From: an uncultured Spirochaetaceae bacterium
GTDB taxonomy: Bacteria; Spirochaetota; Spirochaetia; Sphaerochaetales; Sphaerochaetaceae
Assembly (NCBI GenBank): GCA_944389505.1
Contig: CALXMP010000008.1
Coordinates: 1-64,000 of the forward strand
Direction of reading: 5' to 3'
Length of the DNA: 64,000 bases
Shown here: in pieces, positions 1-64,000 of the stretch
Layout: every line of letters starts with the position of its first letter
Numbering within the stretch: position 1 is the first letter of the stretch
Notes under the pieces: model-generated
Told to the model about the DNA's origin: nothing
What the model saw: only the letters and a program-made list of their open reading frames with translations
Databases searched by the model: none
Position numbers and translations under genes: made by a program

Positions 1-91
1 TGCTGCCTCAGCTACAGATTATTTCCCTTTTTCCAACTAGCTAAGAGGGAATGTCCACAAAACGAATTACACTCCCCGGAGTAGCATTATC

Positions 92-1636
92 TTATTTCAG
101 TTCTTCAAATTTGGCTTTCATTGTTGGATTATTACGTATAAGCTTCCTTATTGTTAAATCTTCTGCTTTATCATTTGCTAAGCGAAGATTATTGTCAGAA
201 GCTAACAAATTTTCCTTGATTTTTTGAAGATGAGAAATTGATTTATCAATCTCATCAATTGCGGTATGGAATCTGTCACTTGCGATGCGGTAGTTTCTAC
301 CAAATTTGTCTTTGAATTCGTTCAAGGAAGCCTCAAAATTCGTAATATCGATATTCTGATTTCTTATTTCTACCAACTGCTTCTTGTATGAAGCAGAATT
401 CATTGCCGCTGATCGAAGCAAGGCAATCATCTGGAGGAAAAACTGTGGCCTTATGACAAACATCTTTGGGTACTCATATGAGACATCAACAATTCCTACA
501 TTATAGAAATCGTTATCGGCCTCCAAGAGAGAAACAAGTATCGCATACTCACAACCTTTCTCTCTTCTGTCCTTGTCGAGTTCCTTGAAGAAATCTGCGT
601 TTTTGTGTTTCGTTGCAGTTGTTTCTGATTCATTTTTCATTTCAAACATGATAGATAAGAACTCTTCTCCATCAATGTAATCGCGGAAAATGAAATCTCC
701 CTTACTACCTGTACGAGCGTCATTGTCCTTTTCAAAATAAGCCGTTGGATATGTATTGGCTCTAATCTGATTGAACTGATTCATACAATACACTTCAAGC
801 GATTCGCCTATCATTTTTGTGGATTGCTTCGCCTTGAAGTCTTTCATTCTTTCAATTTCTTCATCCTTTGCCTTAACCATATACGCATACTTGTCCGCCT
901 CATTCTTGAGAGCTAGGGTCATTTCAGCTTGCTTCGCTTGAACAGTACTGTTTAATCTGGCAATCTCAAGCTCCTTTTGGTTTAACTTTTCGTTTGCCTC
1001 ACTTATGGCGTTCGCAACGGCTAGATCTTTCTGTATGTTCATCTGCTTAACTGTGGCCTTAATCTCATCCAGTTCAGCATCCTTCGCATGGAGTTCAGCA
1101 GATAATTCATTGCGCATATTCTCAAGAGCAAGCTCTTTCTCTGTATCTTTCTGAGATACTTGAGCTTTTAGTCGTACAATCTCCTCATCTTTTTTCTTTA
1201 CAGATTCAACGAGATTAACACTAGACTGCGTCTTTTCATTCTCAAGCTGCGATTCCAATTTCACTATCTCTGCCTCTTTCTGGCTGATTGCAGTTTTTAC
1301 AGCAGCATCTATGAGTTCCTGCCGTTTCGCCTTTTCAGCCTCAAGTTTTTCCATGACTAATGTGATTTCATTCTTTGCTTCATTCAAAGAAATAATGGAA
1401 GCAGAGTTCGTCTTCGATAGATCATCTTTCAATCTGCTTATCTCAGCGTCTTTTTCGTCACGGAGATTCTGTAGCATCTGCTGGCTTTCAACTCTACTCT
1501 GGGCAATAAGCCTTTCTTCTACATTCTTCACGCTCTTTTCGAACTCAGCGTTTCTTACCTGATTAGCGATATGGTCGTAATCCGCGCCGTCCAACGAAAT
1601 AGTATTCTTGCAATAGGGGCAAGTAATCTGTGCCAA
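92..1636 (-). CDS. DUF2130 family protein with PD-(D/E)XK-like nuclease motif
   Basis: The 514-residue product starts with a single zinc-ribbon-like CPYC (residues 6-9). Residues 35-270 are a long heptad-rich coiled coil, and the C-terminal domain fits the DUF2130 family. In that domain I see E280, D314 (in KGDFIFRD) and E332-x-K334 (in FEMKNE), spaced like the active site of PD-(D/E)XK nucleases. Nuclease activity is inferred and the role is unknown. The start is TTG at 1634-1636, because a strong GGAGG lies 6 nt upstream. It is divergent from the ATPase/TOPRIM cassette across a 200-bp AT-rich gap and shares that block's AT-rich codon use, so it may belong to the same acquired island. Confidence 0.8.
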
Positions 1637-1811
1637 TCGACACCTCCTTTCTTATGACAAACATAATATCGCTCATTAATGATTTATCGTCAAGATATTT
1701 TTTTCAAATTCGGTATTTTTTATACCAATTTTATAAAAATTTTCTCATTGAATCCCAATACTATCCTTTATTTTGTATTTTTTCTTTGCCAATCTTGACC
1801 AGCGCTCAATA

Positions 1812-1834
1812 TGTCTATAAGATTTTTATAGACA
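1812..1834 (+). promoter_or_regulatory. Perfect 9-bp inverted repeat before the ATPase gene
   Basis: TGTCTATAA (1812-1820) and TTATAGACA (1826-1834) form a perfect inverted repeat with a 5-nt spacer. It ends next to the GAGG ribosome-binding site of the ATPase gene. It could be an operator for an autoregulator or an RNA hairpin that limits translation. The position suggests control of the defence-like cassette. Confidence 0.6.
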
Positions 1835-1847
1835 TTTGAGGTATACT

Positions 1848-3302
1848 ATGGAAGAAACAAAACAGTGGCTGTCTACTGTCAGAATAAAAAAATTTGTTAT
1901 TAATAATTTCAAATGTGTTGAACACGGGGAAATTACTCTCTGTTGTGGTAAAAAATTTGTTGAAGCTGGAACAAAATCTGACATTTTGGGGCTTTACGGC
2001 CAAAACGGATCTGGCAAGTCTGCTCTTATTGAAGCAATTCGAGTAATGCAATTCGCCATGACAGGAAGAAAGATTCCGTCTTGGATTTCTGACTTCATCA
2101 ATGTTGAAACAAAAAGATCTGATCTGGAATTTTATTTTGATATGCAATGGCCAAATGGGCAAGTTGCCGAAGTTGTCTACAAATTCAGCTTGACACTTTT
2201 TGAATCAACTGATGAAGACGATGAAGAAGAATTTGATAAGGATGAACCAATCAATCCCTATAGAAAGGAGTTTGAAAAATTTAAAGTTTTACTCTCAAAC
2301 GAATCCCTTTCTTTTAAAATGTTTGAGCCAGAAAAGACCAACAAAAAGGTGATTTTTGATTCTTCGTCCTCGAGAACACCTTACAAATACACCCCTTGCC
2401 TTAGGAACATTCTTAATGAAGATGTGTGGAAATCTCTTCTAGCCGAACTGGAAGTAAAAAAACGAATTGCTACGGCTGAATCAAGATCTGCAATTTTCTC
2501 CTCAATAAAGCTATTCCAAGAGAAAGGGAATAATGAGTCAATTGAATATAAGATTGTAAGCGAGCTTAATTGGTATAGCTCAAAATATCTTACCGTTATA
2601 GGCACCAGATCATATGGGATCGTGCAGCTAGGAGGGCTTCCTTTGTTTGAAGGAGTCGGTGGTTATACTTTACCAATAAATTTTGATGGGGTTGCACTGC
2701 CAAAAGAAACTGTTCCTCAGTTCACAAAAGACATTGATTCACTGAACTCTGTTATCGGTTCAATAATTCCAGGAACAAGGCTGTCTGTCAAAGAGCTTGG
2801 CCCAAGAATGCTAAAAAACAAAGAAGGTATCCAGGTTGCTATAATTTGTTCCCATGACAAGGAGGATGGATCCACAACTGACATTCCTGTCCATTATGAA
2901 TCAGATGGCATCAAGCGCATTATCTCGTTTCTCTTTGCATTAATTAATGCTTTTAATCAAAAGTCATTCACATTAGTAATAGATGAAATAGATTCAGGAA
3001 TATTCGAGTATTTGCTAGGGGAGTTGCTACAGGCATTTGAGGAATCCGGCCGAGGTCAACTAATTTTCACATCGCACAACCTTCGTCCTTTAGAAGTCAT
3101 AAGTAAAGATTCGCTTTACTTTACGACTACAAACCCGACAAATAGATATGTGCAAATGAAAAATGTACATAGCACAAATAATCTTCGTAGCATGTATTTC
3201 AGAGAAATTCTCACGAACTCTAGTCAGGATGAAGAAATATACTCAGGAACAAAGCGGTATAGGATTATTGATGCTATCAGACATGCTGGAGAAATTGAAT
3301 GA
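1848..3302 (+). CDS. AAA family ATPase (AAA_15/OLD-like), first gene of two-gene cassette
   Basis: The product has 484 residues. It has a P-loop GQNGSGKS at 51-58, an ESDG signature-like motif at 351-354, a Walker B LVIDEID near 376-382 and a switch-like TSHN at 408-411. This is the order found in SMC/OLD-type ATPases. An acidic, probably flexible stretch lies near 120-135. ATG 1848 is preferred over in-frame TTG 1836, since GAGG sits 6 nt before the ATG. The stop overlaps the next start by ATGA, so the two genes are translationally coupled. Pairing an AAA_15-type ATPase with a TOPRIM protein is known from anti-phage systems such as PARIS, RloAB-like and split OLD/Gabija-like pairs. The exact family is not settled. 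Confidence 0.8.
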   Translation: MEETKQWLSTVRIKKFVINNFKCVEHGEITLCCGKKFVEAGTKSDILGLYGQNGSGKSALIEAIRVMQFAMTGRKIPSWISDFINVETKRSDLEFYFDMQWPNGQVAEVVYKFSLTLFESTDEDDEEEFDKDEPINPYRKEFEKFKVLLSNESLSFKMFEPEKTNKKVIFDSSSSRTPYKYTPCLRNILNEDVWKSLLAELEVKKRIATAESRSAIFSSIKLFQEKGNNESIEYKIVSELNWYSSKYLTVIGTRSYGIVQLGGLPLFEGVGGYTLPINFDGVALPKETVPQFTKDIDSLNSVIGSIIPGTRLSVKELGPRMLKNKEGIQVAIICSHDKEDGSTTDIPVHYESDGIKRIISFLFALINAFNQKSFTLVIDEIDSGIFEYLLGELLQAFEESGRGQLIFTSHNLRPLEVISKDSLYFTTTNPTNRYVQMKNVHSTNNLRSMYFREILTNSSQDEEIYSGTKRYRIIDAIRHAGEIE

Positions 3303-4066
3303 GACCCAAAAACAAAATAATTATCATACTTGTTGAGGGACATTCTGATGTGGAGGCACTTCGTTCTATCATATCCACTCTCTTTGATGAATATTACAAT
3401 GGGCTTTTTAATGTTGAGTTTATTGAAGAGAAGGAAGATGTGACAGCACGAAAAGGCATATCTCCCAGGTGCATTGAACAATGGATATCATTTAACTATT
3501 TGATTCCATTCATCAACAAAAATTTCTTAGATTCAGAGGATATCCAACATATCATTCAAATTACTGATTTGGATGGGGTTTATATCCAGGATAAGCACAT
3601 TGTGGAAGAAGTTTCTGCATGTTCACTTGTATATTCTGCTGAATACATCAAAACAAAAAGCAAAAAGGATATAATTCGCCGAAATAACAACAAGCGCAAT
3701 AATCTTGACTTCCTTTCTGGGCTATCCAAAATAAAATTATCTCTACCAAATTTTCAAATAAGAGAAATACCATATAGTATTTTCTATTTTGGAACAAATT
3801 TGGATCACTTTCTTTATGGTAATGCCAATCTCGAAGGATCCAAGAAAATCTCATCTGCCACAAACTTTTCTATACATACTTCCCCTACAGACTTTGAACA
3901 AAAGTTTCTGGAAGCTGGAGAGTTTTATCCATTTTCGTGTAGTGGCAAAAGCTACTCTGATTCATGGCAATATGTTAAAGAGGAAAAAAACTCTTTATCT
4001 AGGGTTTCAAATATTAACTTACTCCTTGAAAGAATACAAAATGGCTACTTCATAGGAGACTTCTGA
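3299..4066 (+). CDS. TOPRIM-like protein, second gene of the ATPase cassette
   Basis: The product has 255 residues. The N-terminal strand IIIILVEGHSD places a Glu at residue 13, and ITDLDG gives D90-x-D92. A Glu plus a later DxD after a beta strand is the TOPRIM metal-binding signature used by OLD nucleases, AriB and RloB-type effectors. The C-terminal half has no motif I recognise. The start overlaps the ATPase stop by 4 bp. I infer the effector, possibly nuclease, half of a defence pair; nothing in the sequence shows its target. Confidence 0.65.
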   Translation: MRPKNKIIIILVEGHSDVEALRSIISTLFDEYYNGLFNVEFIEEKEDVTARKGISPRCIEQWISFNYLIPFINKNFLDSEDIQHIIQITDLDGVYIQDKHIVEEVSACSLVYSAEYIKTKSKKDIIRRNNNKRNNLDFLSGLSKIKLSLPNFQIREIPYSIFYFGTNLDHFLYGNANLEGSKKISSATNFSIHTSPTDFEQKFLEAGEFYPFSCSGKSYSDSWQYVKEEKNSLSRVSNINLLLERIQNGYFIGDF

Positions 4067-4089
4067 AATAATATAGAAAATCATCCTTG

Positions 4090-4338
4090 CTAATTAATAT
4101 TTGCCACTCTCTCCTTGATTTTCCTAGCAATTGTCTCTTTTTTAAGGCCTTTTCTCAATTTGAAACTCTCATCGATAAGAGCACCTTCCCCATCAAATCT
4201 TGCGATATTTGAATGAACAAGAAGATATAATCCTTTACCATTTTCATCGGTGGCATATAATTTACCATTCACTTCAGTTCTGTTAATTTTGTTCGGACTA
4301 TGGAGCATCATAGTCTGTTCAAGTCTGTAAAATTCCAT
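4090..4338 (-). CDS. Hypothetical protein, 82 aa
   Basis: This is a short basic, soluble protein with no family I recognise. The ATG at 4338 is preceded by AGGA about 8 nt upstream; an in-frame TTG lies one codon earlier. It is convergent with the TOPRIM gene, only 23 bp away, and shares the AT-rich composition of the first 4.4 kb. A charged C-terminal helix (about residues 60-80) could bind nucleic acid, but this is speculative. Confidence 0.5.
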   Translation of the reverse strand: MEFYRLEQTMMLHSPNKINRTEVNGKLYATDENGKGLYLLVHSNIARFDGEGALIDESFKLRKGLKKETIARKIKERVANIN

Positions 4339-4400
4339 CAATGTATCCTTTTACTGTTCATGTTCTCATATTCTACCAAAGGAAACAACTCTCCATCCTT

Positions 4401-5103
4401 CTAGATTTGAAAAATAATTTTCAATAGTGAAATCCCGACAAGATGCAATGGATAGTAAGAATAGAAAACTAATCCGGGGATTTTTCCTCTTTCATGCTCC
4501 TCTGCCTTCTTTCTGAACACAAAAACTAGCAGGACGGCAAGGAATATCGAGAGTGCTCCTGTCACATACTCAGTCAGTATCTCAGTGTAGAGAATCGTTC
4601 TGATTATGAAGTATGAAGCGGGTATCAGGAAGAGCGAGAGAATTTCCTTCTGCATCTTATAAAGCACATAGTAGATGACAGTGAATACAGGTGCTATTAT
4701 GCTCCAGTCGCATATCCAGGATAACGGGAAGAACAGCATTAGAGCAGCTATTCCCAGAGGCCATCCCTTTCTATCTATCAGGAGAATTATCAGAAGACTT
4801 GCAAGTAGCGTGAATAGGATATTCAACCTCATTCCAAACAGTAGATAGAACGGCACTTCAGATATCATTGCCCAAACAAGAAGACGCAATGCATAGTTCA
4901 ACACGGATCTTGTATGTCTGAGTCCTCTGACGATGAAGAAGCACATTATGACAATCGTGAAGTTTCCGAAGAACTGACAGATGACGTATATGACAGTCAC
5001 CTCAGCAAGGAAAAATGTTGAAGCATGATCTGCTGTCATTGCGATGATTGCTTACCTTCAGAATATCCCTTGCGGTGTTGTATTGGGGCTTGTCATTGCT
5101 CAT
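4401..5103 (-). pseudogene. traX: traX family membrane protein, broken by a +1 frameshift
   Basis: The main frame (from 5039 down) encodes a polytopic protein of about 212 residues ending in FYSYYPLHL, typical of TraX, an F-pilin-acetylase-related membrane family. TraX proteins begin with a DILK...IAMxxDH stretch. Here that stretch is split. A start at 5103 (ATGA overlap with the M48 stop) reads to ARDILKV, and then the frame must skip one base between about 5049 and 5057 to continue AIIAMTADHAS. In the main frame a stop lies four codons before the first ATG. The ATGA coupling supports 5103 as the ancestral start. The cause could be real decay, a sequencing indel or recoding. Confidence 0.7.
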
Positions 5104-6026
5104 ACGTAGTAATCGCCATAGATTGCGACACAACTATCCCAGTAGTCTTCACCGTAGTATCTGATGATTCTTTTCTTGATATATCTGCACCTGCTTCTGA
5201 TTCCGGGATGGACATCGAGAAATCCTGAAACCAGTGCTCTAAGTGAGAATCCATCCGTGTACTTTGAAAGAAAGAGATAGTTTCCAAAGCCGTAGCCTAA
5301 ATCCACAGAGAACATGTCAGCCCTTCTCTCAGCCCATTTTCCATCAATCCAGTAGAAGATCAGATTGATGAGATTGAAGATTATCCCAGTGATTGCACCG
5401 AAGACAGTAAGCAGAAGTCCATATAGACCTGCGGCTATACCGAGAAGAGGAATATGTGAAAGAATCCTCGCCATGAATGTGACAATCATCAAAGGGAATA
5501 TAACGGTATTGATAGCTACAGTGCATATCAGGGAAGCATCGGTATCATAGTGATAATAATGTCCCAATTCGTGTGCTATAACCCACTGAACAACCTCGAT
5601 TCCCTCATCAAAGACATCAAGGGCAATCACGATGTTTCGTCCAGATGAGTAGGCATTCTGGCTGAACGAGTCTGTAACATAGAAGTGTGGACGAGGAAGG
5701 AAGAGTCGTCTTATCGGATTGACTCTCCTCAGAACGTCATTGATTCCAAGCTCCTCCAGCTCATCACGGTCAAGGCGTTGTCCTTCCCTTACCGAAGATC
5801 CACAGTAGATGACTGTCGCAAGATAACAGACAACAAGAACTGCCATGATGACATATGTTTTCAGTGCTGTTTCAAGTCCAAGCGGATAGAGCCAGGTAAG
5901 GAAAGGGCTGTAAGTGTAGAATTCAATGATAGTGCCCCATAATGGAGTCTGTTCTATCCTGATAGCCTCGAAGAAAATCAGATAAAGCCAGAAAGATGCG
6001 AGTGCAAGCATAACGATTGACTTCAC
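5100..6026 (-). CDS. M48 family membrane zinc metallopeptidase
   Basis: The zinc-binding HELGH motif sits in VIAHELGHYYHYD, after two N-terminal membrane segments and before further hydrophobic segments, as in HtpX/Ste24-like M48 peptidases. The first usable start in this frame is GTG at 6026, which lacks a convincing ribosome-binding site. Hydrophobic coding sequence continues in the same frame up to the preceding gene's stop at 6126, with no ATG, GTG or TTG. An ATG at 6129 that overlaps the upstream stop would need one base skipped to enter the frame, so the 5' end may carry an indel. The gene lies in a parA-led minus-strand operon. Confidence 0.75.
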   Translation of the reverse strand: MKSIVMLALASFWLYLIFFEAIRIEQTPLWGTIIEFYTYSPFLTWLYPLGLETALKTYVIMAVLVVCYLATVIYCGSSVREGQRLDRDELEELGINDVLRRVNPIRRLFLPRPHFYVTDSFSQNAYSSGRNIVIALDVFDEGIEVVQWVIAHELGHYYHYDTDASLICTVAINTVIFPLMIVTFMARILSHIPLLGIAAGLYGLLLTVFGAITGIIFNLINLIFYWIDGKWAERRADMFSVDLGYGFGNYLFLSKYTDGFSLRALVSGFLDVHPGIRSRCRYIKKRIIRYYGEDYWDSCVAIYGDYYV

Positions 6027-6125
6027 TCTGAGAAATGCCAGGATCTTTCCCTTGAATATCAGCTTCCAGATTGCTACTGCAATTACTAGAAGCTCTACAC
6101 TCCTTCCAATCGGATGATAGTTGAA

Positions 6126-6374
6126 TCATGTTTTGATTGATTCCACTATGAATGCGATTGCCTCCCTGTTGAAGATGAAGTCGAGTATCAGGCGAAAGCG
6201 CAGATAGGAGTCATATTGAATAGACGGCCATGCAGTATAAGCTAGCAAGATTACAAGAACGAGTATGCATAAGTTCCTGACCTTCGACAGCAAGCCAAGG
6301 AAGATGAAGCGCTTTCTAGGAAGCTCAAACTCGTAATCCTCATCAATCTGATAAGCATACTCTGCACCTGTCAT
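6126..6374 (-). CDS. Small membrane protein, 82 aa
   Basis: An acidic N-terminus (DEDYEFELPRKR) is followed by a membrane helix near residues 35-52 and a shorter hydrophobic stretch near the C-terminus. ATG 6374 is chosen because GGAGG lies 7 nt upstream; a longer reading from 6395 would bury this site. No family is recognised. It sits between the winged-helix gene and the M48 gene in the same direction and could be a partner of the peptidase. Confidence 0.55.
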   Translation of the reverse strand: MTGAEYAYQIDEDYEFELPRKRFIFLGLLSKVRNLCILVLVILLAYTAWPSIQYDSYLRFRLILDFIFNREAIAFIVESIKT

Positions 6375-6402
6375 ATCCACACCTCCACTTCTCAATCAGC
6401 AA

Positions 6403-6987
6403 TCAGCCTTTATCAGTCTCTTCCAGCTCCTTCCTGTACTTATCGACAAGATCATTCACGACGCCCGTGATATTCCCACACTTCTTCATGAGGAAATCGT
6501 AGTTATCCTTATAGAACTGGATGGTGACAGCCTTTGTTTCCCGGACAGTGTTGTTTACGGGTCTCCCTCGACCATGTGATTCAATCTTGTTTGCGGCTTT
6601 GAGCTTTGAAAGGTTGTATCTCACAGTGCGCTCAGATTTGCCCGATACGTCTGCTATCTCAGGCACTGAGAAGCCAGCTTCATAAAGCTCCCTGATTAAG
6701 CCCAGAAACAGATCCTGTTCAGTAGGTTCGTAAGAATCATAATGATATTCGGGAAGCTGTTCTGTCTCCGCAACAAACTCAGGAACGCAAATCGCATCTT
6801 CCATCAAAGTCTTCTCTATTCCCCTGGATGAGACACGGAGCTCCAGCTTCGTTCCTTCAGAATATGAGCTACGCTTCAGAGAGTCATACATCTCCTCAGC
6901 TTCTGTCCTGTCAGTAGTACTATCGCCAGATGGAAATGCCTTTTGGATCTTTCCATCGATATAGACTGAATATGCTGGTATTGCCAT
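6403..6987 (-). CDS. Winged-helix/HTH protein, 194 aa
   Basis: Residues about 92-135 form a helix-turn-helix (LIRELYEAGFSVPEIADVSG followed by SERTVRYNLSKL) like MarR or IclR-type winged helices. The N-terminal 80 residues are an unassigned domain starting with a beta-rich YSVYIDGK segment, and the C-terminus is basic and helical. GGAGG lies 6 nt before the ATG. Its place downstream of parA and a ribbon-helix-helix-like gene suggests a plasmid- or ICE-type regulator or replication-associated protein; the function is not proven. Confidence 0.6.
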   Translation of the reverse strand: MAIPAYSVYIDGKIQKAFPSGDSTTDRTEAEEMYDSLKRSSYSEGTKLELRVSSRGIEKTLMEDAICVPEFVAETEQLPEYHYDSYEPTEQDLFLGLIRELYEAGFSVPEIADVSGKSERTVRYNLSKLKAANKIESHGRGRPVNNTVRETKAVTIQFYKDNYDFLMKKCGNITGVVNDLVDKYRKELEETDKG

Positions 6988-7058
6988 TGATAACCTCCAT
7001 AAGAAAGATAATCTCCTTCGAGTTATTTTGTCAAATTAAAGTTGTAGTAATACGACAA

Positions 7059-7313
7059 TCACTCCTTCATTGAACTCAATGCTGCGGTCATCTCAACGAT
7101 ATCAGGATGCTGTTTCATATCTTCTTCAATAAGGTGATTGAGGAAGCCGGACTTTGATCCGAAGTGAGTTGATCTCAACTCAACGTATTTCACGTTGTCT
7201 TCTTTAAGGGAATATGTGACGACCTTTGTCTTCTGCTTCACTTCGTTCTTGTCCTTATGATTGGATGGTGTATTGTAGAAGGCATCAAGAAAACTTCCTT
7301 TTTCTCTGCTCAT
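7059..7313 (-). CDS. Small ParB-like/ribbon-helix-helix candidate, 84 aa
   Basis: A basic tail precedes KVVTYSLKEDNVKYVELRS, a beta strand plus helix that resembles the DNA-binding strand of ribbon-helix-helix proteins, and FGSKSGFLNHLIEED resembles the second helix. AAGGAG lies 9 nt before the ATG. It lies directly downstream of parA, the usual place for a small centromere-binding partner. I call it the likely ParB-type partner; family membership is inferred from the pattern and context. Confidence 0.55.
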   Translation of the reverse strand: MSREKGSFLDAFYNTPSNHKDKNEVKQKTKVVTYSLKEDNVKYVELRSTHFGSKSGFLNHLIEEDMKQHPDIVEMTAALSSMKE

Positions 7314-7375
7314 ATTTATTTGCTCCTTTACTTATGGATTTATTGATGTATGTATCTACTCGTTTATTTAAGTCT

Positions 7376-8143
7376 TTATTCATTGAGCCTGATTCGCTCT
7401 ATCACCTCGTCTGCAAGAACAATGTAGTCATCGCTGGCTTTGGACTTCACCTCATCCAGAAAAGGATCGATACGCTTTGCTTGGGCTACTTCCATTTTTA
7501 TTGGTTGTCTTATTTTCACACCGAATACGGATGTTTTCATTTCAAATGCAATACCATTGAGCGATTCAAGGACTTCATTGCCAAGACGTGTCCTGGGATT
7601 GAATCTGGTAAGAAGAATTCCAAGTATGTCTATCTCATGCTTTCCTTTCGTATTCACAACGCTGATGATTTCAAAAAGGGAAGACAGCCCCTGCAATGAG
7701 AATGCGGAGGCATTTACTGGCACAATCACATAGTCTGAAGCATTGAATCCGTTGAGAGACAGTATTCCAAGGGATGGCGGTGAATCTATTATGCAAATGT
7801 CATATTCATCCTGATATGGCTCAAGCTTCGAGGCTAGGATTCCGAATGCATATGGCTGAGTCAACCTCCTGTCAGCATCTGCAAAGAGTATGGAGCATGG
7901 AATGAGATCGCCCGCATATGTACTTATCCTGACATCCCCGATACTCATATCACTTGTCATCAGCTCAAGAAGTCCTGGAACGTCATCAGGACAGACACCA
8001 AGTGCTGCCGTAAGATTTCCCTGGGGGTCTGTATCAACGACCAGGACTTTCTTTCCACGCCTCGTGAATGCGGTAGAAAGGGCGATTGCTGTTGTCGTCT
8101 TGCCGACACCACCTTTCTGATTGGCTATCGATATGGTAATCAT
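7376..8143 (-). CDS. parA: ParA family partition ATPase
   Basis: The N-terminus ISIANQKGGVGKTTTAIAL is the deviant Walker A of ParA/Soj ATPases. It is followed by VDTDPQGN (Walker A') and CIIDSPPSLG (Walker B), within 255 residues. The ATG at 8143 is chosen because GGAGG lies 5 nt upstream; the in-frame ATG at 8155 overlaps that site. No parB of chromosomal type or origin genes are adjacent. With the small ribbon-helix-helix-like gene it forms a segregation module of plasmid or integrative-element type. Confidence 0.9.
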   Translation of the reverse strand: MITISIANQKGGVGKTTTAIALSTAFTRRGKKVLVVDTDPQGNLTAALGVCPDDVPGLLELMTSDMSIGDVRISTYAGDLIPCSILFADADRRLTQPYAFGILASKLEPYQDEYDICIIDSPPSLGILSLNGFNASDYVIVPVNASAFSLQGLSSLFEIISVVNTKGKHEIDILGILLTRFNPRTRLGNEVLESLNGIAFEMKTSVFGVKIRQPIKMEVAQAKRIDPFLDEVKSKASDDYIVLADEVIERIRLNE

Positions 8144-8343
8144 GAGTTCCTCCATCTTTATTGAGATAAGGATTTCAATAAATCGTTATCCCTTTACATC
8201 CATAGATAAACAGACATTGAAGACGGTAGGACAAGATGAAACAGGTGCTCTTTCCGACTATTGCAACGCAGCCTCCGTGTTTTGCATCACGAAGTCGGTG
8301 TGCATAGTCAGGATTCAGCCATGTTTACCTTTATATCTGATGA

Positions 8344-9516
8344 TTAAATGATCTTTCCATCCCAGAGCCAGTCAAGGAAGAGGTTCCAGGGAAGTAATGT
8401 GATTCCATCTTCCGTTGTCCTGGAGATGCTGTCCCGGGAGACTACGATGTACTTCTTGAATATCCCTTCTTCCTGCAATGCCCTAAGTCCCCGGAGATCC
8501 TTATTCTCATTCACAAGCTTCGTCGTCTTGGTCTCAATGGCAACATCATCACCGATTACGAAGTCCACTTCGAATGATGACTGACGGGTTCTCCAGTACG
8601 ACAGTTTCTCTTTACGCTTGTTATAATCGAGGTATGCTGATAGCTCCTCAGCAATGTATGTCTCAAATAGCTTTCCGTATTCAGTCTGTGTATCGACAAT
8701 ATCCCTAAGACCGAGAAGAAAGCGGACAAGGCCTACATCGAAGTAGTAGAAGCGTTCGGTCTCTACGGCCTTTCTCTTCTTCGTCTTCGTATATGGAGGG
8801 ACTGCAAAGCCTATCATGGTGTCATATAGAATGCCGTACCATTCGGTTATGGATCCTCTGCTCATCATCACATCACTTGCAATGTTAGAGTAGTTGATCT
8901 CCTCGGCGTTGGTAAGGGCTGCTACTTCAAGAAAACGTTCGAACTTAGGAAGCTGTCTTACGAGGCCTTCTCCCGCTATCTCGTCCTGAAGGTAGACATT
9001 GATGTAATCATCAAGAACATCATCAGGAGTATCTGACAAGAATACGGATGGAAGCATCCCGTATTTTAGGATTCTGTCCAGAGTAGGATTGAGCTCTTTG
9101 ATTTCCGGCCATACGAATGGATGGAGGTTCATCTTTCCAGCTCGACCTCCCAGAAGATTCACTCCCTGTTCCTTGAGCCTTCTTGCGCTTGAGCCTGTCA
9201 GAAGGAATCTGATATCTGTCTCCTCAATCAGAAGATGAACCTCGTCCAAGAGCTCAGGAACCTTCTGGATCTCGTCGATGATTACAAGCCCATCATGGAT
9301 TCCTCTTGTCGCAATCTCATCACGCAGCACTCCAGGATCCGACTGGCACCTTCTTCGTATCCTTGCGTTCAGAAGTGACCATGAAAGCTTTACGTCATCC
9401 TGAATCTGATTTGCTATCAAAGAGCTTTTCCCCGTCTGCCTTGGGCCGAAAAGGAAAAGAGATTTGCCCTTGAGTTTTGACTGAATATCTATGATGCGCT
9501 GTATGTACTTCTCCAT
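8344..9516 (-). CDS. AAA ATPase with DUF4143 domain
   Basis: The 390-residue protein has Walker A GPRQTGKSS at about 24-32, Walker B LVIIDEIQKVP and a sensor-like LLTGSSARRL. The C-terminal DUF4143 region includes DFVIGDDVAIETK, a nuclease-like D...ExK pattern. AGAGGTGA lies just before the ATG. This is a common, still uncharacterised ATPase family of bacteria and archaea, frequent in mobile islands. It appears intact, unlike several neighbours. Confidence 0.85.
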   Translation of the reverse strand: MEKYIQRIIDIQSKLKGKSLFLFGPRQTGKSSLIANQIQDDVKLSWSLLNARIRRRCQSDPGVLRDEIATRGIHDGLVIIDEIQKVPELLDEVHLLIEETDIRFLLTGSSARRLKEQGVNLLGGRAGKMNLHPFVWPEIKELNPTLDRILKYGMLPSVFLSDTPDDVLDDYINVYLQDEIAGEGLVRQLPKFERFLEVAALTNAEEINYSNIASDVMMSRGSITEWYGILYDTMIGFAVPPYTKTKKRKAVETERFYYFDVGLVRFLLGLRDIVDTQTEYGKLFETYIAEELSAYLDYNKRKEKLSYWRTRQSSFEVDFVIGDDVAIETKTTKLVNENKDLRGLRALQEEGIFKKYIVVSRDSISRTTEDGITLLPWNLFLDWLWDGKII

Positions 9517-9791
9517 ATGTCACCTCTACTGCCATTATATTACGATTTCTGTTATTTCTACTAGCGATTTTTATAAAAATCTGTCAGTTGTACTGACTTT
9601 ATACTGCACTTCGCATCCAGACGTGAATCGAACCACTTACTTGATTCAACTTAACCTTCTCAGTCATAGGAAAATCATCGCCTTGTGTCCAAATCTTGCA
9701 AGAAATCAAAGAAACTGAAATTCAGAAATGCTTATCGGTAAAGAATTTGCATATATACGCTGGAGACGAGGCCGAAGCGGCGATCTGATAC

Positions 9792-9980
9792 CAAAACAGC
9801 AGTAAACAATCTTTCCAAGTGAGTAGAAATCTGCGAGCTAAAGCCGTTGAAAACAGGATACTTTTCTCTGCCACTACCAACAACAGATTTACCCAGCTCC
9901 ATGCCTTCATTAAGAAAACGCAGAAGCCACCAGTATACAAGATTGAAAAAGCTTGAAGACTTCAGAAGAATGTACAAAGC
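9792..9980 (+). pseudogene. Remnant of a HigB/RelE-type toxin gene
   Basis: One frame reads AVENRILFSATTNNRFTQL and then HAFIKKTQKPP, which matches the C-terminal half of HigB-like toxins (xxNRVFF..F.LLHxFxKKTQKTP). It then hits TGA at GAAAAAGCTTGA. The next frame continues with KLEDFRRMYK, the expected toxin tail, so one base in the A5 run appears to be extra. The N-terminal half is not found intact. It is followed by an antitoxin remnant. Confidence 0.55.
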
Positions 9981-10257
9981 ATGTATGATGCAATCAGAAA
10001 ACATGGAAATCCCGTTAGCGATTATGCCAATGATGCTTTTGAAAGGATTTCCCGATGGGAGAACGTACAGAAAGCGACTTGGAAATCCAGTTCATGCAAG
10101 AGCTGGCCAAGACAGAGAAGGAGAAAGGTCTGACTCAGAACTTCCTCAGTCCTCTATTGTCAGGCTTGAGAATGGTACTTATTCCCCATCATTGGGAACG
10201 ATCTCAAAAGTTCTTACTGCAATTGTAAAACGCATATACATTGGAGATCTGACATGA
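9981..10257 (+). pseudogene. Remnant of a HigA/XRE antitoxin gene
   Basis: The pieces are an N-terminal MYDAIRKHGNPVSDYAN, then in another frame DLEIQFMQELAKTEKEKGLTQ, and in a third SSIVRLENGTYSPSLGTISK. These are consecutive parts of an XRE helix-turn-helix antitoxin. About seven codons between GLTQ and PQSSI appear deleted, together with frame changes. The last frame ends at TGA 10255-10257, overlapping the GrpB start by ATGA. The gene cannot make a full-length antitoxin. Confidence 0.6.
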
Positions 10258-10866
10258 TAATAGGACTAAAGCGAGGAACAGTAGAGCTTGTAGAGCATCA
10301 GGAAGGATGGGAGGAAGCGGGAAGAGAATGCATCAGACAGCTCTCTTCCATCCTTGGAGAGAAAGCCGTTGCGATAGAGCATGTGGGCAGTACTGCAATC
10401 CCAGGAATCCATGCAAAGCCAATCATTGATATCGCAGTGGGGGTGCGCTCACTCGATAAAGCCATGGAATGCAAAGATGTTCTTGAAAGGAATGGCATCA
10501 TCTTCCATGGAGAAGACAACCCAGGACAGCTTCTCTTTGTCATAGGTGATGGCAATATAAGAACTCATCATATCCACTTCGTTCCATATAATGGTGAAGC
10601 ATGGAGGAACTACATAATCTTCAGGGCTTATTTTCTGTCGCATCCAGAAAGGGCGAAGGCTTACGACAATCTGAAACTACAGCTTGCCAGTATGTATTCT
10701 GACAACCGTAAGGCATACACGGCTTTCAAAGGATTCTTTCATCAAGGAAACCATATCAGAAGCAAGGAAGATGAGCCTGGAGAAAGCTGCAATCACGTCA
10801 GTTGTGGATAAGGACTCTCCCGGGATTGCACCTGAACAGGCTGCAAAAGCGGGACTTGACCATTAG
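10254..10866 (+). pseudogene. GrpB/UPF0157 family nucleotidyltransferase-like gene, C-terminal frameshift
   Basis: The reading frame from 10254 carries the GrpB signature: IEHVGSTAIPGIHAKPIIDI followed by VGVRS, with the nucleotidyltransferase-like GS...D pattern. After AYTAFK, near 10728-10732, the frame diverges to an atypical basic tail ending at 10811. The +1 frame reads KDSFIKETISEARKMSLEKA, the helix expected at the end of this family. One extra base in CAAAGGAT explains the change. The first 158 residues are intact, so a truncated product may still fold. It is coupled by ATGA to the antitoxin remnant. Confidence 0.65.
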
Positions 10867-11378
10867 TCCCATACAGAGTTGGTATGATGATAGACAGAGA
10901 ATCTAGTCCAAGCTGATTGGCTTCAGTTAACAACATACATGACAATGTTTGTATTAGCTTAAGAAATTCCGGGAAATATATCATTGCGTGCAGGGTGGAA
11001 TATCCACAGTTCCTTGATAACAGAATACTGATTCTGCCACATAATGATTTCCTTGCAGATCTATGGGCGGAAAGCCATCTGAAACAATCTGAAAGGAAGA
11101 TTGGCGGCTATCCTGTTTGCCCATGGATGGAAAGCAGTTCAGGAAGGCACCCAAGAGTCCGCATTGAAATTTTATAAGATTGCATAAGGCTGAATTGACG
11201 ATTCAGCGGCAGGTATTCATATGCTCATCGTTGACTTCGATGATTGCTAGTGGAAATTGCCCAGACCTAATTCATAAGATAGAATGTGCTTTTCCCTTTC
11301 TATCATCCGATACGGAAAAAGGCTCGTAACCACAGCAGAAAAGGGTCATATAAGATTATGACAGAATCTTCTTCTGGC
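10867..11378. other. No intact gene; degenerate sequence
   Basis: These 512 bases hold only short open stretches. One (about 11000-11177) reads ILILPHNDFLADLWAESHLK, and an overlapping one reads LAAILFAHGWKAVQEG. Neither is recognisable, has a credible start, or continues. It looks like further decayed coding sequence from the same island. Confidence 0.4.
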
Positions 11379-11867
11379 TCACTCATCAAGATATGAATCA
11401 AGGAAATATGCTGCAAGACTCTCCGGCTTAATATTCTCCCTTGCCTCATCCTTTGAGAACCAGCAGTATGAATCAACCTCATTGTTCACAGAGAGTTCAC
11501 TGTCATCCTCCACGAATGCGGTGAAATTGCACATAAGGGTATTCGAAGGCTCGAAGAATCTCGTCCTATTGAACTTGATCGAGGCCACGGTCATCCCAGT
11601 TTCCTCTTTGATTTCCCTTATAGCGGCATGCTCCAGAGACTCTGTCCGGTTCACATAGCCTGCAACAAGAATGAAAAAGGGCCTTCCGTACTGCTTGATT
11701 AGCAGTATTTTACCTGTCATCTTGTTAACCACAATCATGCTTACGGCAACATTATACATCGGGAATCGATACTGATTGCACTTCGGGCAGAAAGGAATCA
11801 TCCCCTCATTCTCCAGATACTTCTCAGTCAGCGCTGTCCCGCATTCCTGGCAATATTTCCCGCTCAT
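11379..11867 (-). CDS. Nudix hydrolase with zinc ribbon
   Basis: Two CxxC pairs (CQEC and CPKC) in the first 35 residues form a zinc ribbon. The Nudix box runs from GYVNRTE to REIKEETGM and fits Gx5Ex7REUxEExGU exactly. At 162 residues it resembles the C-terminal part of NudC-type NADH pyrophosphatases, but I do not see the SQPWPFPxS specificity motif, so the substrate is open. AAGGA lies about 7 nt before the ATG. It is transcribed towards the decayed region and is divergent from the aspartate-dehydrogenase-like gene. Confidence 0.85.
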   Translation of the reverse strand: MSGKYCQECGTALTEKYLENEGMIPFCPKCNQYRFPMYNVAVSMIVVNKMTGKILLIKQYGRPFFILVAGYVNRTESLEHAAIREIKEETGMTVASIKFNRTRFFEPSNTLMCNFTAFVEDDSELSVNNEVDSYCWFSKDEARENIKPESLAAYFLDSYLDE

Positions 11868-12017
11868 AGCTTATTCCTTCCAGAGAAGATTATCGCTATT
11901 GGCAGGCATATTGCAAGATTGCAAAGGAGTTCCCTGTCTTGCCTGTTTTGTATATGCCATCTTTCACTTTCTTCTCTTTTCTGCGAGAGTATTGGATGTA
12001 AATCAATGGAGGGATTT

Positions 12018-12809
12018 ATGAAGACATTCGCAATCGCAGGATGCGGTCATCTTGGAAAGATCGTACAGGAAGCATATACAAAGGGACTTCTGGAGGGCTA
12101 TCAGCTGATAGCTGCCTACTCAAGGAAAATAGAGGATGCGGAGAAGCTTGTCAGCGGGACGGATGCTAAGGCAGCATCCTCGATGGATGAGGTCATCGCG
12201 CTCAAGCCTGATTTCATCATCGAAACAGCATCAATTGCACTTCTGAAGGATTTTGCCATCAAGGCTCTTGAAGACGGCATAAGCATCATACCGCTCTCAA
12301 TCGGGGCATTTGCTGACAACAATTTCCGTGACATGGCAATGAAGGCAGCAGGAGAAAGCGGAGCCAGGATATACATTCCGTCAGGCGCAGTAGGCGGATT
12401 TGATGCATTGAGGACAATCGCGCTGATAGCAGAGGTCAATGGCTGGGATATAAAGGCTGGCATACATACGCACAAGGGACCGGACTCCCTCAGGAATACC
12501 CCGCTGTATTCCGATGAGTTTCAGGCTGCAGAGAAGACTGTATTCTCCGGCTCAACGAAAGAAGCAATCGCACTTCTTCCGACCAAGGTCAATGTTGCAG
12601 TTGCATCGGCACTTGCGACTATCGGACCAGACAAGGCTAAGGCTGAGATCACAAGCGTGCCTGGATTCATCGGAGATGACCACTGCATCACCGTGGAGAC
12701 AGAGGGGTTGAAAGCAGTTGCGGATATCTACTCCGCCAATAGCGATATCGCAGCATGGTCTGCAGTAGCTCTTATGCGTAACCTTGCCTCACCTATGTTC
12801 TTTTTCTGA
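12018..12809 (+). CDS. L-aspartate dehydrogenase-like NAD(P)-dependent oxidoreductase
   Basis: The 263-residue protein opens with FAIAGCGHLGKIV, an NAD(P)-binding GxGxxG fold. The catalytic region YIPSGAVGGFDALR followed later by HTHKGPDSL resembles the SGAxxGxD...KxP pattern of NadX-type aspartate dehydrogenases. GGAGGG lies 4 nt before ATG 12018; an upstream in-frame ATG at 11919 has no such site. It forms a two-gene unit with the 2-hydroxyacid-dehydrogenase homologue, 10 bp apart, ahead of an amino-acid importer. NadX itself is a biosynthetic option, but no nadA or nadC is nearby, so a catabolic role is as likely. Confidence 0.75.
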   Translation: MKTFAIAGCGHLGKIVQEAYTKGLLEGYQLIAAYSRKIEDAEKLVSGTDAKAASSMDEVIALKPDFIIETASIALLKDFAIKALEDGISIIPLSIGAFADNNFRDMAMKAAGESGARIYIPSGAVGGFDALRTIALIAEVNGWDIKAGIHTHKGPDSLRNTPLYSDEFQAAEKTVFSGSTKEAIALLPTKVNVAVASALATIGPDKAKAEITSVPGFIGDDHCITVETEGLKAVADIYSANSDIAAWSAVALMRNLASPMFFF

Positions 12810-12819
12810 GAGGTCTGAT

Positions 12820-13728
12820 ATGAGAAAATTCAGGAAGCTTGTCGAGGCAGGCCCTATCGGACTGCAGCCATGGGCTGAGGAGAAGCTCAGCGAATATGCT
12901 TCGGAGATCATACGCTTCGATACGCTCCCTGAAAGCGAGGAGGAGCTCATAGCCAGGATCGGAGATGCAGATGCTGTTCTTGTCAGGACACTTCCCCTTG
13001 TTCCTGCGTCGGTCCTTTCCGCATGCAAGGAACTCAGGTATGTCGGCATGTGCTGCTCCCTTTATTCAAAGGAGAGCGCAAATGTGGATATCGCATACGC
13101 TGAGAAGCATGGCATAACCGTCTACGGCATCAGGGACTATGGCGACAAAGGCGTTACGGAATTCGTTGTTTATGCCCTTGTAAGGATACTCCATGGATAC
13201 GATTGGACTATGTGGAGAAAAAGACCAAAGGAGATAACAGGGCTGAAGATCGGATTCGTTGGATTCGGCACAAGCGGACAGATGACAGCAAGACTTCTGA
13301 AGGCAATGGGTGCAAAGATAAGCTATTATGCCCGCTCTGCAAAGGAGGACTGCGAGAAGGAGGGAATGCACTTCATGCCGCTAGATACCCTTCTTGAGCA
13401 ATCCGAGATCGTTATCACATGCCTGAACAAAGGGGTCATACTCCTCCATGAGGAGGAATTCAGAAAGCTCGGCAGCGGTAAGATAATGATCAATACATCC
13501 ATCGGCCCTGCTTCCGATATGCCAGCGCTGAAGAACTGGATCCTTGATGAGAGGAATATCTTCGTATCAGATACAGCAGGCGGTGTCGGCAGTATCTATG
13601 ATGAAGTAAAAGGACTGAAGAACGTACTCTGCCCCGATGTCTCAGCAGGGATGACCGAGGAGGCATATGATCTTATGAGCAGGAAGGTTCTGGACAATAT
13701 AGAGAAAGCGCTATCCCAGGCGCAGTGA
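12820..13728 (+). CDS. D-2-hydroxyacid dehydrogenase homologue lacking the catalytic triad
   Basis: The 302-residue protein has the family fold: KIGFVGFGTSGQM at 143-155 is the Rossmann motif, and the end is TEEAYDLM. Catalytically active members have Arg in an N-x-(S/A)-RG motif, a Glu after DVF/DVY, and His in a PH(I/V) motif. Here these read NTSIGP (Ile at 228), DTAGG (251-255, no Glu) and CPDVS (Asp at 273). All three catalytic positions therefore look substituted. ATG 12820 has GAGAGG upstream. It may be a binding protein, a different reductase, or an enzyme using other residues. Confidence 0.75.
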   Translation: MRKFRKLVEAGPIGLQPWAEEKLSEYASEIIRFDTLPESEEELIARIGDADAVLVRTLPLVPASVLSACKELRYVGMCCSLYSKESANVDIAYAEKHGITVYGIRDYGDKGVTEFVVYALVRILHGYDWTMWRKRPKEITGLKIGFVGFGTSGQMTARLLKAMGAKISYYARSAKEDCEKEGMHFMPLDTLLEQSEIVITCLNKGVILLHEEEFRKLGSGKIMINTSIGPASDMPALKNWILDERNIFVSDTAGGVGSIYDEVKGLKNVLCPDVSAGMTEEAYDLMSRKVLDNIEKALSQAQ

Positions 13729-13739
13729 CCAATTCACGG

Positions 13740-13773
13740 AGGAAAGGCCCGGTAAGGATGCTGAGCCTTTCCT
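13740..13773 (+). terminator. Hairpin terminator after the dehydrogenase pair
   Basis: AGGAAAGGC (13740-13748) pairs with GCCTTTCCT (13765-13773), a 9-bp stem with a 16-nt loop, 12 nt after the stop codon. The U-tract is weak (TTGTTGC), so termination may be partial. Confidence 0.5.
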
Positions 13774-13935
13774 TGTTGCAGCACATCCAAAGGCCTTTTC
13801 AACTTCATGTTGCATATTTATGCATAAACCAAAAACCTGTCTATTTTATCTGTGATTGCCAGCATCGCTTTTAATAGAATCATATAACCCAGAAATAAAA
13901 TAGAAAAATTGATAGAAAAATCTTCCGTTTGCTAT

Positions 13936-13973
13936 TGAATAATATTCACGATTGTATGTATAAATATTCACGA
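13936..13973 (+). promoter_or_regulatory. Tandem ARG-box-like operators upstream of the amino-acid importer
   Basis: TTGAATAATATTCA (13936-13949 region) contains the palindrome TGAATAATATTCA, and TGTATAAATATTCA follows at 13957-13970. Both end in ATTCACGA, and the repeat distance is 22 bp, about two helical turns. The pattern TGNATWWWWATTCA in tandem resembles ArgR boxes, which lie about 21 bp apart in E. coli. The site lies in an AT-rich gap 25-60 bp before the importer gene. ArgR binding is inferred. Confidence 0.45.
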
Positions 13974-13995
13974 ATTTACTAATTGGAGTTGTAAG

Positions 13996-14811
13996 ATGAA
14001 GAAATTCCAGAAAGTTCTTGTTTTCATGTTTGTTCTCGTAGCATCCATAGCTGCGGTTTCCGCATCCGGATCCAGTGAAAATGGCACAGTCCTCGCCGAC
14101 ATCAAGGAAAGAGGCAGACTCATTGTAGGAACAGAAGCTCAGTATGCTCCTTATGAGTTCAAGGATATGAATGCAAATATCGTAGGATGCGATATGTTCC
14201 TCGCTGATGAGATCGCAAAGGCACTCGGCGTTAAGCTCGAGATTGTCGATATGGCATTCGATGGAATCATTCCTGCAGTACAGTCTGGCCAGGTTGATAT
14301 CGGTCTTGCTGCTTTCACGAATACACCGGAAAGAGCTGAGGTCATCGATTTCTCATCAATCTATGAGGAAAGCCTCCAGTACCTTGTCGTAGCAGCTGGA
14401 AATGAGGATGTATACACTACTCCTGAGTCACTTGCAGGTCTCAAGGTCGGCGCACAGAGAGGAACAATCCAGTCACAGCTGATCATGAAGGCTATGCCTG
14501 ATTCAGAGCTTTTCGAGCTTGCAAAGTATCCAGAGCTCTCGATTGAGGTTCAGAACGGGAATATCGCAGGTCTTGTCGTAGATGCAGCAGTCGGCGACTC
14601 AATCATCGCATCCAGCGACGGAAAGCTTGTGAAGGCAAACTATACATTCGATTCCAAGGAAGCGACATTCGGAAAGTCAGCTGTCATCCAGAAAGGCAAT
14701 CCGGACTTCCTTGCTGAGGTCAATAAGGTCATTGAAAGAGTCGTTGCTGATGGTTCGTATATTCAGGCTTATAACGACGCAGTAGCTCTTCAGAAGGAAC
14801 TTGGTCTCTGA
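13996..14811 (+). CDS. Amino-acid ABC transporter substrate-binding protein
   Basis: A signal peptide (MKKFQKVLVFMFVLVASIAA...) ends before ASGSSENG. The mature part has ADIKERGRLIVGTEAQYAPYEF, the start of family-3 solute-binding proteins for polar amino acids, and a C-terminal IERVVADGSY. GGAG lies 7 nt before the ATG. It starts a five-gene plus-strand unit with permease, ATPase, LarA and an aminotransferase. The ligand cannot be read from sequence; the neighbours suggest an amino or hydroxy acid that is racemised and transaminated inside the cell. Confidence 0.9.
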   Translation: MKKFQKVLVFMFVLVASIAAVSASGSSENGTVLADIKERGRLIVGTEAQYAPYEFKDMNANIVGCDMFLADEIAKALGVKLEIVDMAFDGIIPAVQSGQVDIGLAAFTNTPERAEVIDFSSIYEESLQYLVVAAGNEDVYTTPESLAGLKVGAQRGTIQSQLIMKAMPDSELFELAKYPELSIEVQNGNIAGLVVDAAVGDSIIASSDGKLVKANYTFDSKEATFGKSAVIQKGNPDFLAEVNKVIERVVADGSYIQAYNDAVALQKELGL

Positions 14812-14813
14812 TT

Positions 14814-15509
14814 ATGGGCTTCTTCGAGCAGATTGCGGTCATTATAACAAGGTATTATCCGTATTTCCTCGAAGGTGTGAAGAACACCCTCATCATCGCC
14901 GCCATGAGCGTCGTGCTGGGGGTGGTCTTCGGTACTTTGATGGCTATCATGAGGATGTGCAGGATAAAGCCGCTGAAGTGGATTGCCATGGCATATATCG
15001 AATTCGTGCGTGGCACACCGCTGATGGTCCAGCTCATGTTCATATTCTATGGTCTGCCTATGGTAGGAATAGAATTCCCGGATGTATCATGGATCCCGAA
15101 TTTCTCCAGATTCATGGCAGGCATTGTCGCAATGAGCATGAACAGCTGCGCATATGTGGCAGAGGTTATCAGATCGGGTATCCAGGCTGTTGATGAAGGA
15201 CAGATGGAAGCCGCAAGGAGCATAGGATTCAAATATGGCGAATCGATGAAGCTGGTTATCCTGCCCCAGGCTATAAGGAACATCCTTCCTGCCCTTGGCA
15301 ATGAATTCGTTACGGTTATCAAGGAATCATCAATCGTATCAGTAATCGGAATCTCCGATCTCATGTACGGGACAAATGGCGTCATTGCGCTTACATACAG
15401 GAGCCTGCCATGTCTTGCGATTGCTGCTTGTATCTATTTCGTGCTGACTTTCATAAGCAGCCGTCTCATTGCAATGCTTGAAAAGAGGATGAAGCATGGA
15501 AGGAAATAA
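14814..15509 (+). CDS. Amino-acid ABC transporter permease (HisM family)
   Basis: The 231 residues include about five membrane helices. The cytoplasmic EAA-type loop [20 protein letters not shown] contacts the ATPase, and RGTPLMVQL is the classic N-terminal family motif. It follows the binding-protein gene by 2 bp, and its end overlaps the ATPase gene by 14 bp, which supports one operon and a homodimeric permease. Confidence 0.95.
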
Positions 15510-16233
15510 CATCATTCAGGTCAGGAATCTCTGCAAGAGCTTCGGTAATCTCCAGGTTCTCAATGATATCTCCACAGACTTCAAGGAACAGCAGGTCGTC
15601 TCTATAATAGGTCCTTCAGGTGGCGGAAAGAGCACATTCCTCCGCTGTCTCAATCTTCTTGAGACACCAACATCGGGCAAGGTCATATTCAATGATGTGA
15701 ATCTCTGCTCGAAGGATGCGGATATCAACGTGCAGAGGCAGAAAATCGGTATGGTATTCCAGCATTTCAACCTCTTCAACAACATGAATGTCATGAAGAA
15801 TCTCACAATCGCTCCCATGCGGATTAAAGGCAAGAGCAAGGAGGAAGCTGAGGAGAAGGCTATCGGTTTCCTGAAGAGGATGGGCCTTGAAGACAAGGCA
15901 ACATCCTACCCCGCCCAGCTCTCAGGCGGCCAGAAGCAGAGAATCGCAATTGTGAGATCCCTGATGATGGAACCAGAGGTCATGCTCTTTGATGAGCCGA
16001 CATCGGCTCTCGATCCGGAGATGATTGGAGAGGTCCTGGATGTCATAAAGCAACTTGCGATGGAAGGCATGACGATGCTCATCGTCACCCATGAGATGAG
16101 ATTTGCACGCGAAGTGAGCGACAGGATTCTGTTCCTTGACGGCGGAAAGATCGATGAGGACAGAACCGCGGATGAGTTCTTCGATGATCCTCATAGCCCG
16201 CGTCTTATCAGTTTCCTTCAGAAGGTTCTCTGA
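15496..16233 (+). CDS. Amino-acid ABC transporter ATP-binding protein
   Basis: The 245-residue NBD has Walker [10 protein letters not shown], signature LSGGQKQR, Walker [13 protein letters not shown] and the H-loop [11 protein letters not shown], as in GlnQ/HisP. It overlaps the permease gene by 14 bp. Together with the two preceding genes it forms a complete polar-amino-acid uptake system. Confidence 0.95.
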
Positions 16234-16245
16234 AACAACAAGACT

Positions 16246-17535
16246 ATGAAAAAGAATTATCAGTTCAGATATGGAAGCGGCACTGTGTCGCTTCCAATTG
16301 AGGAAAATCAGATCATAAGTGTGATTGAGGGGCATGAGACAAAGCCCCTTGATGATATAAAGAGTGCGCTGTACCAATCCCTTGACACCCCTATTGAGTC
16401 AGACTCTCTGGAGACGATTGCATCTAAAGCAGGGAAGATTGCCATCATCGTAAGTGATATGACCCGCTTCTGGATGAGGCAGGATCTGATTGTGCCGCTT
16501 ATCGTAAAATACCTTGTCGACAGGTGCGGTAAGAGCTACAGCGATCTGGAGATCGTAATCGCAACAGGTACGCATATCGGAGGATCGGAGGAGGAGCTCA
16601 GAACGCTTGTCACCTCAGAGATCTTCGATAAGGTAAAGACCGTGAACCATGACTGCAGGGCAGATGATCTTGTATATCTTGGGACAACGGATTACGGAAC
16701 GCCGGTGAAGGTAAATAAGGATGCGGCAGAGGCAGATCTCGTCATATGCCTTGGAGCGGCCACGTATCATGTTATGGCGGGATTCGGAGGAGGAAGGAAG
16801 AGCATCCTCCCTGGTATCTCCAGCCTTGAGACAATCAAGCACAACCATGCTTACAGCCTCGCTCCGGACAAGTTCATAACGAATCCTGCTATCGGCAACG
16901 GCGTGCTGGATGGCAATCCCCTGAACGAGGATATGCTCCAGGCGGCAGCAATGATGAAGAATCTCTTCATGATAACCCTCGTGACCGATACCGAATTCCG
17001 TCTCGCATCGATTTTCTCCGGCCATTGGAAGAAATCATGGGAAGCAGCATGCGAGGAAGTAAGGAGAATCTATACCGTTCCTATCAGAAAGAAGGCCGAT
17101 GTCGTCATAACAAGCTGCGGAGGCTTTCCAAAGGATGAGTCGCTGTACCAGGGAACAAAAGCCGTCGATAACGTCATATCCTCCCTGAAGGATGGCGGAA
17201 CGCTTATTCTGCTCCTGGAAGGACGCAATGGCGGAGGCAGTCCTGATTACTTTGACTGGATCAAGCCTCTTGTCGGCGGTACATTCGAAAAGGAACTGAG
17301 GGAGAACTTCACCGTAGGCGGGTATATCTTCTTCCTCAACTGTGAACAGGCTTCAAGATTCAATATACTCATGTATTCATCGATTCCTGCAGAGACCGTG
17401 GCTCCGATGGGCATCAAGGCATATGATGACCTCGACAAGCTCATGGAGGATGCGCATCTCGAAGGAAAATCCATCTATGTCATACCGACAGGATCAACAG
17501 TGCTGCCGGAAGTGACAGAGACATCTGAGAGGTAA
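16246..17535 (+). CDS. larA: LarA-type nickel-dependent lactate racemase family protein
   Basis: The 429-residue protein carries the LarA pincer and active-site residues: H110 in ATGTH, H175 in YHVMAGFGGGR, K185 in GRKSILPG and H199 in IKHNH. LarA uses the nickel pincer nucleotide cofactor made by LarB, LarC and LarE, which are not in this window. The family racemises lactate and other short 2-hydroxy acids. The position between an amino-acid importer and an aminotransferase points to a substrate other than lactate, but this is inference. It starts 12 bp after the ATPase gene. Confidence 0.85.
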   Translation: MKKNYQFRYGSGTVSLPIEENQIISVIEGHETKPLDDIKSALYQSLDTPIESDSLETIASKAGKIAIIVSDMTRFWMRQDLIVPLIVKYLVDRCGKSYSDLEIVIATGTHIGGSEEELRTLVTSEIFDKVKTVNHDCRADDLVYLGTTDYGTPVKVNKDAAEADLVICLGAATYHVMAGFGGGRKSILPGISSLETIKHNHAYSLAPDKFITNPAIGNGVLDGNPLNEDMLQAAAMMKNLFMITLVTDTEFRLASIFSGHWKKSWEAACEEVRRIYTVPIRKKADVVITSCGGFPKDESLYQGTKAVDNVISSLKDGGTLILLLEGRNGGGSPDYFDWIKPLVGGTFEKELRENFTVGGYIFFLNCEQASRFNILMYSSIPAETVAPMGIKAYDDLDKLMEDAHLEGKSIYVIPTGSTVLPEVTETSER

Positions 17536-17539
17536 ATAA

Positions 17540-18724
17540 ATGCCAGAACTGAGCAAGAGAGTCGGAACATTCACTGATTCTGTCATCAGGCGCATGACAC
17601 GCATAAGCGATGCATGCCCGGGGAGCATAAATCTATCGCAGGGATTCCCTGATTTCGATCCGCCGAAGCCCCTGCTCGACGCATTGAGCAGAGTCGCATA
17701 CGAAGGTCCTCATCAGTACTCGATAACCTTCGGAGCGGAGAACTTCAGGGAAGCTCTGGCAAAGAAGGCAGAAAGGTCAATCAAGAGGACCATAAATCCT
17801 GAGACCGAGATTGTCGTCACATGCGGCGGAACAGAAGCGATGATGTGCGCAATGATGACAATATGCAATCCCGGAGACAAGGTCATGGTATTCTCGCCAT
17901 TCTATGAGAACTATGGTGCCGATGCCATCCTTTCTGGAGCAGAGCCTATCTTCATCCCACTTGTACCTCCTACCTACTCCTTTGATATCAATCTGATTGA
18001 GGAGGGATTCAGGAATGGAGCCAAGGCGATAATCGTCTGCAATCCATCGAACCCCTGCGGCAAGGTATTCACAGCAGAGGAGCTGACAGCTATCGGCAAG
18101 CTCGCGCTGAAGTACGATGCATTCGTGGTGACCGATGAGGTATATGAGCACATAATCTACGCTCCGAACGTGCATACATCCGTCGCTTCCCTCCCTGGGA
18201 TGTTCGATCATACCATAACATGCAATTCGCTCTCCAAGACATATTCCATAACAGGATGGAGGCTTGGATACCTTATCGGGCCAGAGGATGTCATTGAGGC
18301 TGCGAAGAAAGTCCATGACTTCCTGACAGTAGGAGCAGCTGCTCCGCTCCAGGAAGCTGCTGTTGCAGGCCTTACAATGCCAGAAAGCTACTATGAAGAG
18401 CTCGGTGCGCTCTATACAGAGAAGCGCGATTACTTCCTTGCAGGTCTCGACAGGATCGGGCTGAAGCACAATGTTCCGCAGGGCTCCTACTTCGTCCTTG
18501 TTGATATCCAGGACTTCCTTGACCTTCCTCAGTTCAAAGGCTGGTCGGATCTCCAGTTCTGCGAATGGATGGTTGAGAATATCGGAGTGGCAGCTGTCCC
18601 TGGCTCAAGCTTCTTCAGGGAAGAGGTCAACAATCTCATAAGACTTCATTTCGCACGTTCAAAGGAGACACTTGATCTAGCCCTTGAAAGGCTCTCGAAA
18701 TTCAAGGATATCCTTGGGAAATGA
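17540..18724 (+). CDS. Class I/II PLP-dependent aminotransferase
   Basis: The 394-residue protein has INLSQGFPDFDPP near the N-terminus, VVCNPSNPCGKVF-type substrate and cofactor contacts (CNPSNPCG), VTDEVYEH, and the PLP lysine in SLSKTYSITGWRLG. It is most like the YbdL/kynurenine-oxoglutarate branch of fold type I. It lies 4 bp after larA and closes the operon before a strong terminator. The donor is probably the imported amino acid or its derivative. Confidence 0.9.
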   Translation: MPELSKRVGTFTDSVIRRMTRISDACPGSINLSQGFPDFDPPKPLLDALSRVAYEGPHQYSITFGAENFREALAKKAERSIKRTINPETEIVVTCGGTEAMMCAMMTICNPGDKVMVFSPFYENYGADAILSGAEPIFIPLVPPTYSFDINLIEEGFRNGAKAIIVCNPSNPCGKVFTAEELTAIGKLALKYDAFVVTDEVYEHIIYAPNVHTSVASLPGMFDHTITCNSLSKTYSITGWRLGYLIGPEDVIEAAKKVHDFLTVGAAAPLQEAAVAGLTMPESYYEELGALYTEKRDYFLAGLDRIGLKHNVPQGSYFVLVDIQDFLDLPQFKGWSDLQFCEWMVENIGVAAVPGSSFFREEVNNLIRLHFARSKETLDLALERLSKFKDILGK

Positions 18725-18730
18725 TGTTCC

Positions 18731-18756
18731 AGGCCGCCTCAGATGGCGGCCTTTCT
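18731..18756. terminator. Strong bidirectional terminator
   Basis: GGCCGCC (18732-18738) and GGCGGCC (18745-18751) flank a 6-nt loop, with CTTTCT after the stem on the plus strand. It serves the importer-aminotransferase operon and the convergent membrane-protein gene. Confidence 0.8.
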
Positions 18757-19351
18757 AATGACGCATTGCCCTGCCGATCATGGAGACAGCAGGACCAATG
18801 GTCAGTGCGATGATGACAGTTCCTATCGTAAGGGCACCGCCCGCAAGGATACCTATCAGTATTGCAAGGAAATCCCAGCAGATCCTCACGGCGAAGAACG
18901 GAATATGCGAAGCCCTGCTTATGATCTTCGGAACAGCATCAAAAGGAGAAAGTCCTGACCCGGAGTTCATATACAGTGACACGGATATAAGGAAGAAAAA
19001 CAGCGCCGAGGCAAATACAGCTGCCCTATAGGGCTGTGCCTGGAAGATCCATTGAGGGAGGAACCGGTTCCAAAGCATCGTGCAGAAATCGGAAACATAG
19101 CCAATGAAGAGCATATTCACTATCGTCCCAGGCCCGATATACTCTCTGCCCCAGATCAGCTCAACAAGGAAAAGGAGCACATTGGCGCATACCATCACGG
19201 TACCAAGAGATATGCCTGTTCTGTATGACAGAGAAGCATTCATGAAAGCCCATGTATCTGTACCATAGTCCGTTCTGAGAAGGAATGACAGGAAAAAACC
19301 CATTCCTACCACTCCCATGGCCATCAGGCCTATATTCGGTCGTGAATCCAT
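18755..19351 (-). CDS. YczE/YitT-like integral membrane protein
   Basis: The 198 residues form about five membrane helices. GVVGMGFFLSFLLRTDYGTD near the N-terminus and SGLSPFDAVPKII resemble YczE/YyaS/YitT-type membrane proteins of unknown function. It stands alone between two hairpins, convergent with the aminotransferase and downstream of ygeW in the same direction. No role can be assigned. Confidence 0.7.
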   Translation of the reverse strand: MDSRPNIGLMAMGVVGMGFFLSFLLRTDYGTDTWAFMNASLSYRTGISLGTVMVCANVLLFLVELIWGREYIGPGTIVNMLFIGYVSDFCTMLWNRFLPQWIFQAQPYRAAVFASALFFFLISVSLYMNSGSGLSPFDAVPKIISRASHIPFFAVRICWDFLAILIGILAGGALTIGTVIIALTIGPAVSMIGRAMRH

Positions 19352-19367
19352 AAATCAACGCATGACA

Positions 19368-19387
19368 ATGGCCTCCGGAGAGGCCAT
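19368..19387 (-). terminator. Hairpin downstream of ygeW
   Basis: ATGGCCTC (19368-19375) and GAGGCCAT (19380-19387) form an 8-bp stem with a 4-nt loop after the ygeW stop. No clear U-tract follows on the minus strand, so it may be a processing or attenuating hairpin. Confidence 0.45.
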
Positions 19388-19409
19388 ATGTTGTCTGAAA
19401 GACTCCTGC

Positions 19410-20612
19410 TTACAGGATCCTTGGCTGAGCTCTATCAAGCAGCGCCTGGAGCTTAGATGATGGATCCTTGAACTTTGCAAGGAAGATCATAGCCGCAATC
19501 ACATAAGGCTTATAGGAAGCTTCCTTGTAGAGAGGATCGAGGTAGCGGTCGAATACAGAAGCCTCAACCTCACCTTCCTTGCAGGACACACCTGTGATAT
19601 CAGCAGGGAGACAATGCATATAGAGAGCCTTTCCGTCCTTAGTGGTCCTCATGAGTTCCTCTGTGCATGTCCAGTTCTTGAACTTCGCATTATTGGCAAG
19701 ACATCTCTTCTCAAGCTCCTTGAGCTCCTCGAACCTGCCCTCGCCTACAAGCTGCGTCCTCTCCTCCATCACGGCAAAAGGAGCCCATGACTTCGGGTAT
19801 ACGATATCAGCATCCTTGAATGCCTCTTCCATGGAAGCGACCTTCTTGTATGAACCGCCGGATGCCGCAGCATTCTTCTTTGCAATCTCCTCGACGTCAC
19901 CCATGACATCATAGCCTTCCGGATGAGCCAGAACGACATCCATGCCGAAACGTGTGAAGAGACCGATAACGCCCTGAGGAACGGAAAGCGGCTTGCCATA
20001 TGACGGGGAATATGCCCATGTCATTGCGACCTTCTTGCCCTTGAGCTTGTCGACACCGCCGAAATGGTTGATGACATGAAGGAGATCAGCCATGCACTGC
20101 GTCGGGTGATCGATATCGCACTGGAGGTTCACGAGAGTAGGCCTCTGCTCAAGGATTCCATCCTTGTATCCCTGCTCTACAGCATCCGCCACGCTCTTCA
20201 TGTATGTATATCCCTTGCCGATATACATATCATCGCGGATACCGATGACATCAGCCATGAACGATACCATGTTCGCAGTCTCTCTTACTGTCTCGCCATG
20301 GGCAATCTGGGATACCTTCTCATCAAGATCCTGCACCTCAAGCCCAAGAAGATTGCAAGCCGAAGCGAAAGAGAATCTTGTGCGGGTTGAGTTGTCACGG
20401 AAAATCGATATGCCGAGACCGGAATCGAATACCTTAGCTGAGATGTTGTTCTCTCTCATTCCCCTGAGAATCTCTGCTACCTTGAATACTGCAGCAAGCT
20501 CATCATCGCTCTCCTTCCATGTGTGGAAGAAATCATTAAGATACATTCTGTGGGTATCGAGAGCCTTCAGCTCCTCGATCATACGCTTGATATCGCCCTT
20601 ATCTCTGGCCAT
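19410..20612 (-). CDS. ygeW: YgeW-type knotted carbamoyltransferase
   Basis: The 400-residue protein has the carbamoyl-phosphate site FRDNSTRTRFSF, the DIDHPTQ motif and the substrate loop MHCLPAD of the ATCase/OTCase superfamily. The sequence follows E. coli YgeW closely. YgeW does not act on ornithine or aspartate, and its substrate is unsettled. In gut bacteria the ygeW-ygeX-ygeY-ygfK-ssnA-xdhD genes have been linked to anaerobic uric-acid breakdown, where it could release carbamoyl phosphate from a ureido intermediate. AGGAGG lies just before the ATG. A separate promoter with the shared GTTGC operator precedes it. Confidence 0.92.
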   Translation of the reverse strand: MARDKGDIKRMIEELKALDTHRMYLNDFFHTWKESDDELAAVFKVAEILRGMRENNISAKVFDSGLGISIFRDNSTRTRFSFASACNLLGLEVQDLDEKVSQIAHGETVRETANMVSFMADVIGIRDDMYIGKGYTYMKSVADAVEQGYKDGILEQRPTLVNLQCDIDHPTQCMADLLHVINHFGGVDKLKGKKVAMTWAYSPSYGKPLSVPQGVIGLFTRFGMDVVLAHPEGYDVMGDVEEIAKKNAAASGGSYKKVASMEEAFKDADIVYPKSWAPFAVMEERTQLVGEGRFEELKELEKRCLANNAKFKNWTCTEELMRTTKDGKALYMHCLPADITGVSCKEGEVEASVFDRYLDPLYKEASYKPYVIAAMIFLAKFKDPSSKLQALLDRAQPRIL

Positions 20613-20638
20613 AGCCGTCCTCCTATGAGATCAGTAAT

Positions 20639-20690
20639 ACTTTATCACAGCATATTGGAGGACGCAAGATGTGTTGCAATTTGTTGCAAG
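20639..20690 (-). promoter_or_regulatory. ygeW promoter with tandem GTTGC operator
   Basis: On the minus strand TTGCGT (20662-20667) and TAAAGT (20639-20644) are 17 bp apart. Five bp upstream of the -35 lies the 18-bp site at 20673-20690, read on the plus strand as GTTGCAATTTGTTGCAAG: two GTTGCAA half-sites with a 10-bp period. Closely related 18-mers occur before xdhA and ygfK. The position suits an activator that contacts RNA polymerase. Confidence 0.6.
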
Positions 20691-20933
20691 CTACTCATTG
20701 CTTCCTCTCAGATGCTCCGGAACCTCGCTGCCATCGCTTATATGGCCATTGTAGTATTCGACATCCTCCACAGTCATATCGTAGCCATGCTCCCTTGCAA
20801 ATGGCACCAGAACATCCCTCGTGATACAGGAAGGATCCCCTCCATATTCCATTATCCTTCTATCGAGCTCCTTCCTCACCTCATCGTCCTCATCAACGAA
20901 GAGAAGAAATGCATCCATGATATTATCAGCCAT
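20691..20933 (-). CDS. Nif11-like small acidic protein, 80 aa
   Basis: This acidic helical protein contains VLVPFAREHGYDMTVEDVE, which resembles the A..hGy.fT.eel core of Nif11-domain proteins. The ribosome-binding site GAGAGG and a TATAAT upstream support expression. Nif11 domains occur in nitrogen-fixation loci and as leaders of RiPP precursors. Here there is no GG cleavage motif and no cysteine-rich core, so a precursor role is unlikely. It is divergent from the AmmeMemoRadiSam operon and upstream of ygeW. Confidence 0.5.
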   Translation of the reverse strand: MADNIMDAFLLFVDEDDEVRKELDRRIMEYGGDPSCITRDVLVPFAREHGYDMTVEDVEYYNGHISDGSEVPEHLRGSNE

Positions 20934-21022
20934 GACATCCTCTCCCAGTGAAATTCTATCAGTGCATTATATTTTTGGACAGAAAAAGAAGCGTAACCAA
21001 CAGAAAGTATTATCATATAAAC

Positions 21023-21823
21023 ATGGAACGATATGCAGCATTCGCAGGGAGCTGGTATCCTGCGGACAAGAAGGAACTTGATGAATACGTCAGACCCGAT
21101 CTCTTCGGGCCTGGGGATATCACCGATGCAGTTCTTCCGCATGCAGGCCTGTATTACAGTGCCAGGATAATAAGGGAGTACTTCCAGAAGCTTAGCCCAG
21201 GAATAAAGAGAATTGTGATAGTATCGCCATCACACTACTTCCGGCTTCCTCCAGGTACTCTCTGCACAGCACCATTCACCTCCTCCGCAACGCCATATGG
21301 AAGCATAGAGACAATACCGCTTGATACCGATGGCTGCATCAGCTCTGCATCCGCACTGCAGAGGGAGCACGGGATTGAGATGTTCCTGCCATTCATAAAG
21401 GCTGCAGGGCTCGCAGTCTCCTATGCCCTGATAAACGAAGTGACAGGCATGGATAATATAACCGATCTCGCGGATAGCCTCATAAGCATAACCGATGAAT
21501 CAACGGGATTCATCGCATCCTCCGATTTCACCCACTATGGTCATCGCTTCGGCTATATGCCGTATGGCAGAAACGCAGGAAAGAAAGTGAAAGAGCATGA
21601 CAGTGAATGCACAAAGCTCCTCAGCAGTATGGAGACGGAAGAGGTTCTCAGAAGATTCACGGAGGGAACGATATGCGGAATCGCTCCTGCCATGATCGTA
21701 AGCGCGATTGCACGTAAGAAAGGAAGGAACGGGAGCACGGGGCTTTCATATACATCGGATGATATTTCAGGAACATCCTCCGATGATTTCGTTTCGTATC
21801 AGAGTGTTCTCTGGAGGGAATAA
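21023..21823 (+). CDS. amrB: AmmeMemoRadiSam system protein B (MEMO1 family)
   Basis: The 266-residue protein begins FAGSWYPADKKEL and carries VLPHAGLYYS, SPSHYF and CGIAPAM, matching the two His and one Cys metal ligands known in MEMO1. ATG 21023 is used; there is no ribosome-binding site, and a TATCAT hexamer lies 6 nt upstream, so the mRNA may be leaderless. It overlaps the next gene by one base (TAATG). MEMO-family proteins bind metal, and the bacterial function of the three-gene system is unknown. Confidence 0.9.
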   Translation: MERYAAFAGSWYPADKKELDEYVRPDLFGPGDITDAVLPHAGLYYSARIIREYFQKLSPGIKRIVIVSPSHYFRLPPGTLCTAPFTSSATPYGSIETIPLDTDGCISSASALQREHGIEMFLPFIKAAGLAVSYALINEVTGMDNITDLADSLISITDESTGFIASSDFTHYGHRFGYMPYGRNAGKKVKEHDSECTKLLSSMETEEVLRRFTEGTICGIAPAMIVSAIARKKGRNGSTGLSYTSDDISGTSSDDFVSYQSVLWRE

Positions 21824-22356
21824 TGGACAAGGAAGAAAGGAATGAGCTCCTTATGATTGCAAGGAAATCGATAGAGGATGCTTTCAAGGGAATTGCTCTG
21901 GAAGAATTCGAGGATGATGCGAGAAGGAACGGAGCATTCGTCACGCTAAGAAAAGGAAGCTCGCTCAGGGGATGCATCGGCTATATCATCGGCCTATGCG
22001 GGCTGAAGCGGCAGATAGCGCTTCTAGCAAGGGATGCGGCCTTCTCAGATTACCGCTTTCCTCCTCTCTCCGAGTCGGAGCTTCCGCTATGCACTATCGA
22101 GATTTCGGTGCTGACGGAGCCTGAGGAGATTGCAGGCCCCGATGAGTTCATTCCAGGGCGGGATGGCATCATACTGACGGCTCAGGGGCGAAGGGCGGTC
22201 TTCCTCCCGCAGGTTGCCGATGAGACAGGCTGGTCAAGGGAGGAGATGCTTTCGGCACTCTCGGAGAAGGCAGGCCTTGAAAGCGATGCATGGAAGGATA
22301 AAGGCGCTGTATTCATGACATTCCAGGCGGAGGTTTTCAGTGAGGACGACTTGTGA
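21823..22356 (+). CDS. amrA: AmmeMemoRadiSam system protein A (AMMECR1 domain)
   Basis: The 177-residue AMMECR1-fold protein contains FVTLRKGSSLRGCIGYI, the hallmark LRGCIG motif, and ends with TFQAEVF. In bacteria it occurs with a MEMO homologue and a dedicated radical SAM enzyme, as here. The biochemical role is not established. Its 3' end overlaps the radical SAM gene by 17 bp, so all three are coupled. Confidence 0.92.
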   Translation: MDKEERNELLMIARKSIEDAFKGIALEEFEDDARRNGAFVTLRKGSSLRGCIGYIIGLCGLKRQIALLARDAAFSDYRFPPLSESELPLCTIEISVLTEPEEIAGPDEFIPGRDGIILTAQGRRAVFLPQVADETGWSREEMLSALSEKAGLESDAWKDKGAVFMTFQAEVFSEDDL

Positions 22357-23248
22357 TTTCTGCTACAGGCATTGCAGCATCCCTGATGGCATGACAGGCT
22401 GGTGTGGCAGCCGCATCGCAGAGGATGGTACTGTACATGATACTGCTTATGGACAGCTGACAGCGATTGCCGATGATCCGATTGAAAAGAAGCCTCTTTA
22501 TCACTTTCTGCCAGGGACAAGGACGCTGTCGATTGCTATGGAAGGCTGCTCCCTCGACTGCGATTTCTGCCAGAACTACAGGATAGCGAAGGAACAGCAT
22601 GTGGGACTTGAGCGCTACGCCCCGGACTACATCGCAGAGTTCGCTGCAGATAATGATTTCCCCTCGATAAGCTTCACATACACGGAGCCAATAGTCTGGC
22701 AGGACTATATGATTGATGTTGCATCGGCTGCAGGTGAACGCTCCGTGAGGACAGCAATGGTATCGAACGGAACATTCTCCACAGAGGCATTGGAGAGAAT
22801 ACTTCCTGTAATCGATGCATACAACATCGACCTGAAAGGCGATGAAGAATTCTACAGATCGATATGCCATGGCTCAATCACTCCAGTTCTGGATGGGATA
22901 GAGAGAATCGTAGAGTATGGCGCGCACCTTGAAGTCACGACTCTTGTGATCGAAGGCATCCATACAAAGGCCATGATCCATGAGATTGGCAGCATGCTCA
23001 AAAGCCGCGGCGTCAATGTCTGGCACATCACCCCGTTCTATCCGATGCGCAGAATGTCCGATAGAAATCCAACATCCGCAGCATTCCTGAATGCGATGGC
23101 AGAGGAAGCAACAGAATCAGGAATCCCTCATATCTATGCGCTCGACAGCACTATTCATTGTCCAGAGTGCGGAACAAGTGTAGCAAGGAAGGAAAGCACA
23201 GGAATATGTCCTTCATGCGGCAGAGCAATCTATGGTATCTGGGAATGA
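22340..23248 (+). CDS. amrS: AmmeMemoRadiSam system radical SAM enzyme
   Basis: The 302-residue protein has the CxxxCxxC cluster motif in EGCSLDCDFCQN, preceded by a Cys-rich segment (CDFCYRHC...GWCGSR) and ending with a zinc ribbon (CPEC...CPSC). FTYTEPIVW and YNIDLKGD are family motifs shared with pyruvate-formate-lyase activase-like enzymes. The start is GTG at 22340, 6 nt after GGAGG. It ends 1 bp before the convergent selD. The substrate of the enzyme is unknown. Confidence 0.92.
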   Translation: MRTTCDFCYRHCSIPDGMTGWCGSRIAEDGTVHDTAYGQLTAIADDPIEKKPLYHFLPGTRTLSIAMEGCSLDCDFCQNYRIAKEQHVGLERYAPDYIAEFAADNDFPSISFTYTEPIVWQDYMIDVASAAGERSVRTAMVSNGTFSTEALERILPVIDAYNIDLKGDEEFYRSICHGSITPVLDGIERIVEYGAHLEVTTLVIEGIHTKAMIHEIGSMLKSRGVNVWHITPFYPMRRMSDRNPTSAAFLNAMAEEATESGIPHIYALDSTIHCPECGTSVARKESTGICPSCGRAIYGIWE

Positions 23249-23249
23249 A

Positions 23250-24290
23250 TCACATGATAACTGCAACAGGTAAGCTTGCTCTATCAATGACCCTGCCGAT
23301 GATCCATGCATTGCCTTCCATGCTTCTGACATAGTTCTCTGCATCATCCTTAGGCATCGACAAAAGCAATCCCCCCGATGTCTCAGGTGAGAACATCAGA
23401 TCCTTCAAGGTCTGATCAAAACCTTCGGAAAAACTTACCTTGCTTCCGATATAATCCTCGTTGGTATACCGTCCTTCCGGAAGGAAGCCGAATGCGGCAA
23501 GATCATATGCAGAGCGATGGACAGGGAGGAACGATGAATCGATCTCAATCGTGCATCCTGAAGCCTCAGCCATCTCCGCAGAGTGTCCGAGAAGAGAGAA
23601 CCCCGTGACATCGGTCGCAGCATGAACGCTATAGCGCATAGCTGTATTCCTCGCATGCCTGTTGAGCGTCCTCATCGAGGATACGGCATCATCATAAGCA
23701 TCCTCAGGGCACTCTCCTCCCTTCGATGCGGTCATCAGAACACCTACTCCGAGTCTCTTGGTTAGGATGATTGAATCCCCGCTTATTGCGCCTCCATTGG
23801 TCCAAACCTTGTCCTTATCATAGACAGCAGTGACGGCAAGCCCGAATTTCGGTTCCCTGTCAGATATCGTATGGCCTCCTGCGATAGCGCACCCCGCCTC
23901 ATCCGTCTTGCTTCTAGCACCGAGCATGATGCTCTTCAGGACATCCAGATCAAGACACGACGGGAAGCAGGCTATGGAGAGCGCGACAGAAGGCTCAGCG
24001 CCCATCGCATAGATATCAGAGAGGGCATTAGCTGCCGCAATCTCACCGAAAAGGAATGGATCATCGACCATAGGCGGGAAGAAATCAACGGTCTCGATCA
24101 GTACACGGCCATCCCCAAGATCATAGACGAATGCATCATCAGCGCTCTCATATCCTGCAATCAAGGCCTCAGAATGGAATGGAGGAAGCTCTGAAAGCAC
24201 CCGATGGAGATCGCCGGGAGGAAGCTTCGCATTGCATCCGGAGCTCCTTACAAGCGATGTCAGTCCTGTTCTTTCCATATCATCCGCCAT
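23250..24290 (-). CDS. selD: Selenide, water dikinase (selenophosphate synthase)
   Basis: The 346-residue protein has the catalytic SGCNAK (Cys19, Lys22; the E. coli enzyme uses Cys17 and Lys20) in its Cys form, with no UGA. Further motifs are ETVDFFPPMVDDP, AIAGGHTI and ATDVTGFSLLGH. It makes selenophosphate from selenide and ATP, needed for selenocysteine, selenouridine or the selenium cofactor of molybdenum hydroxylases. The start overlaps the DUF3343 gene. No selA, selB or tRNA-Sec is present in the window, so use for the hydroxylases is the best local explanation. Confidence 0.95.
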   Translation of the reverse strand: MADDMERTGLTSLVRSSGCNAKLPPGDLHRVLSELPPFHSEALIAGYESADDAFVYDLGDGRVLIETVDFFPPMVDDPFLFGEIAAANALSDIYAMGAEPSVALSIACFPSCLDLDVLKSIMLGARSKTDEAGCAIAGGHTISDREPKFGLAVTAVYDKDKVWTNGGAISGDSIILTKRLGVGVLMTASKGGECPEDAYDDAVSSMRTLNRHARNTAMRYSVHAATDVTGFSLLGHSAEMAEASGCTIEIDSSFLPVHRSAYDLAAFGFLPEGRYTNEDYIGSKVSFSEGFDQTLKDLMFSPETSGGLLLSMPKDDAENYVRSMEGNAWIIGRVIDRASLPVAVIM

Positions 24291-24496
24291 ACATCCCCAT
24301 CCTTCTCATACACAGCCTCTGCCCCTTCAAGAAGCTCTCTTCCCACCTCACCTTCAACAAATGCGGCAGTACCGCACGAGGATGAAAGGGAACGGGGGAC
24401 AGGTCTAAGAACACAGCCTTCGCCATACCTCTTCCTGAAAAAGAACGCGGCATACTGGCTATGAAAGGTTATCACCTTCTGATCTCGATTCTCCAC
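24260..24496 (-). CDS. DUF3343 putative selenium/sulfur carrier
   Basis: The 78-residue protein contains ITFHSQYAA followed by VPRSLSSSCGTAAF, the SSCG motif of the DUF3343 family, which often neighbours yedF, yedE and selD. A conserved Cys suggests persulfide or selenide carriage, but this is inferred. The start is GTG at 24496, with GAGGG 7 nt upstream. Its ends overlap yedF by 25 bp and selD by 31 bp. Confidence 0.8.
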   Translation of the reverse strand: MENRDQKVITFHSQYAAFFFRKRYGEGCVLRPVPRSLSSSCGTAAFVEGEVGRELLEGAEAVYEKDGDVWRMIWKEQD

Positions 24497-24675
24497 CCGG
24501 TACCCTCTTCCTTTGCCGAGACCTGCTTCTTCATCGCCCTGCCATAGCGCTGGACGTTCTCAAGCGATGCGCGGTTATCAACAAGCACATCGATCTCCTC
24601 ATTCTCCTTAAGAGCTCTCTTGGCCATTATAACAGGCTCAGGGCAGGAACGGCCCCTGGCATCAATCTCTACCAT
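24472..24675 (-). CDS. yedF: YedF/TusA-like sulfur or selenium carrier
   Basis: The 67-residue TusA-fold protein has DARGRSCPEPVIMAKRAL with the persulfide-bearing Cys11 in CPEP. In selenium gene clusters this protein is called YedF and is thought to deliver selenium to SelD. AGGAGA lies 7 nt before the ATG. The gene overlaps yedE by 14 bp and the DUF3343 gene by 25 bp, showing tight coupling. Confidence 0.85.
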   Translation of the reverse strand: MVEIDARGRSCPEPVIMAKRALKENEEIDVLVDNRASLENVQRYGRAMKKQVSAKEEGTGWRIEIRR

Positions 24676-25738
24676 ATTTTCTCCTCTCCTTCACTGTCAC
24701 GAGGGATGCGATTGCAATAAGAACGATAAGTCCGACGATGACTGCGGCTTTTCCATTCACTCCAGGGCCAGTACCGGCAGAGGAAGCGAGCGAAAAGTTA
24801 TGGGCGGCCGCAGCTCCGAAGAGCATGCCAAGAACAGCGGATACGCTATCTCCGGATCCTTCTCCTGCAAGTATTAGCTGTCTGAGAGGACATCCTCCAA
24901 GCATGACAGAACCAAGACCGACAACCATCATACCGAGGAAATTCCAGAGGTGCTTATCGTGTGAGACGGGCTGATCAGCAAAGCCGAAGCTGAATGAGCC
25001 AACAATGAGATTGCCGATCAGGGCAGCGATGAATATCGCGACGAAACCGAGGATAAGCGTGAAGTCCCTTATCAGGAAGATATCCCTTATGCCTCCGGCC
25101 ATGCAGAGCCTTGACCGCTCGGCAAGTATCCCCACGATAAGCCCTGCCGCAAGCGATGCAACAACTGGAGCATGCATCGATCCCGGTCCTGATTCAGAGA
25201 ATAGGAAGAGCGAAGGGAATGCAAGGAACATAACGAAGACAAAGATTGTCGCTGCAGGGAATGCTGCACCCTCCAGCCTTGTCGCCTCATTGGCTCTGCC
25301 AAGTGAAAAACCATTGGAAAGGAAGATGCACCCTATCCCTATGCCGGCGATGAAGCCGAGAAGCGCGACGAATGCATTCATATCCCCTCCGGCAAGACGG
25401 AGGACCATCCTCAGAGGACAACCAAGGAAAACAAGGGCTCCGATCATCACGAAAAAGCCTATTACGAAACGGAGTACCGGACTCGAGCCCGAACGTGGAC
25501 GGAAATCACCGGTAATGACGCTGATGGCGAACGAACCAAGGATTATACCGATGATCTCAGGTCTCATATATTCGACGATAGGAGCGGTATGAAGATGCAT
25601 ACCCCCCGCGATATCGCGTATGAAGCACGCGATGCAGAATCCCATATTCTTCGGATTGCCAAGCACAACAAGCAGTACGCTTATTGCACCGATGACAGCA
25701 CCTGTTATGGCAAGCCTGTGTTTCTCTCTGAGTTCCAT
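24662..25738 (-). CDS. yedE: YedE/YeeE-type selenium or thiosulfate transporter
   Basis: The 358 residues form about ten membrane helices. Two repeats each carry an LGCPLR motif (VFLGCPLRMVLRLAGGD and VMLGGCPLRQLILAGEG), with Cys residues on the pathway, as in the YeeE/YedE family. Next to yedF and selD the likely cargo is a selenium species; thiosulfate is the alternative. The gene has no ribosome-binding site: TAGAAT lies 7 nt before the ATG and TTGTTT 17 bp further up, so the mRNA appears leaderless. It is divergent from the desulfurase gene. Confidence 0.85.
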   Translation of the reverse strand: MELREKHRLAITGAVIGAISVLLVVLGNPKNMGFCIACFIRDIAGGMHLHTAPIVEYMRPEIIGIILGSFAISVITGDFRPRSGSSPVLRFVIGFFVMIGALVFLGCPLRMVLRLAGGDMNAFVALLGFIAGIGIGCIFLSNGFSLGRANEATRLEGAAFPAATIFVFVMFLAFPSLFLFSESGPGSMHAPVVASLAAGLIVGILAERSRLCMAGGIRDIFLIRDFTLILGFVAIFIAALIGNLIVGSFSFGFADQPVSHDKHLWNFLGMMVVGLGSVMLGGCPLRQLILAGEGSGDSVSAVLGMLFGAAAAHNFSLASSAGTGPGVNGKAAVIVGLIVLIAIASLVTVKERRKYGRD

Positions 25739-25745
25739 AATACGG

Positions 25746-25790
25746 ATTCTACCATCTGGTTTTCATAAAAACAATGGAATATGCTATTAT
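25746..25790. promoter_or_regulatory. Divergent leaderless promoters for yedE and the desulfurase
   Basis: Minus strand: TTGTTT (complement of 25769-25774), 17-bp spacer, TAGAAT (complement of 25746-25751), then 7 nt to the yedE ATG. Plus strand: TATTAT (25785-25790), then 7 nt to ATG 25798; its -35 is poor. Both transcripts should start at or within a base of the start codon. Confidence 0.55.
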
Positions 25791-25797
25791 CTTCCGT

Positions 25798-26937
25798 ATG
25801 AGGAGAATCTATCTCGACAATGCCGCCACATCATTTCCAAAAGCACCTGGGACTGGAGAGGCGATAAGAAGATTCATAGATGAGGATGGAGTGAGTCTGT
25901 ATAGGACCGCATCCAAAAAGGCTGATGATATATGGGACAGCATCTTCGATCTGAGAGAGATGCTCTCAAAACTGTATCACTACCCCCATCCTGAGTGCAT
26001 TGCATTCACGATGAATGTGACGGAAGCGCTGAACTTCATGATAAAGGGAGTGATTCCCGAAAGTGGACATGCAGTCGTGACATCCTCGGAGCACAATGCT
26101 GTGATGAGACCTCTCTCGCAGATCAGAGCGGGAGTATCACGTATTCCATCGGATAGATATGGCTACTCCGATATGGACAGGCTTGAGGAGCTTATCCAGA
26201 GGGATACGAAGGCAATCATCATCAATGCCGCAAGCAATGTATCCGGGGCAGTACAGGATATAGCGAAGGCTGGAGAGATAGCAGAAGCGCATGGCATTCC
26301 ACTCATCATCGATGCAGCTCAGGCATCCCCTCACGTCGATATAGACATGGAAAAGCTCAATGCAGCGGCTGTATGCTTCACAGGTCATAAGAGCTTCCTC
26401 GGCCCACAGGGCACTGGTGGCGTAATAATCCGCAGGGATATAGCAGAGAGAATCCAGCCACTTATTGCAGGAGGGACAGGCACGGAGAGCGACAATGAGG
26501 ATATACCATCCACAGTCCCTGAGAGGTTGCGTGCAGGAACGGAGAATCTTCCAGGACTTATAGGACTCCAGCATGCGGTAGCATATACCATCAGCCATCT
26601 TGAAAGCATCAAGGAGAGGATGGAAGCTCTCTCTGAAAGACTCTACGAAGGGCTTATGGCGATAGAGGGCATAGCGGTGCATGGCCCTTCCCTCGATACC
26701 CCAAGAACCGCTGTCTTCTCGATTACGGCAGAGGGAAAGGATCCTGCGGATATCGCAGCAATCCTTCTCGACAGAGGAAATATAGAGACGAGGGTCGGAC
26801 TTCACTGCGCCCCATCAGCGCACAGGACGCTTGGCACATTCCCGGGAGGTACGCTCAGGATATCGCCGGGGCCATTCACCGAAGACAGTGATATCGATAC
26901 ACTGCTCTGTCTTCTAAGGGAGATCATCAATGAGTGA
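25798..26937 (+). CDS. NifS-like class V aminotransferase (cysteine desulfurase/selenocysteine lyase type)
   Basis: From ATG 25798 the protein starts MRRIYLDNAATSFPKAP. It has LIIDAAQASPHVD, the PLP lysine in CFTGHKSFLGPQG and RVGLHCAPSAHR near the end, where the Cys would bear persulfide or selenide. Length is 379 residues. An in-frame ATG 24 nt earlier lies within the promoter, so it is less likely. The stop overlaps the XdhC-type gene by 8 bp. In this context it likely supplies sulfur or selenium to the molybdenum cofactor or to SelD; general Fe-S duty is the alternative. Confidence 0.88.
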   Translation: MRRIYLDNAATSFPKAPGTGEAIRRFIDEDGVSLYRTASKKADDIWDSIFDLREMLSKLYHYPHPECIAFTMNVTEALNFMIKGVIPESGHAVVTSSEHNAVMRPLSQIRAGVSRIPSDRYGYSDMDRLEELIQRDTKAIIINAASNVSGAVQDIAKAGEIAEAHGIPLIIDAAQASPHVDIDMEKLNAAAVCFTGHKSFLGPQGTGGVIIRRDIAERIQPLIAGGTGTESDNEDIPSTVPERLRAGTENLPGLIGLQHAVAYTISHLESIKERMEALSERLYEGLMAIEGIAVHGPSLDTPRTAVFSITAEGKDPADIAAILLDRGNIETRVGLHCAPSAHRTLGTFPGGTLRISPGPFTEDSDIDTLLCLLREIINE

Positions 26938-27853
26938 ATTCTATAGAACGATGAGGAAGCTGCTTGCAGAGCATGGCAGTGTGGAAAGAAGAACTGACAC
27001 GGAAACAGGAAAGGAAGCTCTGTTCCTGGATGGCCGGTTCATCATAGGTGATGACGGTGACTACAGCCAGACAGAGAGGATAAAGGCTGAGCCTGTGCTC
27101 ATATTGTTCGGCGCAGGGCATGTCGGAAAGGCCCTATACGACCTTGCCATGCTGCAGGGTATACGGACAATCGTGCTTGATGACCGCGAAGAGCTGCTTA
27201 CAGAGCAGCGATTCCCTCAGGCAGAGAGGCACATAGGCCCGTTCAGCAAACTCCTGTCCAGGGAATATGATGCCATATCGCCATACTATGCCATATTCAC
27301 CCATGGCCATTCCTATGACAAGGACTGTCTGAGATATGCTCTTTCACATAAATCAGCGTACATCGGAATGATAGGCTCAAAGAAGAAAGCCTCAGTCCAG
27401 CTTGAGGCGATGATACAGGAGGGATTCCCTGAAGATGATGTAAGCAAGGTCCACAGTCCTATAGGACTTTCCATCAATGCTGTCACACCCGAGGAGATTG
27501 CTGTTGCGATAATGGCTGAGATCATCACCACGTTCCGGGATGACAGGAATACAATCAGCATCGATGGAGCGTTGCTCGATGCCTTGGCAGATAAGAAAGG
27601 CATGACGGTAAGAATCATCGAGAAGGAAGGCTCCGCACCCAGGGGAAAAGGCACGATGATGTTTGTCACGGAGGATGGAGTCTATTCGACAATAGGAGGA
27701 GGTGCTGTCGAGAGGCTGGCAATCAGGCATGCTGAGGAGATGCTCCGTGAGGGAATCGATACGGATATAGTTGACTACGGCCTTGAAAGCGGAGGAAATA
27801 CAGGCATGATCTGCGGAGGCAATCTCCGCGTGCTTTTCAGGGCACGGGGCTGA
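26930..27853 (+). CDS. XdhC/CoxI family molybdenum-cofactor chaperone, domain order reversed
   Basis: The 307-residue protein has a Rossmann domain first (VLILFGAGHVGKALYDLA near 55-73, DDREEL, GMIGSKKK) and the XdhC_CoxI segment last (KEGSAPRGKGTMMF near 232-245, STIGGGAVE, ICGGNLRVLF). Canonical XdhC has the CoxI part first. XdhC binds molybdenum cofactor, aids its sulfuration and loads xanthine dehydrogenase. Coupling by 8 bp to a desulfurase fits that job. The stop end overlaps the convergent flavodoxin gene by 17 bp. Confidence 0.85.
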   Translation: MSEFYRTMRKLLAEHGSVERRTDTETGKEALFLDGRFIIGDDGDYSQTERIKAEPVLILFGAGHVGKALYDLAMLQGIRTIVLDDREELLTEQRFPQAERHIGPFSKLLSREYDAISPYYAIFTHGHSYDKDCLRYALSHKSAYIGMIGSKKKASVQLEAMIQEGFPEDDVSKVHSPIGLSINAVTPEEIAVAIMAEIITTFRDDRNTISIDGALLDALADKKGMTVRIIEKEGSAPRGKGTMMFVTEDGVYSTIGGGAVERLAIRHAEEMLREGIDTDIVDYGLESGGNTGMICGGNLRVLFRARG

Positions 27854-28358
27854 TGTAATCCACTACAGGATCGAGATAGCGGTCATCGACCCATGATACG
27901 CTCCAGCCCGATTCGGCTATAGCCTTCTCTGTCAGCGTCCATTCCGATTCCGGCTTGCGCTTAACCATTCTCCGGAGCAATCCCATAAGCCGCCTATCCA
28001 GAAAGGACAGGGCGTCCTCATTGATCTCCCCTCTGCCATACGACATAGGAATATCATCGAGACCATTGATTTTGCGGAGCTTCGCTATATACTCCGGGCT
28101 GAACTCAGTTCCGCCCACTGCAAAGACATAGAGACGCTTATCGGAAAGAGAACCACGGAACTTACGGATGAAATCGAGACCATTGATTCTATCAGCATAA
28201 ACGCCACCTATAAGGATTATCGTGGAGAAATCCCTTATGAGCTCTGCCTTCATGTTCTCGTTCTCTATCGCATCCGCGCCCGTCCTCTCCTTGAGCATAA
28301 GCGCATATTTCCTCGATGCTCCGTATTTCGATCTGAAAAGGATTGCTGTTTCCGACAT
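27837..28358 (-). CDS. Flavodoxin-domain protein
   Basis: The 173-residue protein begins ILFRSKYGASRKYA, the FMN phosphate loop of flavodoxin-like proteins such as HemG, followed by IILIGGVYADRI and FAVGGTEFS. The C-terminal WTLTEKAI region fits the flavodoxin_5 type. It may pass electrons to or from the neighbouring molybdenum hydroxylases; protoporphyrinogen oxidase activity is less likely here. TATCAT lies 6 nt before the ATG with no ribosome-binding site, so it may be leaderless. Confidence 0.75.
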   Translation of the reverse strand: MSETAILFRSKYGASRKYALMLKERTGADAIENENMKAELIRDFSTIILIGGVYADRINGLDFIRKFRGSLSDKRLYVFAVGGTEFSPEYIAKLRKINGLDDIPMSYGRGEINEDALSFLDRRLMGLLRRMVKRKPESEWTLTEKAIAESGWSVSWVDDRYLDPVVDYISPVP

Positions 28359-28380
28359 ACATTAATGATAGCACGGAAAA

Positions 28381-28410
28381 TGCGGCAGCTATCGATAATC
28401 CGCTGCCGCA
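28381..28410 (-). terminator. Terminator of the molybdenum hydroxylase operon
   Basis: TGCGGCAGC (28381-28389) pairs with GCTGCCGCA (28402-28410) around a 12-nt loop. Read on the minus strand the stem is followed by TTTTCC. It ends the xdhA-xdhD operon just before the flavodoxin gene. Confidence 0.8.
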
Positions 28411-28418
28411 CTCTCAAA

Positions 28419-31292
28419 TCAGAATTTACCGAGAGCCTTAAGGATCTTCTCCCCTGTTATCGGCCAGGATCTGACCCATACACCGGTTGCATCGGCGATA
28501 GCCATGGCTATTGCAGGAGCTGCACCATTGCAGGCGATCTCGGATATCGATTTAGCTCCGAACGGGCCATAGTCGTCATTCACATCAATCAGCACTGCCT
28601 TCATGTCATCAGGAGCATCCTGGATCATAGGCACACCGTAATCCGTGAATGTCGTGGTCAGGCACTTCCCGTCCTTATCGAGAATCATATCCTCATAGAG
28701 CGTATGGCCTATGCTCTTGAGGACGGCGCCATACATCTGGCATAGCGCAAGCTCTGGATTGATCGGAGTTCCGGCATCCTGAAGCGCATAGAACTTCCTG
28801 ACCTTGATCTCCCCGGTCCTGACATTGACAGCGACCTCGGCAAAGTGAGCTCCATACGGGACAGCGAAGTTCGGTGTCGTGAAAGAGCCTGTTCCGACAA
28901 GCTGCCCACGCCCTGTACCGGACGTTGCAGTGTGGGATATCTCATAATACGAGAGCTTCCTGCCATCTTCTGCGACAACATACCCAGGGTATTCCACTGA
29001 AAGCTTCTCCACAGGGACTTCCAGCTGTAGCGCAGCCTCCTCTAGCGTCTTTCTCAGGAGGTCCTTCGCAGCATTGAGCGACGCGTTTCCTGAGAAATAT
29101 GTCCCAGATGATGCATATGCGCCGGTATCGAACATGCAGGCATCGGTATCGCCAGAGACGACGGAAACGCTCTCAAGAGGCACCTTCATCACCTCTGCTA
29201 CGCACTTTGCGGAGATTGTATCAAGCCCTGTCCCGATATCCGCACCGCCGGAAAGAACGATGAACGTTCCATCAGTGAGGAGCTTCACCTGGGCGTTGGA
29301 ATGATCAAGTCCGGGAAGGCCGGAGCCCTGCTGTATCATTGCAAAGCCCTTTCCGATCTTCCAGTCAGGATCATCGGAGACCTCATGCTTTCCCCATCCG
29401 ATCATCTCAGCACCTTTGTCGAGGGCTTCCCTAAGTCCGCAGGAACCGACAGGGACGACAACACCTTCCCTTCCTTCTCCCAGACCTCTGAGGATCTCAA
29501 GCATATAGCCCTTCTCCACGATATTCTTCCTTGCCATCTCCAGAGGATCGACCCCGAGCTTCATTGCAAGCTCTCCCATGGCAGAGACTATCGCGAAGTA
29601 TCCCTTAGGTGCTCCGTAGCCCTGGTAGGCACCGGCCGGAGGCGTATTGGTGTAATACGTGAAGAGATCGTAGTACATATTATCGACGCGGAAGATCGGG
29701 AGCGTCTTGGACGATGCATTCATAGGGACTGTAAGACAATGGTTGCCATATGGCCCGGTATTTGCCCTTACATCCATATAGATTGCAGTGATTGTCCCAT
29801 CCTTCTTTCCGCCCATCTTCACACGGATTCTCATCGGATGGCGCGTGGAGTTGGCGAAGAACTCCTCAGCTCTGGTATTCCGGTAGTATATGGACTTGCC
29901 GGTCTTCCAGACTGCGTATCCTACAAGATCCTCTACGAGGATATCCTGCTTGGAGCCATAACCGCCTCCTACCCGTTCCTTGATGACATGGACCTTATGC
30001 TCAGGAATCTGGCACACAGTCGCCACAATTCGCCTTACATGGAAAGGAACCTGGGTAGAGCAGTTCAGGGTAAGCCTTCCCCCCTCTATATGCCCATAGC
30101 ATACATGGGGCTCAAGAGGAGTGCACTGCACCTGGCTTGTCTGATAGGTCTCATCGATGACAGCATCGGCTTCCCTGAAGCCCTTCTCGATATCCCCTAT
30201 TCCGCCATGGGCTGCAGCCGCGATGTTCTTCCTTATATCGCTATGGAGAGGGAACTGGTAAATGACCTTCTCCTCATCGGGATCAGCGCTCTTATTGTAC
30301 TCATCAAGATCATCGGGTGCACCGGATACATACTCGACAACTCCGTTATGAACCAGAGGTGCGCCATCGGCCATAGCCTCTTCTACTGTAAGGACAGGCT
30401 CGATAGGATCATATACCACCTTGATAAGCGATGCAGCCTTCTCTGCTGTCTCCATATCCTTTGCAACGATAGCAGCAACTCTGTCGCCGACATGTCGGAC
30501 CTTGCGATTCAGCAGACGTCTGTCATATGGCGAAGGCTCCGGATTTCCCTGACCTGCCTGCATGTAGTAGACATCAGGGCAGTTGAATGCCGTGATAATA
30601 TCCTCGACACCATCAACCTTCATTGCCTCAGAGAGATCGATTGAGCGGATATATGCGTGGGCAAAAGGAGAACGGAGCACATGCATGACGCACGAACCCG
30701 GCTCCACCCTGTCCTCGACAAAGAGCTTTCCACCAGCTGCGAGCGGCTTGGCATCGATCTTACCTGAAGGCTTGCCGACAACTCTCAAAGATGAACGGAA
30801 CGCTGGAGCTATCTTTGTACGGTATTCCCCATACATTCTCTTCTCGCGCGCAAGCTGCACAGCGAGGTAGTAATGCTCATAGCCTGCATCCCTGATGAAT
30901 ATGCCAGAGAGCGCATTCTTTATCTCATCCTTCGAAGGATTGGGATTCTTCTCAAGAAGATATGAAAGAAGCAATGCCGCCTCCGGTGCGTTGTAAGCGC
31001 TCTGAACGACACCTGCATCGATCATCGCCTGCTGCACATCGCTGATTTCCCTTCCCGAAAGGAGGGATTCAGGAGTCCTTATTGAAGCACCCTCAGCCTG
31101 ATAGAGCAGTATGAGGTTGGAATATGCAGGACGATCGTTGAAAATGATTGTATCAGAACCGGCAAATCCCTCCCTGTCATCGGAGTCTCTCAGAGAGACA
31201 TAGCCTGATCTGTAGAGGACATCCCTCAGCCTTTCATCGGCGGCCCCTGAAAGAACCGTGCTGCGGCCATTGATCTCAGCTCTTATTTCCAT
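28419..31292 (-). CDS. xdhD: XdhD-type molybdenum hydroxylase catalytic subunit
   Basis: At 957 residues it matches E. coli XdhD (956). The molybdopterin domains include VGGGYGSKQD, GAYQGYGAPKG, GGADIGTGLDT and the catalytic Glu in GAKSISEI. The first 170 residues align with a ferredoxin-like 2Fe-2S module but lack its cysteines: QSAYNAPE replaces QCGFCTPG, and FIRDAGY replaces CRCTGY. Electrons must then leave through the separate 2Fe-2S protein. Selenium-dependent members act on purines, nicotinate or similar rings; with ygfK and ssnA nearby a purine is most likely. Last gene of a five-gene operon. Confidence 0.92.
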   Translation of the reverse strand: MEIRAEINGRSTVLSGAADERLRDVLYRSGYVSLRDSDDREGFAGSDTIIFNDRPAYSNLILLYQAEGASIRTPESLLSGREISDVQQAMIDAGVVQSAYNAPEAALLLSYLLEKNPNPSKDEIKNALSGIFIRDAGYEHYYLAVQLAREKRMYGEYRTKIAPAFRSSLRVVGKPSGKIDAKPLAAGGKLFVEDRVEPGSCVMHVLRSPFAHAYIRSIDLSEAMKVDGVEDIITAFNCPDVYYMQAGQGNPEPSPYDRRLLNRKVRHVGDRVAAIVAKDMETAEKAASLIKVVYDPIEPVLTVEEAMADGAPLVHNGVVEYVSGAPDDLDEYNKSADPDEEKVIYQFPLHSDIRKNIAAAAHGGIGDIEKGFREADAVIDETYQTSQVQCTPLEPHVCYGHIEGGRLTLNCSTQVPFHVRRIVATVCQIPEHKVHVIKERVGGGYGSKQDILVEDLVGYAVWKTGKSIYYRNTRAEEFFANSTRHPMRIRVKMGGKKDGTITAIYMDVRANTGPYGNHCLTVPMNASSKTLPIFRVDNMYYDLFTYYTNTPPAGAYQGYGAPKGYFAIVSAMGELAMKLGVDPLEMARKNIVEKGYMLEILRGLGEGREGVVVPVGSCGLREALDKGAEMIGWGKHEVSDDPDWKIGKGFAMIQQGSGLPGLDHSNAQVKLLTDGTFIVLSGGADIGTGLDTISAKCVAEVMKVPLESVSVVSGDTDACMFDTGAYASSGTYFSGNASLNAAKDLLRKTLEEAALQLEVPVEKLSVEYPGYVVAEDGRKLSYYEISHTATSGTGRGQLVGTGSFTTPNFAVPYGAHFAEVAVNVRTGEIKVRKFYALQDAGTPINPELALCQMYGAVLKSIGHTLYEDMILDKDGKCLTTTFTDYGVPMIQDAPDDMKAVLIDVNDDYGPFGAKSISEIACNGAAPAIAMAIADATGVWVRSWPITGEKILKALGKF

Positions 31293-31977
31293 CGTTGCCC
31301 TCCTCGAAGATCACAGAAAAAAGATAGCGCTTGTACTCAGCAGATCCGAGCGTATCGCTTTCGAGGACCATATCCTTATAGCAATCACGGCTGCCAGATG
31401 CGATTGCAGACGGCATCGCTGTGTATGCATAATGGTCACCGCACCTTGCTGCCGTGACGACAGCATGCATGTGGGATGCACGTGATATACGCTTCACAGT
31501 ACCATCGGCATTGCTATTGACAGAGATGGAAAGCACTATCCACTCAGGCTCATGGTTTTTGATGTAATCGCAATAGAGAATGCTCCTTGCTGAGCTTCCA
31601 TCATAGACAAGAACAGTGGCGGTTGATGCCAGAAGCGCTGCGGTCATATAGCCATCAGCCCTGCATGATGCTGCATTACCGCCTATTGTTGCCATATTGC
31701 GCTGCTGGAGCGATGGACAGGATGCAGCTGCAGTCCTGATCACAGGGGGAACAATCCCTGATGATGCTACATCCTCAAGCTTTGCACCGGCCCCGATAAC
31801 CACATTGCTGCCTTCAGCTGTGATTGCCCCGGGAATGAACCCATTGATATCAATAAGATCCTCGAACTCACTGCCCAAGGTAAGAACGGTTGTTCCTCCC
31901 AAAAGATAAGCGCTTCCTGCAATCTCCTTTCTGAGCCTGTATGCCTCTTCCGGCGCTGAAGGCCGATGTATCCTCAT
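31276..31977 (-). CDS. ygfM: FAD-binding hydroxylase subunit (YgfM-like)
   Basis: From ATG 31977 (ATGA overlap with the preceding gene's stop) the 233-residue protein has the CO-dehydrogenase-type flavoprotein pattern: AYLLGGTTVLT and NMATIGGNAASC for FAD contact. Upstream in-frame sequence lies inside the neighbouring gene and is not used. In E. coli ygfM precedes xdhD in the same way. The 3' end overlaps xdhD by 17 bp. It likely passes electrons from the XdhD subunit to NAD or a flavodoxin. Confidence 0.8.
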   Translation of the reverse strand: MRIHRPSAPEEAYRLRKEIAGSAYLLGGTTVLTLGSEFEDLIDINGFIPGAITAEGSNVVIGAGAKLEDVASSGIVPPVIRTAAASCPSLQQRNMATIGGNAASCRADGYMTAALLASTATVLVYDGSSARSILYCDYIKNHEPEWIVLSISVNSNADGTVKRISRASHMHAVVTAARCGDHYAYTAMPSAIASGSRDCYKDMVLESDTLGSAEYKRYLFSVIFEEGNDGNKS

Positions 31978-32846
31978 TTCTCCTCCTCTCCGATCACTCC
32001 CGGCTCTGCTCCATTGACGATGGCTTCCAGGAAGTATGTGAGCATCCTTGCTGTTGTATGGCGCCTGTACTTCGGCATCGCATGCGGGGATATAGCATGA
32101 TCCCACGCATCGAGGAAGTCCGGCACGATATCCGCAAGCTCATCAACAGGACGCCTTATGATCATAGACTCTGCCTCACGGCTGCGTATTACCTTCGGGC
32201 CTGCAGCCCCTGAGGATGCCCTGAAATCCGAGATGATCCCATCCTTCACGGAACATGCGGCAGATAGTGATAGCTTGGAAATGGCATTTGCCTTCCGCAT
32301 TCCTATCTTCCTATAGAACATATATGTGAAGTCGTGAGGAGGGATTATGACGCTCTTTATGATCTCATCATCCGCAAGGGCTGTCTTCTTGGAGCCGAGG
32401 ATGAAGTCATCGAGGAGCATTCTCCTCTCCCCGTCGAATGAAGCAAGAACAACCTCTGCATCAAGCAGGATCAGAGGCTGGGGAAGATCACCCTTAGGGG
32501 ATGCATTCCCTATATTCCCTCCGATTGTGGCTGTATTGCGCAGCGCTATTGCTCCCATTCCTGAGGCAGCCTTCCTGACATGCCAAGGAACGATATCGGA
32601 AGAAGCGATCTCTGCAGCCGTTGCCAGAGCCATGATCTCCACAGATCCATCCTCAAGCTTCCGGATTCCCTTAAGCTCCTTCAGCCCTGATATCACCATG
32701 ACAGGGAATCCGGGATTGGGCGCTGTCCCCTGGGCACGCCTGTGCTGCACCATTATATCCGTACCGCCTGCAAGCGGAACAGCCTTCTCTGCTTTCCTCA
32801 GGAGAAGGGCCTCCTCAAGTGTCTCTGGTACATAATTCACTGCCAT
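31974..32846 (-). CDS. xdhB: FAD-binding subunit of molybdenum hydroxylase (XdhB type)
   Basis: The 290-residue protein (E. coli XdhB has 292) has VPLAGGTDIMVQ and RNTATIGGNIGNASPKGD, the two FAD-binding loops, then MFYRKIGMRKANAIS. It is the electron-transfer flavoprotein of an XdhABC-type enzyme. It overlaps the 2Fe-2S gene by 10 bp and ygfM by 4 bp. Two different FAD subunits in one operon suggest two catalytic assemblies. Confidence 0.92.
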   Translation of the reverse strand: MAVNYVPETLEEALLLRKAEKAVPLAGGTDIMVQHRRAQGTAPNPGFPVMVISGLKELKGIRKLEDGSVEIMALATAAEIASSDIVPWHVRKAASGMGAIALRNTATIGGNIGNASPKGDLPQPLILLDAEVVLASFDGERRMLLDDFILGSKKTALADDEIIKSVIIPPHDFTYMFYRKIGMRKANAISKLSLSAACSVKDGIISDFRASSGAAGPKVIRSREAESMIIRRPVDELADIVPDFLDAWDHAISPHAMPKYRRHTTARMLTYFLEAIVNGAEPGVIGEEEK

Positions 32847-33322
32847 AGATCACCTCCGCGCTCAGCTGCAAGCCTGATGCTGTCGACTATCAGATCATAT
32901 CCTGTGCATCTGCAGATATTCCCGCTTATCGCCATGCGGATCGCGTTCTCATCTGGATTGGGATTCGCAGAGAGAAGCGCATATGCGGCCATGACCATCC
33001 CAGGTATGCAGAATCCGCACTGGACAGCGCCTCCATCACGGAATGCATCGACAAGGCATTTACCCTTCTCTGTATCCCTTATTCCTTCTATTGTGTAGAT
33101 CTCACTGCCCTCACAGGCACCTACAGGAATGATGCAGCTTGTGACAAGCTTCCCATCCTTTATGATCGAGCATGCGCCGCATTCGCCCTCACCGCAGCCT
33201 TCCTTGACCCCGGTGAGCTTCAGCTCATCCCTGAGCACATCGATAAGCCGCGTAAGCGGATTGCCTGCAAAGACAACGCGCGAACCATTAACGCTGAAAA
33301 CAATCTTCCTAAGCATTCTCAA
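32837..33322 (-). CDS. xdhC: 2Fe-2S subunit of molybdenum hydroxylase
   Basis: The 161-residue protein contains both clusters: CGEGECGACSI with a later Cys in SCIIPV, and QCGFCIPG with NICRCTGYD. It is the only small 2Fe-2S subunit in the operon, so XdhA and perhaps XdhD share it. The symbol follows E. coli xdhABC and is not the XdhC chaperone family. It overlaps xdhA by 14 bp. Confidence 0.93.
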   Translation of the reverse strand: MRMLRKIVFSVNGSRVVFAGNPLTRLIDVLRDELKLTGVKEGCGEGECGACSIIKDGKLVTSCIIPVGACEGSEIYTIEGIRDTEKGKCLVDAFRDGGAVQCGFCIPGMVMAAYALLSANPNPDENAIRMAISGNICRCTGYDLIVDSIRLAAERGGDLWQ

Positions 33323-35447
33323 GTGCCTCCTCGATATCCTCAGGCGGAATAGGTATCTTAGTGACGGTTATGCCGAGAGCCCGCTCAACAGCATCGACAT
33401 ATGCTGCATCGGCGCCATTGAACACAAGCTCTCCCATACCCTTTGCCCCCTGCGGGCCCCACTGGTACGGATTATCCTCCAGGAACCACTCCTGACGCGG
33501 GAAATCCATTGATGTCGGAATAACATAGTCAGACATCGAAGACTGCCTGAAATGTCCGTTCCTATTCTCCATTTTCTCCATGGATGCATACCCCAGGGAC
33601 TGGATGACACCGCCGTTCACCTGACCATGGACAATAAGCTCATCGATTGCGTGGCCTATTTCATGACAGGTCCAGATTCCTGTCGTCCTGACCTCATTCG
33701 TAAGCTTGTCGACCTCAACCTCAACGCAGGCAGCTCCCCAGCCATAGCCAAGATAGGCATCTCCTCTGAATGTTGACTGATCCCATGGATGCCCATCAGG
33801 ATGCTGGTACTCCTTCTCGACGGAGAAGTCTCCCTCATTCCAGCGCTCCTTCATCTCCAGCGCACAGTCCTCGGCGATCTTTCCAACGATCATGGTAGAG
33901 CGCGAGGCCGCAGTCGGACCGGAATCTGGGACGAGCGATGTATCGGGGTTATCATAATCGACCTGCTCCATATCGATCTTGAGCGCATTGGCAACAATCT
34001 TCCTCAGAGCGGTCTGGAAACCCTGTCCCATCTCCGTCGAACCTACTTCGATGCGGACTCTGTTGCCGCTCTTCACAAGTCTGGCATGTGCCTTGATGAT
34101 TGCCTGCTCACCATTTCCGGTGAATGCACCGCCATGGTTGTAGAAAGACATGCCGATGCCCTTTCCGGAACCGATGGCGTATTCCTTTGACTTCCTGAAG
34201 TAATCAGAGGCATCAGCGATCTTCTTCATCATCTCCGGAAGCTTCACTTCTTCGACGATATGGCCATTGGTGACGGTCTCTCCGCCCTTCTTTATGAAAT
34301 ACCTGGCTTTGTACTCTGCTGGATCGAAGCCGAACTTCCTTGCAATATGATCCAGATGCGTCTCAATCGCAAAGAGCGTCTGAGGAGCTCCAAAGCCACG
34401 GAACGCATCTGAAGGGAACGTATTTGTCGCAACACCGACGCCCTTGAGGTATGTCGCAGGGAAATCATAGACACCATTGGCATGGAATACTCCGCGCTGG
34501 AGAACGACATACGAAGCGGAGAGATACGCTCCGCAGTTGTAGTATATCGTGCCATCTATGCCGAGGATATTCCCCTCCTTATCCAGAGCCGTGCGGAAAA
34601 TGGTCTTGGAAGGATGGCGCTTCACCGAGTAGAGCATATCCTCCTCTCTTGTGAAGATAAGCTTGATCGGCTTTTGTATGACGCTTTCAGCAACAAGAAG
34701 AGGACCCGCAAGAACATCGGGGAAGTGCTCCTTGCCTCCGAACGCGCCTCCTGTCGTTGTCTGCCTTATGATTATATCCTCAGGCTGAAGGCCAAGAAGC
34801 CCTGCAACGGATTTTCGTACATAGAACGGGCACTGCGCTGAGATATAGATGACATACTTGCCATCCTCCATCGTGATGACAGCACCATTCGTCTCAAGAT
34901 GCACATGCTCCTGGAATCCAGTCTCAATCGTCTCTGTAAAGACAGAGTCAGCCCTGTCCATGATGCCCTGCATCTTCTCGCCCTTCTCGCAGAAAAGTGA
35001 GCAGAGGACATTATCCTCTCCGACGATAGGCCCGCCCTTCAACGCAAGGGCATCATCGATTGTCACAGCAGGTTCCTGCTCGGTATAGCTTATCCTCACA
35101 TTCGAAGCAAGATAATCAAGCATGTTCCTGTCAGGACCTACAAGAAGTCCGATGGTCTCACCGACATACCTCACATCGCCATCGGCAAAGCATCTCCAGT
35201 CCTTTGCAATCATCCACAGCTCATTCTTCCCGCCTTCAGGTATATCCTTGGCAGAGATGAAATAATATCCTTCAGGAAGCTGGGGCACCGATATGCTGTC
35301 TATCGTACCGCGCGGGATATCCGAACGGATCATCCTGGCATAGAGCATATCAGGAAAGGAGTAATCCGAGGCATACATCGCCTCTCCCCTCGCCTTGGCC
35401 TCTGCATCGACCCTGACAACCCTGTCATCAATGCAATTTATAGGCAT
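33309..35447 (-). CDS. xdhA: XdhA-type molybdenum hydroxylase catalytic subunit
   Basis: Starting at ATG 35447 (GGAGG 4 nt upstream) the protein has 712 residues. It shows TTGGAFGGKE, RGFGAPQ, STEMGQGFQ and the catalytic Glu in KGMGELVF, typical of the xanthine dehydrogenase molybdenum subunit. It probably holds a cyanolysable sulfur or selenium ligand; the linked selD, yedE and desulfurase genes favour selenium. It is the first gene of the operon, downstream of a TATAAT promoter overlapped by the GTTGC operator. Confidence 0.92.
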   Translation of the reverse strand: MPINCIDDRVVRVDAEAKARGEAMYASDYSFPDMLYARMIRSDIPRGTIDSISVPQLPEGYYFISAKDIPEGGKNELWMIAKDWRCFADGDVRYVGETIGLLVGPDRNMLDYLASNVRISYTEQEPAVTIDDALALKGGPIVGEDNVLCSLFCEKGEKMQGIMDRADSVFTETIETGFQEHVHLETNGAVITMEDGKYVIYISAQCPFYVRKSVAGLLGLQPEDIIIRQTTTGGAFGGKEHFPDVLAGPLLVAESVIQKPIKLIFTREEDMLYSVKRHPSKTIFRTALDKEGNILGIDGTIYYNCGAYLSASYVVLQRGVFHANGVYDFPATYLKGVGVATNTFPSDAFRGFGAPQTLFAIETHLDHIARKFGFDPAEYKARYFIKKGGETVTNGHIVEEVKLPEMMKKIADASDYFRKSKEYAIGSGKGIGMSFYNHGGAFTGNGEQAIIKAHARLVKSGNRVRIEVGSTEMGQGFQTALRKIVANALKIDMEQVDYDNPDTSLVPDSGPTAASRSTMIVGKIAEDCALEMKERWNEGDFSVEKEYQHPDGHPWDQSTFRGDAYLGYGWGAACVEVEVDKLTNEVRTTGIWTCHEIGHAIDELIVHGQVNGGVIQSLGYASMEKMENRNGHFRQSSMSDYVIPTSMDFPRQEWFLEDNPYQWGPQGAKGMGELVFNGADAAYVDAVERALGITVTKIPIPPEDIEEALENA

Positions 35448-35515
35448 ACATCCTCCTTCCATTATATTTTTCTTTACATAATGAAGAATTAGCACCATGC
35501 CATCCTTCAATAGAG

Positions 35516-35557
35516 ATTATATATCAGATTTGAGGAAAGGTTGCATCAATTTGCAAC
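35516..35557 (-). promoter_or_regulatory. xdhA promoter with GTTGC operator
   Basis: The minus-strand -10 TATAAT is the complement of 35516-35521. Eighteen bp upstream lies the 18-mer GTTGCAAATTGATGCAAC (complement of 35540-35557), which is also a near-palindrome with GTTGCA/TGCAAC arms. It matches the ygeW site at 15 of 18 positions and covers the place of the -35 element, which is poor, so an activator is expected. Confidence 0.6.
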
Positions 35558-35695
35558 AGAACGCTTACAGGATGTATTGCTTCAGAAGATGGTTCAAAAT
35601 CTGGAAATTATCCATGATTTCAGCATCAAGCCGCTCTGTTTCCTTGCGCGTAGCGGAACGGGCTGTTACGATTTTCCTCAGAGGACGAGAGAATA

Positions 35696-35956
35696 ATGAC
35701 AAATGACGAGATCTATGACTTCATCGGCGAGCTTGCGATAGCGCTGTACTCCAAGAAGATACAGATATCGCTCGGGTCCCTGAGAGCTATCATGCTCGAT
35801 AGGGGAAAGGACTATGTGAACAACCGCGGCATGGCCTCAGCTGTATCGGCTGCATACAGGAGATGGAAGGAAAAGGATCCTATCATCTACTATGCAATCG
35901 CTTATACCTACACAGACAAGGAAGGCAATCTTGCCTGGGACAAACCACAGAACTGA
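35696..35956 (+). CDS. Hypothetical protein, 86 aa
   Basis: This small helical protein includes AVSAAYRRWKEKDPIIYYAIAYTY and has no family I recognise. AGGACGAGAG precedes the ATG. It is divergent from xdhA across a 250-bp regulatory gap and is followed closely by a nucleotidyltransferase-like gene, with which it may be co-transcribed. Confidence 0.45.
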   Translation: MTNDEIYDFIGELAIALYSKKIQISLGSLRAIMLDRGKDYVNNRGMASAVSAAYRRWKEKDPIIYYAIAYTYTDKEGNLAWDKPQN

Positions 35957-35987
35957 TTACGAGGATCTTTCTGAAAATCACTCTCAG

Positions 35988-36776
35988 ATGCAGATTCTTG
36001 GCAGCCTCGCTTCCTCATTCCTCAATAGTGGAGCTGAGGCTGCTGTTCTATCCGGCTCACGTACAAGCATACTGAAGGATCAGGCCTCTGACTGGGATAT
36101 CTATGTATATTCATCAGCTCCAATCGACAAAAGGATAAGGAAGGATATCTACTCGGCCCTTTCATTATCATCTATTGTCGGTATGACATTCTTTGAGGAA
36201 AGCGATGAGGCAGAAGATAGCCATGGAAATATCTATGACATAATGTTCAGATCAAAGGAGTGGACTGAATGGCAGGTTGATGATGTATACAGGAGGGGGA
36301 ACGCACGTATCGGATACACAACATGCATTCTCTACAACATAGCTCATTCCAGAATCATCAGCTCTGCTTCCGGATGGTTTGAGAGAATCAAGGAAGAGAT
36401 ATCAGGGCGATATCCAGATAAACTCAGGGAGAACATCATAAGGAAGAATATTGATGTAATCGATGGTGATTACAGCTCTCCATTCATACGGCAGCTTGAG
36501 CTTGCTGCAGAGCGCGGCGACATAGTCAGCCAGAACCACAGAATGTCTGCGATACTTGCATCGTACTTCGATGTGCTATTCGCATACAATCGAGTTTACC
36601 ACCCGGGAGAGAAGCGGCTTATTCCATATGCATCGTCACTGTGCATATCCCTTCCCTACGATATGGAGAAAGACATCTACAGCGCATTGAATGCAATCGG
36701 ATCGGACAGGATTGTTCCTGCAGCCGCAAAGCTTATCGAAGAGCTTCACATGCTGATTGACAGAAACCGGGACTGA
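35988..36776 (+). CDS. Nucleotidyltransferase-like protein (DUF4037-like)
   Basis: AVLSGSRTSILKDQASDWDI carries the GS...DxD pattern of minimal nucleotidyltransferases, followed by helical sequence to residue 262. The start is uncertain: ATG 35988 has no clear ribosome-binding site, and the frame is open further upstream to an ATG at 35892 that overlaps the preceding gene. Proteins of this type are often annotated as DUF4037 or aminoglycoside-type transferases; the substrate is unknown. Confidence 0.65.
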   Translation: MQILGSLASSFLNSGAEAAVLSGSRTSILKDQASDWDIYVYSSAPIDKRIRKDIYSALSLSSIVGMTFFEESDEAEDSHGNIYDIMFRSKEWTEWQVDDVYRRGNARIGYTTCILYNIAHSRIISSASGWFERIKEEISGRYPDKLRENIIRKNIDVIDGDYSSPFIRQLELAAERGDIVSQNHRMSAILASYFDVLFAYNRVYHPGEKRLIPYASSLCISLPYDMEKDIYSALNAIGSDRIVPAAAKLIEELHMLIDRNRD

Positions 36777-36787
36777 ACCAGTCCCGG
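36767..36787 (-). terminator. Terminator of the ygfK-ssnA-ygeY operon
   Basis: CCGGGACTG (36767-36775) and CAGTCCCGG (36779-36787) form a 9-bp stem with a 3-nt loop. On the minus strand TTTCTG follows, so it serves ygeY. It overlaps the stop codon of the convergent nucleotidyltransferase gene. Confidence 0.75.
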
Positions 36788-36819
36788 AATCATTGCGATT
36801 GATTGAACCTCTCAGAAGA

Positions 36820-38043
36820 TCAGTCCTTTTCCTTGCCTTCGAGGGCGTATGGAAGCATGGCGTAGAACTTAGAGCAGATGACAAGGTCCTCTACCCTGTT
36901 GATCTCATTAGGTGCATGCGCCTGCGCCTCATCGCCAGGTCCGAAGCCGATAGCAGGAATCTTATGGCGGCCAGTTGTCGCAACAAGGTTCGTCGAGAAT
37001 GTCCACTTATCGACAACAGGATCCTTTCCGAACATCTCCTGATAGTCCCTGACGCCTGCCTGTACAAGCGGATGGTCCTTATCGAGCTTCCATGTCGGGA
37101 AGTAAAGCTCCTGTGAATACTTTGTCCCGGTCCATGCTGTCTTATCGTAATCAGGCATCTCAACGACGATATCCTCAGGCTTATCTCCTGTTGCCTTCGA
37201 GATATACTCACGTACCTGATTCATCGCAAGCTCTGCATCCTCGCCCCATGTGAGACGGCGGTCGCAGTAGAGCATCGCATAGTCAGGAACAGCACACTGC
37301 GAAGGGCCCTTCACATCCATCTGGGAAACGGTAATGGTTCCCTTTCCGAGGAAGTTGTCGTCATCGGGCTGCAGGTCCTTGTTAAGCTGCTCGATAGCAA
37401 GCGCTGCACGTGCTGCCTTATATGCTGCAGATACACCGCGCTCAGGAGCAGATCCATGGCATGATACACCGCGGAGTATGACGCGGATCTCCATCCTGCC
37501 TCTGTGGCCTCTATAGAGACGGCAGCTTGTCGGCTCTGTGGAGACGATGAGATCGGGCTTGATATTCTCCTCCTCGATCATGTACTTCCAGCACATGCCA
37601 TCACAGTCCTCCTCCATTACGGTGAAGGTGAAGAGGATGGTATACTCGCCGCCATATCCAAGTTCCTTGAGGATACGTCCTGCCGTGATCATCGAAGCAG
37701 CTCCGCCCTTCTGGTCAGAAGCACCTCTGCCCTTCACAAGACCATCCTCGATAGCACCGCAGAAAGGATCGAAATCCCAGTTCTGGAGGTTGCCTACCTC
37801 AACTGTATCGATATGAGCATCGAAAGCAAGGATCTTAGGTCCATTGCCTACGCGGCCAACAACAGAGCCAAGACCTTCGATTCTGGCCTCATCGAATCCA
37901 GCCTCTTCGCAGAGCTTCACAAGAAGACGGCATACATCCTCTTCCTTAGAGCTATAGCTCTTTGTCTTCACGAGCTTCGAGAGATTCTCAGCAGTGTAAT
38001 CTCTGTACTTCTCAGCAAGTTCCTTGATCCTTTCGGAAACCAT
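36820..38043 (-). CDS. ygeY: YgeY-type M20 metallohydrolase
   Basis: The 407-residue protein (E. coli YgeY about 403) has the M20 zinc ligands in DAHIDTV, the bridging Asp in GRGASDQKGG, the catalytic Glu-Glu in VMEEDCDG and the final His in AHAPNE. YgeY is assigned as a deacetylase or amidohydrolase-like enzyme and is one of the genes linked to anaerobic urate breakdown in gut bacteria. GGAG lies 8 nt before the ATG. It is the last gene of the ygfK-ssnA-ygeY operon, 12 bp after ssnA. Confidence 0.9.
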   Translation of the reverse strand: MVSERIKELAEKYRDYTAENLSKLVKTKSYSSKEEDVCRLLVKLCEEAGFDEARIEGLGSVVGRVGNGPKILAFDAHIDTVEVGNLQNWDFDPFCGAIEDGLVKGRGASDQKGGAASMITAGRILKELGYGGEYTILFTFTVMEEDCDGMCWKYMIEEENIKPDLIVSTEPTSCRLYRGHRGRMEIRVILRGVSCHGSAPERGVSAAYKAARAALAIEQLNKDLQPDDDNFLGKGTITVSQMDVKGPSQCAVPDYAMLYCDRRLTWGEDAELAMNQVREYISKATGDKPEDIVVEMPDYDKTAWTGTKYSQELYFPTWKLDKDHPLVQAGVRDYQEMFGKDPVVDKWTFSTNLVATTGRHKIPAIGFGPGDEAQAHAPNEINRVEDLVICSKFYAMLPYALEGKEKD

Positions 38044-38055
38044 ACAGCACTCTCC

Positions 38056-39402
38056 TTATGCTTTTATTCTATCTGTTCTCTCCCAGACACGCTTCGCAAC
38101 GCGCCTAGCCTCACTATAAACCTTTTCAGCATCGATGGAAGTGAACTCTCTGTTCTCATACAGGAGCTTACCATCGATTATCGTGCTCTCAACATTGCCC
38201 GATGTCATTCCCCAGACAAAGTGCGTGGCAGCATTGGCGCTGACCACAGGGGTCGGAGCATTGTATGAAAGTATTGCGATATCAGCTTTATAGCCGGATG
38301 CGACACGGCCCCACTTCGCCTCATTATGGAAGACTGACTCGACAAGCCTGTTGCCGCGGTTGAGAGCTGCAACGAAATCCGAAGGCCAGAACGGACCGCC
38401 CTCATCCTTATGCTTGAAGAATGCAAGCTTCAGCTCCTCGAACATATCCCCGCCGCAGCCATCCGTTCCGATGACAAGCTTCCTGACATCCGGCACATGC
38501 CTGTTATACCCGATATGGTTGTTCATATTGGAGCGGGCATTATGGGCTAGGAAGCAACCCCTCTCATTCAGAAGGTCAACCTCACTATCGGAAAGATGGA
38601 CGCCATGAACAAGAAGCGTCTTCTCATCGAGAAGCGAGAACCGGTCAAGCCTTCTGACGATATCATCGCCATGGAAATGGTGGGAATGGACCTGATCGTA
38701 TTTATCCTCCGCTACATGAAGATGAATGCCACGCCCAGTCGTCTTCACGGCATCAGCCATGAGCGCAAGACCTTCATCGGGGATAGTGAATGGCGCGTGG
38801 CCTCCTATCATCGCTTCAACAAGGACATTCTCTCCACCAGCTCTCTTCGCATCGACCTCCGCAGCGAATCTTATATTCTCCTCATAGCCTGCACGGACCT
38901 CATCCATGCCCTGATTCCTGTCAGTGATTTCGAAGCAGGTCGCACCGCGCACACCCGTTTCCTCCATACCCCGCGCAATTGCGGACAGGGAATCCTTGAT
39001 GTATGACGGGGATGCATGATGATCGATGCAGGATGTCGTTCCGGCAGCAATGGCATCGAGGGAACACACGAGAGAGGAATAGTAGACAGCTTCCTCGTCC
39101 AGTGCCCGGTCAAGCCTCCACCACCACTCCTTCAGGACCTGTATGAAATCGGTCTGAGGCCCTGCAGATATAAGCATTCCGCGGGAAAGGCCGGAATAGT
39201 AATGATGATGAGAGCATACATTGCCGGGGATGACAATCTTTCCCGTTCCATCGATGATCTTAGGAGCAGAAAGCCCTGCAGCGGCATCCTTCCCCGCTGC
39301 TGTGATCATCGATCCTTCAATGACGACATCCGCATTCTCAATGATATCAAACGGAGGCTCCGTCTGCATTATCATCGCATTCCTGATGATTATATCTGCC
39401 AT
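38056..39402 (-). CDS. ssnA: SsnA family amidohydrolase
   Basis: The 448-residue protein has the metal-dependent hydrolase motifs SHHHYYSG, HLHVAED, LLVHGVHL and IGTDGCGG, as in SsnA and other chlorohydrolase/guanine-deaminase-like enzymes. ATG 39402 overlaps the ygfK stop by one base (TGATG) and has GGAGG 4 nt upstream; an in-frame GTG one codon earlier is less likely. It probably hydrolyses a cyclic or amidine intermediate of purine breakdown; the exact reaction is not proven. Confidence 0.9.
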   Translation of the reverse strand: MADIIIRNAMIMQTEPPFDIIENADVVIEGSMITAAGKDAAAGLSAPKIIDGTGKIVIPGNVCSHHHYYSGLSRGMLISAGPQTDFIQVLKEWWWRLDRALDEEAVYYSSLVCSLDAIAAGTTSCIDHHASPSYIKDSLSAIARGMEETGVRGATCFEITDRNQGMDEVRAGYEENIRFAAEVDAKRAGGENVLVEAMIGGHAPFTIPDEGLALMADAVKTTGRGIHLHVAEDKYDQVHSHHFHGDDIVRRLDRFSLLDEKTLLVHGVHLSDSEVDLLNERGCFLAHNARSNMNNHIGYNRHVPDVRKLVIGTDGCGGDMFEELKLAFFKHKDEGGPFWPSDFVAALNRGNRLVESVFHNEAKWGRVASGYKADIAILSYNAPTPVVSANAATHFVWGMTSGNVESTIIDGKLLYENREFTSIDAEKVYSEARRVAKRVWERTDRIKA

Positions 39403-42400
39403 CACTCCTCCACTGGTCCGAGAAGATACGAGTATGAAAGGTATATCTTCTCGATAATCGCCGCGATTTCCTCAGGCACATCAGCCTCAAGACTGCCATC
39501 GCGTCCTATACGTCCTTCGGATACCTTACCATCAAGCCTTATAAGCACCGTATCGCCTTCTGCATAGAATCCGCTGGCATCGCTCTCATCGAAGTCCTCC
39601 CTGAGCGAGAACAGGGTGAGCTTATCCCTGTATGGACGTCCGGAATGGGGGCAGAACGTAGCGCAGTTGCCGCATTCATTGCAGTATGCATCGAGATGGA
39701 TAACCTGGAATGGATCCTCGAAGAGCCCGGTCTCCCTCATATCTATGGCGACATTCGCCCTGTTCGGACATACCTCGACGCACTTCAGGCAGAGGTATGA
39801 GCACTCGACACAGCGTGATGCCTCTGAGAGCGCAAAGAACTCATCGCCCTTTGTCCCTGGCGGCATCTGCCTGCTCTTCTTGGCGATTATATTGAGGAAG
39901 AAGTTATCCTCCGCCTCCCTGAGCTCTGCCTCCTCGCTTTCGGAAAGCTCCTCCTCATCCTCTTCATCATGGTGATGCCCGCATGAGCACTCCTCGCCAT
40001 GCTCATGATGATGTCCGCAGGAGCACTCCTCCTCGTCATCATCCTCATCAGCAAGTGCCTGATAGACTGAGTCGATTGCCTTGTCGACTGCAGCTCTGGC
40101 AGATGCCATGCACCTGACAACCGTCGATGGGCCAGTGACCGCATCGCCAATTACATACACCCCATCCTCTTCCGAAGCCGAACCAGCGCCAAGCGCCTCA
40201 AGAACGGATTCATCAACAGACTCACCGATTGCGTAAATAAGATAATCGGCCTTGATGGATTCACGGCGGCCTGTATCTACAGGACGTCTTCTTCCAGAGG
40301 CATCCTCCTCGCCCAGCTCCATCACGGCAAGCTCGGCAACGCCATCCTGGAATGATACAGGATTATGGAGGAATTCGAACTTGATACCCTCCTCCAGCGC
40401 CTCCTCATACTCCTCCGGATCGGCAGGCATCTCCTCCTCGGAGCGTCTGTATACGACGGTCACATCTGAGACGCCTGGGATCCGCTTAGCCATGCGGGAG
40501 GCATCCATAGCGGTATTGCCTCCGCCGACAACGACAGCGTGCTCGCCGATATTGATCTTATCGCCGGCCTTGCATCTTCTGAGGAATGCCACAGCCCCCT
40601 CGGACGGTCCATTGCCGGGAAGATCCATCGTACGTTCCTTCTCCGCTCCGATAGCGATGAAGATATATTCATACCCCGCCTTGCGGAGATCACTCACAGT
40701 AACACTCTCAGAGAAATGGAAATCAACGCCGCACTCCCTGATGAAATCAACATCATCGTCGATTGCCTTATCAGGGATTCTGAACTCAGGTATCGTGCTT
40801 CTGACAACACCGCCGGCAGAGGCATCCTTCTCATATAGAGATGTATCAAACCCTGCTCTGGCAAGGAAATATGCAGCAGCAAGGCCGGCAGGACCCGCTC
40901 CGATGACAGCAGCTTTCACATCTGCAGGCTCATCGGGCTTCTCCCATATCTCAGAGAGGAACTCCGCCCTTCCATTCTCTGCGGCAAGACGCTTGATCTC
41001 CCTGATAGCCACAGGGCCTTCATAGTCCATCCTCGTACAGTGGTTCTGGCACTGATGGTCGCAGATCCATCCAGTGATATTAGGCAAGGCATTCTTGAGA
41101 TAGATAAGCCCCAGAGCCTCTGCCCACCTGCCCTCTCCTGCAAGTGCTATGTAATCAGGGATATCCTGATGTATCGGGCAAGCCTCGATGCAAGGTGCCA
41201 CAAAGCAGTCAGTAAGAGGAAGAGGAGTACCGATCTTGACGCTTTCCCCGCGTTTTTTAGCCCTGTCGAACAGGCCTGAGTCCTCAGCATTCTTGCCAGT
41301 CATGAGCAGGGCCGAAGGATTCACAAGCTTCTTCTCCCAGCCGTCTGCATCAACCAGGGAGCGAGCAATCTGCAGCATCCTGGAGTATCCACCAGGCCGG
41401 AGCATGTCGCTTGCAAGGGTTATTGGATGCACACCTGCATCAAAGAGCATTCCGGCATTGAGGATTGAGACACCTCCGGAGAATGAGATCGGCATGCGGC
41501 CGTCGAAATGCTCTGCAATCTGCCTTGCAACCTCAAGTGACACCGGGAACAATGCCTTGCCTGACATATATTTCTCATTGCCAGGGAGAACCTTGCCATC
41601 GCTTATCGAAGCAAGTGTATTCGTAAGCTTAACGCCGAAGCCCACACCATTTTCCGCTGCAAGCTTCTCCAGACGCTCCAGCATCGGGAATGCATCGGAT
41701 TTCTGAAGGTCATGGTCGAATGATTCACGGCGGAGACCTACATTCGAATAACCATAGCCATCGAGGATCGAGCGGACCTTATCATAGCCGAGAAGCGTCG
41801 GATTGAGCTTCACGAACGTATCGATATGCTTCTCCTGTATCATATATGAGCATATAGCCTCGATCTCATCGGGCGGACAGCCGTGCATCGTCGATATCGT
41901 TGCGGATGATGCTATGCGGCGGGAAATCCTATCGAGCGAGGAAGCGGCCTTCAGCGCAGCCCCTTCCCATCCCGTTCCCTCGAAGATGTTGTCCTCGAGC
42001 ATGGCTGCAGCCTGGGCAATGTAATCGCCGAATGAGTCCTTATGGCATTCGATCATATTATCGATGAACACCTGCATCCTTTCCTCTTTGATGCCCTTCA
42101 GATCATATCCGACAGACATATTGAAGAGGAAAGATGGCTCCTCAGGCACCTTGCCGGTCATGCAAGCCTCCAGTATGTGGAGGATGATCCATGCCTTGAG
42201 ATACTCATCGAATGCCTTCTCAAGCGTGTATTCCGTTGACCATTCAGCGTTGTAGACCTCATCCCGTGCATCGATGCAGGGCTTTGCAATCTCCAGCCTG
42301 TCATTGATCTGCACCGTCTTGAGCTCGATGAATCTTGCTCCGGAAAGATATGATGCAACTATATTCTGCGCGAGCTGCGTGTGCGGCCCAGCGGCAGGTC

Positions 42401-42566
42401 CAAGAGGCATAGTGCAGGAAGATGACAGAATCCCTATCCTCTTCTTCCTTTTGTCCTCATAGAAAAGGCTGTTATCGATACCGAATACCGAACCATGGTT
42501 CCTGTATTCGCCCGCTATCCTCTCAAGAAGTTCCTGGAATGGAACCGGCCTCATGCGATCTGCCAT
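39402..42566 (-). CDS. ygfK: YgfK-type iron-sulfur flavoprotein (putative selenate reductase subunit family)
   Basis: The 1054-residue protein (E. coli YgfK about 1032) has four parts. Residues 1-430 are dihydroorotate-dehydrogenase-like. A GltD-like iron-sulfur region follows (CFVAPCIEACP near 452-465, CDHQCQNHC). Next come flavin and NADPH Rossmann folds (IGAGPAGLAAA near 551, VVGGGNTAMD near 676). A C-terminal ferredoxin has CVECSYLCLKCVEVCP and CNECGNCATFCP. Residues about 836-872 are an unusual acidic insert with two ECSCGHHH units. The protein likely moves electrons from NAD(P)H to a purine-derived substrate. First gene of its operon. Confidence 0.92.
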   Translation of the reverse strand: MADRMRPVPFQELLERIAGEYRNHGSVFGIDNSLFYEDKRKKRIGILSSSCTMPLGPAAGPHTQLAQNIVASYLSGARFIELKTVQINDRLEIAKPCIDARDEVYNAEWSTEYTLEKAFDEYLKAWIILHILEACMTGKVPEEPSFLFNMSVGYDLKGIKEERMQVFIDNMIECHKDSFGDYIAQAAAMLEDNIFEGTGWEGAALKAASSLDRISRRIASSATISTMHGCPPDEIEAICSYMIQEKHIDTFVKLNPTLLGYDKVRSILDGYGYSNVGLRRESFDHDLQKSDAFPMLERLEKLAAENGVGFGVKLTNTLASISDGKVLPGNEKYMSGKALFPVSLEVARQIAEHFDGRMPISFSGGVSILNAGMLFDAGVHPITLASDMLRPGGYSRMLQIARSLVDADGWEKKLVNPSALLMTGKNAEDSGLFDRAKKRGESVKIGTPLPLTDCFVAPCIEACPIHQDIPDYIALAGEGRWAEALGLIYLKNALPNITGWICDHQCQNHCTRMDYEGPVAIREIKRLAAENGRAEFLSEIWEKPDEPADVKAAVIGAGPAGLAAAYFLARAGFDTSLYEKDASAGGVVRSTIPEFRIPDKAIDDDVDFIRECGVDFHFSESVTVSDLRKAGYEYIFIAIGAEKERTMDLPGNGPSEGAVAFLRRCKAGDKINIGEHAVVVGGGNTAMDASRMAKRIPGVSDVTVVYRRSEEEMPADPEEYEEALEEGIKFEFLHNPVSFQDGVAELAVMELGEEDASGRRRPVDTGRRESIKADYLIYAIGESVDESVLEALGAGSASEEDGVYVIGDAVTGPSTVVRCMASARAAVDKAIDSVYQALADEDDDEEECSCGHHHEHGEECSCGHHHDEEDEEELSESEEAELREAEDNFFLNIIAKKSRQMPPGTKGDEFFALSEASRCVECSYLCLKCVEVCPNRANVAIDMRETGLFEDPFQVIHLDAYCNECGNCATFCPHSGRPYRDKLTLFSLREDFDESDASGFYAEGDTVLIRLDGKVSEGRIGRDGSLEADVPEEIAAIIEKIYLSYSYLLGPVEE

Positions 42567-42587
42567 AAACTCTCCTGTCTGTCTATG

Positions 42588-42638
42588 ATTTTAAACCACC
42601 AGATAACACTGTCAATCTAATTCGCAACAAAACGCAAC
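42588..42638 (-). promoter_or_regulatory. ygfK promoter with GTTGC operator
   Basis: On the minus strand TTGACA (complement of 42610-42615) and TAAAAT (complement of 42588-42593) are 16 bp apart, a strong sigma-70 type promoter. Five bp upstream is GTTGCGTTTTGTTGCGAA (complement of 42621-42638), two GTTGCG half-sites with a 10-bp period. The spacing to the -35 is the same as at ygeW. Confidence 0.7.
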
Positions 42639-42646
42639 AAATCTCA

Positions 42647-42955
42647 TCAATGGATGCCCTCCATAAATGCCAAGAGAAAGACTATAAGGATGATCAGCTC
42701 AAGAACGAGTATCAATGACGACAGCACGGTGCCGATCAGGGACATTATCCATCCCTCCTCTCCTCTTATCCTCCCAGAGCCAAGCTTCTTGTCCCTCGCT
42801 CCTATGGAAAGGCCTGCAATCCCCAGTATCAGGCTGACAATCTGAGGAGATACGAACAGGAATACCAGCGAAAGGATGCCGAGGACAAATGATGCGGATG
42901 TCCTCTGCACAGGCATTTCCTCTTTCTCACGGTAAGGCTCACGTGTTGATTCCAT
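42647..42955 (-). CDS. DUF4190-like small membrane protein
   Basis: The 102-residue protein has two hydrophobic segments (about 22-50 and 68-98) joined by a charged loop. The first segment, FVLGILSLVFLF, is typical of DUF4190-type proteins. GGAGG precedes the ATG. It ends close to the ygfK operator and has no evident link to purine metabolism. Confidence 0.6.
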   Translation of the reverse strand: MESTREPYREKEEMPVQRTSASFVLGILSLVFLFVSPQIVSLILGIAGLSIGARDKKLGSGRIRGEEGWIMSLIGTVLSSLILVLELIILIVFLLAFMEGIH

Positions 42956-42990
42956 TTATTGCCTCCTCCACCATTGTACCATGTTTTCCA

Positions 42991-43019
42991 TTGTGCCGTG
43001 CCAGATGGGGTTGTAGAAT
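42991..43019 (+). promoter_or_regulatory. Leaderless promoter of the DUF3320 gene
   Basis: TTGTGC (42991-42996), a 17-bp spacer and TAGAAT (43014-43019) place the transcription start at ATG 43026, six nt after the -10. No ribosome-binding site is present. Confidence 0.6.
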
Positions 43020-43025
43020 CATAGC

Positions 43026-43571
43026 ATGATAGAGAAGAGAAAGTACGCAGCTGCCGATCTGCCGCAGATTGCGGCGGAGCCTGAGGCAATCATATCGGGT
43101 GCAATGGATGATGAGATCAGGGAACGTATGGAGCGCACTATCGAAATCGAAGGCCCCATACCTGAACCCCTCCTATTCAAGCGTGTCATAAACTCAATGT
43201 CGCTGAAGAAGGTCGGATCGAGAATCGACCCTGTATTCAGGAGGATAGCCATGTCCTTAAGCTGCCAGAAGACAGATGAGGATGGTGTGACTGTGTTCCA
43301 CAATGGCAGGGACGAGAGCTTTTTCAGGACGGCAGAGGAAAGCGACAGGTATTCCTATCAGATACCGCTGTCCGAGGCTGTGCATTGCCTGCAGTACATA
43401 ATATCTGGATCGGAACGCTCCCTGACAAAGAAGGAGCTTGCCATCCGCTTCCGGGATGAGCTTGGATACGAGCGCATGGGCGCCCAGGTAGACAATCTCT
43501 TCACAAGGGCTTCTGCTTCTCCTGATATAAAGCGCTACGGCAACGGAAGGTTCATTCCAACAGAGTATTAA
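43026..43571 (+). CDS. Stand-alone DUF3320-like protein
   Basis: The 181-residue protein contains RTIEIEGPIPEPLLFKRVIN and, later, KKVGSRIDPVFRRI, matching the E.EGP.....R...a.g...aG.ri pattern of DUF3320, usually the C-terminal domain of very large helicase/nuclease-like proteins. The rest is a second helical, basic segment. Here no helicase is attached. Function unknown; a nucleic-acid-binding role is plausible. It appears to be translated from a leaderless mRNA. Confidence 0.6.
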   Translation: MIEKRKYAAADLPQIAAEPEAIISGAMDDEIRERMERTIEIEGPIPEPLLFKRVINSMSLKKVGSRIDPVFRRIAMSLSCQKTDEDGVTVFHNGRDESFFRTAEESDRYSYQIPLSEAVHCLQYIISGSERSLTKKELAIRFRDELGYERMGAQVDNLFTRASASPDIKRYGNGRFIPTEY

Positions 43572-43634
43572 AGTGGACTTTCTTTTACTTTTACCGCAGT
43601 TGTGGCTTTCTTTTCAGGAAAATCCGCTTTTTTC

Positions 43635-43662
43635 TTTACAAATTTTTAAGTGAAACTATAAT
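43635..43662 (+). promoter_or_regulatory. Promoter of the PLP-enzyme gene
   Basis: TTTACA (43635-43640), a 16-bp spacer and TATAAT (43657-43662) are followed by AAGGAGATG and ATG 43684, a near-consensus promoter. An imperfect direct repeat GTGG(A)CTTTCTTTT occurs upstream at 43573 and 43603. Confidence 0.75.
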
Positions 43663-43683
43663 TTCCTATAAGGAGATGCATAA

Positions 43684-45147
43684 ATGCTCATCAATCTCAG
43701 GAAGAAGAACAAGATAGCAGCAAGCAATGCTGCAAGATGCCGTGAGAAGGGAATAACGCTCCCTACATTCGCCCAGATGAAGAATCCGGCGCTTATCCCG
43801 GATGATATCAAAGAGAAGCTCAGGAATGTCGGGCTCTGGGATGTCAACCCGCTGAATCTCTACAGGATCAACTGGCATAACGAGCCAAAGGAATCAGGAG
43901 GCGGCTTCGGCGGCGTGAACTATATCGAGATCCCGAGGGAGATTACAGGCACGAAGGCAAGGATCCTTGCTCTTGCAGGCAAATGGTTCCCCTGCGGAGT
44001 ACATAAGGTAGGTGCTACATACGCATGCCTTGCACCGGCCCTCGTTACAGGCAACTTCGATGCTGTTGAGCAGCAGGCTGTATGGCCATCAACGGGCAAC
44101 TACTGCAGAGGCGGCGCATACAACAGCGCACTCCTTGGCTGCAAGTCAATAGCGATCCTTCCTGAGGATATGTCCCAGGAGAGATTCAACTGGCTGAAGA
44201 CCGTAGCTGGCGAGATTATCGCGACTCCCGGATGTGAATCCAACGTCAAGGAGATATTCGACAAGTGCCATGAGCTCGATGAGGAGAGGGGCGCCCATAT
44301 CGTCATCTTCAATCAGTTCGAACAGTTCGAGAACTACCTCTGGCACTATGAGGTCACAGGTTCCGCAATCATCGAGGTCCTGAAAGAGCTCGGAGTGGAC
44401 AAGAAGAACATCAAGGGATACGTATCCTCTACAGGATCCGGCGGTACGCTCGCTGCGGGAGACCACCTCAAGGCAAAGTATCCTAATATAAAGATCGGCG
44501 CAGGAGAGGCCCTGCAGTGTCCTACCCTTCTCAGGAATGGATTCGGTGCACACAGGATCGAGGGCATCGGCGACAAGCATGTGCCATGGATCCACAACGT
44601 GAGGAATACCGATATGGTGCTCTCGATCGACGATCAGGACTGCATGGATATCTACAGGCTGTTCAACGAGGAGAGCGGAAAGAAGTACCTTGCTTCCATC
44701 GGCGTCAGCGAGAATGATATTGCGAACCTCCAGCTCTTCGGAATCTCCGGAATCGGAAACCTCCTTGGAGCAATCAAGATGGCGAAGTACTATGAGCTCG
44801 AGGAAGACGATGTCGTATTCACAATCCTCACCGATAGCTCTTCTATGTACACATCCAGGCTTGGCGAGCTGACAGAGCAGCAGGGAGCATTCACCGATAC
44901 AGAGGCTGCCAAGGTCCATGCCTCAAGCCTCATGCACCAGGGCATCGACAATGCGCTTGAGCTCGGCTACTACGACAGGCTCAGGATCCACAACCTGAAG
45001 TACTATACATGGGTTGAGCAGCAGGGAAAGACCTACGAGGAGCTCAACAGGCAGTGGTATGACAGGAACTACTGGACAGCCATCCCGAAGATGACGAAGC
45101 GCATCGACGAGCTGATCACCGAGTTCAACGGAATGATCACGGGCTGA
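43684..45147 (+). CDS. Fold-type II PLP-dependent enzyme, 487 aa
   Basis: The PLP lysine is likely in CGVHKVGATYA, and the phosphate loop is TGSGGTLAAGD. These are features of the tryptophan-synthase-beta/threonine-synthase fold, but the sequence is not a standard member. It is usually annotated as a PLP-dependent beta-subunit-like protein of unknown reaction. It has its own strong promoter and sits between the DUF3320 gene and a threonine-synthase-like gene beside ygfK. A lyase acting on a diamino- or amino-acid product of purine breakdown is an inference. Confidence 0.75.
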   Translation: MLINLRKKNKIAASNAARCREKGITLPTFAQMKNPALIPDDIKEKLRNVGLWDVNPLNLYRINWHNEPKESGGGFGGVNYIEIPREITGTKARILALAGKWFPCGVHKVGATYACLAPALVTGNFDAVEQQAVWPSTGNYCRGGAYNSALLGCKSIAILPEDMSQERFNWLKTVAGEIIATPGCESNVKEIFDKCHELDEERGAHIVIFNQFEQFENYLWHYEVTGSAIIEVLKELGVDKKNIKGYVSSTGSGGTLAAGDHLKAKYPNIKIGAGEALQCPTLLRNGFGAHRIEGIGDKHVPWIHNVRNTDMVLSIDDQDCMDIYRLFNEESGKKYLASIGVSENDIANLQLFGISGIGNLLGAIKMAKYYELEEDDVVFTILTDSSSMYTSRLGELTEQQGAFTDTEAAKVHASSLMHQGIDNALELGYYDRLRIHNLKYYTWVEQQGKTYEELNRQWYDRNYWTAIPKMTKRIDELITEFNGMITG

Positions 45148-45168
45148 AGTATCGCTCTAAGGAAATAG

Positions 45169-45191
45169 AAGCCGCCTCCGGGCGGCTTTAT
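45169..45191 (+). terminator. Intergenic hairpin between the two PLP genes
   Basis: AAGCCGCC (45169-45176) and GGCGGCTT (45181-45188) form a stem with a 4-nt loop, followed by TATAAA rather than a full U-tract. It probably attenuates rather than stops transcription into the threonine-synthase-like gene. Confidence 0.6.
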
Positions 45192-45205
45192 AAAGGAAAA
45201 AGATT

Positions 45206-46426
45206 ATGAGATTCCACTATGTCTGCTCAGATTGCGGAAAGGTCTTCATGACTGAAGAGCTGATGTATCAGTGCCCTGAATGCAGCAAGATGAATGATGG
45301 ATCATCATTCCCGAAGGGCAATCTCATCGTTGAATTGAGCGATGAGGTCCTTGAGGCTGCAAGAAACAAAGAGCATGTGACCCCTGATGACTTCTACCCC
45401 TATCCCTCTGAGGATAAGGAGATATACCCTATCGGGATAACACCTCTGATGAAGCCTGCAAGAATAGCGGAAAGGCTGGCTCTTCCCGGACTGAGATTCA
45501 AGCTGGACAGCCAGCTTATATCAGGATCATTCAAGGACAGGGCAAGCTATGAGGTAGCGCTCCAGGCAAAGGCCCTGGGAGAGAAGAGAATCGTACTTGC
45601 ATCGACTGGGAATGCAGGGGCTGCGATGTCCGCAGTCGGGGCGGCGATGGGACTTGATATAATCCTTTTCGTCCCTGCTTCTGCTCCTATCAACAAGCTG
45701 ATGCAGTCGGTGCTATACGGAGCCCATGTCGTACCGGTCAAAGGAACATACGATGATGCCTTCGCGCTCTCCATTGAGTATACAAAGCTCTTCGGAGGCA
45801 TAAACAGGAACACCGCATACAATCCTATGACGATTGAAGGCAAGAAATCGATATCGATAGAGCTTTTTGAGCAGATGGGAAGGAACGTGCCTGATGCTGT
45901 CTATGTCCCTGTCGGAGATGGCTGCATCATAGCAGGTGTCGCCAAAGGCTTCTCTGATCTCATGAAGGCAGGGCTTATCGACAGGATGCCGAAACTCATC
46001 GCAGCACAGTCTGAATCGTCCGATGCGATCTCCAGGGCAATAAGAAACGATGACTTCTCCCCGGTCAGCGCTACAACGAGAGCCGATTCGATATCCGTTG
46101 ATCTCCCAGCGAATGGCAGGATGGCTGCAGACTACGTGAAGAAGTCCGGAGGATGGGCAGTCACCGTAAGCGATGAGCGCATTCTTGACAGCCAGCTTGA
46201 GCTGACCAGGGAGAGCGGAGTCCTTGCGGAGCCTGCTGCTGCAACGGCCTTTGCCGCTCTTGAAGCAGACAGGGATCATCTCGTCAGTGTTCTCGGAGAG
46301 AATACATCGGTTGTCGTGCTCCTTACAGGCTCAGGCTTCAAGGATATGAAGGTATTCGACAATAGAATAAGCCTCCCCGAGCCCATTGAGAACTCGGTAG
46401 AGGCTGTGAAGAAGCTGAGGTTCTGA
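45206..46426 (+). CDS. Threonine synthase-like PLP enzyme
   Basis: The 406-residue protein starts with a zinc ribbon (CSDC...CPEC) and has the PLP lysine in SGSFKDRAS, ASTGNAGAAMSAVGAAMG and the glycine loop VPVGDGCIIAG. It resembles ThrC, but no homoserine kinase or dehydrogenase gene is nearby. AAGGA lies upstream of the ATG. Threonine synthase is the default call. Given its place beside ygfK-ssnA-ygeY it could instead act as a 2,3-diaminopropionate or serine/threonine lyase, the job done by YgeX elsewhere. Confidence 0.8.
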   Translation: MRFHYVCSDCGKVFMTEELMYQCPECSKMNDGSSFPKGNLIVELSDEVLEAARNKEHVTPDDFYPYPSEDKEIYPIGITPLMKPARIAERLALPGLRFKLDSQLISGSFKDRASYEVALQAKALGEKRIVLASTGNAGAAMSAVGAAMGLDIILFVPASAPINKLMQSVLYGAHVVPVKGTYDDAFALSIEYTKLFGGINRNTAYNPMTIEGKKSISIELFEQMGRNVPDAVYVPVGDGCIIAGVAKGFSDLMKAGLIDRMPKLIAAQSESSDAISRAIRNDDFSPVSATTRADSISVDLPANGRMAADYVKKSGGWAVTVSDERILDSQLELTRESGVLAEPAAATAFAALEADRDHLVSVLGENTSVVVLLTGSGFKDMKVFDNRISLPEPIENSVEAVKKLRF

Positions 46427-47584
46427 TCAATCAGCCGTTACGCTGAAGCTTCCGGCCCATACATCGTCATCCCTGTCGGTAAGACTTACATTGATTGTGT
46501 ATGTACCGGGCTCAGTAGCGGCAACACGGAGTCCGTTCATCGTCAGAGTACGCCCAGGTGCTATGAACCCGACATTGCCCTCACCATTAAGCACGGTCAG
46601 GCCAGGATCGGATGACTCGACCTCTATAGCTGCATTCCTGATATCCTCGCTTCCGCTGTTTGCTATCTCAAATGAGAGATCGACCTGGGTACCCACAGGG
46701 AGAGCTTCCGTATCATAGTGCCTTGATGTGAGATTCTGGAAATCTACCTTCTTCCAAAGAGCAGTGAATGCAGCGCCATTGCCCTCCAGCTCATAGCTTG
46801 TCTCATCCGGAGCGATATACTCACCTGTGGTCTTATCTACCCATCCGGTGAATATGTAGCTATCATCAGGAGCCGTGACGGCAGGGACATCGATGCTCTC
46901 ACCAGTTGCTGTTCCATCAACAGTGCTGTCTATTCCTGTCACATCATCCTTGAAGGAGACCGCTGTCTTCCATACAGCATAATATGTCTGGCTTGTGTAT
47001 GGCGCGATGATCACCTCACCAGGCTGATACGTCACCTCATCAGGCGTGATTCCCCAGCCTACGAGAACACCGGCAGCTGATGTATCTGCCCCGATATCCT
47101 CCGCGGTCGGAAGCGTTATCTCACTGCCAGGGGTAACGGAGATGCTTCTCTTATAGCTGTAGCTGAAGTTATCGCCCTTAGCGGACCAGTCATATGTCAC
47201 AGAAGGAGAGTAATACGGGCTGTTCTCATAGAGCCATGCAGCATTCTCAGCCCTGGAGCTCTCATCACCTTTAAGAATAGCCGAAAGAAGCGCATCGGAC
47301 TGCTCTCTTGTGATTGAATAGCTGGATACGTTCAGCATATCCGAATAGGCCTCTCTGGCCTTCCTTATATTCCCTGCCTCAAGAGCCTTCTCATAGCTCC
47401 TTTCAGCTTTCTTGTAATCCTTGCTTATCATGTTCTGCAGATTGCCATACAGATCCATGGCTGCTGCGGTATCTCCGTCATTGACAGCATCGGAGAATAG
47501 CTGATACATCTCGGAAGCATCTGCTGCTGCAACCATTGCAATCGATACAGACAGTACAATAAGCAGACTTAGAATTCTTTTCAT
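46427..47584 (-). CDS. Exported repeat protein (InlB B-repeat-like and CARDB-like)
   Basis: From ATG 47584 (GGAGG upstream) a signal peptide MKRILSLLIVLSVSIAMVAA precedes a helical domain (residues about 22-120). Two Listeria-Bacteroides-type repeats follow, each ending in GW...YAVWK or GW...FTALWK, and then a beta-sandwich like CARDB ending at 384 residues. The protein is probably periplasmic or surface exposed. It abuts the threonine-synthase-like gene stop to stop. Confidence 0.7.
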   Translation of the reverse strand: MKRILSLLIVLSVSIAMVAAADASEMYQLFSDAVNDGDTAAAMDLYGNLQNMISKDYKKAERSYEKALEAGNIRKAREAYSDMLNVSSYSITREQSDALLSAILKGDESSRAENAAWLYENSPYYSPSVTYDWSAKGDNFSYSYKRSISVTPGSEITLPTAEDIGADTSAAGVLVGWGITPDEVTYQPGEVIIAPYTSQTYYAVWKTAVSFKDDVTGIDSTVDGTATGESIDVPAVTAPDDSYIFTGWVDKTTGEYIAPDETSYELEGNGAAFTALWKKVDFQNLTSRHYDTEALPVGTQVDLSFEIANSGSEDIRNAAIEVESSDPGLTVLNGEGNVGFIAPGRTLTMNGLRVAATEPGTYTINVSLTDRDDDVWAGSFSVTAD

Positions 47585-47744
47585 CTTTCTACCTCCACAG
47601 CAATAATCTACATTATTGCCTGTGAAGTGTGCGGGTTGGTTATGTGTAGAATATTTGATGATTTGGATCAGTTTCTGCAAACTGCAGGCTTAATCCGGCA
47701 CATTTTTCCCGGATTGGACGAAATTCGGATGATTCACAATGCAC

Positions 47745-48149
47745 TCACATCCGGATAAATGTCTCATCAAGCATGATAGTATTATAACTGCGTTCTATAT
47801 ATCTGACCTTGAAGGAGTCGGTTCCCTGCTTTATGAACTGGAATGACTTCGTCCTTCCTCCGCCATAGTAAAGCTCCAGGTAATATGTGTCATCGCCTAT
47901 TGTATATTCATCATTGACACCGCAGTTATAGCGGAGATCATCCTTGACGGAAATCTCGCGCCCTGATATCCAGCCCCGTATATCATCGCTGGAGATATAG
48001 AGCCGGTCAAAATCCTTCTCCGATGACTTCCACTCCCCTATAAGCCATGATGGGACTTTATCGATATAATCTCTATAGACATGGACCGCGCATGATGAAA
48101 GCAGTATCAGGGATACGAGAATCATGATCAATGCACATTTTCTTCTCAT
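47745..48149 (-). CDS. Lipoprotein of unknown function, 134 aa
   Basis: From ATG 48149 (GAGGAG upstream) the lipoprotein signal peptide ends ILVSLILLSSCAVH, with the lipidated Cys at about residue 21. The mature part is small and beta-rich (EWKSSEKDFDRLYISSDDI), like a lipocalin-type domain, but no family is recognised. It is divergent from the phosphatase lipoprotein gene. Confidence 0.65.
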   Translation of the reverse strand: MRRKCALIMILVSLILLSSCAVHVYRDYIDKVPSWLIGEWKSSEKDFDRLYISSDDIRGWISGREISVKDDLRYNCGVNDEYTIGDDTYYLELYYGGGRTKSFQFIKQGTDSFKVRYIERSYNTIMLDETFIRM

Positions 48150-48217
48150 TACATTCTCCTCATACACAGGATAACATGGAATAATAAGCAAGAAACAATT
48201 ATATCCGGAGGAACTCC

Positions 48218-49306
48218 ATGAAAAGAACCTTTGTGCTATCTGCCCTGCTTATCATGCTTCTGATGCTCTCGTCATGCATAACAGTAATCGGAGAGAAGAA
48301 GGACAGCTCTATCGAGGGTGCCATCACCTCGATAACAAAGCATGGCAATGCGATAACAGACATAGCATATGAAGATGCAAGGAAGAACGGATTCGAGCAT
48401 GGAGATATAGTGACAATCAGCTCTTCAGACAGCTACAAGAAGGATGCTCCGATAGGCTCTAACTTCAGCGATGTGGATACAGGTGAGACGATTATCCTTC
48501 TTGGCGATGACGGGCTTGTGCTTGCGGTGAACTATGGAAGTTTTGCGGAGGAATCCGGGCTTGCGGAAGGGAGCGCGATAACAATAGCAATGAAGGAAAA
48601 GGCAGGATATCTCGATGAATTCAATCTCCGGAATCTCATAAAGTCAGACAACAGGAATGACTATGATTCCGATATGGCCTTCGCCAATTTCAGGGAGGTC
48701 AAAGCAGGCAGTATACTTCCAGGCAGGCTATACAGAAGCTGCTCCCCTATCGAGGGAGATGCAAGAGCTGAATATGCCTATGCACTCATGGAGAAAGCAG
48801 GAATCAGAACCGTGATAAATCTCTCAGATAGCGAAGAGAGTGCAAAAGACCAGATGGGCGATGCGCCTGCATATAAAGAGATAGCAGAGAATAGCAATGC
48901 CATATTCCTCGACATGACCATAGAATTCTTCACTCCGGAATCAACGGAGAAAATAGCGGAGGCAATCCGTTTCATCATCTCCCATGATGCCCCGTATCTC
49001 ATACACTGCATCGAGGGAAAGGACAGAACGGGACTTATGTGCGCATTCATAGAGGCCCTCTGTGGAGCCAGCATCGATGAGATCATCTCTGACTATATGA
49101 AGAGCTTCACAGACTACTATGGCGTACAGCCGGGAACGAAACAGTATGAGACGCTTTCAAAGACGATCACAGACTTCTTCCAGACGATGAACGGCCGTCC
49201 ATTCCCATGGAATTCCATCGGCAGGGCTACGGAAGCCTATGCCATCAATACATTAGGACTTTCAGAGGATGAGATTATGCTTCTGAGAACAAAACTGACA
49301 AAGTGA
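48218..49306 (+). CDS. Lipoprotein tyrosine phosphatase with N-terminal beta domain
   Basis: The signal peptide ends in MLLMLSSCITV, so the protein is lipidated. Residues about 30-135 resemble the C-terminal beta domain of SAM-hydroxide adenosyltransferases (GDIVTISSS, GETIILLGDDGLVLAVNYGS). The C-terminal domain has HCIEGKDRTGL, the HCxxGxxRT active site of dual-specificity/tyrosine phosphatases, after GRLYRSCSP. GGAGG precedes the ATG. An extracytoplasmic phosphatase of unknown substrate. Confidence 0.8.
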   Translation: MKRTFVLSALLIMLLMLSSCITVIGEKKDSSIEGAITSITKHGNAITDIAYEDARKNGFEHGDIVTISSSDSYKKDAPIGSNFSDVDTGETIILLGDDGLVLAVNYGSFAEESGLAEGSAITIAMKEKAGYLDEFNLRNLIKSDNRNDYDSDMAFANFREVKAGSILPGRLYRSCSPIEGDARAEYAYALMEKAGIRTVINLSDSEESAKDQMGDAPAYKEIAENSNAIFLDMTIEFFTPESTEKIAEAIRFIISHDAPYLIHCIEGKDRTGLMCAFIEALCGASIDEIISDYMKSFTDYYGVQPGTKQYETLSKTITDFFQTMNGRPFPWNSIGRATEAYAINTLGLSEDEIMLLRTKLTK

Positions 49307-49366
49307 AAATAAAGTTGGAAAAACCGTATCAGCTGGCATTATGATGTTCTAAAAGAGGAGGACTGT

Positions 49367-50470
49367 ATGGATTTACCGAAGAAGAAGCTCGGATTCGGGC
49401 TTATGAGACTGCCAAAGAAGGATGATGAGATCATCCTTGATGAGACAATAGATATGGTAGATGCGTTCATGGACGCTGGATTCACCTATTTTGATACGGC
49501 ATTTGTGTATCAGGGCTCTGAGCCTGTGATGAAGAAGGCAATCACGGAGCGCTATCCGAGGGACAGATTCACGGCTGCAAGCAAGATGGCAGCATGGAAG
49601 ATAACGCCTACGTTCTCCGCCTATGATATGTTCAATACGAGCCTGGAGAGAACAGGACTGGAGTACTTTGATTACTACCTTCTCCATAGCCTGCAGGATA
49701 CCCATATGGAGGAATGCAACAGAAACGGCTGCTGGGATGCCGTGAAGAAGCTCAAGGAAGAAGGAAAGATACGCCATCTGGGATTCTCATTCCATGGCAG
49801 GCCGGAACTTCTCAGGCAGATCCTTGAAGAGCACCCCGAGATGGAGTTTGTGCAGCTGCAGGTGAATTATCTCGACATGGACAGCCCATTCGTAGAGGCG
49901 AAGACCAATCTTGAAATAGCAAAGGAGTTCGGAAAGCCTGTTGTTGTCATGGAGCCTGTGAAAGGAGGACTACTCTCCTCTGTCAGCAAGGATCTTCTCC
50001 CAGAAGGAACATCTGCACCGGATCTTGCACTGAGGTTCGCAGGCAATCTGGAAGGAGTCATGGCAGTCCTCTCCGGAATGAGCTCGCTTAAGCAGGTACA
50101 GGAGAATATCGCGACATTCTCACCTCTCAGGCCACTGTCGGAAGCGGATCAGAAGGCGATTGAGGCAGTAAGGAAGCACTACAGCAGCGGGAATGTGATC
50201 CAGTGCACTGCATGCAGATACTGCACAGCAGGCTGTCCGAAGCATATCGACATCCCTCTTGTTTTCCGTGCTGTCAATGATCTCAGAACCATAGGAGAAC
50301 ATGGACGCCCGCGCAACTACTATAAGGATCTCGTCGATGCGGGAAGGATCGGAAGAGCATCGGACTGCATAAAGTGCAGAAAGTGCGAATCGGTATGCCC
50401 ACAGCACCTCCCGATAACAGATCTCCTGAAGGAATGCTCTGCCATTCTGGACGAGGGCAAGGAAGTCTGA
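49367..50470 (+). CDS. Aldo/keto reductase with C-terminal ferredoxin domain
   Basis: The 367-residue protein has GFGLMRLPKKD, FDTAFVYQGSE (catalytic Asp and Tyr), HLGFSFHG and, at the end, CTACRYCTAGCP and CIKCRKCESVCP, two 4Fe-4S motifs. This fused type is common in anaerobes and may take electrons from ferredoxin. The substrate is not known. GGAGG precedes the ATG, and a strong terminator follows. Confidence 0.9.
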   Translation: MDLPKKKLGFGLMRLPKKDDEIILDETIDMVDAFMDAGFTYFDTAFVYQGSEPVMKKAITERYPRDRFTAASKMAAWKITPTFSAYDMFNTSLERTGLEYFDYYLLHSLQDTHMEECNRNGCWDAVKKLKEEGKIRHLGFSFHGRPELLRQILEEHPEMEFVQLQVNYLDMDSPFVEAKTNLEIAKEFGKPVVVMEPVKGGLLSSVSKDLLPEGTSAPDLALRFAGNLEGVMAVLSGMSSLKQVQENIATFSPLRPLSEADQKAIEAVRKHYSSGNVIQCTACRYCTAGCPKHIDIPLVFRAVNDLRTIGEHGRPRNYYKDLVDAGRIGRASDCIKCRKCESVCPQHLPITDLLKECSAILDEGKEV

Positions 50471-50492
50471 TAATCCACATCTCCTGATGATG

Positions 50493-50522
50493 ACCGGGGT
50501 CTTGATTCGGCCCCGGTTTTTT
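50493..50522 (+). terminator. Rho-independent terminator after the aldo/keto reductase gene
   Basis: ACCGGGG (50493-50499) pairs with CCCCGGT (50511-50517), followed by six T residues. Confidence 0.9.
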
Positions 50523-50538
50523 CATGCAGAAATCATGG

Positions 50539-50567
50539 TTTACAGATTGTTGATTTGCAAATAAAAT
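50539..50567 (+). promoter_or_regulatory. Leaderless promoter of the XRE-ImmA gene
   Basis: TTTACA (50539-50544), a 17-bp spacer and TAAAAT (50562-50567) put the start of transcription at ATG 50575, 7 nt after the -10. There is no ribosome-binding site. Confidence 0.65.
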
Positions 50568-50574
50568 ATAAACC

Positions 50575-51624
50575 ATGGAAGCGAAGGAATTATTTGGAGC
50601 AAGACTGAAGCAGGCAAGAAAGATGAAAGGCCTGTCAATGGACCAGCTTGCAGCCAAAATGAATGGGAAAATCAGTCGCCAGTCAATATACAAATACGAA
50701 AAAGGATTGATGCTGCCAAGCAGTGCAAATCTTCTCCAGCTCTCAGAAACTCTTGAACTATCTCCTGACTATTTCTTCACAGAACCGGATTTCCCTATCA
50801 CCAATATCCATTTCAGAAAAAAGCGGCTTTCAGCAAAAGAAACGGAGCAGATCAGGGAAATGTCGGCAGATAGCATTGAAAGATTATTCTTCATGGAAAG
50901 CATCCTGGGAATTGCTGAAACGCCGCCAGAGCTTCCAAGAATCCGAATAGGATCCGAAGAGGATTCAGAAAAAGCAGCAAGGGAAATCAGAAGACTATGG
51001 AATATCGGGAATAATCCGATATCATCTTCAGCTGCATTCATAGAAAAACAGGGAATAAGGATTATCTATTTACCTGAGATAAAGCATTTTGATGGCCTTT
51101 GCGGGTATGTAAACGATAGTATTCCGATTATTGTCCTAAGTGATAATTCTATTCCGGAAGGAATACGGTTCACACTGATGCATGAAGTAGGACATCTGGT
51201 TCTGGATAGCAATGATTTCACAGAAGAGATGATGGAGAGTTCATGCCAGTCGTTTGCCTCGGAAATGCTGCTTCCTTCAGAGGTTCTAGAGGATTTAATC
51301 GGAAAAAAACGAAAAGAAATTTCATTCAAGGAACTTGAATCCATCCAGATCCAGTATGGGATATCCATCCCTGCAATCATGAATAAAGCAAATCATCTAG
51401 GTATAATCACAAACGGCAGATATGCAAAGTTCCAGGACAGGTACAGAAATGACATAGCATTCAGATTCGAGTGCGATAAAAGCCGTTTTTTCGAACCTCG
51501 TTCATCAAAGCTCGAAGCAATGGTATATCATGCCGTAAGTGAAGGAATAATCTCAGAATCAAAAGCTGCCAGCCTTTTGGATTCTACTGCAGAAGAAATC
51601 AGAAAACACCTAGGAACGTTCTGA
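50575..51624 (+). CDS. XRE regulator with ImmA/IrrE metallopeptidase domain
   Basis: The 349-residue protein has an N-terminal helix-turn-helix (ARKMKGLSMDQLAAKMNG...SRQSIYKYEKG) and a C-terminal zinc peptidase motif HEVGHLVLD, the COG2856/ImmA type. Proteins like this are antitoxins or phage-type repressor proteases. It overlaps a PIN-domain gene by one base (TGATG). The transcript appears leaderless. Together the two genes form a likely toxin-antitoxin or stress-response pair. Confidence 0.88.
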   Translation: MEAKELFGARLKQARKMKGLSMDQLAAKMNGKISRQSIYKYEKGLMLPSSANLLQLSETLELSPDYFFTEPDFPITNIHFRKKRLSAKETEQIREMSADSIERLFFMESILGIAETPPELPRIRIGSEEDSEKAAREIRRLWNIGNNPISSSAAFIEKQGIRIIYLPEIKHFDGLCGYVNDSIPIIVLSDNSIPEGIRFTLMHEVGHLVLDSNDFTEEMMESSCQSFASEMLLPSEVLEDLIGKKRKEISFKELESIQIQYGISIPAIMNKANHLGIITNGRYAKFQDRYRNDIAFRFECDKSRFFEPRSSKLEAMVYHAVSEGIISESKAASLLDSTAEEIRKHLGTF

Positions 51625-52178
51625 TGCTGACCAGGAAGATTATAATCGCTGATGCAAATATTTTCATCGACCTTGCAGGAATAGAGAAACTGGGAGACCT
51701 TTTTCTCCTGCCTTGGTCAATCCATACCACCGATTTCATTCTGCATGAACTGAAGAAACCTTCAGACATGCAGAATACCATCCAGGCAGCCATAAAGGAA
51801 AATAAACTGATAGTAAAAACAGCATCAGCAAGTGAAATCAGTAATCTGCTATCATTCCATCCGGAGTGTAGATCATTATCACTCGCCGACAAATCCATCT
51901 GGAAATATGCCAAAGATATACAGGGAAGCCTTCTGACAAACGACATGGCGCTAAGGAAGAATGCATCTCATGATGGAATCACAGTATATGGAATACTGTC
52001 CGTGTTGGATGCCCTCATTAGGAATGAAATTACTAGCATCAGCGAATGCATGAATGCATTGGAAAAGCTTATGGATAGAAACCGTAGATTGCCCATGAGC
52101 AAATGCAGAAAAAGACTTGAGCTCTGGTCTCAGCAGACCGGAGCCCATAATCATTCAAGCTCAAGAGAACCTGTATAG
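51624..52178 (+). CDS. PIN-domain protein, likely toxin partner
   Basis: IIIADANIFIDLAG supplies the first PIN acidic residue, followed by a conserved Glu in FILHELKK, LSLADKSIWKYAKD and LLTNDMALRK, the later acidic residues of PIN ribonucleases. Length is 184 residues. COG2856-type regulators next to PIN genes are a predicted toxin-antitoxin arrangement. The last 28 bp overlap the end of the convergent ABC exporter gene. Confidence 0.75.
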   Translation: MLTRKIIIADANIFIDLAGIEKLGDLFLLPWSIHTTDFILHELKKPSDMQNTIQAAIKENKLIVKTASASEISNLLSFHPECRSLSLADKSIWKYAKDIQGSLLTNDMALRKNASHDGITVYGILSVLDALIRNEITSISECMNALEKLMDRNRRLPMSKCRKRLELWSQQTGAHNHSSSREPV

Positions 52179-54061
52179 AGCCTGTAGTATGTCCCCTTCA
52201 TGGCAAGGAGCTGCTCATGCGTGCCGCGCTCGATTATACGTCCATGGTCGAGCACCATAATCGCATCGGAATTCCTTACAGTCGACAGCCTGTGGGCTAT
52301 GACGAATACCGTACGGTTCGCCATCAGTTTATCCATACCGCTCTGAACAAGGGCCTCTGTATGCGTATCGATGCTGCTTGTGGCCTCATCCATGACAAGG
52401 ACGGGAGGATCCGCGATAGCCGCACGGGCAATGGATAGAAGCTGCCTCTGTCCCTGAGACAGGCTCTCACCATTATTTGTAATCATCGTATCGTATCCAT
52501 CGGGCATCATCATGATGAAATCGTGGGCATTTGCAAGCTTCGCAGCTGCTATGACCTCATCATCCGTCGCATCAAGCTTACCGAACTTTATATTCTCCTT
52601 GATCGCGCCTGTGAACAGATTCGTATCCTGCAGTATCATGCCAAGGGAATGGCGGAGATCCGACTTCTTTATCTTGTTGATATTTATGCCATCGAACCTT
52701 ATCTTGCCATCCTGGATATCATAGAAGCGGTTGAGAAGGTTCGTGATGGTGGTCTTCCCTGCTCCCGTGGATCCTACGAATGCGATCTTCTGCCCAGGTT
52801 TAGCGTATAGCGATATATCATGGAGAACAATCTTGTCAGGGACATAGCCGAAGTCGACATCCTGCATCACTATATCCCCTTCAAGGGGTGTATATGTCAC
52901 AGGGCTTCCATCCTGATGGGGATGTCTCCATGCCCACATTCCCGTACGTTTCTCGCTCTCTATGAGATTGCCGTCAGCATCCTTTGCGGCATTCACGAGA
53001 GTGACATAGCCGTTATCCACCTCGCTCTTCTCATCGAGAAGCTCGAAGATACGCTCTGCACCGGCAAGTGCGAGAAGAACGACATTCATCTGCTGGGATA
53101 TCTGGTTGATGTTATTCGAGAATGATCTTGAGAGCTGCAGGAAGGCCGCAAGAGCACCGACTGTGTATCCGGCAGCCCTGCCTCCGGAAAGGATGACTAT
53201 GACCGCTCCCACGATAACCACAGCCACATACTGGAGATTGCCGAGGTTCATCGTCACAGGCCCCATGATATTAGCAAGCGTATTTGCCTTGGTCATCGAC
53301 TTCCTGAGCGTTCCGTTTATGCTGCAGAACTCATCGATCGAGGCACTCTCATGGCAGAAGACCTTGATGACCCTCTGGCCATTCATCATCTCCTCAATGT
53401 ATCCATTCACCTCTCCGAGTGTTGCCTGCTGTATCCCGAACTGCTTCTGCGATCTCCGGCTTATCGATTTTGTAGCAGCCATTGTAAGAACAGCGAATGC
53501 GATTACGACAGCTGTAAGCGGGATGCTGTTGAGCATCATCGTGATGAATACCATCACAAGCGTGATGATTGCCTGCATAAGCTGCACCAGAGAGTGGGAT
53601 ATAAGCTGATTCAGCGTATCCGTATCGTTCGAGAAGCGTGACATGATCATGCCATGCGAGTTCTGATCGAAGTAGGATATCGGGAGGGACTCAAGCTTCC
53701 TGAACATCTTATCCCTTATGTCATACAGCGTATTCTGGCTCAGTGTTACCATTGTACGCGACAGCACGTAATTGAAGACGACAGATACGGAGACGATAAG
53801 TGCAAAGCGTACAAGCGCCATCATCACAGGATGCCAGTCAGGATCCGCAACACCTATTATCGGGATAACATAGTCATCGATGAACTCACCGAGGAATGCC
53901 GAGGAATAGACTATCGAGAATGCAGAGACCATTATGCACAGCACAATGAAGGCGAACTTCAGCTTATGCTCACCGAATACAATGGAGATGACACGTTTGA
54001 ACGTTTTTACAGGATCCTTGGCAGTCGTGCGTCCGCCAGTCATTTTCGGCATCCTAGGCAT
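52151..54061 (-). CDS. ABC exporter half-transporter A
   Basis: From ATG 54061 the 636-residue protein has six membrane helices and an NBD with GSTGAGKTT, LSQGQRQLL and VLVMDEATSSID, a complete ATP site. It overlaps the partner gene by 8 bp. Type IV ABC exporters of this kind move lipids, drugs or peptides; the substrate is not evident. A long basic N-terminal stretch before the first helix is probably cytoplasmic. Confidence 0.9.
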   Translation of the reverse strand: MPRMPKMTGGRTTAKDPVKTFKRVISIVFGEHKLKFAFIVLCIMVSAFSIVYSSAFLGEFIDDYVIPIIGVADPDWHPVMMALVRFALIVSVSVVFNYVLSRTMVTLSQNTLYDIRDKMFRKLESLPISYFDQNSHGMIMSRFSNDTDTLNQLISHSLVQLMQAIITLVMVFITMMLNSIPLTAVVIAFAVLTMAATKSISRRSQKQFGIQQATLGEVNGYIEEMMNGQRVIKVFCHESASIDEFCSINGTLRKSMTKANTLANIMGPVTMNLGNLQYVAVVIVGAVIVILSGGRAAGYTVGALAAFLQLSRSFSNNINQISQQMNVVLLALAGAERIFELLDEKSEVDNGYVTLVNAAKDADGNLIESEKRTGMWAWRHPHQDGSPVTYTPLEGDIVMQDVDFGYVPDKIVLHDISLYAKPGQKIAFVGSTGAGKTTITNLLNRFYDIQDGKIRFDGININKIKKSDLRHSLGMILQDTNLFTGAIKENIKFGKLDATDDEVIAAAKLANAHDFIMMMPDGYDTMITNNGESLSQGQRQLLSIARAAIADPPVLVMDEATSSIDTHTEALVQSGMDKLMANRTVFVIAHRLSTVRNSDAIMVLDHGRIIERGTHEQLLAMKGTYYRLYTGSLELE

Positions 54062-55781
54062 TGTCCTCACCTCCCCTTGTCTGAGTCTCATAGAGATCCC
54101 TGTACGCCTCATTGCGGGCAAGTAGCTCTTCATGCGTACCGCTGTCCGCAATGCGTCCGTTATCCATCATGATGATCAGGTCCGCATCCATCACCGATGA
54201 GAGTCTCTGGCTTATTATTATCTTCGTAAGGCCCTTAACATCCTCCCTCAGCGCTCTTCGTATCGAGGCATCGGTAGCTGTATCGACAGCCGATGTAGAA
54301 TCATCCATTATCAGGATCTTTGGCCTTTTAAGGAGAGCTCTTGCTATGCAGAGCCTCTGGCGCTGGCCTCCGGAGAAGTTAGTACCACCCTGCTCTACCC
54401 TGCCGGAGAGGCCTTCCTTGTCAGGATTGATGAATGTGGAGACTGCAGAGACATCCATTGCCCACTTCATATCATCCATCGATGCATCTGGATTGCCCCA
54501 CCGGAGATTGCTCTCAACCGTCCCGGAGAACAGTGTATTCTTCTGAAGAACGACAGAGACCTGCTCCCTCAGCGCTGTGAGGTTATAATCCCTCACATCA
54601 TGCCCTCCTACCTCAACAGAGCCGGAGGATGCATCGTACAGACGCGCTATCAGCGACACAAGAGTCGTCTTCCCGGAACCCGTAGTACCGAGTATGCCGA
54701 CCATATCGCCGCTTTTGATCGTGAAGTCGATGTCAGAAAGAACGGATGAGTCCTTCCCATAGCCGAATGATACATGGGAGAACTTCACAGAACCATCAGG
54801 AACCTCGGTAAGCCCCTTATCATTCGTATCCATAGAAGGCTCTGTAGACAGCACCTCCGCAATTCTCTGCATGGACGCCCTTGAGACCGCCAGCATGACT
54901 ATGACCATGCCAGTCATTACAAGTGAGGATAGGATCTGTCCTGTATACGTATATATACTCATCAGCTCACCGGTCTCCATGTGTCCGATGTTTATCAATC
55001 GTGCACCGATATATGAGAGGACAATCATTACGATATACGTAACGGACATCATGACAGGACCCATGAATGCCATTATCTTCTGGCCGATGGTGAAGTTCCT
55101 TCTTATGACCTCGCTCGCCTCATCGAATCTTGCAAGCTCGGACTCCTCCCTTACATAGGCCTTCACGGTACGGATTCCATTGAGATTCTCCTGTACAACG
55201 CGGTTGAATGTATCATAGCCACGGAAAGCATTGGTGAATGCCACATGGGTCTTTGTAAAGAGGATGGCAATGGCAACGATAACGATTGGTATGGCTATCG
55301 CGAAAACCAGTGAGAGAGAACCGCCATTATGGTAGACCATGATGATTGCGAATATGAACATGATGGGAGAACGGACGCAGATCCTTATGAGCATCTGGAA
55401 CGACTGCTGCACATTCTGCACATCGGTCGTCATTCTCGTTATGAGCGATGGTGTCGAGAATTTATCGACATCGGCAAACGAGAAGCTCATTATCTTCCTG
55501 TACTCATCCTCTCTTATATTCGATGCAAAGCCAGATGATGCCTTTGAAGCGCTCCATGCGCCCAGCATGCCGAATGAAAGCGACAGCATTGCTGCAACCA
55601 CAAGCATAATGCTCACGCGGATAATATAGGGCATATCGTTATATGCGACACCATTATCGATGATAAGAGCCATCAATGTAGGGATGAGAACCTCCATCGC
55701 GACCTCACCAACCATGAACAGAGGCGTTATGAATGCGTATTTCTTATACTCTCTTACGCGTTTAAGCAGTATTCTTACCAT
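54054..55781 (-). CDS. ABC exporter half-transporter B with degenerate ATP site
   Basis: The 575-residue protein has six membrane helices and an NBD with GTTGSGKTT and NFSGGQRQR, but Walker B reads LIMDDSTSAVD, with Asp in place of the catalytic Glu. One degenerate site is typical of heterodimeric exporters such as LmrCD and TM287/288. ATG 55781 is chosen, as GGAGG lies 6 nt upstream; a TTG precedes it by one codon. It overlaps the partner gene by 8 bp. Confidence 0.9.
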   Translation of the reverse strand: MVRILLKRVREYKKYAFITPLFMVGEVAMEVLIPTLMALIIDNGVAYNDMPYIIRVSIMLVVAAMLSLSFGMLGAWSASKASSGFASNIREDEYRKIMSFSFADVDKFSTPSLITRMTTDVQNVQQSFQMLIRICVRSPIMFIFAIIMVYHNGGSLSLVFAIAIPIVIVAIAILFTKTHVAFTNAFRGYDTFNRVVQENLNGIRTVKAYVREESELARFDEASEVIRRNFTIGQKIMAFMGPVMMSVTYIVMIVLSYIGARLINIGHMETGELMSIYTYTGQILSSLVMTGMVIVMLAVSRASMQRIAEVLSTEPSMDTNDKGLTEVPDGSVKFSHVSFGYGKDSSVLSDIDFTIKSGDMVGILGTTGSGKTTLVSLIARLYDASSGSVEVGGHDVRDYNLTALREQVSVVLQKNTLFSGTVESNLRWGNPDASMDDMKWAMDVSAVSTFINPDKEGLSGRVEQGGTNFSGGQRQRLCIARALLKRPKILIMDDSTSAVDTATDASIRRALREDVKGLTKIIISQRLSSVMDADLIIMMDNGRIADSGTHEELLARNEAYRDLYETQTRGGEDNA

Positions 55782-55990
55782 CAAGTTCCTCCTCTATCGG
55801 CAGAACCGTATGGGACAACGCTGGCTGTCTATTCCATATATGATTTATAAACGATTATTCCAGATTGGAAAAGAAATCCTTTAGATTGCATATGATCCGG
55901 AATATACAGTCCGCCAGATAGCATCCCTGACACAAGGATATTATTTTCCTCCATGAGAGATGGTCAATCAGCTACATCCAAAATACATAT

Positions 55991-56479
55991 TCAGACACGC
56001 AGTCTGTCGAATGCTATACGTTCAGAGCCATCCGCGATCCAGATTATACCGCAGCGCGTAAAGCCCTCCCTCTCCAGCGCACGCTGCATCGGGATGTTAT
56101 CGCAGTATGTGTCGACGCGGATATAGTCTATGGCCTCAGATGCGAATGCAAGAGCCTCATGAAGAAGACTTCCCGGGAATGATGGACCACGGGCTATGCG
56201 GTGGATGACACCATATGGCCTGTCATACCTCCACGAACCATCTATGACATGGTACGTCGGCTCATCCATGACAGCAAAGAAGAAGACGCCGAGAATCGCA
56301 TTGCCATCGACAGCTTTGTACAGATGCCCTAGCGCTATATCATCGGCAATCTGCTCACGCGAGGGATACCCTCCGGTCCATTGCCCGAGGTTTCCGTTTC
56401 TTCGCATGAAGCCCCTGGCTTCGTCGAATATAGGCATTATCGCATCAAGATCATTGATTGTGGCTCTTCTGATTTCCAT
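55991..56479 (-). CDS. GNAT family acetyltransferase
   Basis: The 162-residue protein starts with IRRATINDLDAIMPIFDEAR and has a GNAT core with YIRVDTYCDNIPMQRALEREGF, the C-terminal motif for acetyl-CoA binding. The pattern resembles N-acetyltransferases of unknown substrate. It stands alone between the exporter and the decarboxylase genes. Confidence 0.85.
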   Translation of the reverse strand: MEIRRATINDLDAIMPIFDEARGFMRRNGNLGQWTGGYPSREQIADDIALGHLYKAVDGNAILGVFFFAVMDEPTYHVIDGSWRYDRPYGVIHRIARGPSFPGSLLHEALAFASEAIDYIRVDTYCDNIPMQRALEREGFTRCGIIWIADGSERIAFDRLRV

Positions 56480-56499
56480 AGGGATGATGATATAAAGAA

Positions 56500-56521
56500 C
56501 TCCCCTGAATGAACAGGGGAG
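56500..56521 (-). terminator. Terminator of the oadB operon
   Basis: CTCCCCTG (56500-56507) and CAGGGGAG (56514-56521) form an 8-bp stem with a 6-nt loop; TTCTTTATA follows on the minus strand. It lies 30 bp after the small membrane-protein gene. Confidence 0.75.
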
Positions 56522-56550
56522 CTGAATGAGTACTGCATTATAAGCAGTTA

Positions 56551-56676
56551 TCAGTTGTCATCCTTCTTCTTCGTGATCTTGTTGAGAATAACAAGAGCAA
56601 CAAAGAGAATCCCGAGGGCACCTGCGAGGAGGCCCCAGCTTGAGAATGCTACTACGAATACGTTAGGTATTTCCAT
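56551..56676 (-). CDS. 41-aa membrane protein in the oadB operon
   Basis: This short gene encodes a single membrane helix (residues about 5-32: FVVAFSSWGLLAG and on) followed by a basic and acidic tail NKITKKKDDN. GGAGG lies 7 nt before the ATG, and it follows oadB by 12 bp. Its size, topology and position suggest a small subunit or stabiliser of the sodium pump, similar in role to OadG, but it lacks OadG's long periplasmic linker and cytoplasmic domain. Function inferred only. Confidence 0.65.
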   Translation of the reverse strand: MEIPNVFVVAFSSWGLLAGALGILFVALVILNKITKKKDDN

Positions 56677-56688
56677 ATTGAAACCTCC

Positions 56689-57789
56689 TTAGCCGAAAAT
56701 CGGGATAAGCTCCGACATGAGGAGCCCTCCAGCGAGAACAGATGCGATCTGGCCAGAGACGTTTGCACCGAGAGCGAATGGGAGCAGGTGATTCTGCTTG
56801 TCAGCCTCGATACCGACCTTCTGGACAACACGGGAGGACATTGGGAATGCAGAGATTCCAGCACCACCGATAAGCGGATTGATCTTCTTATCCTTCGGAA
56901 GGAAGATGTTGACTATCTTAAGGAAGATAACACCGCAAGCTGTGTCGAAGATGAATGCGACAAGACCGAATGCCATGATCATGAGTGTTGCACCCTGGAG
57001 GAGATCCGGACCGGACATCATCGGGGAGATTGCAAGACCAAGCATCAGGGTGATAAGCGGTGAAAGCATATCCTGGGCTGCCCTTGAGAGGATGTCAAGG
57101 ACACCGCACTCGCGGAGAAGGTTGCCGAACATGAGCATACCAACGAGAGCAGCTGAATCCGGAGCAAGGATACCACAGACGATTGTCGTGACGATTGGGA
57201 AGATTATCCTTGTCGTCTTTGAGACAGATGCTGCTGTGTAGTGCATCCTGATAGCTCTCTCCTTCTTCGTTGTCGTTGCCTTGAGGACAACAGGCTGGAT
57301 CATAGGTACAAGAGCCATATAGCAGTATGCTACAACGAGGATTGCCGCAACATAGTTCGAGTGAAGACGCTGTGAGACAAGGATAGCGGTCGGGCCGTCT
57401 GCGGCACCGATGATACCGATTGATGCTGCATCATTGAGCGGGAAGCCCATGAGGGATGCAATGATCATCGAGATGAAGATACCGCCCTGTCCAGCAGCTC
57501 CGATGAAGATCAGCCATGGCTTGGAGATGAGTGGACCGAAGTCAATCATCGCTCCGATTCCGATGAAGAGAAGAAGCGGGAATGCCTCTGCGCTCTCGAT
57601 ACCAACACTGTAAAGCCACTGGAGGATAGCATGTTCCTCGAGCATGACGGATCCAGGGAGGTTGACGAGAATCGCACCGAAGCCCATTGGCAGAAGAAGT
57701 GTCGGCTCCATCTCCTTGCGGATAGCAAGATAGATAAGGAGAAGTCCGACAACAATCATAATAAGGTTATATACCAAGTCGGTGTTCAT
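56689..57789 (-). CDS. oadB: Sodium pump decarboxylase beta subunit (OadB/MmdB/GcdB family)
   Basis: The 366-residue polytopic protein has FIGIGAMIDFGPLI, GIIGAADGPTAI with the sodium-coupling Asp, and GAGISAFPMSSRVVQ, all conserved in beta subunits that couple biotin-carried carboxylate to Na+ export. The carboxyltransferase and biotin carrier are not in the window. There is no ribosome-binding site; TAAAAT lies 7 nt before the ATG and GTGACA 18 bp further up, so the mRNA seems leaderless. Confidence 0.93.
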   Translation of the reverse strand: MNTDLVYNLIMIVVGLLLIYLAIRKEMEPTLLLPMGFGAILVNLPGSVMLEEHAILQWLYSVGIESAEAFPLLLFIGIGAMIDFGPLISKPWLIFIGAAGQGGIFISMIIASLMGFPLNDAASIGIIGAADGPTAILVSQRLHSNYVAAILVVAYCYMALVPMIQPVVLKATTTKKERAIRMHYTAASVSKTTRIIFPIVTTIVCGILAPDSAALVGMLMFGNLLRECGVLDILSRAAQDMLSPLITLMLGLAISPMMSGPDLLQGATLMIMAFGLVAFIFDTACGVIFLKIVNIFLPKDKKINPLIGGAGISAFPMSSRVVQKVGIEADKQNHLLPFALGANVSGQIASVLAGGLLMSELIPIFG

Positions 57790-57796
57790 ACTGTGG

Positions 57797-57826
57797 ATTT
57801 TAACTGTATCTTCGATATTTTGTCAC
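57797..57826 (-). promoter_or_regulatory. Leaderless promoter of oadB
   Basis: Complement strand: GTGACA (from 57821-57826), 18-bp spacer, TAAAAT (from 57797-57802), then 7 nt to the ATG at 57789. Confidence 0.55.
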
Positions 57827-57914
57827 TACCGGAGGCTTTAAGCAGTGCAAAATGAAGGATATCGAACATAGAGTAACAGCATTTGCTTCACAGGTGTCCT
57901 GAATTGTGAGAAAG

Positions 57915-59066
57915 CTATCCCCTCTTCGCCTTCCACACCATGAGCATGACCATTATGGCCACAGGTATGCCTATGGAGGAGAAACCTGCGGCGACACCGG
58001 CGTTATCTGCAGCATGCCCGATGATTATAGGCATGATGATCGCTCCGATAGAAGCAGTGCCGATGCATATTCCTGTTGCCGATGTCGAGCTGTTGTATGA
58101 ACGGTCCATCGTAGAGAGCGTTGTCGGATATATTCCGCTCATCGAAAGACCTGCGCCAAGCACCGCTATGACCTTCAGGACTGTCCCAACCGGGGAGATA
58201 AGAAGGAAGAAGAAGGCGAAGAGCATGACGCCAAGAAGGAGTATAAGGCGGTTCTTGCTGACCTTTCCTGCGATGACTGCACATGATAGTCTTCCAACAA
58301 GCATCATGATCCATAGAAGGGACTGCATGGCTGTAGAGAATGCAGCGCTGTAACCCAGGGAGCCGAAATAGGTAACAAGCCATCCCATCATCGATGCCTC
58401 GCAGCAGAGATAGAAGAACATGATGAATGTATTGATCCAGAAGGTGAATGTGGAAGGGAATCCTGTACCATCCTTCTCCTTCCTGCTTCTATGGGAAGAG
58501 AGCTTCGATGTAGCAATAAGCACAAGCGCTATGATCATGACAGCCATAATCACCAGAGGCTCCGTCCTCCAGCCTATCGGCATGAATAGGATGACCATGA
58601 ATGGTGAGAGAAATGCACCTATGGCGAAGACTGCATGGAGGAGATTGAGTCCTGCGGCCTTGTTTCCTGCATTCTCACCGACCACGACATTCGTTATCGT
58701 GGACATGGTTCCGCGTCCGATGCCTGTGATGAGGAATGCAGGAAGAAGGATCAGAGGATTCCCGGTAAGGGTTATCACAACAAGTCCTACTGCGGCAAAG
58801 GAGCCAAGCAGCACAGTATTGAGCTTTCTGCCGATTGCATATGGCAGGACGCCGGAAGCAAAGACAGCGATGAGGTTGCCAAGCTGATGTGCTGAAAGCA
58901 GAGAGCCACGAACAGTCTGTGAAAGACCATACTCTTCTCCCAGAGATGGCAGGATCGCACCAAGCACGGTGCTCATCATACCGAACACGAAGAATATGAA
59001 ATAGATTCTTGCAAGAAGGGAGACATTCTCCTTCTTCACATCAAGCAGAGTACCGACACTGAACAT
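57915..59066 (-). CDS. Major facilitator superfamily transporter
   Basis: The 383-residue protein has about twelve membrane helices, a LPYAIGRKLNTV loop between helices 2 and 3 and LITGIGRGTMSTITN. It starts at ATG 59066 with GGGGG 5 nt upstream. Substrate unknown. It is co-oriented with the Gfo/Idh-type gene (42 bp apart), and a sugar substrate is possible. Confidence 0.85.
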   Translation of the reverse strand: MFSVGTLLDVKKENVSLLARIYFIFFVFGMMSTVLGAILPSLGEEYGLSQTVRGSLLSAHQLGNLIAVFASGVLPYAIGRKLNTVLLGSFAAVGLVVITLTGNPLILLPAFLITGIGRGTMSTITNVVVGENAGNKAAGLNLLHAVFAIGAFLSPFMVILFMPIGWRTEPLVIMAVMIIALVLIATSKLSSHRSRKEKDGTGFPSTFTFWINTFIMFFYLCCEASMMGWLVTYFGSLGYSAAFSTAMQSLLWIMMLVGRLSCAVIAGKVSKNRLILLLGVMLFAFFFLLISPVGTVLKVIAVLGAGLSMSGIYPTTLSTMDRSYNSSTSATGICIGTASIGAIIMPIIIGHAADNAGVAAGFSSIGIPVAIMVMLMVWKAKRG

Positions 59067-59107
59067 CACTGCCCCCTAGAGGGCAGATGATGGCACAAAC
59101 GTGTAAG

Positions 59108-60094
59108 CTATTCAAGTTCGGATGCGAGTTTTATTCCCCATATTCCTCTCAGGCTATCCATTATGCGGAGAACGCGCAGTGTCTCGCTCCAAGGCATCGA
59201 TTCAGGCTCAAGCCTGCCGCTGGCGATGCACTCCGCAGCTTCCTTCAGCTCATATTCATATCCGTTGATCTCATGGGTTACCGGAATCGTCTCAAGAAGC
59301 TCTGGAGAACGATCTCCTGAATAGATCCTGATCTCCTCGGGATTGTTCACATTGCTGACCTCTATCACACCCTCCGTTCCGTAGATGATTCCCTTCTTAT
59401 CGGTATTCGTCTCCGAATCGGAGTAGATCGATGCGGCTATTCCTGACGAGAAAAGGAGGGATGCTGAGGATCTCACATCGACCCCGCCTGCTTCTACGGC
59501 AAGACCAGTAAGGCTCTTCACCGTATCATTGCCGGCAGCCATAAGCACGAAATTCAGCGGATAGATACCTACATCAAGAAGTGCTCCGCCTGCAAGATGC
59601 GGGTCATGGATTCTCTCCTTGTGGAGGATCTTATAGCCGAGATTAGCTGAGATTGACACTACCCTCCCGATGCGTCCGGAGGAGATTATCCCATCGATGA
59701 TGCGCCGGGATGGCATATAGCGGGTCCAGATAGCCTCACCTGCAAAAAGTCCTTTCTCCTTTGCAAGGTCAAAGACCTCCTTAGCCTCCTTCTCGTTGAC
59801 GGTGAAAGCCTTCTCTGAAAGGACATTCCTGCCATGTTCAAGCGCAGCGATCATCTGCTGCTTATGATGGCTATGTGGTGTTGCTATATAGATCAGATCG
59901 ATATCACTGTCCTCATACAGTTCCTCATATGAACCATATGCCTTTGGTATATCGAAACGCGAGGCGAATTCCTCTGCCTTAGCCTTATCCCTGCTCGCAC
60001 AGGCTTCTATCCTGAGCGTCTCAGGCATCCTGACCATTGTTCCGGCAAGCGTTCCCGCTATATTGCCGCATCCAAGAATTCCGATTCTGAGCAT
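59108..60094 (-). CDS. Gfo/Idh/MocA family oxidoreductase
   Basis: From ATG 60094 (GGAG upstream) the 328-residue protein has GILGCGNIAGTLA, YIATPHSHH and SEKAFTVNEKEA, the NAD(P)-binding and catalytic Lys motifs of this family. It acts on a sugar or inositol-like substrate that cannot be read from sequence. Confidence 0.9.
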   Translation of the reverse strand: MLRIGILGCGNIAGTLAGTMVRMPETLRIEACASRDKAKAEEFASRFDIPKAYGSYEELYEDSDIDLIYIATPHSHHKQQMIAALEHGRNVLSEKAFTVNEKEAKEVFDLAKEKGLFAGEAIWTRYMPSRRIIDGIISSGRIGRVVSISANLGYKILHKERIHDPHLAGGALLDVGIYPLNFVLMAAGNDTVKSLTGLAVEAGGVDVRSSASLLFSSGIAASIYSDSETNTDKKGIIYGTEGVIEVSNVNNPEEIRIYSGDRSPELLETIPVTHEINGYEYELKEAAECIASGRLEPESMPWSETLRVLRIMDSLRGIWGIKLASELE

Positions 60095-60164
60095 TGTGTG
60101 TATTCTCCTGCACCCATTATAGCCGTTTTCAACTGTCATAAGTAGAATATGTTATGGAGGATTT

Positions 60165-60464
60165 ATGTTTCTTGGATTGATTGCATTTGCTTTTATCGTA
60201 CTGGTTTTTGTTCTATGGATCATGATGGCTATCAAGGTGGCAGGCCAGGCAAAGGAAAGGGGCGAAAGCTATGCCCTCTACCTTCTCTGCGGACTCTGCC
60301 TCTCCCCTGCTACATCCGCTCTCGTCCTGAATCTTGCAGACAGCAGGAGGGAGAAGAGCATGAAGGAGCAGATCGACGTCATCTCGCAGAATATGTATGC
60401 AGCTGCAGAGACTCTCAAGAGAATTGAGGCAAAAATGGAGAATTCCAGGGAGAAAACTGAATAA
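60165..60464 (+). CDS. Small membrane protein with coiled-coil tail, 99 aa
   Basis: Two membrane helices (about 2-26 and 40-60) are followed by a charged coiled-coil tail (EQIDVISQNMYAAAETLKRI). GGAGG lies 4 nt before the ATG. No family is recognised. A hairpin and the MATE gene follow. Confidence 0.6.
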   Translation: MFLGLIAFAFIVLVFVLWIMMAIKVAGQAKERGESYALYLLCGLCLSPATSALVLNLADSRREKSMKEQIDVISQNMYAAAETLKRIEAKMENSREKTE

Positions 60465-60474
60465 AAAAAGCCAC

Positions 60475-60506
60475 TTGCACAATGATTCTCCTTGGCAGAG
60501 AATCAT
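60475..60506 (+). promoter_or_regulatory. Inverted repeat overlapping the MATE promoter
   Basis: ATGATTCTC (60482-60490) and GAGAATCAT (60498-60506) form a perfect 9-bp inverted repeat with a 7-nt loop. TTGCAC (60475-60480) and GAGAAT (60498-60503) are 17 bp apart, and ATG 60510 follows 6 nt later. The repeat covers the -10, as a repressor site would. Confidence 0.55.
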
Positions 60507-60509
60507 CGT

Positions 60510-61862
60510 ATGCAACGCATCGATAAATCCAGACTGCTCTTCGATAACCGCTACCTCAAAGCGCTGATCATACCGCTTCTGATAGAGACATTGCTCTCAG
60601 TAACCATCGGAATGATGGATACGATAATGGTAGCCAGGGTCGGAGAGCATGCCGTATCGGGCGTTTCGCTTATAGACAGTATCGCCAATCTCCTGATCTT
60701 CCTCTTCTCTGCGTTCGCCACAGGCGGCGCTGTGATCGCATCCCAGTATCTTGGGAGGAAGGAGGAAAGGAATGCCTGCTTTTCAGCAAAGCAGCTCATG
60801 TATCTGTCACTCGCCTTCTCGCTTGCCGTATCGCTTCTCATGCTGATCTTCCGTAGGCCTGTGCTGGATATCATATACGGACACATCGAGAGCGACGTGA
60901 TGGATGCCGCACTGGCATATTTCACGCCAATCATCATCTCGTTCCCTTTCCTCGCCGTCCTCAACAGCTGCAACGCCCTATTCAGATCGATGGGCAAGAG
61001 CAGGATCACGATGATTGTCGCAATCATCATGAATCTGATAAACGTATCGGGCAATGCATTGTTCATATACGGTTTCGGTATGGAGACGTTCGGCGCAGGG
61101 CTTGCATCGCTTCTGTCGCGTATGACAGCTTGCTTCTATATGGTATACAAGGTCACACGCCCGGAAGAGCAGATACATGTCCTGGAACCTCTCAAGTTCG
61201 AGGTCGATCTGCCGATGATAAAGAGAATACTGAAGATCGCGCTCCCGTCGGGAATAGAGAACAGCGTATTCCACATAGGGAAGATCCTCGTAAGCTCGAC
61301 GGTAGCATCGTTCGGTACAGCCTCGATTGCCGCTAATGCCGTATTCAATGCCCTCTCGACATTTGCGAATATCCCCGGCTCTGCAATAGGTATGGCCTCA
61401 GTAACGGTCATAGGACAATGCTGCGGAGCAAGGGAGTATGATCAGGCATCATATTATGGGAAGAAGCTCCTTGGACTTACATTCCTCATGATGGGGGTGA
61501 CATGCTTTGTCATATTCATGCTCACGCCAGAGCTTGCGAAGCTCTATAACCTCTCCGATGCTGCATACAGTCTTGCTGTAATGACGATAAGGCTGAATAT
61601 GTTCCAGACGCTGCTGTTCTGGCCCCCTGCATTCACAATCCCTAACTTCCTCAGAGCTGCAGGCGATGCGAAGTATACGATGATTGTATCGATTGCATCT
61701 ATGTGGATCTTCCGCGTAATGCTCTCCGTGATACTTGGCGTATACCTTGGCATGGGATTCCTCGGCGTATGCTGGGGCATGTTCGTCGACTGGTACTGCA
61801 GAGGTATTTTCTTCGTGACGAGGTTCCTGAAAGGAAAATGGAAGACAAAGACTGTAGTATGA
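60510..61862 (+). CDS. MATE family efflux transporter
   Basis: The 450-residue protein has about twelve helices, with MMDTIMVARVG near the start and LRAAGDAKYTMIVS in the second half, as in NorM/DinF-type MATE pumps. ATG 60510 fits the leaderless promoter; an in-frame TTG at 60492 lies inside the hairpin loop and is less likely. The stop overlaps the ACT-domain gene by ATGA. Substrate unknown; drugs or cationic toxins are typical. Confidence 0.85.
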   Translation: MQRIDKSRLLFDNRYLKALIIPLLIETLLSVTIGMMDTIMVARVGEHAVSGVSLIDSIANLLIFLFSAFATGGAVIASQYLGRKEERNACFSAKQLMYLSLAFSLAVSLLMLIFRRPVLDIIYGHIESDVMDAALAYFTPIIISFPFLAVLNSCNALFRSMGKSRITMIVAIIMNLINVSGNALFIYGFGMETFGAGLASLLSRMTACFYMVYKVTRPEEQIHVLEPLKFEVDLPMIKRILKIALPSGIENSVFHIGKILVSSTVASFGTASIAANAVFNALSTFANIPGSAIGMASVTVIGQCCGAREYDQASYYGKKLLGLTFLMMGVTCFVIFMLTPELAKLYNLSDAAYSLAVMTIRLNMFQTLLFWPPAFTIPNFLRAAGDAKYTMIVSIASMWIFRVMLSVILGVYLGMGFLGVCWGMFVDWYCRGIFFVTRFLKGKWKTKTVV

Positions 61863-62230
61863 TTGCACTTAGACAAATAAAAGAGACGCTTTCCATATGC
61901 AAGGTGCCCGATTACACCCTTGTGGATCTGGAGGAGCCTTACTGCTTCACGGGATGCACACCTGATGAGAAATCACTGGTATGCAGGACGGAGGATGTCC
62001 CAGCAAACGCATCATCGAGGGATGATGGCTGGACAGCATTCATGATTGAGGGAATCCTGGATTTCTCGCTGATAGGAATCCTCTCGAGGATTGCCGGTAC
62101 GCTGGCTGATGCGGGCATCGGCATATTCGCTATATCGACATACAACACCGACTATATTCTGGTCAAAGATGAAAATAAGACGGGAGCTGAAGATGCTCTC
62201 CGTAAAGCGGGATACCTTATAGAAAACTGA
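61859..62230 (+). CDS. ACT-domain protein (CASTOR/DUF-like)
   Basis: The 123-residue protein begins with IALRQIKETLSICKVPDYTL, and its end, GTLADAGIGIFAISTYNTDYI, is a typical ACT amino-acid-binding fold resembling CASTOR-type ACT proteins. ATG 61859 overlaps the MATE stop by ATGA. An amino-acid-sensing role is inferred. A convergent terminator follows. Confidence 0.8.
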   Translation: MIALRQIKETLSICKVPDYTLVDLEEPYCFTGCTPDEKSLVCRTEDVPANASSRDDGWTAFMIEGILDFSLIGILSRIAGTLADAGIGIFAISTYNTDYILVKDENKTGAEDALRKAGYLIEN

Positions 62231-62267
62231 GAGAATATGGCCCATGCAGGGCCATACTCCACTCTCT
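62228..62267. terminator. Bidirectional terminator
   Basis: TATGGCCC (62236-62243) and GGGCCATA (62249-62256) form the core stem with a 5-nt loop; GAGAG and CTCTC extend it outward. It separates the ACT-domain gene from the convergent rsfS. Confidence 0.8.
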
Positions 62268-62612
62268 TCACATCATGTTCTCTGTTGCCTTCCAGAGCTT
62301 CTCGAGGTTGTAGAACTCCCTGAGCTCCTGGCTCATGAGGTGGATGACGATATCGCCGCAATCGATGAGCTCCCATCCATCCGTTCCAGGAGACTTATGC
62401 CTGTTGCTGACCTCAAGGCCAAGCTCCTTAAGCTCACCCCAGAGCTGATGCACAACACCCTTCAGGTGTCCTACCGATGATACAGTCGCAATCACGAATG
62501 CATCGGTCCAAGAGCATTCATTCTCCATATCGATCACGATGACATCCGCACACTTATGGTCCTCAAGATAGCCCTTGAGCTTATCAGTTATATTCCTGAT
62601 GTTATCCTTCAT
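62268..62612 (-). CDS. rsfS: Ribosome silencing factor
   Basis: From ATG 62612 (GGAG 8 nt upstream) the 114-residue protein has ADVIVIDM, FVIATVSSVGHLKGV, GWELIDCGDIVIHLM and REFYNLEKLW, the RsfS/Iojap signature. It binds ribosomal protein L14 and blocks subunit joining during starvation. It overlaps the lipoprotein gene by 11 bp. Confidence 0.95.
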   Translation of the reverse strand: MKDNIRNITDKLKGYLEDHKCADVIVIDMENECSWTDAFVIATVSSVGHLKGVVHQLWGELKELGLEVSNRHKSPGTDGWELIDCGDIVIHLMSQELREFYNLEKLWKATENMM

Positions 62613-63159
62613 AATCAATCTCCAATGCTGCATCCATCCATATTCTGATGAAGTCCTCTGCCTTTTCCCAGGATCCGGCAGGAGTGATGATATCCCCCAG
62701 CCTGTACTCTCTGTATCCGCCGCGGCTCTCTGTCATTGCTTTGACCAGAGCTTCATCGAATGAGGATGAAAGCGTGTTAATAGTATCGAGAAATGCGGTA
62801 TTCTCCAAGTCCTCCGCATTCTTCCATAATGCCATCTCAGGAGAGGATGAATGAGTCTCCTTCGCAAGCAGCACAAGCATGTTCCGCCTATCGAAATATT
62901 CATCCCACCCAATCTCCGTAACAGAGCTCTCCGGTATATCGAAAAGGGATGCCAGCGCAGACTTCCCATCCATTCCTGAAAGCCCTTCCACATACTGCAG
63001 ATCGCTGTATGATACACGGATCATGACAGTGTTCTTCCCACGGCTCCTGTATATGGTGCAGCCGCCATCCGAGTACAGCATCATAGAGCTGTCGGGCATA
63101 CCGCACGACACAAGAAGCATCAGTGCAGAAAGCGTTATTGCAGCCAGAAGCTTCCTCAA
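62602..63159 (-). CDS. Lipoprotein between yqeK and rsfS, 185 aa
   Basis: The signal peptide ends SALMLLVSCGMP, giving a lipidated Cys near residue 19. The mature part includes IRVSYSDLQYVEGLSGMDG and is not assigned with confidence. In related genomes a LytR-CpsA-Psr protein often lies in this slot, and the segment could be a shortened, diverged version, but the key LCP residues are not visible. It overlaps yqeK by 4 bp. Confidence 0.65.
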   Translation of the reverse strand: MRKLLAAITLSALMLLVSCGMPDSSMMLYSDGGCTIYRSRGKNTVMIRVSYSDLQYVEGLSGMDGKSALASLFDIPESSVTEIGWDEYFDRRNMLVLLAKETHSSSPEMALWKNAEDLENTAFLDTINTLSSSFDEALVKAMTESRGGYREYRLGDIITPAGSWEKAEDFIRIWMDAALEIDYEG

Positions 63160-63737
63160 AGCCTTCCCCCTGCTGCTATGTAATCGTACAGCTCGGAAGA
63201 GACAGCCGCTTCCTTTATTCCTTCCCTGCTGAAGTAAGCGCGCTGCATGTCCATTATCCTGATGATCATGCCCTCAAGCGTCTCAGCAGAGAGGATATGC
63301 TTCCTGTCTTCATCGGTAAGGTGCTTCCTACCCGGCTCAATATAGTCGGCGATGTAGACCACAGCACCATACGGTCCCATCTCCTTTGAACCAAGGGTAT
63401 GATGCCTCACAGCAATCTTGAATGCATCGGGAACGGTCCCTTCCGCATCGTCATCGAAATGGATGGCTGCAAGCGCTCCATGGAGGAGCATCGGATCGGC
63501 CTCTTCCTCAGGGAATACCTCTATGCCATGGCTTCTGCAGAAATCAGGGGAGGTGCTGTCTGCTGAATACCTGTATGCATCGTGGTAGATACCTATATAC
63601 CTTGCATCCTGGACATTCAGAGCAAAACGCTCTGCGAGCTCTGCCGATACAGCCGCGACACCCTCGGAATGGACGAAGCGCTTCGGCTTTATCATTGCCC
63701 TGACCTTCGCCTCAAGCTCTGTATAGCCTATGCTCAT
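63156..63737 (-). CDS. yqeK: YqeK family HD-domain hydrolase (diadenosine tetraphosphatase type)
   Basis: The 193-residue HD-fold protein has RFVHSEGVA, YIGIYHDAYR and VRHHTLGSKEMGPYG, matching YqeK, a symmetrical Ap4A hydrolase next to nadD in many bacteria. The HD pair reads YHDA. It overlaps nadD by 26 bp and the lipoprotein gene by 4 bp. Confidence 0.92.
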   Translation of the reverse strand: MSIGYTELEAKVRAMIKPKRFVHSEGVAAVSAELAERFALNVQDARYIGIYHDAYRYSADSTSPDFCRSHGIEVFPEEEADPMLLHGALAAIHFDDDAEGTVPDAFKIAVRHHTLGSKEMGPYGAVVYIADYIEPGRKHLTDEDRKHILSAETLEGMIIRIMDMQRAYFSREGIKEAAVSSELYDYIAAGGRL

Positions 63738-64000
63738 CGATATACCTCCTGACGGACGGTGTCAGCATGCCATCGCTATCGCCCATCCTTATCTCTGTGC
63801 TGGATGCATGAACCTTGCTGCTATGCATGAATATGACCTCGGCATCGGTATCATTGACGGCCTCGCCATCCCGGGTGAAGCACCAGAAACGGACATGAGA
63901 TGAAAGATAGCCGAAGTCATGCCATCCGCTGAGCTTCGAGAGATGATCATCGCCGATGATGAAATCGACCTTGCCATCGAAGGAAAGCTCATCGAAGAAA
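63712..64000 (-). CDS. nadD: Nicotinate-nucleotide adenylyltransferase, C-terminal part (truncated by window end)
   Basis: The last 95 codons of nadD run off the window. They include DFIIGDDHLSKLSGW, SSTEIR and SVRRYIDEHRLYRA, the ISSTxIR and C-terminal motifs of NadD, which makes NAD precursors from nicotinate mononucleotide. The 5' end and start codon lie beyond 64000. The order rsfS-(lipoprotein)-yqeK-nadD is conserved. Confidence 0.9.
   Translation of the reverse strand, partial: FFDELSFDGKVDFIIGDDHLSKLSGWHDFGYLSSHVRFWCFTRDGEAVNDTDAEVIFMHSSKVHASSTEIRMGDSDGMLTPSVRRYIDEHRLYRA

Follow-up and report, generated by a model that had tools for sequence, protein, structure and literature searches.

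Three operons within the 64,000-nucleotide stretch of spirochaete DNA analysed here (the window) carry a similar short sequence ahead of their first genes, ygeW, xdhA and ygfK. A first-pass annotation attributed these sequences to a single regulator, probably an activator of all three operons. The locus therefore raises the questions of whether the sites belong to one regulon, how far that regulon extends, how the sites act on their promoters, and what type of protein may bind them.

Operons and operator sites in the window

The names given to these genes in the first-pass annotation hold. YgeW, YgfK, SsnA and YgeY match curated models well above their cut-offs, while xdhA is identified by its molybdenum-hydroxylase domains, its NCBIfam pucD/XdhA matches falling below cut-off. 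The open reading frame list starts xdhA at a TTG (35510); the ATG at 35447 comes after a ribosome-binding site. In the rest of the xdh operon, 28419-32846 was named by Pfam and 28419-31292 by TIGR03313, and the Fe-S reading frame at 32837-33322 was named from sequence alone.

19410..20612, minus strand: ygeW, knotted carbamoyltransferase (TIGR03316, 765 bits against a cut-off of 500)
28419..33322, minus strand: rest of the xdh operon (Fe-S subunit, two FAD-binding subunits, XdhD-type Mo/Fe-S subunit)
33309..35447, minus strand: xdhA-type molybdenum hydroxylase large subunit, first in the xdh operon (Pfam MoCoBD_1/2)
36820..38043, minus strand: ygeY, M20-type hydrolase (TIGR03526, 489 bits)
38056..39405, minus strand: ssnA, aminohydrolase (TIGR03314, 541 bits)
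39402..42566, minus strand: ygfK, flavin/Fe-S reductase of the reductive uric-acid pathway (TIGR03315, 1200 bits)

All three annotated sites were confirmed in position and sequence, as was the 10-bp period of their GTTGC half-sites. The full element was defined from 44 non-redundant spirochaetal ygfK promoters, which were chosen by protein similarity and not by motif, and all of which contain the repeat. In these promoters, a T precedes each GTTGC (98% and 95% for the two words), a purine follows it (100% and 98%), the spacer consists of three variable bases, and the bases past the second word are unconserved. Because the spacer varies while the core words are kept, the element is a heptamer direct repeat, TGTTGCR-N3-TGTTGCR, with 10 bp from start to start; the lack of conservation after the second half-site rules out a purely inverted reading. 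The consensus of the repeat is GTTGCR-N-(T/A)-(T/C/A)-T-GTTGCR and its commonest form is GTTGCATTTTGTTGCA. Longer arrangements also occur, with three words in two promoters (L316, L088) and two full elements in three others (L091, L252, L334). The sites in the window are the following:

13809..13824, plus strand: weak, doubtful half-site pair GTTGCATATTTATGCA, one mismatch to the pattern
20672..20688, plus strand: ygeW operator TGTTGCA-ATT-TGTTGCA, with the same placement and orientation in all motif-bearing ygeW orthologues found
35540..35557, minus strand: xdhA operator GTTGCA-AATTGA-TGCAAC, overlapping the promoter, its second direct half degenerate (GATGC)
42622..42639, minus strand: ygfK operator TGTTGCG-TTT-TGTTGCGA, kept in relatives

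With no mismatch allowed, the originally proposed pattern matches exactly these three operators in the window; with three mismatches allowed, it yields 8 matches, which is the chance level (8.8). The earlier statement that no other gene start in the window carries a copy is thus upheld for exact matches, but the weak pair at 13809-13824, some 170 bp upstream of a gene for an amino-acid ABC transporter, has to be added as a doubtful candidate. Of the three operators, that of xdhA is the weakest; it reads either as GTTGC-N5-GATGC or as an inverted GTTGCA-N6-TGCAAC; it is kept in the nearest relative (L281), partly kept in a few others, and absent in many. In every orthologue listed, the repeat points toward the gene at ygfK and away from the minus-strand gene at ygeW.

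Two further parts of the window resemble anti-phage defence loci. At 1836-4066, two overlapping genes look like a defence pair; one encodes an AAA ATPase that resembles AbiLi/AriA, the other an unnamed protein of 255 aa. At 50575-52178, an XRE regulator that carries a metallopeptidase-like domain and resembles defence control proteins of the RmrA/CapP type is followed by a 184-aa protein that by eye looks like a PIN-type nuclease.

Enrichment and conservation across spirochaetes

In 48 congeneric genomes, all of them positive, the pattern GTTGCRNNNTGTTGCR has 163 matches (the sum over the per-genome table), as compared to 3 for the same pattern read backwards. Across the class, the longer pattern TGTTGCRNNNTGTTGCR has 56 sites in 20 of 98 genomes, with 3 for the control; the sites lie in families f1, f3, f4, f17 and f25, apart from one of the 56 at a contig end in f9. 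Beyond the home family, the repeat is therefore found in four further families of this class, and the remaining families practically lack it. It is a lineage-specific, strongly enriched element and not a product of chance.

Individual sites are conserved as well. The ygfK operator is kept in 29 of the 30 best-matching YgfK loci (one locus is from another family of the class), and it is missing in G014 (L047). Between orthologues, the core words stay and the spacers change. For example, the copy before purE (L011:1501-1516, G000:C4:120777; L062, L066) is found in the window's own genome and its close relatives G019 and G026, reading GTTGCATGATGTTGC in one case and GTTGCATTCTGTTGC in a close relative, with different spacers and the same GTTGC words. 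The closest named relatives are labelled 'uncultured Spirochaetaceae', 'Spirochaetales' and Candidatus Ornithospirochaeta. Overall, the scan of the genome and its relatives that the first-pass annotation had proposed clearly shows a frequency above chance, a link to particular genes, and conservation.

The genes downstream

Downstream genes were read at about 130 sites in the genus, together with the class-wide set. In the genus, the targets are ygfK-ssnA-ygeY, ygeW, carbamate kinase, a ygeX-type diaminopropionate ammonia-lyase, a second YgeY-type hydrolase, a xanthine permease with a divergent substrate-binding-protein gene, a xanthine dehydrogenase (XDH) gene, and nucleoside-binding lipoproteins. 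In other families, they are ygfK with a divergent pyridoxal-phosphate enzyme, carbamate kinase, adenine deaminase, an AzgA-like purine permease, a xanthine permease, XDH subunits, a nucleoside ABC permease and a YhhQ/QueT-like transporter. Curated models confirm representative targets (arcC, diaminopropionate ammonia-lyase, ade, pbuX/NCS2 and YgeY), whereas the XDH subunits, nucleoside ABC genes, AzgA-like permease and lipoproteins were named from their sequences, the last two having no strong NCBIfam match. Within the genus, the distance from site to start codon is 56-59 bp for most ygfK genes, about 60 bp for ygeW (always reversed), and 19-33 bp for carbamate kinase.

By the identities predicted for these genes, the targets make up the route by which purines and uric acid are catabolised, with the reductive pathway of PMC12507026 as a part of it. 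The site far outnumbers its control and accompanies genes of linked function in many species, as would be found for a single-pathway regulon with a conserved operator. The proposal of one shared regulator for the three operons is accordingly well supported, both by the 163 to 3 enrichment and by the pathway-linked genes, but it was incomplete: the predicted regulon is far larger than three operons. Carbamate kinase, carA and purE, which lie outside the window in the same genome, are also preceded by copies.

Upstream of carA (L007:1487-1580, G000:C1; L521-L550), nearly all of 30 congeneric genomes have an array of TTGC-type half-sites spaced by 9 or 11 bp, with an inverted GCAAC-N6-GTTGC in several species. 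The conservation of this array suggests that the purine regulator may also control carbamoyl-phosphate synthesis.

Other genes recur beside the motif. Two pyridoxal-phosphate enzymes, one cysteine-synthase-like and one threonine-synthase-like, adjoin ygfK across families (43684-46426 in the window; L187, L189, L191, L226), and the motif often lies between ygfK and such divergently transcribed genes; the two enzymes are candidates for unrecognised steps of the uric-acid pathway. In one sub-clade (L098, L107, L111, L126), the motif precedes a gene for a 240-aa protein with no Pfam match, followed by a YicC-like gene.

Promoter geometry and the sign of regulation

The putative promoter elements of the three operons are as follows:

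20639..20644, minus strand: ygeW candidate -10, TAAAGT, after a 17-bp spacer (TATGCT in relatives)
20662..20667, minus strand: ygeW candidate -35, TTGCGT (TTGCTA in relatives)
35516..35521, minus strand: xdhA candidate -10, TATAAT
42588..42593, minus strand: ygfK -10, TAAAAT, after a 16-bp spacer (TAGAAT in most relatives)
42610..42615, minus strand: ygfK -35, TTGACA, the consensus (TTGAC in 43 of 44 relatives)

Across ygfK orthologues, 7-10 bp lie between the end of the element and TTGAC, and a 16-bp spacer then leads to TAGAAT, TAAAAT or TACAAT. At ygeW, the reversed element lies a few bp before a TTGC-type -35. The carbamate-kinase promoters have a fixed geometry: in 26 of 26 non-redundant cases, exactly 8 bp separate the second word from a TAxxxT -10, so that the first word occupies the position of the -35; as these loci were mostly collected by motif, the 26 of 26 describes geometry and not frequency. 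Given these arrangements, the sites would act on sigma-70-type promoters.

The first-pass annotation expected an activator. The promoters fit a repressor at least as well, considering the near-consensus ygfK promoter (TTGACA-16-TAGAAT) with its 7-10 bp gap, the flipped orientation at ygeW, and the operator inside the core promoter of carbamate kinase. A near-consensus core promoter, gaps that vary by 2-3 bp, and free orientation are more typical of repression, and on these features we lean slightly toward a repressor that would bind beside or over the -35 region and leave when purines arrive. Direct repeats that replace the -35 are typical also of OmpR/PhoB-type activators.

What type of regulator may read the sites

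Regulator genes were sought in the fetched regions, using clustering and visual inspection of the open reading frames. Some of these regions do contain regulator-like genes, but none was recognised as a transcription-factor gene that lies beside the uric-acid clusters or shares a motif-bearing promoter, and the search for a regulator gene with its own copy of the motif, as the first-pass annotation had proposed, found none. Neighbourhood clustering around ygfK at 35 loci returned enzymes and transporters, with no conserved regulator. The window also encodes, at 43026-43571, a genus-restricted DUF3320 protein that resembles the C-terminal end of the anti-phage protein ProA and is divergent from ygfK in several species. 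It was rejected as the regulator, being confined to the genus when the motif spans several families, and often not adjacent to ygfK. Two LacI genes were also rejected: one lies 5.6 kb from the carA array and sits with an arabinose-type operon, and the other (G000:C10:61432, L004) has a near-motif palindrome 170 bp upstream and adjoins a sugar-binding protein.

The geometry itself brings to mind OmpR, CpxR, PhoP and TorR, which classically bind head-to-tail TGT-type words every 10-11 bp, in longer arrays, at or in place of the -35. The spirochaete operators have the same head-to-tail arrangement of words with a 10-bp period, the same longer arrays and a like placement near the -35, which the repeat replaces at its fixed distance from the -10 in all 26 carbamate-kinase promoters. 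An OmpR/PhoB-type response regulator with a winged helix, bound head to tail and touching sigma-70 at the -35, could thus be an activator on this same operator, though we consider this the less likely reading. The word (TGTTGCR) and the purine-catabolism targets differ from those of the known family, the -35 of ygfK is already consensus, and the gap from operator to -35 varies by up to 3 bp. OmpR-type regulators are present in all motif-bearing genomes sampled, but they are present in nearly every genome, so their presence says little. Among the clades with members in the home family, no response regulator matches the motif by distribution. In particular, the clade G000:C5:159536, which was not seen in the motif-free G127, is represented in each of the six motif-bearing f1 genomes on the tree, but it has no close member in the motif-bearing G037, G038 and G109, and many motif-free families have it too. 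The half-site has a parallel in another family: GTTGCATTTTGTTGCA starts with the octamer GTTGCATT of E. coli CytR and then repeats the octamer core, making a pair of GTTGCATT-like half-sites as defined in PMC3454398. CytR, which governs nucleoside uptake and use, binds direct and inverted pairs at several spacings (PMC3454398); inverted half-sites also occur in the genus, at xdhA and at carA in several species, and the motif-free G127 has no LacI gene. A CytR-type regulon would also have CRP sites on either side of the operator and work by anti-activation; at ygfK, the promoters have a consensus -35. A LacI-family protein working like CytR is nevertheless unlikely. The documented CytR direct repeats have a 1-bp octamer spacer, as compared to 2 bp in the strict spirochaete repeat, which moreover covers purine and urate catabolism. 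No CytR-like gene was found, nor any LacI gene that adjoins a member of the regulon. In the motif-bearing G099, neither of the two LacI genes shows a purine link, and the motif-bearing G021 has just two (L484 and L498, assigned to it from the order of loci), both beside sugar genes, leaving only the small gap that a 96% completeness allows for a LacI regulator free of a sugar operon.

Two other types of control fit far less well. According to a statement in PMC12507026, purine catabolism in B. subtilis is controlled by PucR, likewise one regulator for such a route, and the window's genome has one HTH_30 protein above cut-off. A PucR-type (HTH_30) regulator is nonetheless very improbable here, as HTH_30 proteins do not track the motif: they are present in motif-free families and fall short of the cut-off in the motif-bearing G014 (99% complete), G021 (96%), G077 (97%), G038, G037 and G096, each single absence from a draft genome being uncertain, here as for the OmpR-type and LacI genes. 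The poorest fit is that the sites are chance resemblances or misread sigma-54 (-24/-12) promoters of the type used in E. coli, which we regard as next to impossible. The 163 matches versus 3 in the 48 congeneric genomes argue against chance. As for sigma-54, TTGC words are common to both kinds of site, E. coli has RpoN bound at its ygeV-ygeW region (PMC8743547), and TGGTGCGATTGTTGC-type sequences upstream of ygfK in L258 and other enterobacterial loci look like -24/-12 promoters. Further, a SigL promoter and the predicted regulator DioR have been linked to yqeB and purine genes in C. difficile (PMC11448449). The genes under sigma-54 control in the two species overlap with those studied here, with ygeW and selenium/xanthine genes in common (PMC8743547, PMC11448449). 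By contrast, the spirochaete sites have no -24/-12 box and lack the GG of the -24 element, follow a 10-bp and not an 11-bp period, and adjoin TTGACA/TAGAAT elements of the sigma-70 type.

A proposed model and its meaning

In the reading we prefer, the sites are probably the operators of a single regulator whose gene lies elsewhere in the genome and which controls a purine and uric-acid catabolism regulon. The regulator would recognise TGTTGCR heptamers that follow one another head to tail every 10 bp and share one DNA face. The sites, the way they are conserved and the identities of the genes behind them are observed directly; that a single protein binds all sites is an inference. Its regulon would comprise nucleobase and nucleoside uptake, adenine deaminase, xanthine dehydrogenase and the reductive uric-acid pathway (XdhD, YgfK, SsnA, YgeW, YgeX and YgeY), with carbamate kinase recovering ATP from carbamoyl phosphate. 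Its signal would presumably be purine or nitrogen status. Taken further, and more tentatively, an undescribed purine- or nitrogen-sensing regulator, distinct from PucR, sigma-54 and a simple CytR orthologue, might govern purine and uric-acid catabolism across several spirochaete families as well as carA, linking nucleobase breakdown to carbamoyl-phosphate economy.

An operator with its transcription-factor regulon is ordinary as a kind; the specific motif and regulon appear undescribed in the literature searched. That search returned no regulator of the reductive uric-acid pathway described outside E. coli and Clostridia, and no paper uniting Sphaerochaeta, regulon and purine. The pathway was biochemically characterised only in 2025 (PMC12507026).

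Anaerobic breakdown of uric acid by gut bacteria has been linked to gout and to the urate levels of the host, and the present analysis provides a precise operator and gene list for a largely uncultured lineage of gut spirochaetes. It adds candidate members to the pathway, namely the two pyridoxal-phosphate enzymes, the permeases and the nucleoside transporters. Control of the pathway would also differ by lineage, through sigma-54 in E. coli and C. difficile and through sigma-70-type promoters in these spirochaetes.
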